Part shown: positions 1-64,000 of the stretch, piece by piece
Numbering within the stretch: the stretch's first letter is position 1
How the letters are laid out: the number at the start of each line of letters is the position of its first letter
Source: Dokdonia sp. 4H-3-7-5
GTDB taxonomy: Bacteria; Bacteroidota; Bacteroidia; Flavobacteriales; Flavobacteriaceae
DNA length: 64,000 bases
Direction of reading: 5' to 3'
NCBI RefSeq assembly: GCF_000212355.1
Contig: NC_015496.1
Coordinates: 3,318,001-3,382,000, forward strand
Made by a program: the position numbers and the translations under genes
The notes under the pieces: generated by a model
Databases searched by the model: none
Told to the model about the DNA's origin: nothing
Seen by the model: the letters and a program-made list of their open reading frames with translations, nothing else

Positions 1-2096
1 CACATACACATCCTAAGTTATTCTATGTTCCAAAACAGAAAGCCCTAGGTGATTTTAATAAAGTACACGGTGATCAGTTATATATGATTGTAGAAAAACC
101 TGATGGTGATTTTGATAAATCACATATGTTTAAATTTAGTAAAGAGGTAGAAAGTACTCAAGATCTTTTTAAAGAACTTAGAGAAGATGAGCAGCACAAA
201 CTAGATGAGAGAACCTATATAAGAGCTCGTATTTTTGATATGCTCATAGGTGACTGGGATAGACATGAAGATCAATGGCGCTGGGCACAAAACCAAGTTG
301 ACGAAGAGGAAGGTGTAACCATTTACAGTGCAGTACCTCGTGATCGAGATCAAGTCTTTGCAAAGTTTGACGGTGAGTTTTTAACTCGTATGCAAAGTAT
401 AATGAGTGGCATGAGACAATTTGGAAATTATGGTCCAGATATTCCTTACATAGAACAATTTAGCGAGAGTGCAATTAATCTAGACCGCTCTGTGGTTTTA
501 CGATCAAATAAGTCTGTATGGCTTGAAGAAGTCGCATACATCCAACAACATATTACACCAGACGTTATTTCAAAAGCATTTAGCGAAGCGCCAATGGAAA
601 TTCAAGATAACATATGGAAAGGTATTCAGGCAGATTTACTAGCTCGTAAGGATCGCCTAGATGATATCGTAGATAGATACTACAATCATTTCCTTAAATT
701 TCAAGTATTAAAAGGAACAGATAAAGACGACCATTTTGACATCACAAATCTTGATAATGGTGATGTGCACATAATGGGATATAGAATAAAAGATGGTGAA
801 AAAGGCGCATTACTTTTTGACCGCACATTTTCATCAGAAACCACAAATGATATCTGGATTTATGGTCTTGATGACAAAGATATCTTTAATGTTCAAGGAT
901 TATTAAAAAGTCCTATAAATATAGTCTTATCAGGAGGACTGGATAATGATAGTTATACTATTGAAGGAGGAAAAAATGTCACGCTCTATGACCAAAAATC
1001 TTCCAAAAATAATATCATAAATAAAGGAAAGGCAACTAGGCACATAGATGACATTTATGAGAATCGCATTTTTGATACAGAGCGTAGACCAGATAACGCA
1101 GGTAGCTTTGCACTTCAAACCTCTTATAACCCTGACGAAGGAATTACTCCAAGTTTTAAATTCAGTAAATCTACAATAGGCTTTGAAGGGAATCCGTTTA
1201 CAACAAAATTTGAATTAGATGCGCGCTATATTTCTCTTACGCAAGCCGCAGATGTAAGAATAGCTTGGCATAAAGCACACCTCTTCCACGATTGGAATTT
1301 TAAAGTTTTTGGACGAGCGACTACAGCAAATTTTACAGAGAACTTTTTTGGCTTAGGAAATAGTAGCACTAATGAGAGCAGATCATTTGATGATAATCGT
1401 ATTAATACGCAATATCTTATGGGTGGTGTTGGTCTATATTACAACGGAGAGTATGGGACTAGCACAGGAGTAAACATCACTTATGAAAATATAGATACAG
1501 TATTCAATAATGAGCCCTTAATAACAGCTGTGCAATATTTAGGAGTGAGTGGTTATTACAACTATCACAGTATAGATAATGAGCACTTTCCCACTCGCGG
1601 TATGGAAGTATCATTAAAAGGAGGATTCCTTGATGAGCTTACAAATACAAATACTGTTGGGATTATAGATCCGAGCATAAGTTTATGGAATGCCATTGAT
1701 AGATCAAGAAATCTTGTAATTAAAACAACTGTGACGAGTCAGCTACGTTTTGGAGATAAAATACCTTTTTACAAAGCGGCAACCTTAGGAGCAAATAATG
1801 GATTGAGATCTTACAGACAAAGCCGTTTTATTGGCCAGCAATCCCTAGCAGGCTCGGTAGATATAGCATACTTATTTAAGCCTATAAAAACAGCTTTCTT
1901 TCCAATAAGAATTGACACCTATGCTGGATATGATACTGGAGGAGTGTGGAGCGAACTCAATGAAAGCAACACGCTACACTATAGCTATGGTGGCGGTCTC
2001 AATGTATCTACTGCTGGAGCACTAAAGGGAACTTTAAGCTATTTTAATGGACCAGAAGGTGGGCGATTGGGCTTTGGAATCTCACTAGGATTATAA
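1..2096 (+). CDS. Outer-membrane barrel protein with kinase-like motif block, 5'-truncated by window edge
   Basis: The frame is open from the first bases and aligns with the paralogue at 2285-6007 before the first ATG (84), reading YVPKQKALGDFN against YVPKHDALGKYN; the true start therefore lies outside the window. Near nt 225-370 it has IGDWDRHEDQWRW followed by PRDRDQVFAKFDG, resembling the catalytic loop and metal-binding motif of HipA/Fam20-type kinases. Next come acidic repeats (GTDKDDHFDI, YGLDDKDIFNV, GGLDNDSYTI) reminiscent of RTX calcium sites. The last ~320 residues look like an Omp85/surface-antigen beta-barrel (ATLGANNGLRSYR, C-terminal GRLGFGISLGL). Whether the missing N-terminus carries a metallophosphatase as in the paralogue cannot be seen. 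The barrel call is fairly sure; the kinase call is inference from motifs. Confidence 0.8.
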   Translation, partial: HTHPKLFYVPKQKALGDFNKVHGDQLYMIVEKPDGDFDKSHMFKFSKEVESTQDLFKELREDEQHKLDERTYIRARIFDMLIGDWDRHEDQWRWAQNQVDEEEGVTIYSAVPRDRDQVFAKFDGEFLTRMQSIMSGMRQFGNYGPDIPYIEQFSESAINLDRSVVLRSNKSVWLEEVAYIQQHITPDVISKAFSEAPMEIQDNIWKGIQADLLARKDRLDDIVDRYYNHFLKFQVLKGTDKDDHFDITNLDNGDVHIMGYRIKDGEKGALLFDRTFSSETTNDIWIYGLDDKDIFNVQGLLKSPINIVLSGGLDNDSYTIEGGKNVTLYDQKSSKNNIINKGKATRHIDDIYENRIFDTERRPDNAGSFALQTSYNPDEGITPSFKFSKSTIGFEGNPFTTKFELDARYISLTQAADVRIAWHKAHLFHDWNFKVFGRATTANFTENFFGLGNSSTNESRSFDDNRINTQYLMGGVGLYYNGEYGTSTGVNITYENIDTVFNNEPLITAVQYLGVSGYYNYHSIDNEHFPTRGMEVSLKGGFLDELTNTNTVGIIDPSISLWNAIDRSRNLVIKTTVTSQLRFGDKIPFYKAATLGANNGLRSYRQSRFIGQQSLAGSVDIAYLFKPIKTAFFPIRIDTYAGYDTGGVWSELNESNTLHYSYGGGLNVSTAGALKGTLSYFNGPEGGRLGFGISLGL

Positions 2097-2115
2097 TTGA
2101 CTAACAGTTTTAAAA

Positions 2116-2137
2116 TTACGCTTTCGCGAAAGCGTAA
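2116..2137. repeat. Dispersed palindrome, copy 1 (perfect)
   Basis: Perfect 16-bp core CGCTTTCGCGAAAGCG at 2119-2134 with TTA/TAA flanks that extend the palindrome to 22 bp. Intergenic, 20 bp after the stop of the first gene. Confidence 0.9.
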
Positions 2138-2209
2138 ATAAAAATTTACCCATTAGTAAAGGATCAAATCTTAGTCTTGCACTAGCTACAAGTTGAAAAT
2201 ATTACGCAT

Positions 2210-2242
2210 AAAAAAAGCTCCCTGTTTGGGAGCTTATTTTTT
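2210..2242. terminator. Bidirectional terminator between convergent genes
   Basis: Stem AAGCTCCC/GGGAGCTT (2215-2222 with 2228-2235) has an A run on the left and a T run on the right, so it can end transcripts from both convergent paralogues. Confidence 0.85.
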
Positions 2243-2284
2243 ATACATAATAACGAGATGGTAAAGTCTTGCTATGAAATATTA

Positions 2285-5200
2285 TTACAGTCTCACACCG
2301 AATCTAAAGTCAATTCTTACTCCATCTTCTCCAGCAAAGGCACCTAATTGACCTGAAACAGTATCTATCATATTCAACCAGAAACCTCCACCGAAATCAT
2401 TGTGCCACTTCTCACTATCTTCTCCATCAAGCCATACACGACCTACATCTCCTCCACCAAAAACACCTATTTGGATAGGAATTAATCCTGTAGAAAATCT
2501 ATTAAAACTATATCTCAAATCTGCTGAACCAGCTAGTGCTGATTCTCCTGTAAATCTATTGAATCTATATCCTCTCAAACCAGAATTTGCACCTAAAGAT
2601 GCGGCCTGATAGAACTCATAGTCATCACCTATACGCACTTGAGCTTGCACAAGTGTTTTAAGGACTAACTTTCTGTTTTTAGATAGTGCATTGTAGAACC
2701 CTAATTTAGGATTTACATATGCATACATTCTACTACCATCGCTTATGTTGCGCTTTGCACCTATTACTGTTGCAAAATCCATTCCTCTCGTAGGATTAGC
2801 TTGGTTATCTGCACTTACATAAGTATAAGCTCCTTCTACACCTATAAAAGATTGCCCTCCAAAGAAATTACTGCGATCTGGTGTAAATAAGCTAGCGTCA
2901 TCAATCACTCGGCCACCTGTAGGTTCGATTTCAATACGCTCATAATTAAATACAAATCGCAATCTACTACCAAAGGTGTTGTCACTCTCTACTCCTATAT
3001 GTGCGCCTACTTCTCCATTACGAACTCTGTTGAAGTCTAAACCTAAATCATCATCGTTATTTACAGTCTCGTTACCAAAACCAAAGAAGTTACGAGAAAA
3101 AGCTTCGTTTGTAAACTTACCTCCTACTATCAAGTTCCACTGTCCAAATGCGTTTGCAAAATTTCCTTCATATTTTAAACTTAGGGACTCCGTAGCAAAT
3201 GAATAAGTTCCATTTAGCGTATGCTTACTACTAAATGGATCATTCTTAAAACCATTTGTAGTAAACACATCATTTATTCCTATCAAGAAACCATCGTCAG
3301 GATTAAAACCTATAGCTGGTAAAATGTTATTTGCATAACTCTTTTTCTTTAAAGGGTCATAGGTATTAAACGTATAGATATTTGACATCTTGAAACTGGC
3401 ACCTCCTTTTTCTTTAATAGTGTTGGGTAAAGTTTTGTGCTCGTATATTTTAAGACGGCGACCATCTTTAATTTCATAGATATCATTGTTTTGTCCTCCT
3501 ACAATTTTCATTCTTATAGGCGACTTTCCTTCTCCACTTACTTTAAAGCTATCATCATCATCAAGACCATAAATCCATATCTCACCGGTCTCATCGGCGT
3601 TAATTACGCGATCTACAAAAGGTGTTTCAATTTCTCCACCTTTAATTCTTGAGATTTGAACTCTAGTCTCCTTATCATTACGAGTAATTTCAAAATGATC
3701 ATCCTTATCTGTTCCAGTAAGTACTACCAGCGAAGCCAGATAATCATAATATTCACCTGCGATGTCAACAATGTTGCCTCTACGTTCTTTAAGGCTTTTC
3801 TTAATTTCATCTACACCTACGTCTTGCACTTCGAGAGGTAGTTTTGTAAATGCTCTAGCGATATCTTCATCACTAAGATTATCTTGTATATACTGAGCTT
3901 GTGCTATCCAATCCTTCTTTACAGAGTTCTTGGTAAGCGCTCTATCCATCTTAATACCTGCCTCGTTGATCCACTTCACGTTTTCAAGATCTCCATCGTA
4001 ATTTTGGAATTGTCTAGATGCGGGGATTAAAGTTTTAAGTAAGCCTAAAATAGCACCATCAAACTTTGAAAATACCTGATCTCTATCTCTTGGGATAGGT
4101 TTATATATTTTCTTTCCATCACTATCAAAACGTGCCCACCTCCACTGGTCTGCATGACGGTCCCAGTCTCCTATAAGCATGTCAAAAATACGTGCTCGTA
4201 AATAAGAGTCTTCATCTACTTGATACTTCTCATCTTTACGTAGGTTTTCATAGAGATCATCTGTACTGTCAATACTATCAGGGTTTCCAAAAGATGGTAC
4301 ATCTAGAAAATCTTCGTCTGGGCGTTCTTCTATAATATATAATTCATTACCGTAATCTGCATTATACTTACCTAATGCATCATGTTTTGGAACATAAATT
4401 AAGCTAGGATTTGTGTGATAAATACCCACTGCATCAGAGAGCTCTGCCACCGCAAGGGAAGCATATGGATGTGCAGATGTATAAAAATCTAATATTAAAT
4501 CCTCTGTAAATGTATCTCTGAATTCTTCTTGAACAAAAACCTCTTTAAAAGCAACACTTTGCAAGAACTGCACGGCGCTTTTTCTCACTGCTCTTAAATT
4601 ATAAGCTCTTCCGTCTTTATCTTTTAATCGTAATGATCTTGTCTGGTGACCACCACCCTTACGGTCAACTGTAAATCCGCCCATGAGTGTATCTAGCGTA
4701 GCAACTTTAGCCGTTACTGGAGTTCCGTAAACAGCTCTATAATGATCTCCCCATAGTGACTCATGTACATCTGACACATCTGTATTATTCTGAGCATACA
4801 CCGTAGCCATTACAGTCTCTGGATATATTTCTGGTAGCGAATCTAAATTTACTTCCTTACGAGGTGCAAAAACCTCTTTTGTGTATAGTAACGTAGGTTC
4901 TCCTTGATTTGCCGCATAAAATCTTACAGATGAAGATTCATCTTCATATATGTCTAAAATAGCAAATCCTTGACCTCCGTAAGAAAACAAACCATCGTCT
5001 CCTAAAGCTGCGGCACTGTTCTTTGCTCCTGCTCCACTCACAATCTGTTTTATACCATCATGCTCTATATATTGGATACTATGCTCGTGACCTGATGCAA
5101 AAATCACTTTATCTGTATCTCTCGCAAGTACAGAGATGCGTTGCATTAACTCATTATATTGCTTGTTATAGCGATCTTGAATTGACACTCCACCTTGTGA

Positions 5201-6007
5201 TCTTACTTGAGTGACAAGAGAGGCAAGTACTGGAAGCGGCAGATTGCTTTGTGTAGGATATAACTGCTTTCTTATACCATATTTACCACCATGAATCCCA
5301 TTTGTATACATAGGGTGGTGCATTGCTACAAGTATTGTCTTTTCGTTATTCTTTTTGAACTCATTTTCTATTTCTAAAAATAAATCAGTTCTATTTCTAA
5401 TATCGCAATTATCATTTATTGTAGGATGCTTGTCCCAGTCTTCTAGATACCACTGCGTGTCAATGATCATTAATTCCACAGAGTCGCTTATGCTTTTCAT
5501 TTCAATAGGACATCCATTTTCAGGTTGAAATGCTTCCTTATCATCTAGCGCATCTTCTATATATTTTTCTTGACGCTTTACACCTTCAACACCATCTGCG
5601 TACCAGTCATGATTTCCAGGAATAAAAAAAGTTTTTCCCTTAAAGTTTTCGACTGCCGCTACTTGAATATTTAATCTGCGCTCAGCTTCGGCTCTTTCTG
5701 GATTATTCTTTGATGGAAGTCCAGCATCATAAATATTATCACCTAAAAAGATTGCATAGTCATTTTCTGTTTGCGCTGTGTCTATCACTTTCTTAAACGC
5801 ATCAAGGGCATAAGTACTACCACCATCTTTATCTCCTCCTGCATCTCCTATGAGGTAGAAGGTTTTATGAATACGCTTTCGCGAAAGCGAACTGTTATCA
5901 AAACGAGAAGGCTCGCTTGACTCATCTGCATATTTAGGCGAATAAGTCGCACAACTACTAAGTAAAATGGCTACTGAGAAGTTAAGAAAACGGTAATATT
6001 TGTTCAT
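2285..6007 (-). CDS. Lipoprotein fusion: metallophosphatase, kinase-like block and outer-membrane beta-barrel
   Basis: About 1240 residues if started at the ATG at 6007, which gives a short lipoprotein signal ending in LLSSC; an ATG at 6028 would only lengthen it. The N-terminal third is a calcineurin-like metallophosphatase: D55 in LIGDAGG, FLGDNIYD, N132-H133-D134 in PGNHDWY, HHPMYTNG and H307-E-H309. The middle has IGDWDRHADQWRW (D616-R-H618) and IPRDRDQVF (D641, D643), like the HipA/Fam20 kinase core. Acidic repeats such as YGLDDDDSFKV follow, then a C-terminal Omp85/surface-antigen-type barrel. A palindrome copy near the N-terminus is read as LSRKR just before the phosphatase domain. It probably sits in the outer membrane; the substrate is unknown. 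Phosphatase and barrel are clear, kinase activity is inference. Confidence 0.85.
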   Translation of the reverse strand: MNKYYRFLNFSVAILLSSCATYSPKYADESSEPSRFDNSSLSRKRIHKTFYLIGDAGGDKDGGSTYALDAFKKVIDTAQTENDYAIFLGDNIYDAGLPSKNNPERAEAERRLNIQVAAVENFKGKTFFIPGNHDWYADGVEGVKRQEKYIEDALDDKEAFQPENGCPIEMKSISDSVELMIIDTQWYLEDWDKHPTINDNCDIRNRTDLFLEIENEFKKNNEKTILVAMHHPMYTNGIHGGKYGIRKQLYPTQSNLPLPVLASLVTQVRSQGGVSIQDRYNKQYNELMQRISVLARDTDKVIFASGHEHSIQYIEHDGIKQIVSGAGAKNSAAALGDDGLFSYGGQGFAILDIYEDESSSVRFYAANQGEPTLLYTKEVFAPRKEVNLDSLPEIYPETVMATVYAQNNTDVSDVHESLWGDHYRAVYGTPVTAKVATLDTLMGGFTVDRKGGGHQTRSLRLKDKDGRAYNLRAVRKSAVQFLQSVAFKEVFVQEEFRDTFTEDLILDFYTSAHPYASLAVAELSDAVGIYHTNPSLIYVPKHDALGKYNADYGNELYIIEERPDEDFLDVPSFGNPDSIDSTDDLYENLRKDEKYQVDEDSYLRARIFDMLIGDWDRHADQWRWARFDSDGKKIYKPIPRDRDQVFSKFDGAILGLLKTLIPASRQFQNYDGDLENVKWINEAGIKMDRALTKNSVKKDWIAQAQYIQDNLSDEDIARAFTKLPLEVQDVGVDEIKKSLKERRGNIVDIAGEYYDYLASLVVLTGTDKDDHFEITRNDKETRVQISRIKGGEIETPFVDRVINADETGEIWIYGLDDDDSFKVSGEGKSPIRMKIVGGQNNDIYEIKDGRRLKIYEHKTLPNTIKEKGGASFKMSNIYTFNTYDPLKKKSYANNILPAIGFNPDDGFLIGINDVFTTNGFKNDPFSSKHTLNGTYSFATESLSLKYEGNFANAFGQWNLIVGGKFTNEAFSRNFFGFGNETVNNDDDLGLDFNRVRNGEVGAHIGVESDNTFGSRLRFVFNYERIEIEPTGGRVIDDASLFTPDRSNFFGGQSFIGVEGAYTYVSADNQANPTRGMDFATVIGAKRNISDGSRMYAYVNPKLGFYNALSKNRKLVLKTLVQAQVRIGDDYEFYQAASLGANSGLRGYRFNRFTGESALAGSADLRYSFNRFSTGLIPIQIGVFGGGDVGRVWLDGEDSEKWHNDFGGGFWLNMIDTVSGQLGAFAGEDGVRIDFRFGVRL
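5874..5889. repeat. Dispersed palindrome, copy 2 (perfect, in gene)
   Basis: Perfect 16-bp core inside the metallophosphatase-barrel gene, read as LSRKR in the linker between the lipobox and the phosphatase domain. Confidence 0.9.
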
Positions 6008-6055
6008 GTCCTTGTTTTTAATGTACATTAGAGGTCTAACAGGCTTATAGTAACT

Positions 6056-7297
6056 ATGACTGAACTACTAGAAAAGACAGATAGATTTATTTCTGAACTA
6101 TTTGATAATGAACTACCTAAGACATGTATATATCATAACTATGTCCATACCAAACGAGTACTTAAAAGTACCCAAGAAATAATTGATAATAGTGAAGAAA
6201 GTCTTAAAGATGAAGAAAAGCTCATCTTACAGCTTAGCGCACTACTACATGACATAGGGTATGTAGATGGAACCGAAAATCATGAAGCACGCAGTGCCGA
6301 AATGGCTGAAACGTTTTTGAAAGAACAGGGCGTTGAGGCTACTATTATAGAAGAGGTGAAAAAAGTGATTCTTGCCACAGACATGCGCGTAGAACCACAA
6401 ACATACCTAGAACAAGTTTTAAGAGACGCAGATGCTTCACATTTTGCCAAGGATTATTTTCCTGAGGCTAGTGAGTATTTACGTCAAGAATTAAAAATAA
6501 AAGGTATTAAAGAGTTTACCACGGAGGAGTGGAATAAGGCAAATATTGAGATGTTCACCATAAAACATCGCTATTATACGCACTATGCCCAAGAAAACTG
6601 GAAACCGAAAAAAGATAATAACCTAAACGATCTCACCAAAGCAAGAAAGAAAGCTAAAAAGGCACGTAAAAAGGAAAAACTAAAAGTACAACTTAAAGAT
6701 GCTAGCCCAGAAAAAGGAATCCAGTCTATGTATCGCATCGCGCTACGCAACCATATTAAATTAAGTGATATTGCAGATACTAAGGCAAACATATTGCTTT
6801 CTGTAAATGCGATTGTGATTTCTCTTGCTCTTGCAAACCTGATCCCAAAACTAGAGTCTCCTAGTAATGCTCACCTTATATATCCAACGGCGGTATTTGT
6901 ACTTTTTGCCATGATATCGATGATTATGTCAATTATTGCTACACGACCTAATGTAACAAGGGGTGAGTTTGACAGAGAAGATGTAAAATTGAAAAAGGTG
7001 AACCTATTATTTTTTGGTAATTTTCATAAAATGAAACTTGAAGATTATGAATGGGCTATAGGAGAAATGCTTCAAGACAAAGATTATATCTACTCTGCCC
7101 TTACTAAAGATTTATATTTTCTAGGAGTTGTACTCGACAGAAAATATAAGCTCTTAAGAATAACCTATAATATTTTTATGGTGGGTATCATTATATCTGT
7201 ACTAACGTTTGCTGTGTTCTTTGCTTACAGAGATCAAGCAGTAGAAGTCATGGAGGACGTAGAAAGCCTCACTAATATGGTGACAACACTATTATAA
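6056..7297 (+). CDS. HD-domain phosphohydrolase fused to a Pycsar-type (DUF5706) membrane effector
   Basis: 413 residues. The N-terminal ~190 residues form an HD hydrolase: YHNYVHTKRV (H27, H31), LLHDIGY (H65-D66), H76 and D124/D126. A Lys-rich linker (about 190-215) follows. The C-terminal part begins MYRIALRNHIKLSDIADTK, then KANILLSVN and membrane segments around 245-262, 275-297 and 375-397, which matches the PycTM/DUF5706 family of Pycsar effectors. In Pycsar defence such proteins respond to cCMP/cUMP made by a neighbouring cyclase and damage the membrane; no cyclase gene is present here. The HD domain might destroy or sense a nucleotide signal. Divergent from the metallophosphatase gene with a short gap. 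Domain calls are strong; the role is open. Confidence 0.8.
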   Translation: MTELLEKTDRFISELFDNELPKTCIYHNYVHTKRVLKSTQEIIDNSEESLKDEEKLILQLSALLHDIGYVDGTENHEARSAEMAETFLKEQGVEATIIEEVKKVILATDMRVEPQTYLEQVLRDADASHFAKDYFPEASEYLRQELKIKGIKEFTTEEWNKANIEMFTIKHRYYTHYAQENWKPKKDNNLNDLTKARKKAKKARKKEKLKVQLKDASPEKGIQSMYRIALRNHIKLSDIADTKANILLSVNAIVISLALANLIPKLESPSNAHLIYPTAVFVLFAMISMIMSIIATRPNVTRGEFDREDVKLKKVNLLFFGNFHKMKLEDYEWAIGEMLQDKDYIYSALTKDLYFLGVVLDRKYKLLRITYNIFMVGIIISVLTFAVFFAYRDQAVEVMEDVESLTNMVTTLL

Positions 7298-7305
7298 AAA
7301 GCAAA

Positions 7306-7333
7306 ACGGGTTCTTTACAGAACCCGTTTTTTT
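7306..7333. terminator. Bidirectional terminator
   Basis: Stem ACGGGTTC/GAACCCGT (7306-7313 with 7320-7327), loop of six, T run on the right and A-rich left side; it lies between convergent genes ending at 7297 and 7342. Confidence 0.85.
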
Positions 7334-7341
7334 ATGCTTTC

Positions 7342-9744
7342 TTAATTTTTTATTTCCTCAATGAGATCTTCATAGGTGTAAAATTCTTTTGTCTCTTTAC
7401 CTATTACTTTTTTATATAATACATTCACACGAATAGCCTTTAATCCGGTAACAGCTTGTAAGTCTTCTAGCTCAAGAATTTCTACTTCATTACCTAAGTG
7501 ATTCTTTAACTGTAAGAAGTTAATGTATCTGAGATACTCTTGCTCATCTGCTTCTTGTGAGTAGACTATAGTGATTTTTCCAGCTTGTGTTATACGTTCT
7601 GTAGTTCCTTTTATGAAAGCCTTATCTACACGCTTCTTTACAACTTCATAACGAGCGTTATAAGTTCCATCTACATCAAACCTCTTCTCATCCATACGAT
7701 ATCGCACAGATAATGAAGTATTAAACACTAATATCATAGAAGCCACCTCAAGTGGGTGATCCATTTTTTGCGCAAGCGAAAAGTGCTCATTCTCCATTTC
7801 GCACATTACCTGAAGCTGCCATAAACGTAAGTTATAAAGATAAATCTTATTAAAGCTATTATGCTTTGTTATAGACTCACCTACATACATATTGTGCTCT
7901 ACCCCATCGGTTTTAAAGAGTTCAAAAAAGTGAGGATACATCATTTGCGCCTCCTTTTGTTTGCGCTGTAGTACAGACGCTAGACGTTTATTTAATAACA
8001 TTACAGACTCATCATAAAACTTACGATGTCGATACACAAGGCCAAGACTATCTTCGATCTGACTTCTATATGCAGTAATTAATTCATTGAGTTCATCACT
8101 CTTTTCTAGTAAGTGAGTAAATAACGGTCTGATATTTTCACTCAAGAATTTTAATATCTTTCGTTCACTATCTACCTCTAATTTTTCTTGTGTCCTTTCT
8201 AAAAAATCATTTAGATTAAAAATAAGCTGCTCATATATAGGTAGACTTTCATTAGTCTTAGCCGCCTCTAAAATGGCGATGGCATTGTGAAGTTGTAATA
8301 AAATATCTTTTTGTGTCGCAGCATTACGAGACTCTGAAGATCCTTTAATATCAATCTGTCCAAATAACGGATAAACATCTTTAAATACAACATCCCTATA
8401 TTGAACGTTGTTATCCCCTTCTATCTGCAATCTTAAATATCGTTTTGCTTCCTTTTCAAATTTCCAGTACACACTTTTATGAATAGATGTACATTCATTT
8501 TGAATAATTAGGTCTATTTCATTTTCTTGTTGCTCCTTGTTACGTAATACAGCATCAATAAGATACGGCATTATGTCTGCAAGCTTATTTGCATTTATAC
8601 TATTAAGCGCTCCTTTATTAGGGGAGGCTAGCTCTAGAATACCTAATAAAACACCTTTGTGACGTATTGGGGCTAGAATAACACTTTTTATCCCCTGGTC
8701 ATAAAGATTTTGATACATCTTTATACTCTTATCGCTTTTGTGATGTTTTGCAATATCTGAAACCGCAAAGTAGTCTCCAGTATTAAATACAGCATCATAA
8801 GACCCTTTACAAAGTATCGTATTACACGACGCTTCTGTATCTCCATATAATAGATAACTACTTATATCCTTAAATGGCACAAGCTCAAAGGCCTCGTCTT
8901 CCTTATTATAATTAGAAAAACCTATTTGTAATTCTGGAAGATCAAAAATGGCTTGAAAAATTCTATGGAAGTCATGTGTAAAGTTTATGTCCTCATCTTC
9001 ATAACGAAGTAAGCCAGACTTAAAATCTGATATTGAAACTTCAGTAGTGGCATCATATAAATTTGCTATCACAAAGCCTTTGAAAATATAACTGTGCGGA
9101 GGAAATTTTTCTTTCCACATCTCTATATTATCAAAATTATCTAGCAGTACGTTTACTTCTTCTTCTGTTATTTGAGGTGTTCCTTCCTTACGTTCTATAT
9201 CTATATAATCCCCATTATAGAGCATTCTATAAAAACGTGTCATACCCAAACCATCAGGAATTTCATAGTAAAATGGACGTCTAAAGTCTATTTTAAAACC
9301 ATAATACTGCATTAGGATAATGCTACATCCCATGAGGTAGTAATGGTCTGCATTAAAATTCTTTATCTCTGGAATAAAATTATCACCTGCATTGAGAAGT
9401 ATATTATCATACCTCTGCGTAGATTGTAGCACAGCCTCTTGAAAAGGCATAGATGCAATTTTTATTTCATTCTGCTGCAGTACTTCTGGAAATAGCTCAC
9501 TAAGAAGATCATCAATTTGATTCTTATAGCTCCCTATAGTCTCTAGATTATTTATTCCTGATTCTAATTCTGGATAGTCAGAAATAATTTCCATTATTTC
9601 TGTTGCACGTCTTTTTAATCTTAAATTATCTGAAGTAAGATTGTTTTTATAATGACTCACTAATTTCCCTACACTAAAATGTAATTCTAGTGGAAACTCT
9701 TGATCTTTAAAATGTACTCCGCTTTTCATAAAATGGGTCTTCAA
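7342..9744 (-). CDS. GAF-domain protein of unknown role
   Basis: 800 residues with no signal peptide or membrane segment. Roughly residues 275-410 resemble a GAF domain: a variable ligand-pocket region, then SVILAPIRHKGVLLGILELAS, the usual GAF end strand pattern. The rest is charged and mostly helical, with LERTQEKLEVDSERKI and LNKRLASVLQRKQKEAQ suggesting coiled-coil or helical-bundle regions. There is no histidine kinase, GGDEF or HTH motif that I can see, so it is not a standard two-component sensor. It is transcribed away from the TlpA-like gene. A cytoplasmic small-molecule sensor or scaffold is possible, but I do not recognise the family beyond GAF. Confidence 0.7.
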   Translation of the reverse strand: MKTHFMKSGVHFKDQEFPLELHFSVGKLVSHYKNNLTSDNLRLKRRATEIMEIISDYPELESGINNLETIGSYKNQIDDLLSELFPEVLQQNEIKIASMPFQEAVLQSTQRYDNILLNAGDNFIPEIKNFNADHYYLMGCSIILMQYYGFKIDFRRPFYYEIPDGLGMTRFYRMLYNGDYIDIERKEGTPQITEEEVNVLLDNFDNIEMWKEKFPPHSYIFKGFVIANLYDATTEVSISDFKSGLLRYEDEDINFTHDFHRIFQAIFDLPELQIGFSNYNKEDEAFELVPFKDISSYLLYGDTEASCNTILCKGSYDAVFNTGDYFAVSDIAKHHKSDKSIKMYQNLYDQGIKSVILAPIRHKGVLLGILELASPNKGALNSINANKLADIMPYLIDAVLRNKEQQENEIDLIIQNECTSIHKSVYWKFEKEAKRYLRLQIEGDNNVQYRDVVFKDVYPLFGQIDIKGSSESRNAATQKDILLQLHNAIAILEAAKTNESLPIYEQLIFNLNDFLERTQEKLEVDSERKILKFLSENIRPLFTHLLEKSDELNELITAYRSQIEDSLGLVYRHRKFYDESVMLLNKRLASVLQRKQKEAQMMYPHFFELFKTDGVEHNMYVGESITKHNSFNKIYLYNLRLWQLQVMCEMENEHFSLAQKMDHPLEVASMILVFNTSLSVRYRMDEKRFDVDGTYNARYEVVKKRVDKAFIKGTTERITQAGKITIVYSQEADEQEYLRYINFLQLKNHLGNEVEILELEDLQAVTGLKAIRVNVLYKKVIGKETKEFYTYEDLIEEIKN

Positions 9745-9781
9745 AACTCCTCTTCTCTTCTTTATTAATAACTGTAAACCT

Positions 9782-9789
9782 TATTTTTG
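9782..9789 (+). promoter_or_regulatory. Promoter -7 box for the TlpA-like gene
   Basis: TATTTTTG matches the Bacteroidota -7 consensus TAnnTTTG and lies 21 bp before the ATG at 9811. No clear -33 TTG at the usual distance. Confidence 0.5.
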
Positions 9790-9810
9790 TTATTATAAAA
9801 ATATGATCTC

Positions 9811-10947
9811 ATGAAACAATTACTAATTCTTGTAATTTTATTCTCTTTATTCTCCTGTGGAGATAATAATAGTACTCCTATAAAAGGTACCGCTGCTGGT
9901 ATGGCTGATGGTACGTCACTTATCTTAGAGGAATTAGGGCCTAATAATAAACGTATTCCTTTAGACACTGCCGTTGTAAATGCTGGTAAATTCACTTTTA
10001 CAAAAGCTATAACAGAAGGAACTGGTTTATTAATACTAAGTGAAGCTACAGCTACTAGCCAACTTTTGCTAGTAAAAGATGAGCAACCACTTACTCTAAC
10101 TCTGTACAAAGATAGCTTATCTAGCTCTTTAGTCACAGGTAGTATAGAAAATGAGTTGTTTAATAATTACCGTATGACTGCTATGCAGACTAATAAAAAG
10201 AGACAAAAGCTCATTCAAGAGATGCAAAAGGCACAGAGAGAAACAGATGGAATTAAGGTAAACATTATCCGTGACCAAATAGCAGCCATGGACACGCAAT
10301 TTATTACCGATAAAAAAGCAGTAGTTGAGAAAAATACTGACAAAATGGTCTCCGTAATCGCACTATCTGACTTAATAAATGAGAAAGTCTTGAAAATTGA
10401 AGAGTCCGAAGCATATTATAATAGTCTTTCTGAGGATATTCAAAACTCTACTGTGGGAGAAAGTGTAGAAAACTATATCGCACAACTCAAGTCACAACGT
10501 ATCGCTAGCGGACTTGCCAGTATAGGAAATAAAGCTCCTGAGTTTAGCGCAAAAACTCCAGAAGGTAAAGAACTTTCACTCTCAGAGACTTTAGGTAAAT
10601 ACACCATCATTGACTTTTGGGCTTCATGGTGTCGCCCTTGTCGCATGGAAAATCCTAATGTTGTAAATGTGTATAATCAATATCATGATAAAGGTCTTAA
10701 CATCATTAGTGTATCACTTGATAGACCAGATCAAAAAGAAAGATGGCTACAAGCTATAAAAAAAGATAAAATGGATTGGTACCATGTCTCAAACCTACAG
10801 TTTTGGCAAGATCCTATCCCTAGAAGTTATGGGGTAAGAGCAATTCCTGCAACATTTTTACTTGATGAAAATGGCGTTATTATAGCAAAAGATCTAAGAG
10901 GTCCTGCACTAGGAGCAAAAATGAAAGAGCTACTAGGGGAAATATAG
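9811..10947 (+). CDS. TlpA/ResA-like thioredoxin lipoprotein
   Basis: 378 residues. The N-terminus MKQLLILVILFSLFSCGDN is a lipoprotein signal with Cys at the lipobox, so it is likely anchored in the envelope. Residues ~25-120 fit the DUF4369 beta domain common in front of Bacteroidota thioredoxins; a helical charged stretch follows. The C-terminal ~140 residues are a TlpA-like thioredoxin fold with ASWCRPC giving C274 and C277, and a later cis-Pro-type AIPATFLL segment. It probably reduces or exchanges disulfides in periplasmic proteins. It has its own promoter and a terminator directly after it. Family is sure; the partner is unknown. Confidence 0.9.
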   Translation: MKQLLILVILFSLFSCGDNNSTPIKGTAAGMADGTSLILEELGPNNKRIPLDTAVVNAGKFTFTKAITEGTGLLILSEATATSQLLLVKDEQPLTLTLYKDSLSSSLVTGSIENELFNNYRMTAMQTNKKRQKLIQEMQKAQRETDGIKVNIIRDQIAAMDTQFITDKKAVVEKNTDKMVSVIALSDLINEKVLKIEESEAYYNSLSEDIQNSTVGESVENYIAQLKSQRIASGLASIGNKAPEFSAKTPEGKELSLSETLGKYTIIDFWASWCRPCRMENPNVVNVYNQYHDKGLNIISVSLDRPDQKERWLQAIKKDKMDWYHVSNLQFWQDPIPRSYGVRAIPATFLLDENGVIIAKDLRGPALGAKMKELLGEI

Positions 10948-10973
10948 CACTTTAAATCACAAACTATTCTAAA

Positions 10974-11003
10974 AAAGCATCGCTCCTATCGTGATGCTTT
11001 TTT
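10974..11003 (+). terminator. Terminator after the TlpA-like gene
   Basis: Stem AAAGCATC/GATGCTTT with extra inner pairs, followed by T residues. It ends only about a dozen bases before the next start codon at 11016. Confidence 0.75.
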
Positions 11004-11015
11004 ACATTTACTATA

Positions 11016-12071
11016 ATGATACTACTACTCTTCTCAATATTTATCATAGGGCCACTACTACCCTTGCTTCCTGCTACGCATTGGAGCATTCGCTTTTTTG
11101 ATTTTGTAAGAATACAGACAGTAGTTGTACAGCTACTTTTATTAGGAGTTGCCTTCATATTTTGGGATGTCTTCACGGTCACGCATATTATTTTTGTAGG
11201 TTTGATGATAGCCGTTATTATATTTCAATTATGGCTTATAAGACCCTACACACCTTTCTATCATAGGCGTAAACCTCAGGCAGAGTTCCACAAAGAACAG
11301 CTCACTCTTGTGACCGCAAATGTATTACAGACCAACACGAACTACGATAAATTTATAACTATCATAAAGGAGAGCAATCCTCATATATTTATCACCATGG
11401 AGTCTGATCAAAAGTGGGATAAAGAAATATCTAAAGCTTTTCCAGAGTATACTCACACCGTAAAAGCTACACTAGATAATTTTTATGGAATGCATGTGTA
11501 CTCAAAAATCCCCTTTCAATCATCAGAGATAAAATATCTTATAGAAGAGGATATTCCATCCATACACTGCGAGATAATGTATGCAGATCAGCCCTTTAAT
11601 CTTATAGCAATACACCCTGCTCCTCCTAGTCCATCAGAAAACGAAACTTCAAAAGAACGTGATGCCGAGTTGATGCTCGTAGGTAAGCAATGTAGAGAGT
11701 CTAAGGACGCAACCGTAGTTTGCGGCGATCTCAATGATGTGGTGTGGTCTAAGACTTCTAGACTTTTTAGCAAAATCACAGGGTATCTAGATCCGCGCGT
11801 AGGTCGTGGTCTCTATCCGTCCTTTCATGCAAATTATTGGTTACTCAGATTCCCTCTTGACCATTTATTTTACTCAAAAGATCTTCATGTAACAAACATG
11901 AAGCGACTAGCTTATTTTGGGTCAGATCATTTTGCTATGTACTATAACATAGCATTTCCTATGGTAAATATTGATGTTGCAAATCCTAAAATTACTACAG
12001 AGGACAAGGAAAATATTCAGGAGATAATAGGCGATGGGATTCTTTCGGCTAGCGCTTCACAGAATCATTAA
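11016..12071 (+). CDS. Membrane-anchored endonuclease/exonuclease/phosphatase family protein
   Basis: 351 residues. Three hydrophobic segments fill residues 1-75. The catalytic domain (about 95-320) carries the EEP superfamily motifs: TANVLQTN with its Asn, ITMESDQKW with the metal-binding Glu, AIHPAPPSP, VVCGDLNDVVW with Asp and Asn, and FGSDHFAM with the terminal Asp-His pair. Such proteins cleave phosphodiester bonds in nucleic acids, phosphoinositides or other substrates; the substrate cannot be read from sequence. Membrane topology suggests the catalytic part may be outside the cytoplasm. It follows the TlpA-like gene across a terminator, so is probably separately transcribed, and a palindrome copy lies just after its stop. 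Confidence 0.88.
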   Translation: MILLLFSIFIIGPLLPLLPATHWSIRFFDFVRIQTVVVQLLLLGVAFIFWDVFTVTHIIFVGLMIAVIIFQLWLIRPYTPFYHRRKPQAEFHKEQLTLVTANVLQTNTNYDKFITIIKESNPHIFITMESDQKWDKEISKAFPEYTHTVKATLDNFYGMHVYSKIPFQSSEIKYLIEEDIPSIHCEIMYADQPFNLIAIHPAPPSPSENETSKERDAELMLVGKQCRESKDATVVCGDLNDVVWSKTSRLFSKITGYLDPRVGRGLYPSFHANYWLLRFPLDHLFYSKDLHVTNMKRLAYFGSDHFAMYYNIAFPMVNIDVANPKITTEDKENIQEIIGDGILSASASQNH

Positions 12072-12092
12072 GCGAGGATTATTGTTTTTTCA

Positions 12093-12108
12093 CGCTTTCG
12101 CGAAAGCG
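12093..12108. repeat. Dispersed palindrome, copy 3 (perfect)
   Basis: Perfect 16-bp core, intergenic, 21 bp after the stop of the endo/exonuclease/phosphatase gene. Confidence 0.9.
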
Positions 12109-12230
12109 TAACATTCTCATATAACTTCTTAATATTTACTCAAAAAATCTTACTCCATGCGTTAATGATGGTTAAAGCCTTTGTGCACAATAGCAAGCAG
12201 AAGTAAATTTAAATCCAACCAAAAAAAGAC

Positions 12231-13118
12231 ATGGATAAGATTACTGAATCATTAAATAATCTCTCAGAAAAACTCTGGGGATGGGTAGAAGCTTTCATAA
12301 GGAACTTACCAAACTTAGGAGTCGCTCTCCTAGTGCTATTAATTGCTTATTTCGTATCGAGATTTGTCAATAAGTACTCTCAAAAGATTGTAAAGCGATA
12401 CGTACCACAACAATCTATCACAAAACTCATAGGTAGAGCCCTTGCTGTATTCGTAGTACTCGTAGGTATATTTCTCGCATTAGGTGTATTAAACCTAGAT
12501 AAAACACTGAATACGCTAATTGCTGGAGCAGGAGTTTCTGGACTTGTAATAGGTCTTGCACTTCAAGGAGCTCTTGCAAATGGAATCGCGGGTATTATTT
12601 TATCATTTAGAAAAAGGGTAAATATAGGAGACTGGGTAGAAACTAGTGGGTATGTAGGATTTATAGAAGATATTAAGCTCAACAACTTTAGTATAAGGGA
12701 GCCAGATAATAATATTGTTGTAATACCAAACAAGACGATTACTGATAACCCAATGAAAAATTATTCGGTTACAGAGCGTATGCGCATTATTATAGAATGT
12801 GGTGTAGGTTATGAGTCTGACTTAGAAATGGTAGAAAAACTAACTAAAGAAACGATAGCGAGCAAATTCCCTCAAAATGGAAATAAAGAAGAAGTAGAAT
12901 TTTTCTATACTGCTTTTGGTGGAAGTTCAATCGATTTTATATGTAGATACTGGGTAGATTGTGTAAATGGAAAGCAAAAACTAACCGCTAAGCATCAAGG
13001 AATGCTAGCGATAAAGAAAGCTTTTGACGCAAATGATGTAAATATTCCGTTCCCTATTAGAACACTGCAATTTGATAATCAACTACAAATGGCTTCTTCT
13101 AATGATAGTCAAGAATAG
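12231..13118 (+). CDS. Small mechanosensitive ion channel, MscS family
   Basis: 295 residues, the length of E. coli MscS. Hydrophobic segments at about 25-48, 65-88 and a pore helix near 100-128 rich in Gly/Ala (LIAGAGVSGLVIGLALQGAL, ANGIAGIILSF) match the TM3 of MscS. The beta domain follows with VNIGDWVETSGYVGFIEDI and VVIPNKTITDNPMKNYS, both hallmark stretches. It should open under membrane tension and release solutes on osmotic downshift. It has its own terminator and no obvious operon partner. Confidence is high. Confidence 0.95.
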   Translation: MDKITESLNNLSEKLWGWVEAFIRNLPNLGVALLVLLIAYFVSRFVNKYSQKIVKRYVPQQSITKLIGRALAVFVVLVGIFLALGVLNLDKTLNTLIAGAGVSGLVIGLALQGALANGIAGIILSFRKRVNIGDWVETSGYVGFIEDIKLNNFSIREPDNNIVVIPNKTITDNPMKNYSVTERMRIIIECGVGYESDLEMVEKLTKETIASKFPQNGNKEEVEFFYTAFGGSSIDFICRYWVDCVNGKQKLTAKHQGMLAIKKAFDANDVNIPFPIRTLQFDNQLQMASSNDSQE

Positions 13119-13132
13119 ATTTTAAATAGTTT

Positions 13133-13177
13133 AAAAAAAATAAGCCGTTACTTTTAAAAGTAACGGCTTATTTTTTT
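13133..13177. terminator. Bidirectional terminator between convergent genes
   Basis: A perfect 30-bp palindrome (13141-13170, arms TAAGCCGTTACTTTT and complement) has an A run on the left and a T run on the right, between the MscS gene and the oxoamine synthase gene. Confidence 0.9.
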
Positions 13178-13194
13178 AAGTATATAGTGGAGTT

Positions 13195-14454
13195 TTATGC
13201 TCCAAAAGCTTCTGCTACTTTAGCAGAAAGTCTTTTATAAGTCCCATTATCTAATCGCTCACGAATTGCTTCAAAAGCATTTAAAGTCTCTTCTACATCT
13301 GTAAGTGTGTGTGAAGCTGTAGGTATCATTCTAAGTAAGATAAGTCCTTTAGGAATCACTGGATACACCACAATAGAACAAAATACACCGTGATTCTCAC
13401 GAAGATCTTTTACAAGTGCCATTGCTTCTGGTACGCTTCCTTTAAGGTATACAGGAGTTACACATGATTGTGTAGTCCCTATATCAAAACCTCTATCTTT
13501 TAACCCTCCTTGAAGTGCATTTACATTCTCCCATAATTTCTCACGAAGTTCTGGCATTGTACGTAACATATCAAGACGTTTAAGTGCTCCTACCACAAGT
13601 TGCATTTGCAATGACTTTGCAAACATTTGTGATCTTAGGTTATATTTTAAGTAATCAATGATTTCTTGATCTCCCGCAATAAAAGCTCCTGTAGATGCCA
13701 TAGACTTTGCAAATGTTGCAAAATACACATCAATATCATCTTGTACTCCTTGTTCTTCTCCTGCTCCTGCTCCCGTCGCTCCTAAAGTTCCAAAACCATG
13801 TGCATCGTCAACAAGTAAACGGAAGTTAAATTTTTTCTTAAGGGCTACTATTTCTTTAAGCTTCCCTTGTTCTCCACGCATTCCAAAAACACCTTCAGAA
13901 ATCACGAGGATTCCTCCTCCTGTTTGCTCTGCCATTTTAGTAGCACGCTCAAGATTCTTTTCGATACTTGCCATATCGTTATGCTTGTAGGTAAAACGTT
14001 TACCCATATGCAAACGAACACCGTCTATAATACAAGCGTGAGTATCTACGTCATATACGATAATATCATCTTTACCTACTAATGCATCAATAGTAGACAT
14101 GATACCTTGGTATCCAAAGTTTAAAAGATAGGCAGCTTCTTTTTGTACAAACTCCGCACACTCATTTTGTAGTTGTTCATGCAATGAAGTATGACCAGAC
14201 ATCATACGAGCACCCATAGGATAAGCCGCACCATAATCTGCTGCTGCTTGCGCATCTACCTCACGTATTTCTGGACGATTTGCAAGACCTAAATAATCAT
14301 TTACACTCCATGTAATTACTTCCTTTCCTTGGAACTTCATTCTGTTAGAAATAGGTCCTTCTAGTTTAGGAAAAACAAAGTATCCCTCTGCCACTGAAGC
14401 CCATTTACCTAATGGCCCCTTATCCTTGTAAATTTTATCAAATAAATCTCTCAT
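13195..14454 (-). CDS. Alpha-oxoamine synthase (serine palmitoyltransferase-like, probable cysteate acyltransferase)
   Basis: 419 residues from the ATG at 14454; the longer frame to 14487 is rejected because the promoter -7 box (14477-14484) lies within it. Fold-type I PLP enzyme of the AOS family: SVNDYLGLANRP, MMSGHTSLHEQL, DTHACIIDGVR, VDDAHGFGTLG and the Schiff-base K250 in FAKSMASTGAF. The family joins an amino acid to an acyl-thioester with loss of CO2. In gliding Bacteroidota homologues act with serine for sphingolipids or cysteate for capnine-type sulfonolipids. The neighbouring cysteine-synthase-like gene favours the cysteate role (inference). No KbfA/BioF operon partner is present. 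Confidence 0.85.
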   Translation of the reverse strand: MRDLFDKIYKDKGPLGKWASVAEGYFVFPKLEGPISNRMKFQGKEVITWSVNDYLGLANRPEIREVDAQAAADYGAAYPMGARMMSGHTSLHEQLQNECAEFVQKEAAYLLNFGYQGIMSTIDALVGKDDIIVYDVDTHACIIDGVRLHMGKRFTYKHNDMASIEKNLERATKMAEQTGGGILVISEGVFGMRGEQGKLKEIVALKKKFNFRLLVDDAHGFGTLGATGAGAGEEQGVQDDIDVYFATFAKSMASTGAFIAGDQEIIDYLKYNLRSQMFAKSLQMQLVVGALKRLDMLRTMPELREKLWENVNALQGGLKDRGFDIGTTQSCVTPVYLKGSVPEAMALVKDLRENHGVFCSIVVYPVIPKGLILLRMIPTASHTLTDVEETLNAFEAIRERLDNGTYKRLSAKVAEAFGA

Positions 14455-14476
14455 ATACTTGTTTTGAAAACAGGTG

Positions 14477-14507
14477 CAAAAGTACACATTTTTGATATTT
14501 TGAACAA
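14477..14507 (-). promoter_or_regulatory. Promoter of the oxoamine synthase gene
   Basis: On the minus strand TTG (14505-14507), a 20-bp spacer and TACTTTTG (14477-14484) match the Bacteroidota consensus TTG-N20-TAnnTTTG exactly. It fixes the start at 14454. Confidence 0.75.
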
Positions 14508-14540
14508 ATACAAAAACAATTGTAATATGATGCCAAAAAT

Positions 14541-14568
14541 CAAAAAGCTCCTACATAGGTAGGAGCTT
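14541..14568 (-). terminator. Terminator after the cysteine-synthase-like gene
   Basis: Stem AAGCTCCTAC/GTAGGAGCTT (14545-14554 with 14559-14568), then a T run in the minus direction. It separates the two PLP-enzyme genes into different transcripts. Confidence 0.8.
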
Positions 14569-14592
14569 AAATATACGTAATATTTTAGACGT

Positions 14593-15633
14593 TTATTTGA
14601 TGTATTCTATAGTTGCTACAGTCTCTTCATTTTGACTATCAAAAAAACCTTGATCATTCATCCACTTATCAGAAAACACTTTACTCATGTAGCGACTTCC
14701 GTGATCTGGAAAAATAACCACCACCTTGCTATTCTCGTCAAACTCCCCTTGCGCAGCAAGTTGTTTTACCCCTTGAATAGCAGCACCACTTGTATATCCT
14801 ACAAATAGACCTTCTGTAGTAGCAATCTCTCTCGCACTGTGAGCACTCTCTTGATCACTTACTTTTTCAAATTTATCTATTGCATCAAAGTCTGTTGCAG
14901 AGGGTATTAAGTTTTTTCCTAGTCCTTCTATACGGTACGGATAAATTTCTGCTGCGTCAAACTCACGGGTTTGATGATACTTTTGAATCACAGATCCATA
15001 AGCATCTATACCTATAATTTTTATTGCTGGATTTTGTTGCTTTAAAAAACGTGCAGTACCAGATATGGTACCTCCAGTTCCACTACAAGCAATTAAGTGT
15101 GTAATGTTACCTTCTGTTTGATTCCAGATTTCTGGTCCTGTAGTATTAAAGTGAGCGTCTATATTCAACTCATTAAAATATTGGTTGATATAAACAGAGC
15201 CCTTATTTTCTTCATGTAAACGCTTTGCCACACTATAATAAGATCTCGGGTCGTCTGCCTTTACATTTGCAGGACATACATACACCTTTGCTCCCATCGC
15301 TTTTAAAGCATCAATCTTATCTGGTGATGATTTTGAGCTCACTGCAAGAATACATTCATATCCTTTAATAATACTTACCATTGCGATACTAAACCCTGTG
15401 TTTCCAGATGTAGTTTCAATAATAGTATCACCAGGTTTAAGAACTCCTGTACGTTCTGCCTCTTCTATAATATGAAGAGCTATACGATCTTTTGATGAGT
15501 GTCCCGGGTTAAAAGCCTCTACCTTTGCGTAAAACTGACCTTCAAAGCCTTCTGTAATTTTATTTAACTTGATGAGTGGTGTGTTACCTACTAGTTGTAA
15601 CACGTTATCATACACGTTTAAATCCTTATTCAT
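14593..15633 (-). CDS. Cysteine-synthase-family PLP enzyme (probable cysteate synthase)
   Basis: 346 residues, fold-type II PLP enzyme. K48 in [12 protein letters not shown] is the Schiff-base lysine, ETTSGNTG binds the substrate carboxylate, GTGGTISG binds the PLP phosphate and the C-terminal [16 protein letters not shown] fits the CysK/CBS core. There is no heme or CBS-domain extension. CysK and CBS homologues make cysteine or cystathionine; in Bacteroidota a related enzyme makes cysteate from O-phosphoserine and sulfite for sulfonolipids. Being next to the oxoamine synthase gene suggests the latter, but the substrate is inference and O-acetylserine sulfhydrylase is the main alternative. 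Confidence 0.85.
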
Positions 15634-15686
15634 ATATCTTGGTTAAAGCGCTACACAATCTCAAAAATGAGACGTGCAAAACAGAG

Positions 15687-15694
15687 CAAAAGTA
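15687..15694 (-). promoter_or_regulatory. Promoter -7 box for the cysteine-synthase-like gene
   Basis: TACTTTTG on the minus strand matches TAnnTTTG and would give a leader of about 45-50 nt. No clear -33 TTG. Confidence 0.5.
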
Positions 15695-15766
15695 ACATAA
15701 AAATATGGAACGTGTTTCCTCTACACTAGTTCAATATCATACAGTTATAAACAGCGTTTTACCCAC

Positions 15767-17827
15767 TTACTGAGTAATAGACTCTAAGTCAAGTAAAAAG
15801 GCATAATCTTCGGCGATTTCTTTTAATGCTTCAAATCGTCCAGAAGCACCACCATGACCTGCATCCATATTACAATGAAACATGATTTTTGTATCAGCTT
15901 GATTCGTTTCTCTTAGTCTCGCTACCCACTTTGCAGGTTCCCAATATTGCACTTGACTATCATGGTATCCTGTGGTAACAAATATATTTGGGTACGCTTT
16001 CGCGAAAGCGTTATCATAAGGACTGTAGCTCTTCATATACTCATAGGACTCCTTTTCATTAGGATTGCCCCACTCATCATACTCACCTGTGGTAAGCGGA
16101 ATGGTATCGTCAAGCATGGTTGTCACAACGTCTACAAAAGGTACGGCTGCAATAATTCCATTATAAAGCTCTGGCGCCATGTTTACAATTGCACCCATCA
16201 ATAATCCTCCTGCCGAACCTCCGTAAGCATATAAATGACTAGCCGAAGTGTAAGAGTTACTTATCAAATGTTTTGAAACATCAATAAAATCTGTGAACGT
16301 ATTTCTTTTCTTGAGCAACTTTCCATCCTCATACCACATTCTTCCTAAATACTCACCTCCTCTTACGTGTGCGATGGCATAAATAAAACCACGATCTAAA
16401 AGAGATAATCTTATTGTTGAGAAAGAAGGATCTGTAGTACTACCGTAACTTCCATAGGCATACTGTAACAAAGGAGCTGTACCATCTAGTTGTGTGTCTT
16501 TGTGGTAGATTATAGATACTGGAACCTTAACTCCATCTTGAGCTATTGTCCAGATGCGCTCCATGTTATAATTATCTTTATCAAAGTTTCCGCCTAATAC
16601 CTCTTGCTCTTTAAGGACCACTTTTTCTTGAGTGACCATATCAAAATCTATAACAGACGCAGGTGTATTAAGCGCATTATAAGCATATCGTAAAATCTGA
16701 GTATCAAAATCGATATTTGTGGTAGGATAAGCGTCGTATGTTTCATTATCAAAAGGCAAATAATAGCTTTCTGAATTATCCCATCGCTTGATGTGTATTT
16801 TATTCAAACCATTGCTACGCTCACTTACCACAAGAAAATCCTTAAAAATCTCTACATCTTCTAGCAAGGTATCATCTCGATGAGGGATTATGTCTACCCA
16901 ATTTTCCATTCCAGTAGCAGATACTAGGGTTTTCATGAGTTTAAAGTTGGTCGCCTTATCTTTATTAGTCTGTATATAAAAAGAATCGTCATAATGAGAC
17001 ACTGCATACTCCAGCCCTCTTGTACGTTCTTGAAAAACCTTAAAATCTGTAGTACCTTCTGCTGCAGATGCAAAGCGAAATTCACTCGTCATCGTGCTGT
17101 CACAACCTATCATAATGTAATCCTTAGACTTAGATTTAAAAACATAGGTATAAAACGTCTCGTCATTTTCTTGATAAACAAGTTCGTCTTGACTAGGATC
17201 TGTTCCTAAGGTGTGCTTAAATATTTGATTAGATCTCAGGGTTTCTTCATCTTTTCTAGAATAATAAACCGTTTTATTATCATTTGACCAAACAGCGCCT
17301 CCAGTGGTGTTTTTGATTTCAGCTGGATAAATTTCTCCAGTCTTAAGATTTTTAAACCTGATTGTATATTGCCTTCTACTTACCGTGTCTATCCCAAAAG
17401 CAGCAATCATATTATCCTCAGATACGGCATAACTAGCTTGACTAAAATAAGAATGCCCTTCTGCCATTTTATTATTATCAAATACAATAATCTCTTCACT
17501 ATCCAAGGTAGCTTCTTTTCTACAATATAGTGGATAGTCTTTTCCAGTCTCAAAACGACGGTAATACCAGAAACCATTGTGCTTATAAGGTACCGACGAA
17601 TCATCTTCTTTAATACGACCTTTCATTTCTTCAAAAAGTGATTTCTGAAAGTCCTTTGTATGCTCTGTAAGTTTATGATAATATTCATTCTCTTGATTTA
17701 AATAATCAAGAACCTCCGGAGCATCGCGCTCTTTCATCCAGAAATAGTCATCAGTACGGATATCTCCATGCTTTTCTAATTGTACTGGAATCTTTTTGGC
17801 TACTGGAGGGAATATGTGCTTTGTCAA
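15767..17827 (-). CDS. Oligopeptidase B-like S9 family serine peptidase
   Basis: 686 residues, the usual length for oligopeptidase B. The N-terminal part (KKIPVQLEKHGDIRTDDYFW) and following beta-propeller region (about 70-400) precede an alpha/beta hydrolase domain. The catalytic serine is in YGGSAGGLLMG, with the Asp region VTTGYHDSQVQYWEP and the His in MDAGHGGASGR. AHVRGGEYLGRMWYEDG is typical of S9A. It cleaves short peptides, probably after basic residues, in the cytoplasm or periplasm (no signal peptide seen). A palindrome copy at 15995-16010 is read as AFAKA between YDNAFAKAYPN, near the catalytic domain end. Divergent from ybaB. Confidence 0.93.
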   Translation of the reverse strand: MTKHIFPPVAKKIPVQLEKHGDIRTDDYFWMKERDAPEVLDYLNQENEYYHKLTEHTKDFQKSLFEEMKGRIKEDDSSVPYKHNGFWYYRRFETGKDYPLYCRKEATLDSEEIIVFDNNKMAEGHSYFSQASYAVSEDNMIAAFGIDTVSRRQYTIRFKNLKTGEIYPAEIKNTTGGAVWSNDNKTVYYSRKDEETLRSNQIFKHTLGTDPSQDELVYQENDETFYTYVFKSKSKDYIMIGCDSTMTSEFRFASAAEGTTDFKVFQERTRGLEYAVSHYDDSFYIQTNKDKATNFKLMKTLVSATGMENWVDIIPHRDDTLLEDVEIFKDFLVVSERSNGLNKIHIKRWDNSESYYLPFDNETYDAYPTTNIDFDTQILRYAYNALNTPASVIDFDMVTQEKVVLKEQEVLGGNFDKDNYNMERIWTIAQDGVKVPVSIIYHKDTQLDGTAPLLQYAYGSYGSTTDPSFSTIRLSLLDRGFIYAIAHVRGGEYLGRMWYEDGKLLKKRNTFTDFIDVSKHLISNSYTSASHLYAYGGSAGGLLMGAIVNMAPELYNGIIAAVPFVDVVTTMLDDTIPLTTGEYDEWGNPNEKESYEYMKSYSPYDNAFAKAYPNIFVTTGYHDSQVQYWEPAKWVARLRETNQADTKIMFHCNMDAGHGGASGRFEALKEIAEDYAFLLDLESITQ
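15995..16010. repeat. Dispersed palindrome, copy 4 (perfect, in gene)
   Basis: Perfect 16-bp core in the S9 peptidase gene, read in the AFAKA frame. Confidence 0.9.
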
Positions 17828-17852
17828 AGTAATTTATTTTATAAAATGCTTA

Positions 17853-17860
17853 CAAAAATA
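17853..17860 (-). promoter_or_regulatory. Promoter -7 box for the S9 peptidase gene
   Basis: TATTTTTG on the minus strand, 25 bp before the start codon; matches TAnnTTTG. No clear -33 element. Confidence 0.45.
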
Positions 17861-17915
17861 CAACGCACAAGCTTAACTATTTTCTGTTCTTGTAAATAGC
17901 TTCATAATCATTTAA

Positions 17916-17923
17916 TAACTTTG
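17916..17923 (+). promoter_or_regulatory. Promoter -7 box for ybaB
   Basis: TAACTTTG matches TAnnTTTG, 25 bp before the ATG. A TTG at 17890-17892 sits 23 bp upstream, slightly longer than the usual spacing. Confidence 0.5.
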
Positions 17924-17948
17924 TATTCTTAATATAAAACACAAAACT

Positions 17949-18272
17949 ATGTTTGGAGATATGATGGGCTTAATGGGGAAACTCCAAGAAGCAAAAGTAA
18001 AAGCAGAGGAAACAAAAGAACGTCTTAAAACTGTACTTGTAGATGAGTCGTCATCTGATAATTTATTAAAACTAACAGTAACTGCAAGCGGGCGTTTAAA
18101 GGAAATCCACCTTGATGACAGTCTACTTGAAGATAAGGAGCAACTAGAAGATTATTTAATCTTAACGCTTAATAAAGCGCTAGAAAAAGCACAAAGCATC
18201 CACGATACAGAAATGGCAGCTGTAGCCAAGGAAGGAATGCCTAACATCCCAGGAATGGATATGTTCAAATAG
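17949..18272 (+). CDS. ybaB: YbaB/EbfC family nucleoid-associated protein
   Basis: 107 residues, normal family length. The pattern [22 protein letters not shown] is the helical dimer arm, followed by the beta hairpin [21 protein letters not shown] and a C-terminal helix with a Met/Pro-rich end ([12 protein letters not shown]). Family members are small dimeric DNA-binding proteins that coat the nucleoid. It is monocistronic with its own promoter and terminator; it is not beside dnaX or recR as in proteobacteria. Confidence 0.93.
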
Positions 18273-18293
18273 AGGAATTATTTAATTAATATC

Positions 18294-18330
18294 AAAATCC
18301 AATCACTTTTCAAGTGATTGGATTTTTTTT
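18294..18330 (+). terminator. Terminator after ybaB
   Basis: A 15-bp perfect stem (AAAATCCAATCACTT and complement, loop of three) followed by a run of T. Confidence 0.9.
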
Positions 18331-18364
18331 GCACACTATCTATAAAGATTATAATATTATATAC

Positions 18365-18394
18365 AAAAAAAGCGCCTTCTTTCGAAGGCGCTTT
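18365..18394 (-). terminator. Terminator after the OmpA-family gene
   Basis: Stem AAAGCGCCTTC/GAAGGCGCTTT with a four-base loop; the adjoining A run is a T run on the minus strand. Confidence 0.9.
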
Positions 18395-18429
18395 AACATT
18401 GGGCTGGTTAGCTAATGTTTTATAAAGTC

Positions 18430-19536
18430 TTAGTTATTGATAAGACGGAATTCAGTACGACGGTTGTCAGCATGCTGACGCTCAGTACAAGAAACACCAT
18501 CTGCACAACGGTTCTTAAGCTTACGCTCACCAAATCCGTTTGCTACAAGAAGACTATTGTTAACTCCTTTAGAAATAAGGTAGTTTGCTACTGATTGCGC
18601 GCGACGCTCAGAAAGATCTTGATTAGAAGAAGAAGCTCCTCTAGAATCAGTATGTGAAGCAATCTCTAATTTTACACCTGGGTTTTGAGCTAATAATGGC
18701 ATAAGACGTGTGTCAATGATGCTCTTTGCAGCAGGAGTTAATGTTGCAGAGTTAGTATTCCAGTTGATAGGGAGTGCTTGGTACTCAACAAGAGCACACT
18801 CAACTTCTCTCCATGTAGTAAGTCCACCTTTCTGCTTAAGAACTTCTTTAGATACAGTATCAAAAGTAGCAGCAACAACTTCTTCAGTTGTAGTTGCATC
18901 TTTTACCATTACAGTCTTAGTTATAGTCGCAAACTCAGCTGGGATTTCTTCCTCAACTACACTCGCTGGTTGATCAATTACTCTTACAGTATAAGTTCCG
19001 TTTGCAGAACCTCCTGGTGTAGATTGAACAGTAGCATCAGATGCTAATGTACGCTTGGATACCGTAGTATATTCTGCTGGGTATCCTTTGTAACACCAGT
19101 AACGACAATCGTCAGGGTTAGAAGAAGCACAATCAGGAGCTGGAGCACCTAATTCCCACTGCGCATATGCAGATTTTACTTCAATCGTTTCAGTATCATT
19201 AGAAAAAGATGCAGGAACTATTCTTAAAGAAGAACCTGAAGTACTTTTTACATAAGTTACTGTTTCAGTTTTGTAAGTAGCTGGAATTACGCGTAGACGC
19301 TTAGAAGCTTCTTTTACCATAACACGCTCAGTTACTGTATCGTATTGAGCGGGTACTACCTTAAGAACCTTGTAAGCAGGAGTCTTTTGAATTTGTACAC
19401 TTTGAGTCTCATATATATCAGGAGTAGTACAACGTACATAACATTTTCCTGGCTCAGGGTTGCTCGGTAAATCTTGTGCTTGCACATTTGCAAATGCAAA
19501 ACTTACAAAGGCACATAAAAATAAAATTTTCTTCAT
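18430..19536 (-). CDS. OmpA-family protein with internal repeats
   Basis: 368 residues. Signal peptide MKKILFLCAFVSFAFANVQA, cut near AQD. Residues ~50-230 contain at least five degenerate repeats of the form (V/I)PA-x-(Y/F)-xTxT-x-V-x-VK-x-A (for example VVPAQYDTVTERVMVKEA and EIPAEFATITKTVMVKDA), with a Cys-rich insert CASSNPDDCRYWC. The C-terminal ~110 residues are an OmpA/MotB domain (IASHTDSRGASSSNQDLSER), which binds peptidoglycan. It likely ties the outer membrane or a surface structure to the cell wall. The repeat part is not a standard OmpA barrel. Monocistronic with a strong terminator. Confidence 0.9.
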   Translation of the reverse strand: MKKILFLCAFVSFAFANVQAQDLPSNPEPGKCYVRCTTPDIYETQSVQIQKTPAYKVLKVVPAQYDTVTERVMVKEASKRLRVIPATYKTETVTYVKSTSGSSLRIVPASFSNDTETIEVKSAYAQWELGAPAPDCASSNPDDCRYWCYKGYPAEYTTVSKRTLASDATVQSTPGGSANGTYTVRVIDQPASVVEEEIPAEFATITKTVMVKDATTTEEVVAATFDTVSKEVLKQKGGLTTWREVECALVEYQALPINWNTNSATLTPAAKSIIDTRLMPLLAQNPGVKLEIASHTDSRGASSSNQDLSERRAQSVANYLISKGVNNSLLVANGFGERKLKNRCADGVSCTERQHADNRRTEFRLINN

Positions 19537-19728
19537 AATGTTGATAGTTTAAGTTAATATGGTGAATTTCAATTTCAAAGTACGAAAATAGAAGGTTTCA
19601 TTAACAAAAGCGTTAACTTTTTTTTAAGAATTTATTTTTCTGATGAAAAGTAAATTACTGCCGATGAAAGACATAAAAAATTACATCCTTGTTAATTGTA
19701 CGAATATTGATGCACATTTTTGAAAATA

Positions 19729-20757
19729 CTAGGCATTATCAAATCTCTTCAAAACGTCTAAAACAAGCTTGTGAGATGAATTATTGTAATCATAATGAGT
19801 AACAATTCTCAACTTACCATGCCCCATATTACTTATAATGACATCATTATCAAAAAGATAACTAACGAAAGCAGCTTCATCAGTGGTTTCTTTTAAATTA
19901 AATATTAAAATATTGGTCTCTGTTTTCTCTACAGATTTCACATAGGATAGCGATTCAAGTAGCGTTGCAATATCTTTTGCCTTAGCGTGATCATCACTCA
20001 TTCTTTCGACATGGTGATCTAGCCCATATAATCCAGCAGCTGCCATAAAGCCCACTTGTCTCATACCTCCTCCTAGCACCTTACGTACGCGCATAGCCTT
20101 ATTCATAAACTGTTGTTTACCTACTAAAACAGACCCCATAGGAGCACCAAGCCCTTTTGATAGACATACAGAAATGGTATCAAACAGTTCACCATAAGAG
20201 CTAGCTGTTTGACCAGTAGCAACAAGCGCATTCCATAGACGTGCTCCATCTAGATGCAAGCCTAACCCATTGGTATCACAAACCTCTTTTATTTTCACAA
20301 TCTCCTCTAGATCATAACAAGCTCCACCCCCTTTATTAGTCGTGTTTTCTAAACAGACCAATGTTGTGAGCGGACTATGATAAAAATCTGGTGGATTTAT
20401 AGACTCCTCGACTTGTGCTGCAGTTATTAACCCACGATTACCATCTATAAGCTTACACGACACTCCACTATTAAAAGATACTCCTCCACCTTCATAATTG
20501 TAAACATGTGCATACTTATCTGCAATGAGTTGTTCACCAGGTTGTGTATGAATTTTTATGGCAGCTTGATTAGTCATACTTCCCGTAGGAAAATAAAGTG
20601 CACTATCCATCCCAAACATCTCTGCAACGCGCTGTTCAAGTTCATTTACCGTAGGATCTTCTTTATAAACATCGTCACCCACTTCTGCACGCATCATATA
20701 ATCAAGCATTTCAGGCGTAGGCTTTGTAATTGTATCAGAACGTAAATCTATTTTCAT
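19729..20757 (-). CDS. ltaE: Low-specificity L-threonine aldolase
   Basis: 342 residues from the ATG at 20757; the in-frame TTG one codon earlier is not needed. PLP fold-type I enzyme with the family opening IDLRSDTITKPTPEML and GDDVYKEDPTVNELE, and the Schiff-base K201 in CLSKGLGAPMGSV. It splits threonine or allo-threonine into glycine and acetaldehyde. It is read just upstream of the zinc metalloprotease gene in the sense of map order, but is transcribed after it with about 85 bp and a palindrome copy is at that metalloprotease's distal side. Functional call is strong. Confidence 0.93.
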   Translation of the reverse strand: MKIDLRSDTITKPTPEMLDYMMRAEVGDDVYKEDPTVNELEQRVAEMFGMDSALYFPTGSMTNQAAIKIHTQPGEQLIADKYAHVYNYEGGGVSFNSGVSCKLIDGNRGLITAAQVEESINPPDFYHSPLTTLVCLENTTNKGGGACYDLEEIVKIKEVCDTNGLGLHLDGARLWNALVATGQTASSYGELFDTISVCLSKGLGAPMGSVLVGKQQFMNKAMRVRKVLGGGMRQVGFMAAAGLYGLDHHVERMSDDHAKAKDIATLLESLSYVKSVEKTETNILIFNLKETTDEAAFVSYLFDNDVIISNMGHGKLRIVTHYDYNNSSHKLVLDVLKRFDNA

Positions 20758-20826
20758 CAAAAAATATAGGTATTAATTATAGAGACCATTGGTTAATCTC
20801 CATTATGATTGTTTTATAAATGTATA

Positions 20827-20842
20827 CGCTTTCGCGAAAATG
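20827..20842. repeat. Dispersed palindrome, copy 5 (imperfect)
   Basis: CGCTTTCGCGAAAATG; left arm intact, right arm degraded. It abuts the stop codon of the zinc metalloprotease gene and lies before ltaE. Confidence 0.8.
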
Positions 20843-23239
20843 TTACTCAAAACACCCTATCGGCGATCCATCAGGAATCTTAGGCGAAGGAAGAACTTTG
20901 AACTTCTCTGGTGATTTTAAAAAGTCTTTAATCTCATCGACCATAAATGCTGCATTAGCATCAGGAGATTTTGAACCTAGTTTTGACATCACCTCTTTTA
21001 ACTGTGCTTTTGCAAAAGCCTTAGTTTGAGGTATCGCATTTGTATGATTTGCAAGGTTCATTAGGTGCTTTAATACATTGTAATTTATAGTTTGCTGTAC
21101 CTCTTTGCGGTAACTATCTGATTCTTTTGAAAAAAGTGTAGTCTCAACTAAGGAATCTAGCATACCATCTAACCCCATTTGCTTATTATCTAAGGCCTTC
21201 TGTTGTACTAGCCTGTTTGCACGTTCTGGATGTAATAACAAGCTCAATGTCATATCACTAGCTGTTGCTGCTGCGCCTAGTGCATCAAATGCTACTCCAT
21301 CATTGCTTTTGAAACTTTCTCTAGAGCGAGAATATCCCTGCGCTCTAGGTGGAAATAAAGCCAATTTATCTTTGGGAATTGCTAGTTCGCTAGCGGTAAG
21401 TGTCTTTAAAACACTTTTTAAAGCTCTCTGCTGCTCATTGGGCGTAAGTGTTTCTGTTACTTTGAGATTATTATCTCCTTTAACAGCATAGTTATAATCA
21501 AGACCTCCTATCATCTTTACTGCTCCTTCGGTTTGATATCTGTGATAGAAATATAAAGGGACAAAAACATCTTCAAGCATTGAGTATGGCTCGTTTGTGC
21601 GGATGTTGTCTATAGAAAAGTTTGAAATCGCACCTTTTCTAAGTACAAGCATTTTTTCTAACTCCTCTGCGGCATCTGTTCCATTGTCCCAAAGATGGGC
21701 CTTATAATGTGCTCCTCCTTGAGCTCTTGCATCGCTATCTGTAATGTATCGTAATCCGGCCTTTTCTGCGGTAGTAAGTATATTATCAAGAAAGACCTCT
21801 TCTGATGTTCCTTGAGGAGCCACTCCGTAGCTATAGTTAACTGTTACTTTATCCCAAGCTCCTATTCCAGTGGCATAGGCATTAGAAAAGTCTACTTCAT
21901 TACCAGCCCATGTAAGCGTAGGATGAGGATAATCCATCACACTTGCTCTATTTTCTGTGCTGGCAGCAAAGTTATGAGCAAAACCTATGGTATGCCCCAC
22001 TTCGTGAGCGCTTAGCTGGCGTATTCTAGCTAGTGCCATTTCTAGCATAGGCTTATAATTATCATCTCTTTCGGCAAAAGGCTTATTCATAAGCGCTTGA
22101 GCAATAAGGAAATCTTGACGAATGCGCAGACTCCCCAAACTTACATGACCTTTGATAATCTCACCTGTACGTGGATCTGTAACACTTGCTCCATAACTCC
22201 ATCCTCTTGTACTGCGGTGTACCCATTGTATAACGTTATATCGCACGTCCATAGGATCTGCATTTTCTGGTAACATTTTTACTTGAAAAGCATCTTTAAA
22301 ACCAGCAGCTTCATAGGCTTGATTCCACCAGCTAGCACCTTCTAACAATGCAGAACGAACAGGTTCTGGAGTACCTGGGTCTAGATAATATATGATAGGT
22401 TCTACCGCCTCACTTACTGCTGCCGCAGGATCTTTCTTTTCTAAACGATGACGATTTGCATAACGCTTTACAATTGGCTCTTGTATAGGTGTTGCATAAT
22501 CTAAGTATGTGGTAGAAATATTTCCAGCTCTTGGGTCAAAACGTCTAGGTGTATAATTATCATCTGGTAATTTTACAAATGAGTAATGTTGCACCACTGT
22601 GAGTGCACTCGCATCTGGAGCTACACTTCTTATGTTTCTGCCAGTAGGAGTTCCCTTAAACGTGAGTAGCGCTTCAAACTCTGTGTTTTCTGGAAATGCT
22701 TTTGTGCGTTCCATATACATCGCGCTTCTAGTTTTATCAAGTTTATAGGTTCCTTCCTTGCTTCGCTTTAATCTAGCAGCCACTCCATGAGTGTCTTCTA
22801 GTAAAAATGGTGTAAAATCAATAAGGTACTTCGCTCCTTTTGTTTCCTTAATAGGAAACCCAAACAGCACCGACTTTGCAAATGCTTCCTCTATAGATCT
22901 ACGCTCTAAGGCGTTATCCGTATTTGCTCGGTATTTCAAGTTAGGTTGGACTAATAATAATTTATTACCTGCCTTTTGAAATTTTACCACAGCAGTTCCT
23001 CCTAGTTGACCTCTATCAATCCCGATATCATTACTTCCTAAACCTGTACGAAGGGAGTGAACGTATAAAAACTCTTCATCCAGCTTGTCAACTTCGACAT
23101 ATACTTTATCCTCGCTCTCATCATAGTGAAGAGTGAAGAAACCTTTTTCTGTAACGAGGTCCTTTTTTGTTTCTAAAAATTGTGCGAACGCAGAGCTTGC
23201 GACAAGCAGGCTAACGGTAAGAATTAGATATTTTTTCAT
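20843..23239 (-). CDS. Secreted zinc metalloprotease of the DUF5117/met-zincin family
   Basis: 798 residues with signal peptide MKKYLILTVSLLVASSAFAQ. The zinc site is H412-E-V-G-H416-TIGFA-H422, a HExxHxxGxxH metzincin motif, with a likely Met-turn in ENRASVMDYPHP shortly after. The N-terminal several hundred residues (RTGLGSNDIGIDRGQLGG onward) match the DUF5117/DUF5118-type domains that precede this protease class in Bacteroidota; the C-terminal part is helical. It probably acts in the periplasm or outside the cell; the target is unknown. ltaE follows with no terminator I can see, so the two may be co-transcribed. Confidence 0.9.
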   Translation of the reverse strand: MKKYLILTVSLLVASSAFAQFLETKKDLVTEKGFFTLHYDESEDKVYVEVDKLDEEFLYVHSLRTGLGSNDIGIDRGQLGGTAVVKFQKAGNKLLLVQPNLKYRANTDNALERRSIEEAFAKSVLFGFPIKETKGAKYLIDFTPFLLEDTHGVAARLKRSKEGTYKLDKTRSAMYMERTKAFPENTEFEALLTFKGTPTGRNIRSVAPDASALTVVQHYSFVKLPDDNYTPRRFDPRAGNISTTYLDYATPIQEPIVKRYANRHRLEKKDPAAAVSEAVEPIIYYLDPGTPEPVRSALLEGASWWNQAYEAAGFKDAFQVKMLPENADPMDVRYNVIQWVHRSTRGWSYGASVTDPRTGEIIKGHVSLGSLRIRQDFLIAQALMNKPFAERDDNYKPMLEMALARIRQLSAHEVGHTIGFAHNFAASTENRASVMDYPHPTLTWAGNEVDFSNAYATGIGAWDKVTVNYSYGVAPQGTSEEVFLDNILTTAEKAGLRYITDSDARAQGGAHYKAHLWDNGTDAAEELEKMLVLRKGAISNFSIDNIRTNEPYSMLEDVFVPLYFYHRYQTEGAVKMIGGLDYNYAVKGDNNLKVTETLTPNEQQRALKSVLKTLTASELAIPKDKLALFPPRAQGYSRSRESFKSNDGVAFDALGAAATASDMTLSLLLHPERANRLVQQKALDNKQMGLDGMLDSLVETTLFSKESDSYRKEVQQTINYNVLKHLMNLANHTNAIPQTKAFAKAQLKEVMSKLGSKSPDANAAFMVDEIKDFLKSPEKFKVLPSPKIPDGSPIGCFE

Positions 23240-23329
23240 GGATTGTTGTTAAGGTTGTCTAAGATACATGTTTAGCTCAAAAAAGTAAATCCAAATATCA
23301 AAATAGCTGATATCATCTGGCTAAATATA

Positions 23330-23455
23330 TTAGAGACACACAACACCCTACAAGCTAGCCCCGATTGTCGTGTAAATCCCACAGCTGCCTGGCACAGCCG
23401 GCGCGAGGAATTGCAACAGAAAGCGGGAAACCCAGATGCATAATACATAATACCC
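23330..23455. ncRNA. Candidate structured RNA (family and strand unresolved)
   Basis: By my count 57 of 100 bases at 23341-23440 are G or C, far above the A+T-rich surroundings, yet no credible protein is encoded. Short pairings are visible: CGATTGTCG, GCTGCCTGGCACAGC and GGGAAACCC. As a + strand RNA it would end near the hairpin at 23474-23499; as a - strand RNA it could be a leader of the metalloprotease gene. No TAnnTTTG box decides the strand. I do not recognise the family; tmRNA, RNase P, SRP and tRNA signatures are absent. Confidence 0.4.
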
Positions 23456-23464
23456 ATATGCTAC

Positions 23465-23499
23465 AAACAAAAAAAAGAGCACCCCAAGGGATGCTCTTT
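23465..23499 (-). terminator. Terminator of the sigma/DUF4252 operon
   Basis: Stem AAAGAGCA-C-CCC/GGG-A-TGCTCTTT with one internal mismatch; the A run at 23468-23476 is a long T run on the minus strand. Confidence 0.85.
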
Positions 23500-23554
23500 A
23501 TATATGGAAAGCCTATCGCCAAATAGGACTCATGCGTTCAACATTTTTTGATCA

Positions 23555-24103
23555 TTACTGATTTTCAAAAACTTCCATAATACTGCCAAATTGAGATACA
23601 TCTATATCGCTCTTATTAAGCGACTCTGCCATACGCATCATATCTCCTATATTCATGTCATTACCTAATAGACGAGCTAGAACGAAACCTTTATTATCAT
23701 CTGCACCAAAGAAAATTACTTCATCGATAGCCTCTTCTTCTCCTTTAAAATATAGGCGCATTTGCCCCATATCTCCAGAAGCTTTCATAAGCTCTTCATA
23801 ATCATCTGAGGTAAGGATATCTTTTACTTTATCACGCTCTATCTGCATTGCTGCAGTGTCTCCAGATTTTGTTTGATATGCCATAAGATTGATCTTACGC
23901 ACGGTCTTAAAAACCTTTTGCTGCTCTTCTGTCAATGCTTCTACATTCTTACCAAGTAGGCTTGTAGGTACATCTACAAGAATGAAATCTCCATTCTCTT
24001 GATTATCTACATAATATTCTTGTAAAGACTGCTTATTACTACAACTGGCCAGTGTAACAACAGCTAGCACTGCAGTGATGGTTACTTTTATAAATGTGTT
24101 CAT
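23555..24103 (-). CDS. DUF4252 lipoprotein
   Basis: 182 residues. The signal ends in TLASC, a lipobox, so it is probably outer-membrane attached. The body fits DUF4252, a family of small secreted Bacteroidota proteins usually found in the same operon as an ECF sigma factor; no catalytic motif is visible. It starts one base after the stop of the upstream DUF4252 gene, so translation is likely coupled. It is the last gene of a four-gene operon. Function unknown. Confidence 0.85.
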   Translation of the reverse strand: MNTFIKVTITAVLAVVTLASCSNKQSLQEYYVDNQENGDFILVDVPTSLLGKNVEALTEEQQKVFKTVRKINLMAYQTKSGDTAAMQIERDKVKDILTSDDYEELMKASGDMGQMRLYFKGEEEAIDEVIFFGADDNKGFVLARLLGNDMNIGDMMRMAESLNKSDIDVSQFGSIMEVFENQ

Positions 24104-24104
24104 C

Positions 24105-24641
24105 TTACGATTTTTTTGCGTTACCTACTTCTTTAAGGGCATCACTACCTTTAAAGTCTAAATCTTGTGCAAGTTTTGAAATTTGCTTGAGATCAATGTT
24201 TCCTGTTACTTGAAAGAATACAGCACGTTTCTCACCATCCATATCCCCATTTAAGAACATTACAAATTCTTTTACATAATCTTCACTACTACCTTCCTTG
24301 TAATAAAATTTTACATTCTTACCATCGTCCTTTACTCTCATGAGCTCTTGAAGATTGCTACTTGTAATGTAGCTCTTCATCGTTCCGCTCATCTGGTCCA
24401 TTACTCCCGTATTTGTACTTGTGTACATCTTTACATTCTCAAGATTGTCTACAAGGTTGATATACTTTTGCATTTCTGGGTCAGATGAGTTAAGGTCTAC
24501 TTTACTAAGCAGCTTAAACATCTTTTGATTCATTACTATAGAAGTAACTCCTTTTACATCCTCGTATTTATCAAAAGGACTTTGTGCGTAACCTACTAAA
24601 GTTACGAGGGCAAATGCCACTAACATTATTGACTTTTTCAT
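24105..24641 (-). CDS. DUF4252 secreted protein
   Basis: 178 residues with a cleavable signal MKKSIMLVAFALVTLVGYAQ. It resembles the next gene in layout (SIVMNQKMFKLLSK early, KFYYKEGSSEDYVKEFVMFL late), so the pair probably arose by duplication, but this copy lacks a lipobox. DUF4252 proteins have no known reaction. Third gene of the sigma / anti-sigma-like / DUF4252 operon. Confidence 0.85.
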   Translation of the reverse strand: MKKSIMLVAFALVTLVGYAQSPFDKYEDVKGVTSIVMNQKMFKLLSKVDLNSSDPEMQKYINLVDNLENVKMYTSTNTGVMDQMSGTMKSYITSSNLQELMRVKDDGKNVKFYYKEGSSEDYVKEFVMFLNGDMDGEKRAVFFQVTGNIDLKQISKLAQDLDFKGSDALKEVGNAKKS

Positions 24642-24661
24642 AATATTTTTAATTTGAATTT

Positions 24662-25105
24662 TTATTTAAATAAAGTGCTCGATGCCTTATCAAATTCTTG
24701 CACCACCTCCAGCTGCGTAGTACTTTGATTAATCATTTGGGACATCATCCCAAGTGCTTGTTTTGTTTTTAAGATGGCTAGTTCTTCATTCTCATAATTA
24801 GTAGAAATACTAGCATCTACCTGTGTATTTTGCGTCCATAATACTAGTCCCACAATAACTGCAGCTGCAGCACTGGCTGCAAATCTATAAATAGACTTTG
24901 ATCGTTGTTTATGAGGTAGCACTATTTGTGCATCATAAGTTTCCTTTGAAGCGACACTAAATGCCGTAAACATGCTAGCATATTTTTCTAAGTGCGGCGC
25001 CACATGGTCACTTGTAAAATAAGTTCTCAACTCCTGCTCTTCCTTAAGTGTAGTTGCTCCTTCAAAGTAACCATCTAGTAGCTTCTCTATATTATGAGAT
25101 TCCAT
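24662..25105 (-). CDS. Probable anti-sigma factor (single-pass membrane protein)
   Basis: 147 residues. An N-terminal cytoplasmic part (NIEKLLDGYFEGATTLKEEQ, ELRTYF) resembles the short helical start of Bacteroidota anti-sigma proteins. One hydrophobic segment lies near residues 72-90, then ~55 periplasmic residues. Its start overlaps the sigma gene by 14 bp, a typical sigma/anti-sigma arrangement. It lacks a clear zinc-binding ZAS motif, so the call rests mostly on position and topology. Confidence 0.7.
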   Translation of the reverse strand: MESHNIEKLLDGYFEGATTLKEEQELRTYFTSDHVAPHLEKYASMFTAFSVASKETYDAQIVLPHKQRSKSIYRFAASAAAAVIVGLVLWTQNTQVDASISTNYENEELAILKTKQALGMMSQMINQSTTQLEVVQEFDKASSTLFK

Positions 25106-25601
25106 AGTTTCGTTTTTTAATCAATTCTTCTCTTAGTTTTTTGCGAGCTCTTGACAATGCAACTCTTACAGCAGTTTCATTCATCTCAAGTATCACAGCA
25201 ATCTCTGCGTTATCCATTTGCTCAACATCTCTCATTTGTACAATAAGTCGTTGCTGCTCTGGTAAATCTTCCATGAGTTTAAAAACCCAAGCTACCTCAT
25301 CTGCAACTTCTATATGCTTACTTGTATTTCCTGAGTGATCTTCGTAATTGTTATGAACGATTTTAAGATTATTGCTTCCTTTTGCTTTAAGCTTATCATA
25401 GCAATAATTTTTTGTCATCGTCATCGCAAATGCTTCAACACTTCGATATTTTTTTATGTCGGACCTCTTTGTCCATAAACGCAGTAGTACTTCCTGCGTA
25501 GCATCTTGAGCCTCATCGTCAGATACGAGCAACCGCTTTGCAACGCGGTACACTTTATCCTTAAAAGGAGTTACAAGATTTATGAACTTATGTTGGTCCA
25601 T
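25092..25601 (-). CDS. ECF-type RNA polymerase sigma factor
   Basis: 169 residues, normal ECF length. Region 2 spans about 5-75 (VTPFKDKVYRVAKRLLVSDD, then DATQEVLLRLW) and region 4 about 110-160 (LPEQQRLIVQMRDVEQMDN, ALSRARKKLREELI) with its HTH. It should direct RNA polymerase to a small regulon, held back by the overlapping membrane protein. First gene of the operon ending at 23555. The inducing signal is unknown; envelope stress is a guess from the secreted DUF4252 products. Confidence 0.93.
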   Translation of the reverse strand: MDQHKFINLVTPFKDKVYRVAKRLLVSDDEAQDATQEVLLRLWTKRSDIKKYRSVEAFAMTMTKNYCYDKLKAKGSNNLKIVHNNYEDHSGNTSKHIEVADEVAWVFKLMEDLPEQQRLIVQMRDVEQMDNAEIAVILEMNETAVRVALSRARKKLREELIKKRNYGIS

Positions 25602-25674
25602 CGATTAATTGGTTAGTTATAAGGAAGACGAAGCAGTATTACTTTTGTTACAATGGGGATAAGAATTTTTATTT

Positions 25675-25690
25675 CGCTTTCGCGAAAACG
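25675..25690. repeat. Dispersed palindrome, copy 6 (imperfect)
   Basis: CGCTTTCGCGAAAACG, one mismatch in the right arm; intergenic between the sigma factor and yidC. Confidence 0.85.
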
Positions 25691-25714
25691 TGATACAATC
25701 ACAAACAACTCTCG

Positions 25715-25753
25715 AATAAAAACAGAAATCCCGTCTCAATAAAGACGGGATTT
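25715..25753 (-). terminator. Terminator after yidC
   Basis: Stem AAATCCCGTCT/AGACGGGATTT with a six-base loop, followed on the minus strand by a T-rich tract. Confidence 0.8.
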
Positions 25754-25787
25754 CCTAGTAATTATGAAGTAGTAATACTAAAGCGTA

Positions 25788-27674
25788 TTATTTCTTTCCT
25801 TTTTGTTGTTGCTCTGCCTGCTCCATCATCTGTTGCATTTTCTTAGCAAATTTACCTTGCTTTTTAGGCTTAGCCTTTTTTACTTCAATTTTTGCTTTAA
25901 TCTTTTCCTCATCAATGATGAAGTTTTTGATTACCAAAATAATTCCAATCGTAAGAAGGTTTGATATGAAGTAATATAAACTCAATCCACTTGCATACTG
26001 GTTAAAGAAAACAAGCATAAGTAGTGGAGAGAAATACATCATGTACTTCATCATTTTACTCATATCTGGCATTCCTTCTTGCGTAGGTTGTTGCATTTGC
26101 TGGTTACCTGTAGTTAACCTCATTGAGAAGAAAATAGTAACTGCTGCAAGTATTGGGAATAAACTCACGTGATCTCCATAAAAAGGAATCTCAAACGGAA
26201 GCTTTGCAATCTCATCATAGCTAGATAAATCATCTGCCCATAAGAAGCTCTTTCCTCTCAAATCAAAAGCAGATGGGAAAAATGTAAACAGCGCATAAAA
26301 CACAGGAATCTGTAATAACGCTGGTAGACAACCTGCGGCGGGACTCGCTCCAGCTTTGCTATAAAGCGCCATTGTTTCCTGCTGCTTTTTCATTGCATTG
26401 TCCTTATGCTTCTCTGAAATTGCTGCAATCTCTGGCTTTAAGATTTTCATTTTAGCCTGAGAAGTATATTGCTTGTACTGTACTGGAGACAACAATAACT
26501 TGATTGAAATAGTCATTACGATAATTGCAATTCCTGCTGGTAAGAATCCAGTTAAGAATGCAAAAAACGGAATTACTAAGTATTTGTTTAAAAACCCAAA
26601 GATTCCCCATCCTAATGGCATTGCCTCATCAAGACCTTGATCATAAGATTTTAGGATTGTATAATCTGTAGGACCGTAGTACATCTGCATGGCGTAATCT
26701 AGCTCACCATTTTTTGCTTCTAGCAATACATCAGACTTGTATTCTTTTGTAAAAATAGTTGCCTCATCTCTATCGTCTGCCTCCTTATATAAATCGGTAG
26801 ATGATAATCTTGCTTCTTTAAATGGAGTCTTAGAGATAAGCATTGAGCTAAAGAAGTGCTGGCGATAATTCATCCATACAAGATCTTCTTCTATCTCATC
26901 GTCATCTCCTGCTGGAGATAACTTATCTGTCTTATCTTCTTCATATTTATAAGTAAGACGTGTGTATCTATTTTCGTAAGACTGGCTACGTGCGTGGCGC
27001 ATTCCTTTAAAGTCCCACTGCATGCGCATAGGGTTAGACGTATTTAAACGAGAAGAAAGCCCTTGAGACTTCATCCCAAAATCCATCATATAATCTCCTT
27101 CTTTAAGCTCATAACGATACTCTAAGTATTCACTTGGAGAAACTTTAAGCTTCATAGAGAGGACGTCATTCCCTCCATTTTTTGATAACGTAGGCTCAAA
27201 AAACAAATCCTTTGTATTAAGATTACGATTATCTGCAGTACTAAAACTTACATTAAATTGGCTATTTCCATCCTTAATAAGGTATACAGGAATTGAATCA
27301 AAAGTACTGTGTTTAAGCAGTTTTACTTCTGTAATATAACCTCCTTTATTACTTACTTTAAGCTCCAATACATCATTTGCAATGGTAGTGGTTGCTCCTT
27401 CCTTTGCAGATGGGAGCGAACCAGAGTAAGCAAATGTTCCTAATCTATTTTGTAATGCTACATTACTTAAAGAATCTGTCGCAATTGCAGGCGCAGCATC
27501 CATTACTGGCAGTGCGGCAACATCATCTTCAGTTTCTTGAAGTTGTTCTGTTTGTGCTGCTTTTTGTGCTTCTATTTCTTCAGGGGTAGGCTTATTAAAA
27601 TATATAATCCATACTAGAATCCCTCCCATTAGGAGCATTCCGATAAGAGAATTTGTGTCGAAGTTCTTTTTCAT
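25788..27674 (-). CDS. yidC: Membrane protein insertase YidC
   Basis: 628 residues from the ATG at 27674 (a TTG one codon upstream is ignored). One N-terminal membrane segment (SLIGMLLMGGILVWIIYF), a periplasmic beta domain to about 350, then the conserved five-helix core: FAFLTGFLPAGIAIIVMTIS, PVQYKQYTSQAKM, GCLPALLQIPVFYALF and a last pair near LMLVFFNQYASGLSLYYF. The C-terminal tail is strongly basic (KKAKPKKQGKFAKKMQQ), as in ribosome-contacting YidC proteins. It inserts and folds inner-membrane proteins with or without SecYEG. It lies downstream of pyrG without a terminator and is probably co-transcribed. Confidence 0.97.
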   Translation of the reverse strand: MKKNFDTNSLIGMLLMGGILVWIIYFNKPTPEEIEAQKAAQTEQLQETEDDVAALPVMDAAPAIATDSLSNVALQNRLGTFAYSGSLPSAKEGATTTIANDVLELKVSNKGGYITEVKLLKHSTFDSIPVYLIKDGNSQFNVSFSTADNRNLNTKDLFFEPTLSKNGGNDVLSMKLKVSPSEYLEYRYELKEGDYMMDFGMKSQGLSSRLNTSNPMRMQWDFKGMRHARSQSYENRYTRLTYKYEEDKTDKLSPAGDDDEIEEDLVWMNYRQHFFSSMLISKTPFKEARLSSTDLYKEADDRDEATIFTKEYKSDVLLEAKNGELDYAMQMYYGPTDYTILKSYDQGLDEAMPLGWGIFGFLNKYLVIPFFAFLTGFLPAGIAIIVMTISIKLLLSPVQYKQYTSQAKMKILKPEIAAISEKHKDNAMKKQQETMALYSKAGASPAAGCLPALLQIPVFYALFTFFPSAFDLRGKSFLWADDLSSYDEIAKLPFEIPFYGDHVSLFPILAAVTIFFSMRLTTGNQQMQQPTQEGMPDMSKMMKYMMYFSPLLMLVFFNQYASGLSLYYFISNLLTIGIILVIKNFIIDEEKIKAKIEVKKAKPKKQGKFAKKMQQMMEQAEQQQKGKK

Positions 27675-27702
27675 CAATTGTATTTAGGTAGTGTTTTTAT
27701 TA

Positions 27703-27718
27703 CGCTTTCGCGAAAGCG
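27703..27718. repeat. Dispersed palindrome, copy 7 (perfect)
   Basis: Perfect core with TA on the left, in the 82-bp pyrG-yidC gap, 28 bp upstream of the yidC start. Confidence 0.9.
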
Positions 27719-27756
27719 TGATTTTCTCAAAGCAATTCTGCCTCCATTATTAAAAT

Positions 27757-29514
<1,758 letters not shown>

Positions 29515-29547
29515 AATTTATGTTATGCTTTAATAAAAGCAGCCTAT

Positions 29548-31020
29548 TTATCTAGAGTAATTAGGTGCTTCTTTTGTAATTGTCACATCGTGTGGGTGAC
29601 TTTCATTGATACCACTAGCCGTGATTTTTACGAATTGTCCATTTTCCTTCAGTGCCTCTACACTTCCAGCTCCGCAATATCCCATTCCTGCTCTAAGACC
29701 ACCTACAAACTGGTGGATACTCTCATTCAGTTCGCCTTTATATGGTACGCGACCTACAATTCCTTCTGGGACTAGTTTTTTAATATCATCCTCTACATCC
29801 TGAAAGTAACGATCTTTTGATCCCTGTTTCATTGCTTCTACAGAACCCATTCCACGGTAAGACTTAAACTTACGCCCTTCATAGATAATAGTCTCTCCTG
29901 GTGATTCTTTAGTTCCCGCAAGTAAAGATCCTAGCATCACACAATCTGCTCCTGCAGCAATTGCTTTAGGGATATCACCTGTATAACGTATTCCACCATC
30001 TGCAATTACTGGAACTCCTGTTCCTTTAATAGCTGCGGCACATTCAAGTACTGCACTAAATTGTGGGAAACCAACACCTGCTACTACACGCGTAGTACAT
30101 ATAGATCCCGGACCTATACCTACTTTTACCGCATCTGCTCCTGCTTCTACAAGATATTTTGCAGCAGCTCCAGTTGCAATGTTTCCTACTACACAATCTA
30201 GATCTGGGTAAGATGCTTTAACAGACTTTAAGACCTCTACCACACCTTTAGTATGACCGTGAGCAGTATCTATAACAATAGCATCTACTCCCGCTTTTAC
30301 TAATGCACCTGCACGCTCAACAGCATCTCCAGTTACACCTATCGCAGCTGCAACACGCAGTCTACCATAGATGTCTTTATTTGCGTTAGGCTTTAAAGTA
30401 AGTTTTGTGATGTCTCTAAAAGTGATGAGACCTATAAGTGTATTGCTATCTGTAACTACAGGTAGTTTTTCAATTTTGTGATTTTGCAGAATTTCTTCTG
30501 CTTGTTGTAGTGATGTTCCTTCGGCAGCTGTAACGAGGTTTTCTGAAGTCATTACTTCGCTTACCGGACGATCATTGTTTTTCTCAAAACGTAAATCTCT
30601 ATTGGTCACGATACCTATCAATTTCCCAGCATCATCAACAATAGGAATACCTCCTATGCTATGCTCTTTCATGGCTGCTTTTGCATCGCCTACATTTGAT
30701 TCAAGAGGTAATGTAACTGGATCGATAATCATCCCACTTTCGGCACGCTTTACTTTGCGCACTTTAATGGCTTGCTCCTCGATCGTCATGTTTTTATGCA
30801 ACACGCCTATTCCACCCTCTTGCGCTATAGCTATTGCCATACGACTTTCTGTCACTGTGTCCATTGCCGCAGAGACAATAGGTACGTTAAGTGTTATATT
30901 ACGGGTAAATTTTGATTGTATACTAACCTCTCTTGGAAGTACTTCAGAAAATGCTGGTACTAATAGTACGTCATCGTACGTAAGTCCTTCTCCTAAGATT
31001 TTATTCTCGTGTGCAGTCAT
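29548..31020 (-). CDS. guaB: IMP dehydrogenase
   Basis: 490 residues. TIM-barrel enzyme with a pair of CBS domains inserted at about 95-205. The catalytic C308 is in [15 protein letters not shown], with the flap region [12 protein letters not shown] after it. It oxidises IMP to XMP, the committed step to guanine nucleotides. The promoter -7 box at 31111 gives a ~85-nt leader that contains a perfect palindrome copy. Confidence 0.98.
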
Positions 31021-31057
31021 CGCAATTATTGTTTTAAGAAGTGAGAGTGGATTATTA

Positions 31058-31073
31058 CGCTTTCGCGAAAGCG
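31058..31073. repeat. Dispersed palindrome, copy 8 (perfect, guaB leader)
   Basis: Perfect core in the 5' leader of guaB, 37 bp upstream of the start codon and 37 bp downstream of the -7 box. Confidence 0.9.
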
Positions 31074-31110
31074 AATAAACTATAAATCCACGCTAACAAT
31101 TAATTGCATG

Positions 31111-31118
31111 CAAAGATA
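31111..31118 (-). promoter_or_regulatory. Promoter -7 box for guaB
   Basis: TATCTTTG on the minus strand matches TAnnTTTG. No TTG at 19-21 bp. The rest of the 31119-31356 gap holds no other feature I can support except a weak TAACTTTA at 31321. Confidence 0.5.
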
Positions 31119-31356
31119 CATTTTATTCCTCAATATGTAAGGGAATCAATTGTAATCTAATAATTAACAGCCTCGATGCTTTAAACCGGACTAGCTTATT
31201 CTAATTTTCTATAATAATCCACTAGCAACAACATCTAGTATGTGCTAGCTATTCTTACTCAATCTAAATACAAACAAACTGATTAACAATTATTTACGAT
31301 TATCCAACATTCTTTCTACTTAACTTTAGAGAAGAAATGAATTAAAAAAAGAAACT

Positions 31357-31602
31357 ATGGCTATCAAACTCGCACACAACTGTTCAAACTGTAACCAACT
31401 TAGAGATGGAAATTTTTGCAAAAAACACGAAGTACACGTAGGTGCTCAATACACCTGTGATAGCTTTGATATGAAAGCTGCTTTAAAAGACGATCGTAAT
31501 TGTGTGACTTGCACTCGCTATCAAGAAAGTGATTGTGCAAATCCTACACAAGCAGCTCCTGGAATGCTATGCGCTTCTTGGGCTCCGCAAGGCGAAGCTT
31601 AA
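31357..31602 (+). CDS. Small eight-cysteine protein with internal duplication
   Basis: 81 residues, no signal or membrane segment. Two half-repeats each carry CxxC plus two more cysteines: C9, C12, C21, C34 and C49, C52, C60, C72. Spacing is CxxC-x8-C-x12-C and CxxC-x7-C-x11-C, and each half ends with Cys followed by Ser or Ala and an aromatic residue (CDSF, CASW). This suggests two metal or iron-sulfur sites, or two small disulfide-free zinc knuckles. I do not recognise the family. It is monocistronic, between guaB and the iron block, and ends at a strong hairpin. Confidence 0.8.
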   Translation: MAIKLAHNCSNCNQLRDGNFCKKHEVHVGAQYTCDSFDMKAALKDDRNCVTCTRYQESDCANPTQAAPGMLCASWAPQGEA

Positions 31603-31616
31603 GACAAGGATATTAC

Positions 31617-31660
31617 AAAGACAAAGCCATCTCATAAGTTTATGAGATGGCTTTGTCTTT
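31617..31660. terminator. Long bidirectional hairpin terminator
   Basis: A 20-bp perfect stem (31617-31636 with 31641-31660) and four-base loop between the convergent eight-cysteine gene and the TonB receptor gene. T residues end both arms. Confidence 0.8.
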
Positions 31661-31676
31661 GAGTAAAACTCTATTG

Positions 31677-34115
31677 CTATATTTTAATCTGTAGCGTCGT
31701 ATAAAAAGTAACCGGCTCTGCTGGTATAATCCCAGGGCCAGGATATCCTGTAGCACGTCTCGTGAAGTAAGACTCATCTAGCGCATTATTTAATCCAGCC
31801 TCTAATTTGAAACGCTTCCAAGTATATGCCGCCGAAATATCTAGTACTCCGTATGAAGGGATTGTCCCCTCTATACCACGTTGATTATCATTTACGTCTT
31901 GTGGAGCATTTGATGCGTCTGTAAATTGTTCTGTAAGGTATGTGTATTGTACACTTCCTGTAAAATTTTTATATCCAAAATTCACTCCAGTTTTAAAGTT
32001 TATATCTGGAATAAACTCTACTTCATTACCCTCTACACCATTTCTATCAGAGTTTAAATATTCTGAACTTGTAAGCGCTAGGTTTGTAAAGAGCTTAAGT
32101 TTATAATCTGATTGTTCTTCAAAAAATGTGTTTTTTATATTCCAATCTGTAAAAAATTCTAAACCGTAAATAAATGCATCTCCTATGTTGCCACGACGTC
32201 TTTTTATACTATTATCTGAGTCTACAAATAACACTTCTCCTAGTCGGTCATCATATCGCACACCAAACAAACTAAAATCATAAGCAAACTTATTATCTAT
32301 GCGTCCTCTAGCTCCTAAGTCTACAGTAAATCCCTCCTCATCAGTTATATTCTCATCAACTACAAATGATGGATTTGTAATTCTAATATCATTAAATGTA
32401 ACAGAACGATAATTCTGGCTAAAGTTCCCGTACAATTCAACTGCTGGAGATAGATCATATGTTACGCCTGCACCTAACAGTAAAAAATCACGGTCAAAAA
32501 CTCTATTATCTGCTATATCCTCATTTACAAGTAAATTACCCGCTAGGTCAACCACTACATTATTAAAAGAACCTGCACTCTCTGTTTTGATTTGCTCATA
32601 TCTAAAACCTGGAGTTATAGAAAGTCTATCTGTAACATTAAAGATGTTTTCTCCAAAAATAGCTAGGTTTCTATTAGGAAAATCAAATTCAGCTTGACGC
32701 TCATAATTAGGAAACTGCGCTGTAGCAAAACTAAAATCTGCATCTGCAGCCGTAGTTCCAGGTCCTTGCTGCTGACTATTACTTGCGTCATAATATTTAC
32801 TTCCTATTAAGAAAACAGCATCCTTCTCTCCTATCTTATATCTCGTAAGCAAGCGTGCTTCTGCACCCCAGTTTGTAAAGTTATCCACTAGAAGTTCTCT
32901 AGGTTCTTCTAGATCATCTGGCTGTGACACTCTGTTTGTTCTAAAACCTACGGCACTACGTTGTGCGTCTAGACCAAACACGTTTAAGCTAAAATCTGTT
33001 TTATCACTAAAGGCGTGATCAAGGCGTAAAGAATATACTTTCCAGTCTACATCAAACCAATTGCGATCACGATTACTAAAGTTAGGATCCTCTATAAATT
33101 GAGCATCTGTAAGACCTCCAGCCTGCTTTGCTAAATAATTAAACAGGGTCAATTCTCCTATTATTTTAGTATTCTCACTAAGCTGGTATGCTGCGTGCGC
33201 AAAGTAATTACGGCTATTAAACTGAGAGTTAGGTCTCCAGCCATCTCCTTCTTTGTAATTGAAATAAGTGTAATAACTGAATTTCCCTACCGTACCACTT
33301 AAACTATTAAACGAGGTAAGCAACCCATAAGAACCTGCTGTCTGTCTTGATATCAATTCTATTTTTTTGTCTTTTACTGGCTCTCTAAATTTGAAATTTA
33401 TCAATCCGCCAAACTGTGTTCCATATTGCAATGATGCTGCTCCACGTACTACTTGAATTTCTTTAAGAGCCTCTGCCGGTGGCGTGTAGTAACTCTCTGG
33501 ATATCCAAGAACGTCTGCACTTATATCATAGTTATTCTGTCTAATATTAAAGTTGGCAGAACGGTTAGGGTCTAATCCTCTTCCTCCAATGTTGAGTTGC
33601 AATCCAGCATCTCCATTTTCATAAATGTTGAGTCCTACTACCTGACTATAAATCTGTCTAGGTGCATTTGTAGCTAGGTTTGCCGTAAGTTGGTCTACAA
33701 GTACTACTTCACTCTTTTTACCAGCATAAATTGCTGTTCCCTCTACTTTTTTAAGTGAGCGTAAAGCAAAAATCTTCTCACGACGGCTTGTAAGCACCAC
33801 TTCAGAAAGTGATTCCCCTAGCTCTTGAAGAGTATAATTCTTAGTAACATTATTGGTAATTGAAACTTGATCTTCTACAAGCTCATAAGCAAAGCCAAAA
33901 ACAACTACCGCGTAGCTTCCAGATGTCACATTATCAAATGTAAACGCTCCAGAAGCATCTGTAGTAACGACCATATTTGCCTGACGCACATATACCTCAA
34001 CCTCAGCAATACCCGCACCTGTAGCGTCTGTTACTTTACCTGAAAATGTAAATTGTGCACTCATAGAAAGCGCACATAAAATCAATAACAACGTATTATA
34101 AACCTTTAATTTCAT
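31677..34115 (-). CDS. TonB-dependent outer-membrane receptor (likely iron compound)
   Basis: About 813 residues from the ATG at 34115, which gives the signal MKLKVYNTLLLILCALSMSA; an upstream start at 34148 would lie inside the preceding gene and before the signal. A carboxypeptidase-like beta-sandwich (GKVTDATGAGIAEVEVYVR) comes first, then the plug (KEIQVVRGAASLQYGTQ) and a 22-strand barrel ending in an aromatic-poor LQIKI. It overlaps the HTTM gene by 20 bp, so translation is coupled. Uptake of ferric siderophore or heme is inferred from the neighbours imelysin and haem-binding protein. Confidence 0.92.
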   Translation of the reverse strand: MKLKVYNTLLLILCALSMSAQFTFSGKVTDATGAGIAEVEVYVRQANMVVTTDASGAFTFDNVTSGSYAVVVFGFAYELVEDQVSITNNVTKNYTLQELGESLSEVVLTSRREKIFALRSLKKVEGTAIYAGKKSEVVLVDQLTANLATNAPRQIYSQVVGLNIYENGDAGLQLNIGGRGLDPNRSANFNIRQNNYDISADVLGYPESYYTPPAEALKEIQVVRGAASLQYGTQFGGLINFKFREPVKDKKIELISRQTAGSYGLLTSFNSLSGTVGKFSYYTYFNYKEGDGWRPNSQFNSRNYFAHAAYQLSENTKIIGELTLFNYLAKQAGGLTDAQFIEDPNFSNRDRNWFDVDWKVYSLRLDHAFSDKTDFSLNVFGLDAQRSAVGFRTNRVSQPDDLEEPRELLVDNFTNWGAEARLLTRYKIGEKDAVFLIGSKYYDASNSQQQGPGTTAADADFSFATAQFPNYERQAEFDFPNRNLAIFGENIFNVTDRLSITPGFRYEQIKTESAGSFNNVVVDLAGNLLVNEDIADNRVFDRDFLLLGAGVTYDLSPAVELYGNFSQNYRSVTFNDIRITNPSFVVDENITDEEGFTVDLGARGRIDNKFAYDFSLFGVRYDDRLGEVLFVDSDNSIKRRRGNIGDAFIYGLEFFTDWNIKNTFFEEQSDYKLKLFTNLALTSSEYLNSDRNGVEGNEVEFIPDINFKTGVNFGYKNFTGSVQYTYLTEQFTDASNAPQDVNDNQRGIEGTIPSYGVLDISAAYTWKRFKLEAGLNNALDESYFTRRATGYPGPGIIPAEPVTFYTTLQIKI

Positions 34116-35475
34116 CTGTAAATGGTATAATCCAATTTTTATGAGCAAAAGAATCTTCTATTTGCGCGAGATCCGCTTTGGGATCAATATATGTGGTACT
34201 CAACCTTCCATTAAGAGCAACATAAGACTCCACGTAGACTTCTACCTCTTGGTGACCCTGACCCTCAAAATGGTCGCGAAGATAGTGAGCATATTCTAAA
34301 ATAAAGTCTGGCTGGAAGCTCATTTGCTTTTCTTGTAGTGGAGTTAAGAAATCTGTATTATCTACATAAAATCGCTTTCCGCTTACGCCATCTACTATTT
34401 TAAATTGTGCATAGCCAGATTTCTCCATGAGCATCACTCTCCATGAGAATCTATAGCCCTCTTCTGTCCAGAATAACTCCCCAGGATACGCTAGGTAACG
34501 CCATGGCAATAGTAGTTGGACTGTAAAAAATATCGCTACAATAACTATAGAAGCCTTTGCTAGATTAAGGTTTCTAGGCGCATAATGCTGTGTAGTTTCT
34601 AATAACTGTTGTGGATATTTTACCGCTTTCGCGAAAGCATAAATAATCTTTTTATGAAAACCTACATCAAAGAAAATCAACGCGCTCACTATCATCACAT
34701 ACGGAAACATCCCGATAGGAAACAACACTCGTGTAAGCACATGGAAAATGATGACCATGATAAATGCAAAAGGCCTCGACTTACGCCAGAGCAAGAAAAA
34801 AGGAATCAACAAATCATATCCCGCTCCAAACCAACTAAAGGCATAATGCACCCATTCTTGACCCAACAAATCACCTATAAACGGAATATCAAATTTAGAA
34901 GGCAACCAAATTTTAAGCGGCATGGCCTTTACAAGCCAGTCACTATTAAGCTTTGCTAGTCCTGCATATACATACACTATCCCCAGCAGTAGTTTGATAC
35001 TATCTATTGTCCAGCGAGGCACAAACTGGATGGGTGTAGCTGCACGCTTTCGCGAAAGCTGTAATGCATCAATCGAAAAATAAGAACCAGCAGGTATAAA
35101 AATCATCAAGAAGCTAAGCATGCTGATGAAGTAATAGTGATTGAGATACATGGTTTTATCCATGAGCTCTATATATGTGAAGCTCAAAAAGAATATGATA
35201 ATTGCCAGACGGTATTTATAACCTATGGTTATCATGATCGTACTTAACGCACATATCGCAAATAACAAGTAGGTATAATTCTCGAAAGGACGCACCCACT
35301 CAAAACCATAAAATGTAAAATGGAAGGATGGTGCAATATAGAATTTCTCAATCCACCCGTGACTCCAGAATCTGATGAGACTGGCTAGCATGAGCAATCC
35401 AAAAGACACACGAAAGACCGCTAGTGGTGCGGCCTCTCTTTGTGTATTTAAATATCTTTTGACTTGCTGTATCAT
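34096..35475 (-). CDS. HTTM-domain membrane protein
   Basis: 459 residues. About seven membrane segments in the first ~300 residues, with APLAVFRVSFGLLMLASLIR and LLGIVYVYAGLAKLNSDWL matching the HTTM family (horizontally transferred transmembrane domain, related to vitamin K-dependent gamma-carboxylase). The last ~140 residues are soluble and probably periplasmic. Members of this family recur next to imelysin and TonB receptors in Bacteroidota iron operons; the reaction is not known. It contains two palindrome copies (read as AFAKA and LSRKR). It sits 7 bp after the imelysin gene and overlaps the receptor gene. Confidence 0.85.
   Translation of the reverse strand: MIQQVKRYLNTQREAAPLAVFRVSFGLLMLASLIRFWSHGWIEKFYIAPSFHFTFYGFEWVRPFENYTYLLFAICALSTIMITIGYKYRLAIIIFFLSFTYIELMDKTMYLNHYYFISMLSFLMIFIPAGSYFSIDALQLSRKRAATPIQFVPRWTIDSIKLLLGIVYVYAGLAKLNSDWLVKAMPLKIWLPSKFDIPFIGDLLGQEWVHYAFSWFGAGYDLLIPFFLLWRKSRPFAFIMVIIFHVLTRVLFPIGMFPYVMIVSALIFFDVGFHKKIIYAFAKAVKYPQQLLETTQHYAPRNLNLAKASIVIVAIFFTVQLLLPWRYLAYPGELFWTEEGYRFSWRVMLMEKSGYAQFKIVDGVSGKRFYVDNTDFLTPLQEKQMSFQPDFILEYAHYLRDHFEGQGHQEVEVYVESYVALNGRLSTTYIDPKADLAQIEDSFAHKNWIIPFTDEIKGL
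34624..34639. repeat. Dispersed palindrome, copy 9 (one mismatch, in gene)
   Basis: CGCTTTCGCGAAAGCA, inside the HTTM gene and read in the AFAKA frame (YAFAKAVKYP). Confidence 0.85.
35045..35060. repeat. Dispersed palindrome, copy 10 (one mismatch, in gene)
   Basis: CGCTTTCGCGAAAGCT, inside the HTTM gene and read in the LSRKR frame (LQLSRKRAAT). Confidence 0.85.
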
Positions 35476-35482
35476 CTAAGAT

Positions 35483-36604
35483 CTAATCTCCGTCTGCATC
35501 TGCAAAATCAATACTAATGCTCATTGCGCTTACCATATCTACTTTAAGAAGTGGTACAAGGCGTTGTACTTCATTATAAGACTCTAAAAATGTCGAAGGA
35601 GGATTTTGAGAAAGTTCGCTTTCAAAACTTCCCAATGCACTTACCGAAGCACGTGCAACATCAAATTGCGAGTTTATGATCTCATTTAGATCTACGCCGT
35701 CTTTTATTGCATTAAGTTCATCAAGATAAGATGATAAGCTTTCGCCTTGAGCATTTGTATTATATGCTTTTCCATTAAAGAAGTCTTGAGTTGCATCTAG
35801 ACCTACTAAAAATAATTCTTTAGAAAGGTTGCCTGCATACAGTGCTTCTAGATTGCCAACTTCTACATTACCAGAAAATACGCCTCCAGGAATTCCCATT
35901 TTACCAGCACGTAAGAACTTCTCGTAATAGAATATGTAATCATTTACAAAACGATCTGTAGACGCCGTCGCCGAAGCTCCATCGTTTTCTATAAATGCAG
36001 CTCTGTAAGAACCTTGCCACTCGCTTAATACTGATACTGTAAGTTGCTTCATATCTGCAACTACATCATTAAGATATTGCTTGTAAGCAGCTCCTTCTGC
36101 TCCATTATAAACTGCAAGAATCGCAGTCTCGTCTGCTCCTAAACCGTATAATAAGTAATCAATTGCTGGAAAACCTTTGGCAGAGCGGTTAGATGATAGT
36201 CCAAAATCATAAGAACCATTATCAATGTTACTCTCTATGGTAGTAACATTTGCTGGGTAAATGTTTACGTTAAGACGTAGGTTAACCGTTTCGGCTGGGC
36301 CTATTTCAAAAATAGAAACTCGTTGCCATGTTGTATAAGCGTCTAACCATGCGGCACGCACTGCGGTTAGGTCACTAGCATCTGCAGTAAATGCTGCTGT
36401 TGCGCTTTCTAGTGTATTTACCTTTGCATTAAAGTCTACATAACCTGGCACAATAATATTATCTGCCCAATTAGTAAGCATCGCGCTACGATCAAAGTTA
36501 CCTGTGTTTCCTGTTCCACTATCGTCTGTTGTAATGGTTGTATCATCACTACCACATGCATAAAAGAACAAAGCAATTGCTATAATTCCAAAAATCTTTT
36601 TCAT
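35483..36604 (-). CDS. Imelysin-family lipoprotein
   Basis: About 373 residues from the ATG at 36604; its signal MKKIFGIIAIALFFYACGSD is a lipoprotein signal, and the longer frame to 36640 adds a non-signal leader. The helical body has RAAWLDAYTTWQRVSIFEIG and KGFPAIDYLLYG, the latter at the site of the imelysin metal-binding motif; a second bundle follows. Imelysins are periplasmic or outer-membrane proteins of iron uptake, formerly called peptidase M75. It lies in the iron operon between DUF4856 and HTTM genes. Family call is firm. Confidence 0.9.
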   Translation of the reverse strand: MKKIFGIIAIALFFYACGSDDTTITTDDSGTGNTGNFDRSAMLTNWADNIIVPGYVDFNAKVNTLESATAAFTADASDLTAVRAAWLDAYTTWQRVSIFEIGPAETVNLRLNVNIYPANVTTIESNIDNGSYDFGLSSNRSAKGFPAIDYLLYGLGADETAILAVYNGAEGAAYKQYLNDVVADMKQLTVSVLSEWQGSYRAAFIENDGASATASTDRFVNDYIFYYEKFLRAGKMGIPGGVFSGNVEVGNLEALYAGNLSKELFLVGLDATQDFFNGKAYNTNAQGESLSSYLDELNAIKDGVDLNEIINSQFDVARASVSALGSFESELSQNPPSTFLESYNEVQRLVPLLKVDMVSAMSISIDFADADGD

Positions 36605-36630
36605 AGTTAATTCTTCTTTTTTCCACCAAA

Positions 36631-36650
36631 AGGGAGCCAATGGGCTCCCT
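36631..36650 (-). promoter_or_regulatory. Intercistronic hairpin between DUF4856 and imelysin genes
   Basis: Perfect stem AGGGAGCC/GGCTCCCT with a four-base loop, without a strong T run. It may set the ratio of the two products by partial termination or mRNA protection. Confidence 0.5.
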
Positions 36651-36671
36651 GTGAGTAGGTGTTATTTCTTA

Positions 36672-37880
36672 TTAGCTTCCTGCTTGCTCTAATGTGAAGT
36701 CAAAACGATCTGTTATCGTAGTTGATATTAAATCAAGAGTTGCTGGTGTAACTTCCCAAAGTCCGTTACCAGCTGTTAGTTGGCTTACGATTCCTTGTAC
36801 TTCTTCTCTAGATAAGTATGGTGCATCTGTATCAGGGTTACGTGTAAATTGTAAGCTATATACAAATCCAAAACCTTCTGATAGATCATGAAATGCAGTT
36901 CCAAAATTACCTGCCTCTATAGCATTTTTACCTTGTTGTAAGTAGTAAACTGCACGAATCCCTACTACCTCAGAGATTTTTGTTCTTAAGATTTCTGCTT
37001 GCTCATCTCTTAATTCGTAATCCTTTGCAACGATTGCTGCACGACCTAGTTTAAAAGCATCAAAAACATCTTGAGCAATACCTGCAAAGTCTTCATCTCC
37101 TTCTACACGACCTAAATATCTGTTTAAGAAGAAATCATCAGAACCTATAGTAGCATTTGCATTTGCTGGATCTGCACTGTTGCCAAAAAGGTAACCAAAA
37201 GCCTCATCCCACTTGTGCTCCATATCTGTGTATACTTTACCCTCTACAAGAACATCTGCATCATTATCTGCTATGTTTGTACCAGCGTCTAGTACGTTTG
37301 TACCTAAGTAATTGTTAAGCATTTGATCAACCATTAGTGCACCTATAAGACTCTTTGCAACAATTTGGTTATATTCCAAACCATTTGCTGCTACATAACG
37401 AGTGCTTTCTCCATCTGCTATTTGACCAGCAACACCTATAGAAGCTTGTGTATTTTGAGCTGGAAATACTTCGTTTATCTGTGTTGTGAAGTGTGACTCT
37501 ATATATGCTTTGATTTCAGCAGAGGCTGCTGCATTTGTAGAAAAGTAATCTGTAGAAGCAGCTACTTTACTTTTTACACTCTTATCAGACGCATTTAAAT
37601 CTGCATCCTCAAAAGGGTTATTCTCATTTGCAAACATGTCTGTTAATGATGCTATAGAAGCATTATCAAAATCACTCATCTCGCTCACAATTTCTTGTGC
37701 CATTGCGATGCGTGTTGTTTGTCCTGAGAAGCTTACAGTGCTTTCTCCATTTCTTTCAAAAGAATAAGTTGCTGGTGCAACTACTTCAATTTCTTGTTCG
37801 ATTACTGGGCTATCGTCATCTTCACAAGATGTAAAGGCGATTGTCGTAATTGCTAGTGCTATTGGTAAGAAGTTTTTCAT
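36672..37880 (-). CDS. DUF4856 lipoprotein, first gene of the iron operon
   Basis: 402 residues with a lipoprotein signal ending FTSC, then EDDDSP. The body fits DUF4856 (YSFERNGESTVSFSGQTTRI near the start, DMEHKWDEAFGYLFG in the middle), a family found with imelysins in Bacteroidota iron loci; its biochemical role is unknown. It has a strong promoter (TTG-N20-TATTTTTG) with a candidate operator directly upstream, so the operon is probably regulated by iron. The next genes in the operon are imelysin, HTTM and the TonB receptor. Confidence 0.85.
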   Translation of the reverse strand: MKNFLPIALAITTIAFTSCEDDDSPVIEQEIEVVAPATYSFERNGESTVSFSGQTTRIAMAQEIVSEMSDFDNASIASLTDMFANENNPFEDADLNASDKSVKSKVAASTDYFSTNAAASAEIKAYIESHFTTQINEVFPAQNTQASIGVAGQIADGESTRYVAANGLEYNQIVAKSLIGALMVDQMLNNYLGTNVLDAGTNIADNDADVLVEGKVYTDMEHKWDEAFGYLFGNSADPANANATIGSDDFFLNRYLGRVEGDEDFAGIAQDVFDAFKLGRAAIVAKDYELRDEQAEILRTKISEVVGIRAVYYLQQGKNAIEAGNFGTAFHDLSEGFGFVYSLQFTRNPDTDAPYLSREEVQGIVSQLTAGNGLWEVTPATLDLISTTITDRFDFTLEQAGS

Positions 37881-37923
37881 TTTTATTTAGACTTAATATA
37901 AATAGTAAATTTGTTTACGACGG

Positions 37924-37954
37924 CAAAAATAATAGTCATTTCTCGTTCTAGCAA
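37924..37954 (-). promoter_or_regulatory. Promoter of the DUF4856-imelysin-HTTM-TonB operon
   Basis: On the minus strand TTG (37952-37954), exactly 20 bp, then TATTTTTG (37924-37931). The leader to the ATG at 37880 is about 37 nt. Confidence 0.75.
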
Positions 37955-37955
37955 G

Positions 37956-37974
37956 CTTATTTAGAATAAATAAG
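37956..37974. promoter_or_regulatory. Candidate iron-responsive operator
   Basis: A 19-bp palindrome CTTATTTA-GAA-TAAATAAG, perfect 8-bp arms, one base upstream of the -33 TTG. A related site lies in front of the haem-binding protein gene. The AT-rich palindrome and gene context suggest Fur, but the regulator is inference. Confidence 0.5.
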
Positions 37975-38008
37975 AATAAGAATGTGTTAAAATTAATTTT
38001 TGCTGTTT

Positions 38009-38476
38009 TTATTGCACAACCATCTCGCTCTGTATCTGGGCTCGAGCTTCTTTTGCCCAGTTTTCTAAAAGCTCTTTTTCTTCGTCAGATAAGTCTCCAT
38101 GAAGCAGTGTATATGATTTTAGAGGCATTTCTCCCTCTTCAACTTCTTCTATGAGCTCATCTAGTTTATGGTCTTTTTTCTTGAGGGAATAGTTATTCCA
38201 CTCTTCTACATCAAAATGTCTTTTACCATCTTCAATATGATCGTTTACCCAATAAGATAAAGGTGCAATATCTGCATACCAAGGATATGTAGTTACACCA
38301 CTATGACAATCATAACAATTGTTGCTGAATATCGCTCTCACCTCTGCAGGCATATTAGTTTCTGTTTCAAATGCATCTATAGCGAGATAATTACCTTCTT
38401 GCTTATCTGGTCTAATAAATTGAATAACTACAAGCGCAATAAGTGCTATGATCAAAAAATATCGAAGAATCTTCAT
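38009..38476 (-). CDS. Haem-binding domain protein
   Basis: About 155 residues from the ATG at 38476; the longer start at 38503 overlaps the promoter. An N-terminal membrane anchor (ILRYFLIIALIALVVIQF) precedes the haem-binding domain with NNCYDCHSG (CxxCH) and YPWYADIAPLSYWV, as in the PF14376 family. It may bind c-type heme in the envelope. It is monocistronic with its own promoter and an operator-like palindrome, upstream of the DUF4856 operon on the same strand. Confidence 0.9.
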   Translation of the reverse strand: MKILRYFLIIALIALVVIQFIRPDKQEGNYLAIDAFETETNMPAEVRAIFSNNCYDCHSGVTTYPWYADIAPLSYWVNDHIEDGKRHFDVEEWNNYSLKKKDHKLDELIEEVEEGEMPLKSYTLLHGDLSDEEKELLENWAKEARAQIQSEMVVQ

Positions 38477-38500
38477 AATATGGTTGTTTGTATTATGCGG

Positions 38501-38531
38501 CAAAAATAATACGTAGTTGAAAAAGAGACAA
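38501..38531 (-). promoter_or_regulatory. Promoter of the haem-binding protein gene
   Basis: On the minus strand TTG (38529-38531), exactly 20 bp, then TATTTTTG (38501-38508). The layout is the same as in front of the DUF4856 operon. Confidence 0.75.
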
Positions 38532-38538
38532 CCTTATC

Positions 38539-38557
38539 TTTAATTATTCTAAATAAG
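38539..38557. promoter_or_regulatory. Candidate iron-responsive operator, second copy
   Basis: TTTAATTA-TTC-TAAATAAG: right arm identical to the site at 37956-37974 and left arm matching at 6 of 8 positions. The two sites also share TTATTCTAAATAA in opposite orientation. Confidence 0.45.
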
Positions 38558-38586
38558 TTTAAGGATAATAAAGTTTACTTAACATA

Positions 38587-38602
38587 CGCTTTCGCGAAAG
38601 CA
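38587..38602. repeat. Dispersed palindrome, copy 11 (one mismatch)
   Basis: CGCTTTCGCGAAAGCA, intergenic, directly beside the helicase terminator. Confidence 0.85.
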
Positions 38603-38638
38603 TAAAAAAAACCCCTTATCCATACAGATAAGAGGTTT
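38603..38638 (-). terminator. Terminator after the DEAD-box gene
   Basis: Imperfect stem around AACCCCTTATC/GATAAGAGGTT with a T run on the minus strand (A run at 38603-38611). Confidence 0.75.
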
Positions 38639-38659
38639 CATATTTATTAAAGAAAACTA

Positions 38660-39943
38660 TTAACGTCTTCTTGAGTTTTTGTTTCTACTATCAGAACTTT
38701 TACTTCCTCCAGCACTTTTCCCTCGTCCTCCACTGTTACCAGAGTTACGACGACCTTGCTGGTGTCTTGCTTTATTTTCGGCAGCTTCTTTTTTGATCTG
38801 CGCTAGCGTATCTGTTGGCTGAAAACCTTCTAATACTTCGCTATGTAGCTTTTCTCCTAATAGCTTTTCTATCCCTCTTACATAATCTACCTCATCCACT
38901 CCTACTAGTGATATTGCTTGACCACTTGCTCCTGCCCTACCAGTACGACCTATACGGTGTACATAATCTTCTGGCACATTAGGAAGCTCATAGTTAATCA
39001 CATAAGGTAATAATGGGATATCAAGTCCACGAGCAGCAATGTCTGTTGCTACAAGTACGCGAACTTTTCCACTCTTAAAACCAGCAAGTGCTTTTACTCT
39101 TGCGTTTTGTGTTTTATTACCGTGTATTGCTGCAGATGAGATTCCGTCTTTCTCTAATTTTTGAGAAAGTCTGTTTGCACCGTGCTTAGTTCTTGTGAAC
39201 ACCAGCACTTGATCCCAGTTTCCTTCTCTTATAAATTTGATAAGCATTTCTGTTTTACGAGACTTATCTACTCTATACGATTTTTGATCTACTTTCTCTG
39301 CAGTAGTGTTTTCTGGTGTTGCTTCTACTAATACAGGATTAGTAAGAATGCTACTTGCAAACTTCTTAATATCTGTATTAAACGTTGCACTAAAAAGGAG
39401 GTTCTGCCTTTTCGCCGGAACCATTTTTAATACTTTCTTTATATCATGTATAAAGCCCATATCAAGCATACGGTCTGCTTCATCAAGTACTAAAAACTCT
39501 ACATCAGAAAGGCTCAATAAACCTTGATTTTGTAAATCTAATAGTCTACCAGGAGTGGCAACTAGAATATCTACTCCTTGACGTAAGGTGCGTACTTGTG
39601 GGTTCTGGTTTACCCCACCAAAGATGACCATAGATTTTATATCTACGTACTTACTGTACTCTAATACATTCTCTTGTATTTGAGCAGCAAGCTCTCTTGT
39701 AGGTGTAAGCACTAGTGCTCTTATCTTACGGCGTCCTTGTTTTGGGTTATTTATAAGCCTATGGATCATAGGCAGTGTGAATCCTGCAGTTTTTCCTGTT
39801 CCGGTTTGTGCACTTGCAAGAACATCTTTGCCTTGAAGTACTACTGGAATTGCTTTTTGTTGAATAGGTGATGGCGTTGTATAGCCTTTTTCGCTCACAG
39901 CTTTGAGCAGGGCATCAGAGAGCCCTAAAGATTTAAATGACAT
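38660..39943 (-). CDS. DEAD-box RNA helicase, RhlE-like
   Basis: 427 residues. Motifs in order: Q motif [14 protein letters not shown], motif [32 protein letters not shown] (DEAD), SATF, then in domain 2 [15 protein letters not shown] and [10 protein letters not shown]. The C-terminal ~60 residues are Gly/Ser/Arg/Lys-rich and probably bind RNA. RhlE-type helicases act in ribosome assembly and RNA turnover, often at low temperature. Monocistronic. Confidence 0.95.
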
Positions 39944-40079
39944 ATAAAGGTTTTGTGAAATGACCTAAATGTAGTCACTTCCTTAAAGCGCGAAGGTAGG
40001 GCTTATTTAATTAGTTACTCCGCTATTAGCAAAGTGTTGTGACTATATGCCTTCTTTACACAGAAGGATTTGACTGTCA

Positions 40080-40835
40080 CTAGCCTTTCCAGAATTTTAA
40101 ACGCTTTTTAAGTCGTTTCTTTTTATAAAAAGCTTTTTGAAATTTTTGTACTCCTGCTAGCATGGCATTAAATACTTTTTTCTCATTATCACCACTCTCT
40201 ACAGCATAAGCACTAGCCATCACTGCAATATCCTCAGGACGTGGAGATAATCGCGCAAAGTTATTCATGCGAGTTTCAAAATCCATAGGGCCAAATTTCA
40301 TCCTATTAAGATCGACCAAGTAAAAATCATAGCCTTTATCTGTGATAACAATGAGTGTATTACCTAGAGAGTGATCAAGAAAGTGTATTCCCTTTTTATG
40401 TAAACTATACGTAAACCTTGCAAAAGCACTTAGTATATCTTTATTCCCTATGTAAGGAGATGCTTCACATAGCTCTCTATACGTAAGATCATAGTTGAGA
40501 TGATTACTCACATAAAAACTTTGCCCAAACAACACTCCTTCTTCTTCAAAATAAGCAATGGGTTGTGGTGTAAGAATACCGTTTTCTAAAAGTTTATGAG
40601 CATACTCAAAAGATCTTGCTGCTTTTGAGCTACGAAGATATCTATAAGCTAATCTATTAATAAGATTAGGCACCTTAAATGACTTCACATTAATCACCCT
40701 TCCTCCTACTTCAAAAAGCTTTAAAGAATTGCGCTTGCGCTCATCAAACTTCTTACCGGAAGTATCAAAATCTGTAATACATTGCTCGATTGCTTTTGTA
40801 TCACCCTTAAAATTTTTAGAGAAAACTATGTTCAC
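40080..40835 (-). CDS. KDO kinase/InaA-like lipopolysaccharide kinase-family protein
   Basis: 251 residues. Protein-kinase-like fold of the Kdo/WaaP family: INVKSFKVPNLINRLAYRYL with the ATP-site Lys, catalytic loop HFLDHSLGNTL (H, D, N) and metal-site FYLVDLNRM. It probably phosphorylates a sugar of the lipid A core or a related glycan on the cytoplasmic face of the inner membrane. No glycosyltransferase genes are adjacent, so it is not part of a core-biosynthesis cluster here. The longer upstream region shows no promoter I would stand by. Confidence 0.85.
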   Translation of the reverse strand: MNIVFSKNFKGDTKAIEQCITDFDTSGKKFDERKRNSLKLFEVGGRVINVKSFKVPNLINRLAYRYLRSSKAARSFEYAHKLLENGILTPQPIAYFEEEGVLFGQSFYVSNHLNYDLTYRELCEASPYIGNKDILSAFARFTYSLHKKGIHFLDHSLGNTLIVITDKGYDFYLVDLNRMKFGPMDFETRMNNFARLSPRPEDIAVMASAYAVESGDNEKKVFNAMLAGVQKFQKAFYKKKRLKKRLKFWKG

Positions 40836-41015
40836 AGGTATGAGTTAGTTAAGATGGTAATTAATGTCGTTGCGTTAGAAATTCATAAGAAGTCGCTCTT
40901 ACGATTACAGTCGCTTACTATAAAACATCAATACATTATATCCCGCAAATATATAAAATTGCTATCCTTCCCTTTACAAAGTGCCTTAGAGTATACTAAT
41001 AAAAAAAGAATAGGT

Positions 41016-41023
41016 TATTTTTG
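41016..41023 (+). promoter_or_regulatory. Promoter -7 box for the Sua5-family gene
   Basis: TATTTTTG matches TAnnTTTG, 17 bp before the ATG at 41040. Confidence 0.5.
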
Positions 41024-41039
41024 CAGTTAAATTTATTTG

Positions 41040-41600
41040 ATGAAACAAGAACACGACGCAGCACTAGCCGTTTTAAAAAGAGGTGGCCTTATTCTTTACC
41101 CTACAGATACTGTATGGGGAATAGGTTGTGATGCTACAAACCCAGATGCCGTAGATAAAGTATATGCACTTAAAAAGCGCGCAGAGAGTAAATCTCTTAT
41201 CTGTCTTGTAAGTGATTTTAAAATGCTTAACCAGTATATTGAAAATATTCCTGAGGTAGCTTATGACATACTCAAATATGCTGCAAAACCTACTACAATC
41301 ATCTATGATGATCCTATACGTATAGCGACTAATGTGATTGCACCAGATAACAGCACTGCCTTTAGAGTGTGTCGCAATCAGTTTTGTAACTTTTTACTTA
41401 AAAAGTTTAGAAAACCTATCGTTTCTACAAGCGCAAATATAACTGGAAAGCCTACCCCTCAAAGTTTTAGTGAGATTTCTCAAGAAATTATAGACGGTGT
41501 AGATTATGTAGTGAATTTAGATCGTGATCGCACATCAACTAAACCTAGCGCAATTATAAAACTTACAGAAGATGGTAAAGTAACCATCATTAGAGAATAA
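41040..41600 (+). CDS. L-threonylcarbamoyladenylate synthase (Sua5/YciO/YrdC family)
   Basis: 186 residues from the ATG at 41040; a TTG at 41037 is an unlikely start. Conserved PTDTVWGIGCDATNP and KKRAESKSLICLV, plus STSANITGKP, which together form the nucleotide and threonine site. It makes the carbamoyl-AMP intermediate for t6A37 in ANN-decoding tRNAs. The stand-alone form without a C-terminal Sua5 domain is normal. The gene cca lies about 126 bp downstream on the same strand, so two tRNA-maturation genes sit together. Confidence 0.92.
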   Translation: MKQEHDAALAVLKRGGLILYPTDTVWGIGCDATNPDAVDKVYALKKRAESKSLICLVSDFKMLNQYIENIPEVAYDILKYAAKPTTIIYDDPIRIATNVIAPDNSTAFRVCRNQFCNFLLKKFRKPIVSTSANITGKPTPQSFSEISQEIIDGVDYVVNLDRDRTSTKPSAIIKLTEDGKVTIIRE

Positions 41601-41671
41601 TTCATTTAAGTACCTACTTTTAATTAAGTAAGCCTATCTCTATTTTTATAAAAATATGCTTGGCATGATCT

Positions 41672-41687
41672 CGCTTTCGCGAAAATG
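41672..41687. repeat. Dispersed palindrome, copy 12 (imperfect)
   Basis: CGCTTTCGCGAAAATG, right arm degraded, in the gap before cca, 39 bp upstream of its start. Confidence 0.85.
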
Positions 41688-41726
41688 TGCCAAATCCACA
41701 CCTTTACCTCTATTTAAATTCTAGTA

Positions 41727-43142
41727 ATGAATCTAAAGAACGCACTCTCCCTTCCTATCTTTAACAATATTTCTAATGCCGCAGATGCACTCGAACTAGA
41801 AACCTACGTTATAGGTGGATTTGTACGCGATTACCTTTTAAAACGTAATAAAGAAGTAAAAGATATTGATGTTGTAGCTGTGGGTAGTGGTATTGCACTT
41901 GCTCGTAAAGTATCGCAAATTTTACCGAACAAGCCTAAAGTACAAGTATTTAAAACATACGGTACTGCTATGTTACGTTCTGGTAATATGGATATTGAGT
42001 TTGTAGGTGCCCGTAAAGAATCTTATGCTACAGAAAGTCGTAATCCCGTAGTAGAAGATGGCACACTAGAAGATGACCAAAACCGTCGTGACTTTACTAT
42101 AAACGCACTAGCTATTAAACTTAATGATAACGGTTATGGCGATGTGATTGATCCCTTTAATGGAATAAGCGATCTTGAACGTAAGATTATAAGAACGCCC
42201 TTAGATCCAGATATCACATACAGTGACGATCCACTTCGTATGATGCGTGCAATCCGTTTTGCTTCACAGCTAGACTTCATGATTGAGCGCACGTCGCTTG
42301 AGTCTATCACTAAAAATGCAGAGCGCATTAAGATTATTACAAACGAGCGCATTGTAGATGAGCTTAATAAAATAATGTTGAGCCCTACTCCTTCTAAAGG
42401 TTTTTTACTGCTGGAAAAAACAGGACTACTCCCATATATCTTACCGGAGCTTATGGCGTTAAAAGGCATAGATGAGATTGAGGGGCAAAAGCATAAAGAC
42501 AACTTTTACCACACCCTTGAAGTGGTAGATAACATCTCCGAACATACTGATGATCTCTGGTTACGCTGGGCTGCATTGTTACATGACATAGGTAAAGCGC
42601 CAACAAAGAAGTTTTCAAAAAAGGTGGGCTGGACCTTTCATGGGCACGAGTTTGTAGGCTCAAAAATGGTTTACAAATTATTTAAACGCCTGAAAATGCC
42701 ATTAAATGACAAAATGAAATTTGTCCAAAAAATGGTACTTATGAGTTCGCGACCTATCGTTATCTCAGAAGATCATGTTACAGATAGCGCTGTACGAAGA
42801 CTCATTTTTGACGCAGGAGATCATATTGAAGATCTCATGACACTATGTGAGGCAGACATCACTACCAAAAACCCAAAACGCTTTAAGAGATACCACAACA
42901 ATTTTAAAGTAGTACGTGAGAAAATGAAAGAGGTTGAAGAGCGTGACCACGTGCGCAACTTTCAGCCGCCAGTTTCTGGAGAGGAAATCATGGAAGCTTT
43001 TAATCTTAAACCAGGTCGTGAGATAGGGATACTTAAGGAAGCAATTAAAGAAGCTATCTTAGAAGGTGAAATCCCTAACGAAAAGGAAGCTGCCATTGCT
43101 TTTATGATCAAAAAAGCAAAAGACATAAAACTCATTAAATAG
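41727..43142 (+). CDS. cca: CCA-adding tRNA nucleotidyltransferase with HD domain
   Basis: 471 residues. N-terminal nucleotidyltransferase: IGGFVRDYLL, DIDVVAVGSG (metal Asp pair) and the RRDFTINALAI motif. The RNA-binding neck and body follow, with PLRMMRAIRFA, and the C-terminal HD domain has LLHDIGKAP. It adds or repairs the 3' CCA of tRNAs; the HD part may remove a cyclic phosphate. Downstream terminator is shared with the convergent CDGSH gene. Confidence 0.95.
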   Translation: MNLKNALSLPIFNNISNAADALELETYVIGGFVRDYLLKRNKEVKDIDVVAVGSGIALARKVSQILPNKPKVQVFKTYGTAMLRSGNMDIEFVGARKESYATESRNPVVEDGTLEDDQNRRDFTINALAIKLNDNGYGDVIDPFNGISDLERKIIRTPLDPDITYSDDPLRMMRAIRFASQLDFMIERTSLESITKNAERIKIITNERIVDELNKIMLSPTPSKGFLLLEKTGLLPYILPELMALKGIDEIEGQKHKDNFYHTLEVVDNISEHTDDLWLRWAALLHDIGKAPTKKFSKKVGWTFHGHEFVGSKMVYKLFKRLKMPLNDKMKFVQKMVLMSSRPIVISEDHVTDSAVRRLIFDAGDHIEDLMTLCEADITTKNPKRFKRYHNNFKVVREKMKEVEERDHVRNFQPPVSGEEIMEAFNLKPGREIGILKEAIKEAILEGEIPNEKEAAIAFMIKKAKDIKLIK

Positions 43143-43161
43143 AGAAGGTTTTCATTCAACT

Positions 43162-43202
43162 AAAAAGCCCTTAGCATATCGTAGATATACTAAGGGCTTT
43201 TT
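43162..43202. terminator. Bidirectional terminator between cca and the CDGSH gene
   Basis: Stem AAAAAGCCCTTAG/CTAAGGGCTTTTT with a long loop, A run and T run on opposite sides. Confidence 0.85.
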
Positions 43203-43220
43203 AATAACAGTTAGTTAAGT

Positions 43221-43475
43221 TTATCCTATTTCACACGTCTTGTGACTTCCATCACAGTATGGTGGATTCTTTGTCATCTTACAGTTACATAAGTATGCTG
43301 TCCCTGTCTTTTCTGCTTCAAAACGTAAGCTAGGCGTACTTTCTGCTGCTTTGTGTCCTCCGTCGCAAAAAGGTTGCTTCTCAGAGTGACCACAAGTGCA
43401 CCATGAATATTTCTTTCCTTCTTCTAGCTCTACTGCTATTGGTGCAATACCTGCTACCTTTTTATTGTCTTCCAT
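43221..43475 (-). CDS. Double CDGSH iron-sulfur protein
   Basis: 84 residues. Two CDGSH-type motifs, CxC-x8-C-x3-H: C26, C28, C37, H41 (WCTCGHSEKQPFCDGGHK) and C63, C65, C74, H78. Each should bind a redox-active 2Fe-2S cluster with Cys3-His ligation. Such small soluble proteins are linked to cluster transfer or redox sensing. It follows the metallo-beta-lactamase gene on the same strand after a 45-bp gap and may be co-transcribed with it. Family call is firm. Confidence 0.93.
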   Translation of the reverse strand: MEDNKKVAGIAPIAVELEEGKKYSWCTCGHSEKQPFCDGGHKAAESTPSLRFEAEKTGTAYLCNCKMTKNPPYCDGSHKTCEIG

Positions 43476-43520
43476 AATTTATTTGATAATCACCTCAAAG
43501 AGTGGTGATGATTTATATTT

Positions 43521-44312
43521 TTAATTTGTAGCGACTTCAACTGTCTCTTCGTTATCGCCTATTACTTCACTACTCTTCTGGAACATACCAATTGTATAGT
43601 CAAGTAACTCTTTATCTCCTCTACCACCATGTCCAGGAATCACTTGTAAGACATTTGGATAACGATTTTGTAAAGTAGTTACCGTGTTTGCCCACTCATC
43701 GAGATTTGCATCTGCAAGATTTCCTTTTGTTCCATCTAGCGGCTTGATCATACAACCACCTAATAAAATATCTGATGCTGGTATGTATGCAATAGAATTA
43801 TCATCACTGTGAGCAGGTCCTAGATACTCCATTACAATAAAATTTTCGGCTATCTGTATGCTGTCTTTTTGTGAGAAAGGATTACTAATAGCTAGAGAAT
43901 CTTTGGCTAGTAATGCTGCTGTTTTGGCAGAAGCGTAAGTGGGTATTTTTGCTTTCGCGAAAGCGTTAATACCACCAGCACCATCTATATGAGAGTGACT
44001 CACTTGCACCCCTTTTATAGTTGCCTTTAGGTCTTCTTGTACAAATGTGATAAGCTGTTCAGAAAGTGTATCGTTAAGAGGTGTGTCAAAAATAAAAGCT
44101 TCGCTTCCTTCTACTCGTATGTAACCATTGCAAGGAATATAACCACCATAACTATCTTTTAGGTAAGATACATGCACGTAGTCTTGCTCTGATAATTTTA
44201 TGATCTCCAAGGATCTTACATATGGTTCTGGATCATACTTACTATTATCAAAACAGGAGTTTAATAGTAGTACGGCTAGACAGATCCCTAACATCTGTAG
44301 TAGTCGACACAT
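43521..44312 (-). CDS. Subclass B1 metallo-beta-lactamase, lipoprotein form
   Basis: 263 residues. Signal MCRLLQMLGICLAVLLLNSC ends in a lipobox Cys, so it is likely membrane-anchored. All six B1 zinc ligands are present: H106-S-H108-I-D110, H168 in GPAHSDDN, C187 in GGCMIK and H228 in PGHG. GNLADAN after the Cys also matches the NDM/VIM-like core. It should hydrolyse beta-lactams including carbapenems if substrate specificity follows the family; chromosomal B1 enzymes are common in flavobacteria. A palindrome copy at 43950 encodes NAFAKAK directly after the DGAGGI motif, with the same spacing as in NDM-1. Only 8 bp separate it from the helicase gene, so they are probably one transcript. Confidence 0.92.
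   Translation of the reverse strand: MCRLLQMLGICLAVLLLNSCFDNSKYDPEPYVRSLEIIKLSEQDYVHVSYLKDSYGGYIPCNGYIRVEGSEAFIFDTPLNDTLSEQLITFVQEDLKATIKGVQVSHSHIDGAGGINAFAKAKIPTYASAKTAALLAKDSLAISNPFSQKDSIQIAENFIVMEYLGPAHSDDNSIAYIPASDILLGGCMIKPLDGTKGNLADANLDEWANTVTTLQNRYPNVLQVIPGHGGRGDKELLDYTIGMFQKSSEVIGDNEETVEVATN
43950..43965. repeat. Dispersed palindrome, copy 13 (one mismatch, in gene)
   Basis: TGCTTTCGCGAAAGCG inside the metallo-beta-lactamase gene, read as AFAKA in the helix after the HxHxD zinc motif. Confidence 0.9.
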
Positions 44313-44320
44313 TTCTTTAC

Positions 44321-45679
44321 TTATTTACGTTTATTTCTTTTGTTGTAGTTCTTATCTCCCCTAGTCTTAGGTTTCTTATATTTTTGGGCTATTTCCCTTC
44401 TATAAGCACCACCTAAATTGACCTTAGAGTTCTTTTCACTTTTATCATGAAAAGCTGGCCCCGGAGCATCGTCATCATTTTTATTCCATCGATGCGGATT
44501 AAAAATTTCTTTTGCTTCTGGGCGTTCCTCTGGAGTAAGTTCCTTAGAAATCGCAACATCTTCTGGCAGCGGTTGAATAGCAACCTTTACTCCCATTAAT
44601 GCTTCGATTTCTGCTAGATATTCATCCTCTTCTGGAGTACTTAACACAATAGAAACTCCTTCTTTTTGAGCACGACCTGTACGACCTATTCTGTGCAGGT
44701 AATTTTCTGGAAAACGTGGAGTGTTAATGTTGATTACATGTGTAATATCATCTATATCAAGACCACGTGCCATTACATCTGTAGCTACCATCATACGTAC
44801 CTTCCCTTTTGCAAATGCATTGATACTATTGATACGGTAGTTTTGCGTTTTATTTGAGTGTATAAGATCTACATCACCCGGAAATGCTTCTTCTAATTTT
44901 AAATAAAGTCTGTCTGCCATGCGTTTATCACGCACAAATAATAGAGTTTTTGGGTACTTCTTTGAGAAAGCAAGTTCTTCTAAAAGGAAATTTACCTTTG
45001 TATAAAAGTTAGGCATTTTATAACCTATCTGCGTGATATTTTCTAGCGGTGTACCACTTTTTGCAACCCTAATAAATTGAGGTGTGCTAAAGAAATCTTT
45101 TATAAGTGCATCCACATCTTCTGTCATCGTTGCACTAAACATGATATGCTGGCGACGCTTAGGTAGAATATCAAAAATATTCATGAGCTGCGGTCTAAAA
45201 CCTAGATCAAGCATCACATCTACCTCATCAATCACCACTTTCTGGATACTCTTGAGTTGTAATACTCTACTCACCGCAAGGTCATAAAGCCTTCCTGGAG
45301 TAGCAACCACAATATCTTGCCCTTGAGCAATAAGTGCTTTTTGAGTATTAATATTTGCTCCTCCATATACACCAGCCACGCGCACATCTATGTACGTTGT
45401 AAGCTTTTCTAACTCACTTACCACTTGCAGCACTAATTCTCTTGTAGGGACAAGGATAAGCACACGCGGATTCTCTTGGCGAGAATATGGTAGTGTTCTA
45501 AGTATAGGAAGTAAATACGCGTAGGTTTTACCCGTACCAGTTTGTGCAATCCCAACCACATCTCCACCAGACATAACTGGAGCGAGTGCATCCACCTGTA
45601 TAGGAGTAGGTTGAGTGAATCCCATATCGTCTAGGGCATTCCACAAAAATTTATCGAGATTGAGGTCTTTAAAAGTCAT
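44321..45679 (-). CDS. DEAD-box RNA helicase
   Basis: 452 residues. Q motif GFTQPTPIQVDAL, motif [34 protein letters not shown] where the DEAD box is read as DEVD, SAT, then VRMMVATDVMARGLDID and [10 protein letters not shown]. The DEVD variant keeps the catalytic Asp-Glu and final Asp. The C-terminal ~80 residues are basic and likely RNA-binding. It is upstream of the metallo-beta-lactamase gene on one probable transcript. Confidence 0.93.
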   Translation of the reverse strand: MTFKDLNLDKFLWNALDDMGFTQPTPIQVDALAPVMSGGDVVGIAQTGTGKTYAYLLPILRTLPYSRQENPRVLILVPTRELVLQVVSELEKLTTYIDVRVAGVYGGANINTQKALIAQGQDIVVATPGRLYDLAVSRVLQLKSIQKVVIDEVDVMLDLGFRPQLMNIFDILPKRRQHIMFSATMTEDVDALIKDFFSTPQFIRVAKSGTPLENITQIGYKMPNFYTKVNFLLEELAFSKKYPKTLLFVRDKRMADRLYLKLEEAFPGDVDLIHSNKTQNYRINSINAFAKGKVRMMVATDVMARGLDIDDITHVININTPRFPENYLHRIGRTGRAQKEGVSIVLSTPEEDEYLAEIEALMGVKVAIQPLPEDVAISKELTPEERPEAKEIFNPHRWNKNDDDAPGPAFHDKSEKNSKVNLGGAYRREIAQKYKKPKTRGDKNYNKRNKRK

Positions 45680-45868
45680 AGCTATAAACGCGAAAATACC
45701 TCTTTTTTAAAGATTGACAGTACTTTAGAGCGTATTATCGCTTAAAAGTATATCATTTGTGGGTATTGCCTCTTTTTAGAATTTGGTCACGCAATAATAA
45801 TCAGCAATCTTCTTTTGGGATAGAATTTTCAGAACTATACTAAGTCTCAATAATGAAACTATAACACA

Positions 45869-45901
45869 TAAAAAAAGCACTCACGATGATGTGAGCGCTT
45901 T
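45869..45901 (-). terminator. Terminator after the ABC permease gene
   Basis: Stem AAAGCACTCAC/GTGAGCGCTTT with one mismatch; the A run is a T run on the minus strand. Confidence 0.75.
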
Positions 45902-45911
45902 GGTGTATATA

Positions 45912-45927
45912 CGCTTTCGCGAAAGCG
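45912..45927. repeat. Dispersed palindrome, copy 14 (perfect)
   Basis: Perfect core with TA on the left, between the ABC permease stop (45933) and its terminator. Confidence 0.9.
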
Positions 45928-45932
45928 AGATC

Positions 45933-46775
45933 TTATAAATCCCTCTTCTTAAGCAAGGCAAGACTCGCATAAATAAATATGAATATCCATAGAGATACAA
46001 TGGCAATCTCGTGGAAATATACCGTGTAATCTGAAAGCACATCTGCCTGAATCTGATTTGCTGCAGACTGTACTACGTTTAATCTTGTAATAGGTTGTTC
46101 AATAAGATTACTCATAGACTCAAGCGGCAAAAACTGTGTTACATTACTGCGCAAGCCTTCCATGTCATACTTCTCTTGAAAGAACAAGCACACTAATTGT
46201 ACTACGCCTTCAAAGAAATACCACATCAATAAAAATCCTAATGCAAAAGCCGAACGCTTTATTAATATTCCTAAAAAGAGACAGAATGAAAAGAATGCGA
46301 CTAATTTGATAAAAAAGGCTAACAAGTACTCCATGTCAGAAAAAACGATAGATGCCTCTGTAAAATCTGAAAAAGCAAAGCCTAAAATCAAACTCAATAC
46401 TGCTACAAATATGGTAGACACTGCCGAAAATACAACGACCGTAAGAAACTTAGAAAGTATAAACTCTTTCTTGCTTAATCCATCTATAAGGTTTTGCTTG
46501 AGTGTTCTGTTGCTATATTCATTTGCCGTCATGGAGACAATCACTACGGCAAGAAAAAATTTAAGTATAGCCGCAACATAGGTGTTAAAGTGCCAGATGT
46601 AAGGGAAATTAAATATACCCTGATCTGCCAAGCGGAATTCGGCTCCAAAAAGATTAAATTTTATAGAGGCAAGCAATGCAATTGCAGAAAGTAAAATGAA
46701 ATAGCCAATTATGAGTACCCGAGACGTTTTACTGTGCTTGAGTTTATGATATTCTATGGTAAGTAGTCGTAACAT
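45933..46775 (-). CDS. ABC transporter permease (ABC-2 type)
   Basis: 280 residues with about six membrane segments: one near 20-40, then 85-105, 115-150, 165-190, and a last one near 255-272 before a Lys-rich end. Layout and ANEYSNRTLKQNLIDGLSK EF match ABC-2 permeases such as gliding/NatB-like exporters. It pairs with the ATPase encoded 8 bp upstream. Substrate unknown; the family exports lipids, drugs or peptides. Confidence 0.88.
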   Translation of the reverse strand: MLRLLTIEYHKLKHSKTSRVLIIGYFILLSAIALLASIKFNLFGAEFRLADQGIFNFPYIWHFNTYVAAILKFFLAVVIVSMTANEYSNRTLKQNLIDGLSKKEFILSKFLTVVVFSAVSTIFVAVLSLILGFAFSDFTEASIVFSDMEYLLAFFIKLVAFFSFCLFLGILIKRSAFALGFLLMWYFFEGVVQLVCLFFQEKYDMEGLRSNVTQFLPLESMSNLIEQPITRLNVVQSAANQIQADVLSDYTVYFHEIAIVSLWIFIFIYASLALLKKRDL

Positions 46776-46783
46776 CTGGTTGG

Positions 46784-47677
46784 TTAGTTTTTAGTTAATT
46801 CAAGGAATTGCTCTTCAAGGCTTTCTTTACGCTTCACTAAGTGCGTAAGTACAATACCTTGCTGGTGTAGTTGGGTATTTAACGTTTTCGCGTCAAGCGG
46901 ATTTGTTAAAAATCCCGTGAGAAGATCATCTTTTATACTTACTTCTCCAAAGTCTGAATGACTCTCTAAATACGTTTTTAATAATGCAAGATTATCTGAA
47001 CGTAGCTCAAAAAATCCGTGACTTGCATTCATGGCATCTACACGTCCAGCATATAGTTTTACTCCTTTACGTAAGATCACGACATGCGTACATACTTTTT
47101 CTACCTCGTCTAGTAAGTGAGAAGCTAAGAGAATGGTAGTTCCCCCTGCTGCAATGTTTTTTATAATCTCTCTTATCTGGTGTATTCCCTGAGGATCTAA
47201 ACCATTGGTAGGTTCGTCAAGAATTAAAATCTCTGGATCATTAAGCAATGCAGAGGCTATTGCAAGACGCTGTTTCATACCTAAAGAATACGTGCTAAAC
47301 TTGCTGTGCATGCGATCTAGTAGACCTACGATAGTAAGCTTTTCTTGTATCTTATCTGGTGAGACATCCTTAATCTTACAAACTAGAGCAAGATTTTGTG
47401 CCGCTGTCATATAAGGGTAAAAATTAGGCCGCTCTATAATTGCTCCTACTTTCTTTAAAGCATTGTGTGTAGTATCTGTCCCGTCAAACCAGTGGAAGGT
47501 TCCTGCGGTAGGATTCACTACATTGAGCACCATCCCTAAGGTGGTAGATTTACCACTACCATTAGGTCCTAGAATTCCGTACACATTTCCTTTTTCTATC
47601 GTAAACGAGAGATCATTTACGGCCTTCACATGGCCGTAATGCTTCGTAAGATTGTTAATCGTTAATATAGTTTCCAA
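46784..47677 (-). CDS. ABC transporter ATP-binding protein
   Basis: 297 residues. Walker A GPNGSGKSTT near residue 40, the signature YSLGMKQRLAIA and Walker B ILILDEPTNGLDP, then the H-loop ASHLLDEV. The ~90-residue C-terminal part (after LRKGVKLYAG) is typical of CcmA/NatA-type exporters. It pairs with the downstream permease. First gene of a two-gene operon. Confidence 0.95.
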   Translation of the reverse strand: METILTINNLTKHYGHVKAVNDLSFTIEKGNVYGILGPNGSGKSTTLGMVLNVVNPTAGTFHWFDGTDTTHNALKKVGAIIERPNFYPYMTAAQNLALVCKIKDVSPDKIQEKLTIVGLLDRMHSKFSTYSLGMKQRLAIASALLNDPEILILDEPTNGLDPQGIHQIREIIKNIAAGGTTILLASHLLDEVEKVCTHVVILRKGVKLYAGRVDAMNASHGFFELRSDNLALLKTYLESHSDFGEVSIKDDLLTGFLTNPLDAKTLNTQLHQQGIVLTHLVKRKESLEEQFLELTKN

Positions 47678-47771
47678 TATCTCGGTTGTTTTTTGATTGC
47701 TAGTGTTTACAAGACGTTTGTCTCTACTATTTGTTACAAGCCTTTAGTATCTTTACATAAAATACACCCCA

Positions 47772-48842
47772 ATGGAAAGTAAACTGATGTCTAAAAAGAA
47801 ACCCTCATTTCCTGTAAATGAGAAGCTTCTTTCATACCTCAAAACATACGCAAGAACTTCTGAGGTGACAATATCTTATGAAGACTTACTTAGATTTTCT
47901 GGCGGTGTTAGCGTGTATGACAATGATGATAATGACACCTTATGGATGCGAGTTTACTATCCAGAATTTGAGCAAGATGAAATAGAATATAACCTCAAAC
48001 GTATTTATACCCAGCTGCACTCTGATGGTAATGAAAATATTTTTGATTATTTAAAAATAGGCGGTATCGACTTTTGCACTTTTGGAAACTCAAAACCATT
48101 CCGCATTAAGGTGCTTAATATATATAACAATAATTACGTCTATTTTTATGTAAAGCAAGCAGATGCAAGTAGAGTGTATGGATTAGAACTCGAGCATATA
48201 TTATCTCCTAACCGAATTAGTTTTCTAGTTTTTGAAAATACACTTATAGAAGAACACATATCTGGTATTCCTGGTGATGATTTTATCAAAGATCACATGG
48301 AAACCTGTGATGATCTAGGTCTGACTCAAATCGCAAAAGAGTTTGTAAAGTTCAATGAACGCTGCATGATCACACTGTTAGGTGATATGAGAGCTTATAA
48401 TTTTGTAATTGTGCCAACACACGATTTTGATACAGTTCGTTACAAAATACGCGCAATAGATTTTGACCAGCAGTGTTACGAAGGTAACTTTAAAGTATAC
48501 CAACCAGCAATTTTTAAAGAAAATATAAAGCTTGTGCGGCTAGTTGCAAAACGCCTAGATAACCGCTCAATAGAACAATATCGCAATGAAGAGAGAGCAC
48601 TTCTTGCAAGAAGAATAATTAATGGAAAAAAGCGCCTTACACGCTTACTTCGTGTAATGGCCACCGATAATATCTCTCCTCGTGAAAATGTTAAACAATT
48701 ACGAGCAGATATTTATGACTTTACAAACGATATGAAATTTAGACGTGCGGCAAATATGGGTGCAGTGTTGCGAGCCGCACTAGAATTTGTAAAACGTAAC
48801 TATGAAGACATCAGTTTAAAGAGGCTAATAAAAGATATATAA
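47772..48842 (+). CDS. Conserved unknown protein with kinase-like motifs
   Basis: 356 residues, no signal or membrane segment. The N-terminal ~100 residues are acidic and unlike known domains. A possible kinase-type core lies at about 215-245: LLGDMRAYNFVIVP could be a catalytic loop (D and N) and IRAIDFDQQ a metal-binding DFD, as in HipA/APH-like kinases, but a glycine-rich loop is not obvious. The last ~100 residues are strongly basic and helical (ARRIINGKKRLTRLLR), suggesting nucleic-acid or membrane contact. I do not recognise the family. It is monocistronic. Confidence 0.65.
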   Translation: MESKLMSKKKPSFPVNEKLLSYLKTYARTSEVTISYEDLLRFSGGVSVYDNDDNDTLWMRVYYPEFEQDEIEYNLKRIYTQLHSDGNENIFDYLKIGGIDFCTFGNSKPFRIKVLNIYNNNYVYFYVKQADASRVYGLELEHILSPNRISFLVFENTLIEEHISGIPGDDFIKDHMETCDDLGLTQIAKEFVKFNERCMITLLGDMRAYNFVIVPTHDFDTVRYKIRAIDFDQQCYEGNFKVYQPAIFKENIKLVRLVAKRLDNRSIEQYRNEERALLARRIINGKKRLTRLLRVMATDNISPRENVKQLRADIYDFTNDMKFRRAANMGAVLRAALEFVKRNYEDISLKRLIKDI

Positions 48843-48863
48843 CGCTTCATAAAATAGTAGTAT

Positions 48864-48895
48864 AAAAAAAGCGTAGCACTGTGTGCTACGCTTTT
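48864..48895. terminator. Bidirectional terminator
   Basis: Stem AAAAGCGTAGCAC/GTGCTACGCTTTT with a three-base loop, A run on the left and T residues on the right, between convergent genes. Confidence 0.9.
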
Positions 48896-48917
48896 CTTGT
48901 ATAAGAAGTAGTTCTTA

Positions 48918-49973
48918 CTATTTCTGTTCTTTATTAAAATACACTAAGTAATAGTACATCTGTTTTTCCTCATCCCATCCTTTTTCAACAAACTTCTCTG
49001 CGCTTTCTCCATTGATAAAATCTAGTTTTATCTGGATATTAGTATCAAGATTAATAACACTCTTGATCTTCTTACGCTGTGCTGTTACCGCTTTGTTGCT
49101 TATAGAAAAATCGGTAAGATCCTCTATTTTATATTTTGGAGATTGTTCTGCTTTGTAATTACGAAATTCAGGTATCAAATCTGGATTTTCGATCACCTCA
49201 TTCATAAAAGCAGACTCGTCAAAGGTATCGTTCTTTGCAAAGTGATTTACCGCACGGTTCATAAAAAGAACTTCTTCCTTCTTATCCTCAGCAGGCAATA
49301 CCACGTCTTTTGCAAAGTCTTGACAGAACTTCAAGTACTTTTTAGTGTAGAAAGTCTCGTCTTCAAAAATCTCTACGCCTAGAAAATTTTCTAGCCAGTA
49401 CTTCGTATCATAGCGGTTAGAATCTATAGAGAGCACTTTATAACCTTCTTCTTCTTTATGGTTAAAAATCAAACACCCTTTGTCTAGTTTATTAAGATTA
49501 ATCCCTTGCTCAAGAATCATCTGTAGGTTTGTCCCGCTTTCGCGAAACTGTAAGAAATCCTGTTTAAGTTCGCTCTTAAAGATTCCTATTGCATCTGTTT
49601 TAATATTATCAATCTGCACACCATCTAAGTGTACGATGTATAATTCTCCTGGCTTGATATGCGGGTGATCACTTTGTGCATAAAGATGCTTTGCGATATC
49701 TTCAGAAAGTAAGTGTGTACCACTTGGATTATCAAAGATTTTCTTAGCTAGACTAAAAAGCGTGTTAAACTCTATATCTTGCTCATGGAAGAATTTATAA
49801 TAATTCTCCTCTTTCTCACGAAAAGGCTTAAAGAAAAACTCCTTAATAAGTGGTGTAAGTTCGTCACTTAATGGATATGGATCTTGAGATACAAAAAGCC
49901 CTTCTGCTTTACCTTTATTTCCAATACGGTGAATGGAAAGTGATTCTATCTGGGCACTGTATAAGTTTATCAT
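48918..49973 (-). CDS. Nucleoid-associated protein (YejK/NdpA family)
   Basis: 351 residues, the family length. QIESLSIHRIGNKGKAEGLF at the start and the helical-plus-sheet layout of PF04245, with GCLIFNHKEEEGY and LGVEIFEDETFYTKKYL further on. Family members bind DNA in the nucleoid and are often abundant. The gene holds a palindrome copy at 49535-49550 read as FRES (LQFRESGTNL). Upstream of the COX15-like and acidic-protein genes but separated by 70 bp. Confidence 0.88.
   Translation of the reverse strand: MINLYSAQIESLSIHRIGNKGKAEGLFVSQDPYPLSDELTPLIKEFFFKPFREKEENYYKFFHEQDIEFNTLFSLAKKIFDNPSGTHLLSEDIAKHLYAQSDHPHIKPGELYIVHLDGVQIDNIKTDAIGIFKSELKQDFLQFRESGTNLQMILEQGINLNKLDKGCLIFNHKEEEGYKVLSIDSNRYDTKYWLENFLGVEIFEDETFYTKKYLKFCQDFAKDVVLPAEDKKEEVLFMNRAVNHFAKNDTFDESAFMNEVIENPDLIPEFRNYKAEQSPKYKIEDLTDFSISNKAVTAQRKKIKSVINLDTNIQIKLDFINGESAEKFVEKGWDEEKQMYYYLVYFNKEQK
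49535..49550. repeat. Dispersed palindrome, copy 15 (imperfect, in gene)
   Basis: CGCTTTCGCGAAACTG; right arm changed at the end; inside the YejK-like gene, read as QFRES. Confidence 0.8.
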
Positions 49974-50044
49974 TTGTAGGTATAGGTTGTTAATTATGAG
50001 CTTGCAATAGCAGGCTCAAGGTACTACGTAAAATTTAAAGCAAA

Positions 50045-50566
50045 CTAGTTCCAGTTTTCATCAAAACTAAGATCGTCAAAATCGTCAATGTTATAGTCAT
50101 CATTAAACTCATCTTCATCGTCGTCGTCTGCTCCTAGCTCCTGATCTTCCATTTCAAACTCTGGTGCTTGATCTGGCACTTGCCCTTGCACAAACATCAG
50201 GTTAGGATACGTCATGCCATCTTCTGGCTCTGTAATTTCAGCCAGTTCTACTAGAAAACGCCACATATTTAAAAAGTCATACACATAGATAAGACGCGTC
50301 TGATGTTCTCCTAAAAGACCATCTAGTGATGTCTCATTCATAATACGTAGCTGGCTCTCACCTTCTCCCATATCAAATTGTGCAAACTCCTCCCCTTGCA
50401 TCCATGTATCATCGCTTAAGTAAAAAGCGGCAACCTCTGCTCCATCAAATCCAAATGACTGATTTATAGCATTATGTAAATCTTCTAAAGTATCTGTTGC
50501 TTCAATTTCAAGATCGCGAAAAACGTCTTCTTCTGTGTCTAGAATTGCTCTAAAACGGTAAATCAT
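50045..50566 (-). CDS. PRiA4/TnpR-passenger family protein with acidic tail
   Basis: 173 residues. YRFRAILDTEEDVFRDLEIEAT and TLEDLHNAINQSFGFDGAEV match the PF07929 family first seen on plasmid pRiA4b and IS1096; NMWRFLVELAEI is also typical. The last ~45 residues are almost all Asp/Glu/Asn (QELGADDDDEDEFNDDYN). The family has no proven activity and here there is no transposase nearby, so the mobile-element label is only historical. It is 40 bp downstream of the heme A synthase gene. Confidence 0.85.
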   Translation of the reverse strand: MIYRFRAILDTEEDVFRDLEIEATDTLEDLHNAINQSFGFDGAEVAAFYLSDDTWMQGEEFAQFDMGEGESQLRIMNETSLDGLLGEHQTRLIYVYDFLNMWRFLVELAEITEPEDGMTYPNLMFVQGQVPDQAPEFEMEDQELGADDDDEDEFNDDYNIDDFDDLSFDENWN

Positions 50567-50605
50567 TGTAAAAATTTTAAGATGGTAAAGATACTTGGTT
50601 TTGTG

Positions 50606-51661
50606 TTATCTCATGGGAGAGACTGCTACCCTTTTTGGGAAACTTTCTAACAATACGTAGAATTGTGCGCCAAATAATAATGACGATATCACTAAGTGTA
50701 AAGGTTGTGTGCCAAATGGGAAATCTATATAATACATAGCAATCCCGGTTACTACCTCCAGCCCTATAAAAATAAGCACCCAGTTGAGCAACTTAGTATG
50801 ACCTAAGACTAAACTTCTGTTACGCCAGAAAATATAAAGATTGAGGAGCGTGACAAGTATAGAAAAAGATCTATGCACATAAAACCATATGGTCGCAGGG
50901 TTAAGCCATAATTCTTTTGCTTCATAGCCTACTTCAGCAACGCGCTCGTCTACATATTGACGCACTTGGGTTCCTAGTGCTATTTGGATAAGTGTTAATA
51001 GACTAGCAATAATTATTAAGTTTTTAAAACGTGGGTCATAGGTACGCTTTCGCGAAAGCGTATCCTGCAAACCTTCCTTTATCTGAGATTTCCACCATAA
51101 GAATAACAATAAGGCTACAATAAATAACGCCGCTATCATGTGAATGGTAATCTTCACGGGAAGTAAATTTGAGTCCACAACTTGCTTACCAAGCCATGCT
51201 TGAAAAAGCATGAGTGGCATCACCATAAACGTGGCAAAAATGAGCCATTTATTACCCTTCCAGTACCAGAAAGCTAGAATAACCATAAGTAAAATAGGGA
51301 TTCCTGCTAGTGCAGTCACGAGTCTATTTATATACTCTATCCACGTATGCCATACATTAAAACTAGCATAATCATGTTTATCATAGGTTTCCCAGTTGGC
51401 TTCGTTATATGAATCTCCAGAAGTAAAATCTGTAGGAGCAATACGTAATGATTCTTCCAGTATGATTACTTGTCCATCTTCATACAGATGGTTAGGCTCC
51501 CATCGTAGCTCGCTCTCCTCCGTAGGCGGCACTAGGTACCCAAAACACTGCGGCCAGTCTGGACATCCCATACCACTTCCCGTCATACGCACCACCGCTC
51601 CTGCAATAATAATTAAGTATAAAAATATAATGGATATTTTAAGAAGGCGTCTGTACCACAT
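50606..51661 (-). CDS. Heme A synthase (COX15/CtaA family)
   Basis: 351 residues from the ATG at 51661; a start at 51685 lies within the promoter -7 box. About eight membrane segments. VRMTGSGMGCPDWPQCFGYL holds the conserved region near the first heme ligand, VWHTWIEYINRL and a later TIHMIAALFIVALL and FYVHRSFSILVTLL carry His ligands. It oxidises heme O to heme A for cytochrome oxidase. A palindrome copy is read as LSRKR (DTLSRKRTYD) in a cytoplasmic loop. No other oxidase-assembly genes are adjacent. Confidence 0.93.
   Translation of the reverse strand: MWYRRLLKISIIFLYLIIIAGAVVRMTGSGMGCPDWPQCFGYLVPPTEESELRWEPNHLYEDGQVIILEESLRIAPTDFTSGDSYNEANWETYDKHDYASFNVWHTWIEYINRLVTALAGIPILLMVILAFWYWKGNKWLIFATFMVMPLMLFQAWLGKQVVDSNLLPVKITIHMIAALFIVALLLFLWWKSQIKEGLQDTLSRKRTYDPRFKNLIIIASLLTLIQIALGTQVRQYVDERVAEVGYEAKELWLNPATIWFYVHRSFSILVTLLNLYIFWRNRSLVLGHTKLLNWVLIFIGLEVVTGIAMYYIDFPFGTQPLHLVISSLLFGAQFYVLLESFPKRVAVSPMR
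51045..51060. repeat. Dispersed palindrome, copy 16 (perfect, in gene)
   Basis: Perfect core in the heme A synthase gene, read in the LSRKR frame. Confidence 0.9.
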
Positions 51662-51682
51662 AAATGCTCTTTTTAAGAGGTG

Positions 51683-51690
51683 CAAAAATA
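51683..51690 (-). promoter_or_regulatory. Promoter -7 box for heme A synthase
   Basis: TATTTTTG on the minus strand matches TAnnTTTG; it overlaps the longer possible start at 51685, so the ATG at 51661 is the likely start. No -33 TTG at 19-21 bp. Confidence 0.55.
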
Positions 51691-51984
51691 CAAAACGACC
51701 TTATTTTAAATCTCGTTTGGTGTTCAAAATACTTGAAAATTGGGGACAGTCAACCTTAGTGCATAAGGTGTTGATAACGTTGAAAGTAAAACTCTATTAG
51801 ATGCGGTCTAGTGTGGTATATTTAGGTAATAAATTAAATTACAAAAATCAGACTCAATAGAAATACTTAGAGCAACTGGGAGTGGCACTTGCTTTTCGTA
51901 CTAGTCTGACATAACTCATTAAAAAAGTCAACCTTGCTTAGAACAAACAGACCATATAAAAATATCACCGACTTAAATTCAGAA

Positions 51985-52815
51985 ATGAAAAATGTAAGCG
52001 ATGGATTCCAATCAATTAGTAATAACATGATTGCTATTGGAATGGATTACAAATATTATTTAGATTCTAGTTATACGAATAATAAAATCTATGAATTTAG
52101 AGACAATATTCTTTACCGATTGGGAGCTATTAGGCTACATATAAATATCGTTGTAAATCTACTTAGTTCATTAGACAAAGAATTATCAGATATATTTAAA
52201 GAAGAAAATAGTCAAACATCCTTACATCTTCATTTTCAAAATAGAAAGTCTGATATTTCAGCTTTGTTTGACAGCATTATTTTTCATATCATTTCGGCCT
52301 TTGATTATGTGAGTAATTTGGTAGCCTTTCTAAGCCTGAAAAACCACAAAAAACTTAAATGGAATGAACTTGCACAATCAGTTCGAGATCCTAAAAATGA
52401 ATTATACGAATCTACTTTCAGCAAACTTATTGACAATCTTGACCGTATATTTGTTGGAAGACTCTATAAATACAGGTCTGATGTAATTCATTCAGGAAAA
52501 GACGGAGAAAAATCATCTTTATCTATTAAATTGATAAACGGAAAAGTAGAGACAACCATTTTGGCATCTAGTAAATTCAATAAAAACTTTAGTGAATTAA
52601 AAAAGTTAAATAGAGAGTATGATCTATCGATATCTTATATTCTATTTTGGCTTTTAGAACAAACTATTGAATCAATTATTGACATTCAATTTGGTTTAAA
52701 AGAGTTTATGGAAAAGAATAAAAGAAATGACCAACCACTTATGTTCATGAAAGGACCAAATAATGAAATGCTGCCTGTTTCGACAAACTATTGGAGTGAA
52801 AACAACTATAATTAA
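51985..52815 (+). CDS. Orphan HEPN-like protein
   Basis: 276 residues from the ATG at 51985; the frame is open to 51910 with a TTG at 51934 as the only earlier start, so the N-terminus is uncertain and may be truncated. The body is helical. Counted from 51934, R181-S-D-V-I-H186 (YRSDVIHSG) fits the RX4H motif of HEPN ribonucleases, preceded by a long helical region containing SIIFHIISAFDYVSNLVAFL. Base composition is more A+T-rich than the neighbours, and it sits alone between heme A synthase and lpdA. A toxin, abortive-infection or other RNase role is inference. No paired antitoxin gene is visible. Confidence 0.6.
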   Translation: MKNVSDGFQSISNNMIAIGMDYKYYLDSSYTNNKIYEFRDNILYRLGAIRLHINIVVNLLSSLDKELSDIFKEENSQTSLHLHFQNRKSDISALFDSIIFHIISAFDYVSNLVAFLSLKNHKKLKWNELAQSVRDPKNELYESTFSKLIDNLDRIFVGRLYKYRSDVIHSGKDGEKSSLSIKLINGKVETTILASSKFNKNFSELKKLNREYDLSISYILFWLLEQTIESIIDIQFGLKEFMEKNKRNDQPLMFMKGPNNEMLPVSTNYWSENNYN

Positions 52816-52906
52816 CAAAGAAATGAGTTAAAAAAAAAGCTTACGTAAGAGACACATAAGCCAGATTAAAAATCAAGTCAATATTTACTCATTGTTTATT
52901 TTTCAA

Positions 52907-52920
52907 TTTTCGCGAAAGCG
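52907..52920. repeat. Dispersed palindrome, copy 17 (partial)
   Basis: TTTTCGCGAAAGCG: left arm degraded, core and right arm intact; beside the lpdA terminator. Confidence 0.8.
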
Positions 52921-52930
52921 TAATAATCAC

Positions 52931-52962
52931 AAAAAAAACCTGCTATCACTAGCAGGTTTTTT
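52931..52962. terminator. Bidirectional terminator before lpdA
   Basis: Stem AAAACCTGCTA/TAGCAGGTTTT with a four-base loop, A run and T run on both sides. Confidence 0.9.
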
Positions 52963-52986
52963 GTACTCTATAATATGTTATTATGA

Positions 52987-54384
52987 TTATACGTGTAAAG
53001 CTCTGTCTTCCGTAGCAGCTAGTGCTGCTTCTTTTACAGCTTCTGCATATGTAGGGTGTGCGTGGCTCATGCGTGCAATATCTTCTGCACTTGCACGGAA
53101 TTCCATTGCAGTTACTGCCTCAGCAATAAGATCTGCTACACGAGCTCCTACCATGTGTACTCCTAGTACCTCATCTGTAGTTTTATCTGCAAGGATTTTT
53201 ACAAATCCATCGGTATCACCACTTGCGCGGCTACGTCCTAGTGCGCGCATAGGGAACTGTCCAGACTTGTAGGCTACTCCAGCTTCTTTAAGTTGCTCCT
53301 CAGTTTTACCTACAGAGGCAACTTCTGGCCATGTGTATACAACACCTGGAATTAAGTTATAATCAATATGAGGTTTTTGACCTGCCATGATTTCGGCAAC
53401 GAGTGTTCCTTCTTCCTCTGCTTTGTGAGCAAGCATTGCTCCTTTAATCACGTCACCTATTGCATAAATGTTTGACACATTAGTCTGCAAGTGCTCGTTT
53501 ACCTCAACTTTTCCTCTCTCATCTGTCTTAATACCTACAGCATCAAGATTAAGACCATCTGTATAAGCATGACGTCCTACGGCTACAAGCACGTAGTCTG
53601 CCTTAAACTCAACTTCTTGACCTTTCTTATCTGTCGCTTTTACAGTTACCTCATCTCCATTTCTCTCTACGGCAGTAACTCCGTGAGAAAGTGCAAATTT
53701 CATTTTTTGCTTCTTGAAGACCTTAAGTAATTCTTTACTTTGCGCGCTATCCATTGTTGGGATAATGCGATCCATATACTCTACTACGGTTACCTCTGCA
53801 CCTAGACGCTTGTACACTTGACCAAGCTCAAGACCTATTACTCCTCCACCTATTACAACTAAGTGCTTAGGTACTTCTGGAAGTTTTAACGCCTCTGTAG
53901 AAGTAATGATACGCTCTTTATCTAATGTGATAAAAGGTAATGTACTAGGCTTAGAACCAGTGGCAATAATGGTATTTTTTGCCTCAATAGTTTCGTTCTT
54001 TTCACCAGCAATATTGATGTGCGTAGCATCTTTAAAAGATCCTACACCTTGATAAACGTCTATGTTATTTTTACCCATCAAGAACTCGATACCCTTTGTA
54101 GTGGTATCTACAACGCCTTGCTTACGCGAGATCATTTTCTCAAGATTAAGGCTTACTTCGCCAACATCTATTCCGTGATCTTCAAAATGTTTTATGGCGT
54201 CTTCGTAGTGGTGAGAAGAGTCTAAAAGTGCCTTAGAAGGAATACAACCTACGTTTAAGCAAGTTCCTCCTAGTGTACTATATTTTTCTATAATTGCAGT
54301 TTTCATTCCTAGTTGTGCACAGCGTATTGCTGCAACATATCCTCCAGGACCAGAGCCTATAACGGCTACATCGTATGAACTCAT
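52987..54384 (-). CDS. lpdA: Dihydrolipoyl dehydrogenase
   Basis: 465 residues. FAD-binding VIGSGPGGYVAAIRCAQLG, redox pair C42/C47 in GGTCLNVGCIPSK, NAD-binding VIGGGVIGLELG, ADYVLVAVGR and the C-terminal His-Glu catalytic pair in SHAHPTYAEAVKEA. E3 subunit of pyruvate and 2-oxoglutarate dehydrogenases and possibly of glycine cleavage. E1/E2 genes are not in this window; it is monocistronic with its own promoter. Confidence 0.97.
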   Translation of the reverse strand: MSSYDVAVIGSGPGGYVAAIRCAQLGMKTAIIEKYSTLGGTCLNVGCIPSKALLDSSHHYEDAIKHFEDHGIDVGEVSLNLEKMISRKQGVVDTTTKGIEFLMGKNNIDVYQGVGSFKDATHINIAGEKNETIEAKNTIIATGSKPSTLPFITLDKERIITSTEALKLPEVPKHLVVIGGGVIGLELGQVYKRLGAEVTVVEYMDRIIPTMDSAQSKELLKVFKKQKMKFALSHGVTAVERNGDEVTVKATDKKGQEVEFKADYVLVAVGRHAYTDGLNLDAVGIKTDERGKVEVNEHLQTNVSNIYAIGDVIKGAMLAHKAEEEGTLVAEIMAGQKPHIDYNLIPGVVYTWPEVASVGKTEEQLKEAGVAYKSGQFPMRALGRSRASGDTDGFVKILADKTTDEVLGVHMVGARVADLIAEAVTAMEFRASAEDIARMSHAHPTYAEAVKEAALAATEDRALHV

Positions 54385-54405
54385 AATTTATTTTTAAAAG
54401 TTATT

Positions 54406-54413
54406 CAAAGATA
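54406..54413 (-). promoter_or_regulatory. Promoter -7 box for lpdA
   Basis: TATCTTTG on the minus strand matches TAnnTTTG, 21 bp before the start codon; no -33 TTG at the usual distance. Confidence 0.5.
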
Positions 54414-54494
54414 CAAATATGAGCAGTAGTTTAAAACATAAACAAGACTCCTTTTTTGTATAAAATCATCATAATGTCCAGTACTAATTTTCCA

Positions 54495-54520
54495 TAAAAA
54501 AGCCCTCTAGTGAGGGCTTT
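54495..54520 (-). terminator. Terminator after the DUF2911 gene
   Basis: Stem AAAGCCCTC/GAGGGCTTT with a four-base loop and a T run on the minus strand. Confidence 0.85.
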
Positions 54521-54522
54521 AA

Positions 54523-54538
54523 AATTTTCGCGAAAGCG
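54523..54538. repeat. Dispersed palindrome, copy 18 (partial)
   Basis: AATTTTCGCGAAAGCG: left arm partly lost; between the DUF2911 stop and its terminator hairpin. Confidence 0.8.
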
Positions 54539-54550
54539 AAAAAGTACAAC

Positions 54551-55396
54551 TTACATTGCTCCCCATTCTTTAAGAGAGTCCATGTTCATTTTTACATAAT
54601 CTTGATTCTTTGCTTCCTTTGCTCCTTCTAGAGATGCTTGTGCAGCTTTGATAGCGCCTTTCTTGTTACCTACTTTTGCAAGTAATAAAGATTGCTGGCG
54701 TAGTTGCCAGAATTTAGGATCTTTATTCATCGCCATTGCTTTCTCCATGTAGGTGTTTGCTTTTTCTAGAGATTGCCCAGTGCTAGAAAGATATACTGCT
54801 GCTGCATAATAATCGCCCATTGCTGGTCCAGCCATAATCTTATCAATTTGCGCCATTACAGTCTCGTTTGCTGGTACGTTAAAAGGTACTGCAACATACG
54901 TTTTATCCCACTGCATAGTTAAGTGTGCACCATCATTATTAATATGGTTGATTCCCATAGTAAATGACTCTGCTGCCATATTTGTAGTCTGTACTTTTGC
55001 TGTAACAGTCGCTGCTACTTTACTATCATCCCAAGTTGCTGGAGTCCCCCAGTTGCTTGTATCTGTATAAAAATATACTTCCCACGCATCTTGCATAGGC
55101 TTTGTGTACACTGCATAAGAACCTGCTTTAAGTTCCTTTCCTCCTACGGTTACTGGAGTAGAAAAACTTACCGTAGTATTTGCATTTGCTCCCGTACGCC
55201 ACATTGCACCATAAGGCACTAGATCTCCCATAATGGTACGTCCTTTCATTGCTGGGCGTGAGTATTCTAATGTAACATCTGTAAGACCTACTACTTGCAT
55301 CACTTTGGCCGCTGGGCTAGGTGCTGGTGTGTCAATTTGTGCAGTAACGCCCGCAGTCATAAGACCTAAGAAAGCTACAAAAAGTAATTTTTTCAT
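54551..55396 (-). CDS. DUF2911 secreted protein with C-terminal helical repeats
   Basis: 281 residues from the ATG at 55396, which gives the signal MKKLLFVAFLGLMTAGVTAQ; the longer frame to 55489 is rejected because it runs back through a palindrome copy and the promoter. Residues ~20-180 are DUF2911 (LEYSRPAMKGRTIMGDLVPYG, MQDAWEVYFYTDTSNWG). The C-terminal ~90 residues look TPR-like (AVYLSSTGQSLEKANTYMEK, LLLAKVGNKKGAIKAAQ). DUF2911 is a periplasmic or surface family of Bacteroidota with no proven reaction. Monocistronic. Confidence 0.85.
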   Translation of the reverse strand: MKKLLFVAFLGLMTAGVTAQIDTPAPSPAAKVMQVVGLTDVTLEYSRPAMKGRTIMGDLVPYGAMWRTGANANTTVSFSTPVTVGGKELKAGSYAVYTKPMQDAWEVYFYTDTSNWGTPATWDDSKVAATVTAKVQTTNMAAESFTMGINHINNDGAHLTMQWDKTYVAVPFNVPANETVMAQIDKIMAGPAMGDYYAAAVYLSSTGQSLEKANTYMEKAMAMNKDPKFWQLRQQSLLLAKVGNKKGAIKAAQASLEGAKEAKNQDYVKMNMDSLKEWGAM

Positions 55397-55429
55397 TGTT
55401 GTTGTTTTTTTAGTTAATGTGATTTTTAA

Positions 55430-55445
55430 CGCTTTCGCGAAAAAG
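55430..55445. repeat. Dispersed palindrome, copy 19 (imperfect, DUF2911 leader)
   Basis: CGCTTTCGCGAAAAAG, right arm changed; it sits where transcription should start from the -7 box at 55453, so it probably begins or lies at the very 5' end of the DUF2911 mRNA. Confidence 0.85.
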
Positions 55446-55452
55446 TCCCTCA

Positions 55453-55460
55453 CAAAAATA
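55453..55460 (-). promoter_or_regulatory. Promoter -7 box for the DUF2911 gene
   Basis: TATTTTTG on the minus strand matches TAnnTTTG. The rest of the 55397-55720 gap shows only the palindrome copy. Confidence 0.5.
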
Positions 55461-55720
55461 AGGCGTTCTAAAGGGGCAAGTGTTAACAAAATCTTAATAT
55501 CAGCGCATTCTCTTAAATGGCTTAAGACCGTTTCTTTCCATAATATGTATTTAGTGTGTGCCGCTACTCTTGATGCTTCTGTCTGCTTTACTCTTTAAAT
55601 AAGGTACTCTCATAATAATGAGTCGAAATGGTCTACTATTTTAATTTAATTTTTGTTTAACCTTTGGTCGCTTGTTATTAAACATTTTGATTGTATTTTT
55701 AAACTCTCAATGAAGCGACT

Positions 55721-56230
55721 ATGAAAATCTATCAAATACATACCAAGCAAAATGTTCCCATCTCTGTGGAGGAAGCTTGGAATTTCTTATCAAATGCCCG
55801 TAACCTAGGTAATATCACGCCATCATATATGAACTTCAACATTCTATCTGGTGCCGATAGACCAGTATATGCGGGGCAGCTTATACAATATACGGTGACT
55901 CCTATTTCTAATATTAAAATGAAATGGGTAACAGAGATTATAAGTGTAAAGGAGGGAGAATACTTTGTAGATGAGCAAAAATATGGTCCATATGCATTAT
56001 GGCACCACAAACACTTTATCAAGGCAATTCCTGGTGGCGTAGAGATGGAAGATATTGTAGACTATGTAGTACCCGCAGGTTTCTTGGGTAGACTTGCGCA
56101 TCCCTATCTAGTGCAACCTAAGCTCGATGAGATTTTTGAATATAGAAAGAAAGCACTTGAAGAAAAATTTGGAGTTTATAAAGCTCCCACAGAAACAACA
56201 ACAACTTTAAAACAAGATATAATCGCATAA
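55721..56230 (+). CDS. SRPBCC-family lipid/cofactor-binding protein
   Basis: 169 residues of the START/SRPBCC fold: SVEEAWNFLSNARNLGNITP opens the helix-grip, YTVTPISNIKMKWVTEI and VEMEDIVDYVVPAGFLGRLA follow. Such proteins bind hydrophobic ligands, and in Bacteroidota this subtype recurs beside photolyase genes. It is the first of three genes ending with the photolyase gene; 28 bp to the SDR gene. Ligand unknown. Its own promoter is not evident. Confidence 0.88.
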   Translation: MKIYQIHTKQNVPISVEEAWNFLSNARNLGNITPSYMNFNILSGADRPVYAGQLIQYTVTPISNIKMKWVTEIISVKEGEYFVDEQKYGPYALWHHKHFIKAIPGGVEMEDIVDYVVPAGFLGRLAHPYLVQPKLDEIFEYRKKALEEKFGVYKAPTETTTTLKQDIIA

Positions 56231-56258
56231 CTGCATCATCACAATAACATATAACACT

Positions 56259-56957
56259 ATGGGCAAAAACATACTTTTAATAGGAGGAAGTCACGGAATT
56301 GGATTTGAAATCGCTAGTACGTTACATCACGACCATACGGTCTATGTAGCATCGCGTACTAATGAAAATTTAGGGAATCTTGATGTAAACTATATCGAGT
56401 ACGACACAGAAAAAGATGAACTAGATTTAAGCCAACTGCCAGAGCACATAGACGGTTTTGTATTCTGTCCTGGGACTATTAACCTTAAGCCTTTTAAAAT
56501 GCTAAGCGTAGATACCTTTAGAGACGACATGGAACTCAACTTTTTGAGCATGATTAAAGTAGTGCACCAGATTATGGAGCACTTAAAAAAATCGGAGCAA
56601 GCGAGTTTAGTCTTCTTTAGTACTGTAGCGGTTAAGGTTGGTATGCCTTTTCACACCAGTGTAGCTGCGGCAAAAGGCGCTATCGAAGGTTTTGCAAAAG
56701 CACTAGCAGCCGAGTATGCTCCTAAGCTTAGAGTAAATGTAATCGCACCATCACTTACAGATACTCCTCTTGCCAAGAGATTATTAAGTAATGACAAGAA
56801 AAAAGAAATGATGGATGCTCGTCACCCTCTTAAACGCGTAGGGACTAGCCAAGACATTGCAAACATCGCAACCTTTTTATTAAGTGATGAGAGCTCTTGG
56901 ATCACTGGGCAAGTGATTGGTGTAGACGGAGGAATGAGTACGCTTAACGTAAATTAA
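56259..56957 (+). CDS. Short-chain dehydrogenase/reductase
   Basis: 232 residues. Rossmann motif LLIGGSHGIGFEIA, VFCPGTIN for the NAG region, catalytic Ser in VFFSTVA and the active-site Tyr/Lys partly shifted (TSVAAAKGAIEGFAKALA has the Lys but no YxxxK Tyr at the normal place: it reads SVAAAK). The end LLSDESSWITGQVIGVDGG is standard. The unusual lack of the catalytic Tyr is worth noting and may mean altered or lost dehydrogenase activity. It lies between the SRPBCC and photolyase genes. Confidence 0.9.
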   Translation: MGKNILLIGGSHGIGFEIASTLHHDHTVYVASRTNENLGNLDVNYIEYDTEKDELDLSQLPEHIDGFVFCPGTINLKPFKMLSVDTFRDDMELNFLSMIKVVHQIMEHLKKSEQASLVFFSTVAVKVGMPFHTSVAAAKGAIEGFAKALAAEYAPKLRVNVIAPSLTDTPLAKRLLSNDKKKEMMDARHPLKRVGTSQDIANIATFLLSDESSWITGQVIGVDGGMSTLNVN

Positions 56958-56986
56958 ACCCCTACAATTATTAATTATGGGTGGTA

Positions 56987-57002
56987 CGCTTTCGCAAAAG
57001 CG
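56987..57002. repeat. Dispersed palindrome, copy 20 (one mismatch in core)
   Basis: CGCTTTCGCAAAAGCG, the only copy with a change in the central TTTCGCGAAA; in the SDR-photolyase gap. Confidence 0.8.
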
Positions 57003-57067
57003 TGGAACTCATTATCACAAGGCTCAAAGATGCGATTAGTATCTTTGAGCTTTCTTATGCAACAACT

Positions 57068-58378
57068 ATGAGCAGTAATAAAGTAAATATTTTTTGGTTT
57101 CGTCGTGATTTACGATTAGATGATAATGTAGGATTTCTTGAAGCACTAAAAGGTGATCTACCTGTGCTTCCTATCTTCATATTTGACAAAGAAATTCTGG
57201 ACAAATTACCAAAAGATGATGCCCGCGTGACGTTCATTTTTGAAACGCTTCAAAAAATGCGTAGCACCTTGCAGGACGAGCATGCTAGTTCGCTAGCCAT
57301 GTATTACGACACGCCAGAAAAGGTTTTCAAACAGCTTAGTAAAGATTTTGAGATTGCTACGGTTTTTACAAATCGTGATTATGAGCCTTATGCAAAGGAG
57401 AGAGATGAGGTGATTTCTTCACTGCTCAAGGATAATGACATTGAATTTAAGACCTTCAAAGATCAAGTGATTTTTGAAAAAGACGAGGTGGTTAAAGGCG
57501 ATGGCGATCCATACGTAGTCTACACACCGTTTAAGAACAAATGGAAAGAACGCTTTGATACAGATAAAGATCTTACCATACACTACACTTCCCAGCATCT
57601 CAACAATCTTATTGAGCATAGTCGATTGCCTAATCTGAGTTTGTCAGACATGGGGTTTGAAAAATCATCTATTGAGGTTCCTGAGTATGACGTCACTCCT
57701 ACTCTTATTCAAAATTATGAAGACACTCGCAACTTCCCTGCGCAGGATGGTACCTCACATTTAGGTCCGCATTTGCGTTTTGGAACCGTAAGTGTCCGCA
57801 AGATGATGAAAAAAGCTATTGCAGAAACCAATGAGATTTTTTGGAGCGAACTTATATGGAGGGAGTTCTTTATGCAGATACTTTTCCATTTTCCACATAC
57901 AAAAGATAAAGCATTTAGATCAAAATACGACCGCATAGAATGGCGAAATAATGAAGATGAATTTGAAAAGTGGAAAAATGGCGAGACGGGTTACTTACTT
58001 GTAGATGCTGGTATGCGCGAACTCAACACTACGGGATATATGCACAATAGAGTGCGTATGCTGGTGGCGAGCTTTTTGTGTAAGCACTTACTTATAGACT
58101 GGCGATGGGGAGAAACCTATTTTGCCGAGAAGTTATTAGACTATGAGATGAGCTCAAATGTAGGAAACTGGCAATGGGCAGCAGGATCTGGAGTAGATGC
58201 AGCGCCTTACTTCCGCATTTTTAATCCCATAACGCAGGTGGATAAATTTGACAAGCAAAAAGAATACATCTCAAAGTGGATTCCAGAGCATGATACAGAT
58301 AATTATCCTGAGAAAATGGTAGATCACAAGGAAGCTAGAGAGCGTTGTTTAAAGACTTATAAAGAGGCGGTGGCTTAG
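57068..58378 (+). CDS. Deoxyribodipyrimidine photolyase (cryptochrome/photolyase family)
   Basis: 436 residues from the ATG at 57068; a GTG at 56981 is rejected because that leader is the palindrome sequence. N-terminal photolyase domain VNIFWFRRDLRLDDNVGF; FAD-binding core with IWREFFMQILFHFP, TGYMHNRVRMLVASFLCKHL and DYEMSSNVGNWQWAAGSG, the N-W-Q-W stretch seen in class I CPD photolyases. It uses blue light and reduced FAD to split pyrimidine dimers. It ends a cluster with SRPBCC and SDR genes and has a palindrome copy directly after the stop. Confidence 0.95.
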   Translation: MSSNKVNIFWFRRDLRLDDNVGFLEALKGDLPVLPIFIFDKEILDKLPKDDARVTFIFETLQKMRSTLQDEHASSLAMYYDTPEKVFKQLSKDFEIATVFTNRDYEPYAKERDEVISSLLKDNDIEFKTFKDQVIFEKDEVVKGDGDPYVVYTPFKNKWKERFDTDKDLTIHYTSQHLNNLIEHSRLPNLSLSDMGFEKSSIEVPEYDVTPTLIQNYEDTRNFPAQDGTSHLGPHLRFGTVSVRKMMKKAIAETNEIFWSELIWREFFMQILFHFPHTKDKAFRSKYDRIEWRNNEDEFEKWKNGETGYLLVDAGMRELNTTGYMHNRVRMLVASFLCKHLLIDWRWGETYFAEKLLDYEMSSNVGNWQWAAGSGVDAAPYFRIFNPITQVDKFDKQKEYISKWIPEHDTDNYPEKMVDHKEARERCLKTYKEAVA

Positions 58379-58380
58379 TA

Positions 58381-58396
58381 CTTTTTCGCGAAAGCG
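58381..58396. repeat. Dispersed palindrome, copy 21 (imperfect)
   Basis: CTTTTTCGCGAAAGCG with GTAC on both sides, two bases after the photolyase stop codon. Confidence 0.85.
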
Positions 58397-58532
58397 TACT
58401 TACACAAGTCGTTGTTTTCAAAAACCTTACAAAAGAATATAGGTTTAACAACGCTGCTAAAATTTTCATAAAGAACACATAACAACTTTTGATACCGCTC
58501 ATACTTACGAGAGATTTGTTTCAAAAATTATT

Positions 58533-58940
58533 ATGAAAATATCAACCATTGCAAATATCCTTACGGTTGTAACCATCCTTGCTATAGGTTATTTTGCAAT
58601 TCCAAAACTGATAGGACTTGAACAAAGTATCAAAGGTTTTTCTAACTTTAATGAGAGAATAGGAATACCAAATAACATTGCGAGATGCGTCACGGGAGTA
58701 GTAGAATTAATCACGGCAGTATTGCTTTTACTCTCTCTTACGCTCAAAAGCAAAAGAGAAGTTACTCATATTTTAGGGTATTTACTTCTAACGGGAACTA
58801 TGCTGGGAGGCTTACTCACTGAGTATTTAATACGTCCCGAACCTAAAATGATGCTCGTTTATATTGCCATAGCTTTGCTTATAATTGCCGTGTACCAACT
58901 TTTAAATACGTACGCACTTAAAACCGTTGATCATGAATAA
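58533..58940 (+). CDS. DoxX-like small membrane protein
   Basis: 135 residues with four membrane segments near 5-25, 48-68, 76-96 and 106-126. The pattern GYFAIPKLIG early and ARCVTGVVELITAVLLLLS in the second helix fit DoxX-like proteins. The family is linked to thiol oxidation or oxidoreductase partners in some bacteria; substrate unknown. Its end overlaps the next start by 8 bp, so it is co-translated with the SDR. Confidence 0.8.
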   Translation: MKISTIANILTVVTILAIGYFAIPKLIGLEQSIKGFSNFNERIGIPNNIARCVTGVVELITAVLLLLSLTLKSKREVTHILGYLLLTGTMLGGLLTEYLIRPEPKMMLVYIAIALLIIAVYQLLNTYALKTVDHE

Positions 58941-59670
58941 CTCACTAGATAAAGTAATACTCATCACAGGATCATCAAAAGGGATAGGCAGCGCGACAGC
59001 AAAACTACTTGCAGCACATGGTGCGAAAGTGGTCATTAATTATGCGTCAAGCGATAAAGAGGCTTCTGAAACATTAGAAACCATAACAGAAAACGGTGGT
59101 GATGCGATTGCTATAAAAGCAGACGTAAGCAAGCCAGAAGAAGTACAAGCGTTATTTGATAAAACGATTGCTCATTACGGCAAAGTAGATGTGCTTATCA
59201 ATTGTGCGGGTATCATGAAAAACAAGCCGTTTCAAGACATCGAGCAAGATGATTTTACGTCACAATTTAATGTAAATGTGAGAGGTGTTTTTAATACCAT
59301 GCAGCGCGCATACCATGACCTTTCTGATAACGGAACTATCCTTAATTTTTCATCCAGCACTACAAAAATGATGTTGCCTAGCTACGCTATTTACTCAGCA
59401 ACCAAAGCCGCCGTAGAGCAAATGTCACGCGTGGTGAGTCAAGAAATAGGACGCGGTATTTCTGTAAATTGTATTGCTCCTGGCCCTACAGAAACAGATT
59501 TGTTTTTAGAAGGCAAATCTGCCGACTTTATAGAGCAACTTAAAAGCAAATCTCCATTCAACAGACTGGCACAACCAGAAGATATCGCAAAAGCGGTTCT
59601 CTTTATGGTAAGCGATGAGTCAAAATGGGTCTCTAGCCAAGTGCTATACACAAATGGTGGTATAGTATAG
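58933..59670 (+). CDS. Short-chain dehydrogenase/reductase, classical
   Basis: 245 residues from the ATG at 58933 (a TTG two codons earlier is ignored). Motifs: TGSSKGIGSATAKLLA, NCAGIMKN, catalytic Ser in NFSSSTTKMM and Y-x-x-x-K in YAIYSATKAA. End reads YTNGGIV. A classical SDR with a complete catalytic tetrad, unlike the SDR at 56259. It is translationally coupled to the DoxX-like gene. Substrate unknown. Confidence 0.93.
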   Translation: MNNSLDKVILITGSSKGIGSATAKLLAAHGAKVVINYASSDKEASETLETITENGGDAIAIKADVSKPEEVQALFDKTIAHYGKVDVLINCAGIMKNKPFQDIEQDDFTSQFNVNVRGVFNTMQRAYHDLSDNGTILNFSSSTTKMMLPSYAIYSATKAAVEQMSRVVSQEIGRGISVNCIAPGPTETDLFLEGKSADFIEQLKSKSPFNRLAQPEDIAKAVLFMVSDESKWVSSQVLYTNGGIV

Positions 59671-59679
59671 CATTCTTTT

Positions 59680-59695
59680 CGCTTTCGCGAAAATG
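59680..59695. repeat. Dispersed palindrome, copy 22 (imperfect)
   Basis: CGCTTTCGCGAAAATG, right arm degraded; 9 bp after the SDR stop. Confidence 0.85.
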
Positions 59696-59728
59696 TGCTT
59701 TTCATATATTAGTAGCTAACAATCTCCC

Positions 59729-60100
59729 ATGATAGCATCCATACTAACTTTCTGGAGGTCCTTATCATACACTACTCGATTCTCTATTATAGCTTTTGTA
59801 GCAATACTTCCTATCGGGCTCTTTAGTATGGGAATTCTAGGAGCGTTACTGTATTATCCCGTTTCATTCTTGTTTACCTCCTATCCTACCCTCAATGACT
59901 GGACTGGTGATTGGGTATGGCCAGCAACAATAGGTGTAGGGATGTTTTGGTCTTTTGGCTTTATCTGGGCTGGACTTGCTTGGCACTTTCTGCATAGTAA
60001 GATACATTCTCTACATGTGCTCAGAGTGATGTATGCGCTTATATGCTGGGCCTGGGCTGCAGTATTGTGGTATGGAGTGATAAGCAGCAACCTATCGTAA
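59729..60100 (+). CDS. Small membrane protein of unknown family
   Basis: 123 residues with three hydrophobic segments (about 15-50, 65-88, 95-118). Many Trp and Tyr residues near segment ends, typical of small integral proteins. No known motif and no signal cleavage. It lies between the SDR and M20 genes and may belong to neither operon. I cannot assign a role. Confidence 0.65.
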   Translation: MIASILTFWRSLSYTTRFSIIAFVAILPIGLFSMGILGALLYYPVSFLFTSYPTLNDWTGDWVWPATIGVGMFWSFGFIWAGLAWHFLHSKIHSLHVLRVMYALICWAWAAVLWYGVISSNLS

Positions 60101-60167
60101 CTATATCATTTTCTGGAGTTTTGATTTTGTGTATCTTAGAAGCTACCAACCAAAATGTTAGACTTTA

Positions 60168-61601
60168 ATGAAAAAATTGACACTCCTCTACGTTTTAAGT
60201 ATGATCACGCTAAGCGTCTCTGCTCAAAAACTTTCAAAAAACAAACAAGCAGTAATCGCGGCTGTTGAAAAACATGAAAAAGAACTCATCCGCATTTCTG
60301 ATGAGATATGGTCTGTTGCCGAGACTGCTTTTGAAGAAACCCAGTCGGCTGAAATTCTTGCCAGTTATGCTGAGAAAAATGGATTTACCGTAGATCGCGG
60401 CGTTGCTGGAATGCCTACGGCTTTTGTCGCTACGTATGGATCTGGAAGCCCTGTAATTAGTGTTTTGGGAGAGTTTGATGCACTGCCAGGACTTTCTCAA
60501 AAAACAGAGCCAACGAAGAATCCGCTCAATGAAGGTGAGCCTGGTCATGGCTGTGGTCACAATATGTTTGGCGCAGCGAGTTTAGGTGCTGCCATTGCTA
60601 TAAAAGAACAAATAGAAGCTGGAAAAATCAAAGGAACCGTAAAGTTCATGGGAACACCATCTGAAGAAAAGTTCTTTGGAAAAATATGGATGGTGCGTGA
60701 AGGTCTCTGGGATGATGTAGATGTAAATATTTCTTGGCATCCAGCAGCAGAAATGAAAGCAGATGTACAAAGCTCTCTTGCGCTTGTAGATTTTAAAATA
60801 GAATTTTTTGGTCAAGCAGCACACGCCAGTGCAGACCCATGGAATGGACGCTCTGCCTCTGATGCACTTGAAATTTATACAACAGGTGTAAACTATTATC
60901 GTGAACACGTAAAACCTACCGTGCGCATGCATTACCACATCCAAGATGGTGGTCAAGTGGTGAATGTAGTTCCAGATTACTCGCGTCTCTGGATGCGCGT
61001 GCGCGACACAGAACGCAAAGGTATGATGCCTGTGTATGAGCGCTTACAAGAAATGGTAGAAGGCGCGGCCATCCTTGCAGATGTAGATTATAAAGTATCT
61101 CTTATTTCTGGGATTTATGAAGTACTCGTCAATAGAACTGGTGGAGCAGTAATGCAAAACAATCTTGAGCTTCTAGGGCCTATAAATTATACGCCAGAAG
61201 AAATTGCCTTTGGTAAAAAAATTCAAGAAGTAACTGGAAAGCCTCAAGTAGGTATGGATAGTGCTATCAAACCACTTGAAGCGACTAGAGAAAATCCAGG
61301 TGGCGGTAGTACAGATGTGGGAGATGTGAGCTGGAATGTTGCAAACATCAACCTTGGTGTTACCACTGCTCCTAAGGATACACCGTGGCACTCATGGGCT
61401 GTCGTGGCTTGCGGCGGGATGTCTATTGGTCACAAAGGAATGACATATGCCAGTAAAGCAATGAGCATGACGATGCTTGATCTTTTTGAAGATCCTACGC
61501 TAGTAAAAAAAGTCAAAGCAGAATATAAAGAACGTAAAGGCGATGCCGTGTACGAGGCGATTGTACCAGCAGGACCGCCGCCAGTAAACCAAGGAAAATA
61601 A
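60168..61601 (+). CDS. M20-family amidohydrolase/peptidase with signal peptide
   Basis: 477 residues. Signal MKKLTLLYVLSMITLSVSAQ, so it acts outside the cytoplasm. M20 metal site regions: SVLGEFDALPG, PGHGCGHNMFGAAS, PSEEKFFG and SWHPAAEM, then the dimerisation domain FFGQAAHASADPWNGRSASD. Resembles AbgB-like amidohydrolases that hydrolyse N-acyl or p-aminobenzoyl amides; exact substrate unknown. Its stop TAA overlaps the start of the next gene (TAATG), so the VOC lipoprotein is coupled. Confidence 0.92.
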   Translation: MKKLTLLYVLSMITLSVSAQKLSKNKQAVIAAVEKHEKELIRISDEIWSVAETAFEETQSAEILASYAEKNGFTVDRGVAGMPTAFVATYGSGSPVISVLGEFDALPGLSQKTEPTKNPLNEGEPGHGCGHNMFGAASLGAAIAIKEQIEAGKIKGTVKFMGTPSEEKFFGKIWMVREGLWDDVDVNISWHPAAEMKADVQSSLALVDFKIEFFGQAAHASADPWNGRSASDALEIYTTGVNYYREHVKPTVRMHYHIQDGGQVVNVVPDYSRLWMRVRDTERKGMMPVYERLQEMVEGAAILADVDYKVSLISGIYEVLVNRTGGAVMQNNLELLGPINYTPEEIAFGKKIQEVTGKPQVGMDSAIKPLEATRENPGGGSTDVGDVSWNVANINLGVTTAPKDTPWHSWAVVACGGMSIGHKGMTYASKAMSMTMLDLFEDPTLVKKVKAEYKERKGDAVYEAIVPAGPPPVNQGK

Positions 61602-62110
61602 TGATGACTAACAAATTATTTATAAACGCAGTAGCTATTGTAGTTACTGCGTTATGCTTTTACTCTTGTACAGAAAAAACAAGCACAGAAACCACTAATT
61701 CAGACTCAGCTTCAGGATTTCAAGTTGCGATAGATCATTATGCGATTAACGTAGCAGATCTGGATGAAAGTGTCGCTTTTTATCAAGAGGTTTTCGGTTT
61801 GAAGGAAATTAAAGATGGTACAGAGGAGCCACATATAAGATGGTTTAGACTAGGGACTTCACAAGAATTACATATCATTGAAGTAGATAGCATAGATAAG
61901 AAAATACCTAAAGGAGTTCACATTGCACTTGCTGTAGGTGATTTTGACCGCTTTCGCGAAAGCATAGAAAAACGAAACCTCAACTACTACGACTGGCCAG
62001 GAAGTGCTAGCCAAATTTCAACACGTCCTGATAAAGTACGCCAACTCTACTTCCAAGATCCAGATGGTTATTGGGTGGAAGTAAATGATGGGAAGCAGTT
62101 CAATCATTAA
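61601..62110 (+). CDS. VOC-family (glyoxalase-like) lipoprotein
   Basis: 169 residues. Lipoprotein signal ending LCFYSC. One VOC module: IDHYAINVADLDESVAFYQE and a late QLYFQDPDGYWVEV, giving His and Glu metal-site candidates. A palindrome copy is read as RFRES in FDRFRESIEKRN. It may isomerise or bind a small molecule in the periplasm. It is translationally coupled to the M20 gene and 11 bp before an NTF2-like gene. Confidence 0.88.
   Translation: MMTNKLFINAVAIVVTALCFYSCTEKTSTETTNSDSASGFQVAIDHYAINVADLDESVAFYQEVFGLKEIKDGTEEPHIRWFRLGTSQELHIIEVDSIDKKIPKGVHIALAVGDFDRFRESIEKRNLNYYDWPGSASQISTRPDKVRQLYFQDPDGYWVEVNDGKQFNH
61949..61964. repeat. Dispersed palindrome, copy 23 (one mismatch, in gene)
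   Basis: CGCTTTCGCGAAAGCA inside the VOC gene, read in the RFRES frame. Confidence 0.85.
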
Positions 62111-62121
62111 AAAACCACATC

Positions 62122-62502
62122 ATGTCTAAAACCGAAACCATGAAAGAAAATGCCATTGCTTTTTACAAAATGGCATATCAAGGAAATCCGCGAGAGGCGG
62201 TTTCTTTATACGTAGGTGATGAATATATACAGCACAATCCCGACGTAGAAAATGGTACTGAAGGTTTTATTTCCTACTTTGAAAGAATGAAAACTGAGTA
62301 TCCAGAAAAATCAATCAACTTTGTACGCGCCATTGCCGAAGGTGACCTTGTATCGTTACACACACATCAAATATGGCCAGACGATGATCAATACATCACG
62401 ATGGACTTTTTTAGATTTGACACCAACGGAAAAATCGTAGAACACTGGGATGCTATCCAGCAAATTCCAAAAACATCTGCAAATCTTAATACGATGTATT
62501 GA
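62122..62502 (+). CDS. NTF2/SnoaL-like protein
   Basis: 126 residues, cytoplasmic. NTF2-like cone fold: AIAFYKMAYQGNPREAVSLY, DEYIQHNPDVENGTEGFISY and FDTNGKIVEHWDAIQQIP are typical of SnoaL-like predicted aldol condensation-type or ester cyclase-type members. It follows the VOC gene and probably belongs to the same transcript. Substrate unknown. Confidence 0.85.
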   Translation: MSKTETMKENAIAFYKMAYQGNPREAVSLYVGDEYIQHNPDVENGTEGFISYFERMKTEYPEKSINFVRAIAEGDLVSLHTHQIWPDDDQYITMDFFRFDTNGKIVEHWDAIQQIPKTSANLNTMY

Positions 62503-62538
62503 AACTTAGGTTTTAAGTCGCTCGTTACCAAGAGTGAC

Positions 62539-64000
62539 CTAAGACTTCATTAAATCTATTTCCTTAAGATTTTCAATACGGTTTCTCTTTAAGAAATCAT
62601 CTATACTCTCAAAGTGCTCAATCACGCGCTTCTCCTTAAATTCAAATACCTTTTTAGATAGTCCTTGTAAGAAATCACGATCGTGAGAAACTAAGATAAG
62701 TGTTCCATCAAAAGTTTGTAGTGCTTCTTTCAAGACATCTTTAGACTTAATATCAAGGTGGTTTGTAGGCTCATCCAGTATTAATAAGTTTACTGGATCA
62801 AGAAGCAACTTCACCATTGCTAGTCGTGTTTTCTCTCCTCCAGAAAGTACGCTTACCTTTTTATCGAGGCTGTCACCAGAAAACATGAAGCGACCTAATA
62901 TATTTTTAATTTGCGTGCGCATATCACCTTTGGCAACCTCATCTACTGTTTGGAAAACGGTAAGATCTGGATCTAATAACGCTGCTTGATTTTGAGCAAA
63001 ATAACCCACTTTTACATTATGTCCTAGTTCGCAAGCACCTTCCACTTCTATCTCTCCTAGAATGGCTTTAATCATCGTCGATTTTCCCTCGCCATTTCTA
63101 CCTACAAAGCTCACTTTTTCGCCTCGAGCGATATCCATATTTGCACCACTAAACACCGTATGATCCTCATACTTCTTAGTAAGATCTTTCACTTTTACAG
63201 GAAAATCTCCAGACCTAGGCGCCGGTGGAAATCTCAATGCGAGTGCCGAGTTATCTACCTCATCAATCTCAATGATAGTAAGCTTTTCTAGCATACGCTC
63301 ACGAGAAGAGACTTGGTTAGTCTTACTATACGTACCTTTAAAACGATCTATAAAGGCTTGGTTATCTGCAATAAACTTTTGCTGCTCTTGGTAGGCTTTG
63401 ATTTGATGCGTACGACGATCTGCACGTAGCTCAAGATAGTGCGAGTAATTTGCTTTATAATCGTAAATACGCCCCATCGTCACCTCTATCGTACGATTTG
63501 TAATATTATCAATAAACGCCTTGTCGTGAGAGATCACAACGACTGCCTTTGCCTTATTCAACAAGAAATCCTCTAACCATATCACAGACTCAATATCTAC
63601 GTGGTTTGTAGGCTCATCCAATAAGATAAGATCTGGTTTTTGCAGCAAGATTTTGGCAAGCTCAATACGCATGCGCCATCCTCCAGAAAATTCGCTCGTA
63701 GGTCTTGTAAAATCCTCACGTTTAAACCCAAGTCCTTTTAAGGCTTTTTCAACTTCCTCTTCATAATTTACCTCCTCAATCGCATAGAACTTCTCGCCAA
63801 GATCTGTCACCTTAGTGATGATGTCCATATATTCCTTAGACTCATAATCTGTACGAGTTTCTAGCTCCTTGTTAAGACGAGCCATCTCCTCCTTCATTGT
63901 AAAAACAGTAGAAAAAGCCTTAGAAGCCTCCTCCATTACCGTACAATCATCATCTGTAAGTAAGTGCTGTGGTAAGTATGCTATGACTGCATCCTTAGGA
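62539..64000 (-). CDS. ABC-F family ATPase, 5'-truncated by window edge
   Basis: The frame stays open past the ATG at 63936 to the window end, with AYLPQHLLTDDDCTVMEEA showing that the first ATPase domain continues upstream. Visible: signature SGGWRMRIELAKILL and Walker B ILLDEPTNHVD of domain 1, the ~80-residue interdomain linker (HYLELRADRRTHQIKAYQEQ), Walker A GRNGEGKSTM, signature LSGGEKTRLAM and Walker B LILDEPTNHLD of domain 2. No membrane part, so it is an ABC-F protein, which acts on the ribosome (Uup/EttA-like). Truncation is from the window, not the gene. Confidence 0.93.
   Translation of the reverse strand, partial: PKDAVIAYLPQHLLTDDDCTVMEEASKAFSTVFTMKEEMARLNKELETRTDYESKEYMDIITKVTDLGEKFYAIEEVNYEEEVEKALKGLGFKREDFTRPTSEFSGGWRMRIELAKILLQKPDLILLDEPTNHVDIESVIWLEDFLLNKAKAVVVISHDKAFIDNITNRTIEVTMGRIYDYKANYSHYLELRADRRTHQIKAYQEQQKFIADNQAFIDRFKGTYSKTNQVSSRERMLEKLTIIEIDEVDNSALALRFPPAPRSGDFPVKVKDLTKKYEDHTVFSGANMDIARGEKVSFVGRNGEGKSTMIKAILGEIEVEGACELGHNVKVGYFAQNQAALLDPDLTVFQTVDEVAKGDMRTQIKNILGRFMFSGDSLDKKVSVLSGGEKTRLAMVKLLLDPVNLLILDEPTNHLDIKSKDVLKEALQTFDGTLILVSHDRDFLQGLSKKVFEFKEKRVIEHFESIDDFLKRNRIENLKEIDLMKS

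Follow-up and report, generated by a model that had tools for sequence, protein, structure and literature searches.

What is the short palindrome that recurs every few kilobases in the chromosome of Dokdonia sp. 4H-3-7-5? In a 64-kb stretch of this chromosome (the window), a first-pass annotation had counted 23 copies, eight of them perfect over 16 bp and 22 keeping a 10-mer that was expected fewer than 0.1 times by chance. Our scan with CGCTTTCGCGAAAGCG, allowing up to three mismatches, recovered 23 sites and the identical eight perfect copies (0.13 sites expected from 100 shuffles). The 10-mer TTTCGCGAAA was found exactly 22 times, compared to a mean of 0.02 in 100 dinucleotide-preserving shuffles. 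The copies were as follows (window coordinates, no strand assigned; G numbers are genomes):

2119–2134: perfect 16-mer copy, in the gap between convergent genes
5874–5889: perfect copy within ORF 2285–6028 (minus strand), near its 5' end; kept in G008, G007, G003 and G016
12093–12108: perfect copy, intergenic, 3' of the ORF ending at 12071; core kept in G003 and G016 despite barely alignable flanks
15995–16010: perfect copy within a prolyl oligopeptidase-like gene, 15767–17827 (minus strand)
20827–20842: copy with two outer-arm mismatches
25675–25690: copy with one arm mismatch, intergenic
27703–27718: perfect copy 3' of the CTP synthase gene 27757–29391 (minus strand); kept in all six aligned relatives
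31058–31073: perfect copy 5' of the IMP dehydrogenase gene 29548–31020 (minus strand); extended DNA hairpin
34624–34639: copy with one arm mismatch
35045–35060: copy with one arm mismatch, 421 bp from the preceding copy
38587–38602: copy with one arm mismatch
41672–41687: copy with two arm mismatches; G003, G004 and G016 do not have it here
43950–43965: copy with one mismatch within a predicted subclass B1 metallo-beta-lactamase-like gene, 43521–44294 (minus strand); G004 and G016 have no copy where this one aligns
45912–45927: perfect copy
49535–49550: copy with two mismatches within gene 48918–49973 (minus strand), read as FRE; G230, from another genus, has a copy at the same codons
51045–51060: perfect copy
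52905–52920: copy with three mismatches in one arm, intergenic
54523–54538: copy with three mismatches in one arm, intergenic
55430–55445: copy with two mismatches in one arm
56987–57002: copy with core TTTCGCAAAA, which looks decayed from the alignments; intact in G007, G008 and G016, where the aligned core is TTTCGCGAAA
58381–58396: copy with two mismatches in one arm, 5 bp past a predicted gene end
59680–59695: copy with two mismatches in one arm, intergenic
61949–61964: copy with one arm mismatch within gene 61601–62110 (plus strand)

About half of the copies lay inside predicted genes, and copies were in excess in intergenic DNA; gene positions were taken from a home-made gene finder that covered 85% of the DNA, and some of its intergenic calls are missed genes. 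The 10-bp core was nearly invariant and the arms, ACGC and GCGT, were looser. Across 464 kb sampled from this strain's genome all 153 occurrences of TTCGCGAA were TTTCGCGAAA, while one-mismatch cores numbered 25 beside these 153 perfect ones (14.6 expected). TTCSGAA, a near-cognate, was low in palindrome-rich genomes, yet it was low in the palindrome-negative genome G031 too.

The whole chromosome of this strain (G000, 3.39 Mb) had 1012 exact copies of TTTCGCGAAA, or 299 per Mb, compared to 10 for the reversed-pattern control. The density was thus far above chance and the copies were not restricted to the window, which disposed of the two outcomes that the first-pass annotation had named as speaking against its proposal. 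The palindrome was also abundant in related genomes, with 481–1195 copies in each of 18 Dokdonia genomes (18 of 18), 595–700 in three genomes of a second genus (probably Nonlabens) and 559 in one genome of a third genus; the remaining genomes of the family (391 of 397) had 34 copies or fewer. It was absent from two related Nonlabens phages with a combined length of 71 kb. When inverted repeats were surveyed in other genera, using 12 palindrome-free sequence sets of 43–201 kb each, nothing comparable came to light. Two apparent motifs were considered as dialects and rejected, since the one in g62 was an intergenic hairpin repeat and the one in g8 consisted of ordinary coding words. The palindrome is not described in those excerpts of the open-licence PMC literature that a search by sequence and by host returned.

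The usual sites of DNA methylases are shorter than 10 bp. Among known kinds of repeat the nearest is HIP1 (GCGATCGC) of cyanobacteria, which together with the alternate cyanobacterial HIPs shares with our motif the palindromy, a density of hundreds per Mb that far exceeds chance, the restriction to certain lineages and the low number of near-misses. The likeness in density suggested by the first-pass annotation was fair: normalised 8-mer counts ("Count/M") for HIP1 are 300–2700 in most cyanobacteria (PMC4390886; all comparisons here and below are from excerpts of the cited papers). Unlike HIP1, the Dokdonia motif has a different sequence, a longer unit, flanks biased in base composition up to about 35 bp, an even spacing as measured here and a bacteroidete host, and it lacks a conserved C5 methylase. 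One rival explanation is a sequence of the HIP1 type, coupled to methyl-directed repair and to an orphan DNA methyltransferase. The density and the sharp mismatch profile are closest to those of HIP1, which in Synechocystis has 5648 perfect and 1830 one-mismatch copies (PMC1939737), and Elhai links HIP sequences to orphan methylases (PMC4390886). However, of 15 palindrome-rich genomes 9, among them G000, were without a match to the cytosine-5 methylase family PF00145, the one methylase family covered, and this spoke against methylation in the HIP1 sense, one of the roles proposed at first. Furthermore, the invariant 10-bp unit exceeds the usual length of methylase sites, and TCGCGA outside the palindrome occurred at about its expected number (64 versus 58 hits, both strands counted). 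We consider such a HIP1-type explanation very improbable.

Orthologous places were compared. The core was intact at 15 of 15 aligned sites in G012 (control 10-mers about 0.72–0.76), 20 of 20 in G008 (about 0.56–0.59), 21 of 21 in G007 (about 0.39–0.40), 9 of 10 in G003 and, at about 79% identity, 17 of 19 in G016 (both about 0.12–0.13), whereby the window sites had been picked as intact and the control 10-mers had not. Turnover was also seen. For 7 of 24 sites of G016 the window had no intact copy at the same place, and among the Dokdonia genomes further removed (G010, G011, G013, G014, G017) a site was present within 90 bp in just 3 of 21 site-gene pairs. G003, G004 and G016, which lack the copy at 41672–41687, each have one 58–72 bp away in the same gap, and from the alignments this neighbouring site near 41675 may be a compensating replacement.

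Orthologous sites aligned without insertion gaps, and the palindrome is over-represented, evenly spread and gained by substitution, as is the case for uptake sequences. The occurrence of one palindrome in many copies could also be due to a dispersed mobile or REP-like element, and a small mobile palindrome had been suggested before. The lack of insertion gaps and the location of about half of the copies in predicted genes did not support this. Spacing was regular rather than clustered, the conserved unit comprised just 10–16 bp and the flanks were non-complementary over 153 sites. A mobile origin is hardly credible.

On each strand about 35 nt 5' of the core were C-poor and T/G-rich. This bias was symmetric about the dyad whatever the coding strand. 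G016 and G027 had it as well, and G230 had it in weaker form. We rejected a function as hairpin or RNA, since the two flanks showed no covariation over 153 sites, the bias was symmetric whichever strand was coding and no Rfam family matched in the window at gathering thresholds. A single site folded alone (31030–31100) formed an extended DNA hairpin (z −3.4), an observation that runs counter to this rejection.

The sites were about 3.35 kb apart on both replichores. The coefficient of variation (CV) of the spacing was 0.50 compared to 0.96 in 2000 random placements of the same class, none of which was as even, and the CV was 0.55 in G016, 0.43 in G027 and 0.57 in G230. A check for bias along the replichores had been recommended in the first-pass annotation; across 20 sampled stretches density did not change systematically with distance from the inferred origin (Spearman −0.19, p 0.41).

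Sites of the parS, Noc and SlmA kinds are low in number and occupy limited regions of a chromosome. Like the Dokdonia palindrome they are palindromic sites of dimeric chromosome-binding proteins, the dimer being putative in Dokdonia, but the density of the palindrome was even where sampled, and Dokdonia has separate parS-like clusters. All 11 Dokdonia genomes tested had such clusters, for which the evidence is the clustering, as counts were barely above control (in G000 four versus three for the reversed control, clustered at 1345881–1348910; positions of the three g11 genomes were left out). Of 15 palindrome-rich genomes tested, 14 had a single ParB_N match and G010 had two. A segregation factor of the ParB type, as had been proposed, is not in line with a single ParB_N and separate parS-like clusters, and we rejected the palindrome as a probable ParB site on these sequence grounds.

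The even spacing and the conservation in near relatives point to a DNA-binding protein that needs landing sites every few kilobases. Our leading reading, although we hold it at somewhat below even odds, is that the palindromes are genome-wide sites of a putative homodimeric sequence-specific DNA-binding protein, with an architectural or a self-recognising role, in Dokdonia, Nonlabens and the third genus; among the roles offered in the first-pass annotation, the nucleoid factor is the one that we favour. Two subunits would each recognise a half-site and together touch or bend about 80 bp. If the cell required a site every few kilobases along its chromosome, a lost site would tend to be replaced close by, and the protein would act chromosome-wide, most likely in nucleoid architecture by bridging, looping or bounding supercoil domains. 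The palindromy, the copy number, the sharp core, the symmetric flanks, the even spacing, the lack of a trend with origin distance, the conserved core, the compensating site and the absence from two phages all speak for this reading. The site turnover in G016 and in more distant Dokdonia speaks against it, as does a composition bias over 30 bp without base-specific positions, which is uncommon for a dimer that binds duplex DNA and would agree no less well with a single-strand process. Also the presence in three scattered genera is not obviously explained by an essential architectural protein. Our analysis found no cognate protein, as the first-pass annotation had identified no enzyme for the palindrome in the window.

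To our knowledge, known uptake sequences are not palindromes. The motif may nevertheless be a DNA uptake sequence of pilus-independent natural transformation, in which marked DNA is preferred and copies build up by mutation and biased import. Like the uptake signals of Pasteurellaceae (USS) and Neisseria (DUS), it has about a thousand copies arising by substitution, half of them in genes with an excess in intergenic DNA, AT-rich flanks (PMC1626085 for uptake sequences) and an even spacing, the latter according to Karlin's claim as cited in PMC1939737; the two phages were palindrome-free. In Riemerella anatipestifer a flavobacterial machine for transformation is described that has no relation to type IV pili (PMC8459023), and R. 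columbina DNA outcompetes foreign DNA (PMC7965970). The DUF5689 family, to which one essential gene of that machine belongs, occurred in all 25 genomes tested, which is compatible with a non-pilus machine. DUF5689 was, however, as frequent in palindrome-free genomes and so does not track the palindrome. Of 17 palindrome-rich genomes 10, among them G000, had no hit above cut-off for the pilus/secretion ATPase PF00437, which excludes the classical pilus route there; an uptake sequence of the type IV pilus type was not supported. Unlike USS and DUS, the Dokdonia motif is palindromic and has few one-mismatch copies (25 versus 153 perfect), whereas the Actinobacillus-type sequence has 947 beside 438 perfect ones (PMC1939737). 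On balance an uptake sequence appears rather unlikely.

With its strand-polar flanks the motif may alternatively be a palindromic site of the Chi kind that works in both directions and is recognised by AddAB. The Chi sites known so far are short, directional and non-palindromic. An end-resecting enzyme would meet the palindrome in its 3'-ended strand and, from either side, leave a C-poor, unstructured 3' tail for RecA; the C-poor stretch 5' of the core on each strand would be the tail retained by the enzyme coming from the other side. The number of sites is similar (1012 in 3.39 Mb versus 1008 in 4.64 Mb for E. coli Chi, PMC1939737), all 25 genomes tested had AddAB-type PDDEXK proteins, and the bounded gaps and the absence from two phages fit self-recognition. 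However, AddAB was as frequent in palindrome-free genera, and the large one-mismatch excess of Chi (8855 versus 1008 perfect, PMC1939737) is unlike the palindrome. The dyad symmetry of core and arms suggests double-strand recognition, and an enzyme specificity for the Dokdonia palindrome would be hypothetical. We regard a Chi-like role as improbable. Taken in the broader sense, a genome-wide self-identity code, placed every 3 kb or so, missing from phages and read either way by a pilus-independent machine for uptake or as two-way Chi, is conceivable but doubtful. If true, this would make it the first uptake or Chi-like signal that is palindromic, in a phylum where our searches found no self-recognition signal.

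About a thousand evenly spaced copies kept in near relatives indicate that something chromosome-wide depends on the palindrome. The protein, once found, would be either a chromosome-organising factor new to Bacteroidota or the reader of a signal by which DNA uptake or repair recognises self. Its discovery would also offer a comparison for HIP1, the function of which is debated, and the palindrome may be used to flag DNA that once resided in such hosts.

The first-pass annotation had claimed 23 copies of a palindrome in the window, eight of them perfect, and a search for the 16-mer with ≤3 mismatches recovered the same counts. Its 10-mer core TTTCGCGAAA occurred exactly 22 times in the window versus 0.02 expected. 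The abundance extended to the whole chromosome (single contig, 3,389,993 bp, with the window at C1:3318001-3382000), where 1012 copies, one per 3.35 kb, were counted versus 10 for the reversed-pattern control. High numbers were also confirmed in related genomes: each of the 18 genomes in the genus (g1, most likely Dokdonia), our genome G000 included, had 481-1195 copies. In a set of 397 genomes from the family, six were rich, namely G000 and G011 of this genus, three genomes of g11, apparently Nonlabens (595, 700, and 648 copies), and one of g210 (559 copies); the remaining 391 had ≤34 copies each. In a draw of 395 genomes from the phylum, the 14-mer GCTTTCGCGAAAGC was present in 22, with 757 copies in G000 and ≤6 in each of the other 21. 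The closest named relative of the IMP dehydrogenase from the window (94%) belongs to an uncultured Dokdonia, whose syntenic locus harbors 6 sites in 21 kb. A Nonlabens tegetincola locus harbors 5 sites over 21 kb; the remaining 78 named loci comprised 77 without the palindrome and one with a single copy. Since the CTP synthase of g11 (78-80% identity to g1) was no closer to g1 than that of several palindrome-free genera (up to 82%), the three palindrome-bearing genera are, by this one gene, probably not one clade.

Outside these genera copies are few, and several of them are located in nearly identical islands for metal resistance (efflux, multicopper oxidase) common to the genomes G200, G141, and G029. 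Copper/heavy-metal resistance islands at loci L304, L305, L309, and L311, with proteins up to 99.6% identical between genera, carry the palindrome in hosts that otherwise hold few copies. We read such copies as DNA presumably passed on from palindrome-bearing hosts. In IMG/VR, the 16-mer was found in 41 stretches, holding 67 10-mers in 373 kb; the GC content of some of these contigs is too high for Dokdonia. Two Nonlabens phages (71.4 kb together) contained neither the palindrome nor a one-mismatch copy, with 7.3 expected per phage from the density in g11. Their terminases are 99.5-99.8% alike, so the two phages are hardly independent.

In a 464 kb sample of G000 (20 evenly placed 20-kb stretches and the window, about 5 kb masked), all 153 occurrences of TTCGCGAA were TTTCGCGAAA. 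The match reached the 12-mer at 116 of these 153 sites, the 14-mer at 112, and the 16-mer at 72, and there were 25 one-mismatch cores versus 14.6 expected. Samples of G016, G027, and G230 (187, 220, and 220 kb) had 67, 45, and 33 sites, and TTCGCGAA lay within the 10-mer in 67/68, 45/45, and 33/40 cases. G230 is therefore looser; it had 38 one-mismatch cores. Past the arms, the sequence 5' of the core was poor in C and rich in T/G on both strands (C fraction 0.06 at 5-15 nt, 0.12 at 15-25, 0.15 at 25-35, and 0.17 beyond). This bias was dyad-symmetric irrespective of which strand codes and was found at coding and intergenic sites alike; no covariation between the two flanks was detected. The palindromy, the near-invariant core, the looser arms, and the dyad-symmetric flanks indicate that a putative homodimer would read the site. 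A two-way Chi would best account for the strand-polar flanks, and we regard it as quite improbable. AddAB-type PDDEXK and DUF5689 were each present in 25/25 genomes, and thus neither discriminates.

Despite 85% coding DNA by our home-made gene finder, 74 of the 153 sites were within genes (43, 18, and 13 in the three reading frames) and 79 were intergenic: 18 in 5.2 kb of convergent, 48 in 44.9 kb of tandem, and 13 in 14.4 kb of divergent gaps. Spacing was even, with a CV of the inter-site gaps of 0.50 versus 0.96 (sd 0.07) when sites were re-placed randomly within the same class and stretch; 0 of 2000 placements were as even, and 16 gaps were <1 kb versus 42 after randomization. Observed and simulated CVs were 0.55 and 0.95 for G016, 0.43 and 0.88 for G027, and 0.57 and 0.84 for G230. 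Each 20-kb stretch had 4-10 sites. The ori/ter bias considered in the first-pass annotation was not seen in the 20 stretches (Spearman -0.19, p 0.41), with the origin inferred from parS-like sites at 1.346-1.349 Mb and the GC-skew change.

In alignments with six relatives, the palindrome was retained where flanks had diverged, flank conservation was near background, and there were no insertion gaps at aligned sites. With window sites chosen as intact and alignments <200 bp dropped, the 10-mer was intact at 15/15 (G012), 20/20 (G008), 21/21 (G007), 9/10 (G003), and 17/19 (G016) aligned sites, versus fractions of roughly 0.74, 0.57, 0.40, 0.13, and 0.12 for control 10-mers. Viewed from G016, 17/24 sites were shared; four had no counterpart in the window, one was unaligned, one had decayed in the window (56990), and one was the 41675 site, displaced by 62 bp. 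Places turned over in more distant genomes, where site-gene pairs had a site within 90 bp in 6/11 (G004), 2/5 (G011), 1/5 (G013), 0/3 (G010), 0/3 (G014), and 0/5 (G017) cases. Coincidences between genera were 6/16 (G027), 1/5 (G433), 2/3 (G281), and 2/5 (G230); of those in coding DNA, one was in a different reading frame, one 55 bp off, and one at identical codons. Retention in near relatives with turnover and coincidence in distant ones indicates good conservation of sites in the short term and reuse of permissive places in the long term.

The spacing is even, the density uniform, and replacement local, which suggests that sites would be needed per length of chromosome, and a role in nucleoid architecture is our tentative first choice. 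A DNA uptake signal would have nearly every evolutionary mark in common with the palindrome, and transformation without a pilus exists in Riemerella according to two reports (PMC8459023; PMC7965970). However, mismatch profile and palindromy differ (Actinobacillus-type: 438 perfect and 947 one-mismatch sequences; PMC1939737), and we consider this function unlikely. Pilus-type uptake was not supported, as the pilus/secretion ATPase was above cut-off in 7/17 palindrome-rich (5/29 other) genomes and not in G000. HIP1 is the known system that comes closest in both density and mismatch profile. A methylase partner like that of HIP1 was not borne out here within the C5 class: cytosine-5 methylases matched in 6/15 palindrome-rich and 5/11 other genomes and not in G000. 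A conserved partner of this class, and to that extent the methylation role considered earlier, is not supported. The suggested segregation factor, if of ParB type, is also not supported: ParB_N had a single match in 14/15 palindrome-rich genomes (two in G010) and separate parS-like clusters were present in 11/11 Dokdonia genomes tested.

The window contains further features:
6056-7297, gene whose product has a Pycsar effector transmembrane domain (PF18967, E 5e-37)
23355-23431, 77-bp intergenic stretch, separate from the palindrome, with many copies in Dokdonia genomes (in G000, e.g., near 565049, 670741, and 2343870)
31616-31661, opposite-strand self-match upstream of the IMP dehydrogenase gene, hence an inverted repeat (about 46 bp)
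43521-44294, subclass B1 metallo-beta-lactamase-like gene, just above the NCBIfam cut-off (202.8 versus 200 bits), with a palindrome copy inside

TTCSGAA was below the trinucleotide-based expectation in four palindrome-rich samples (G000, G016, G027 with 2 versus 26 expected, and G230) and also in the palindrome-negative G031. Genus g62 has its own clustered, hairpin-like intergenic inverted repeats, CCCTTCAAGGG...CCCTTGAAGGG (locus L161, 3080-6520).
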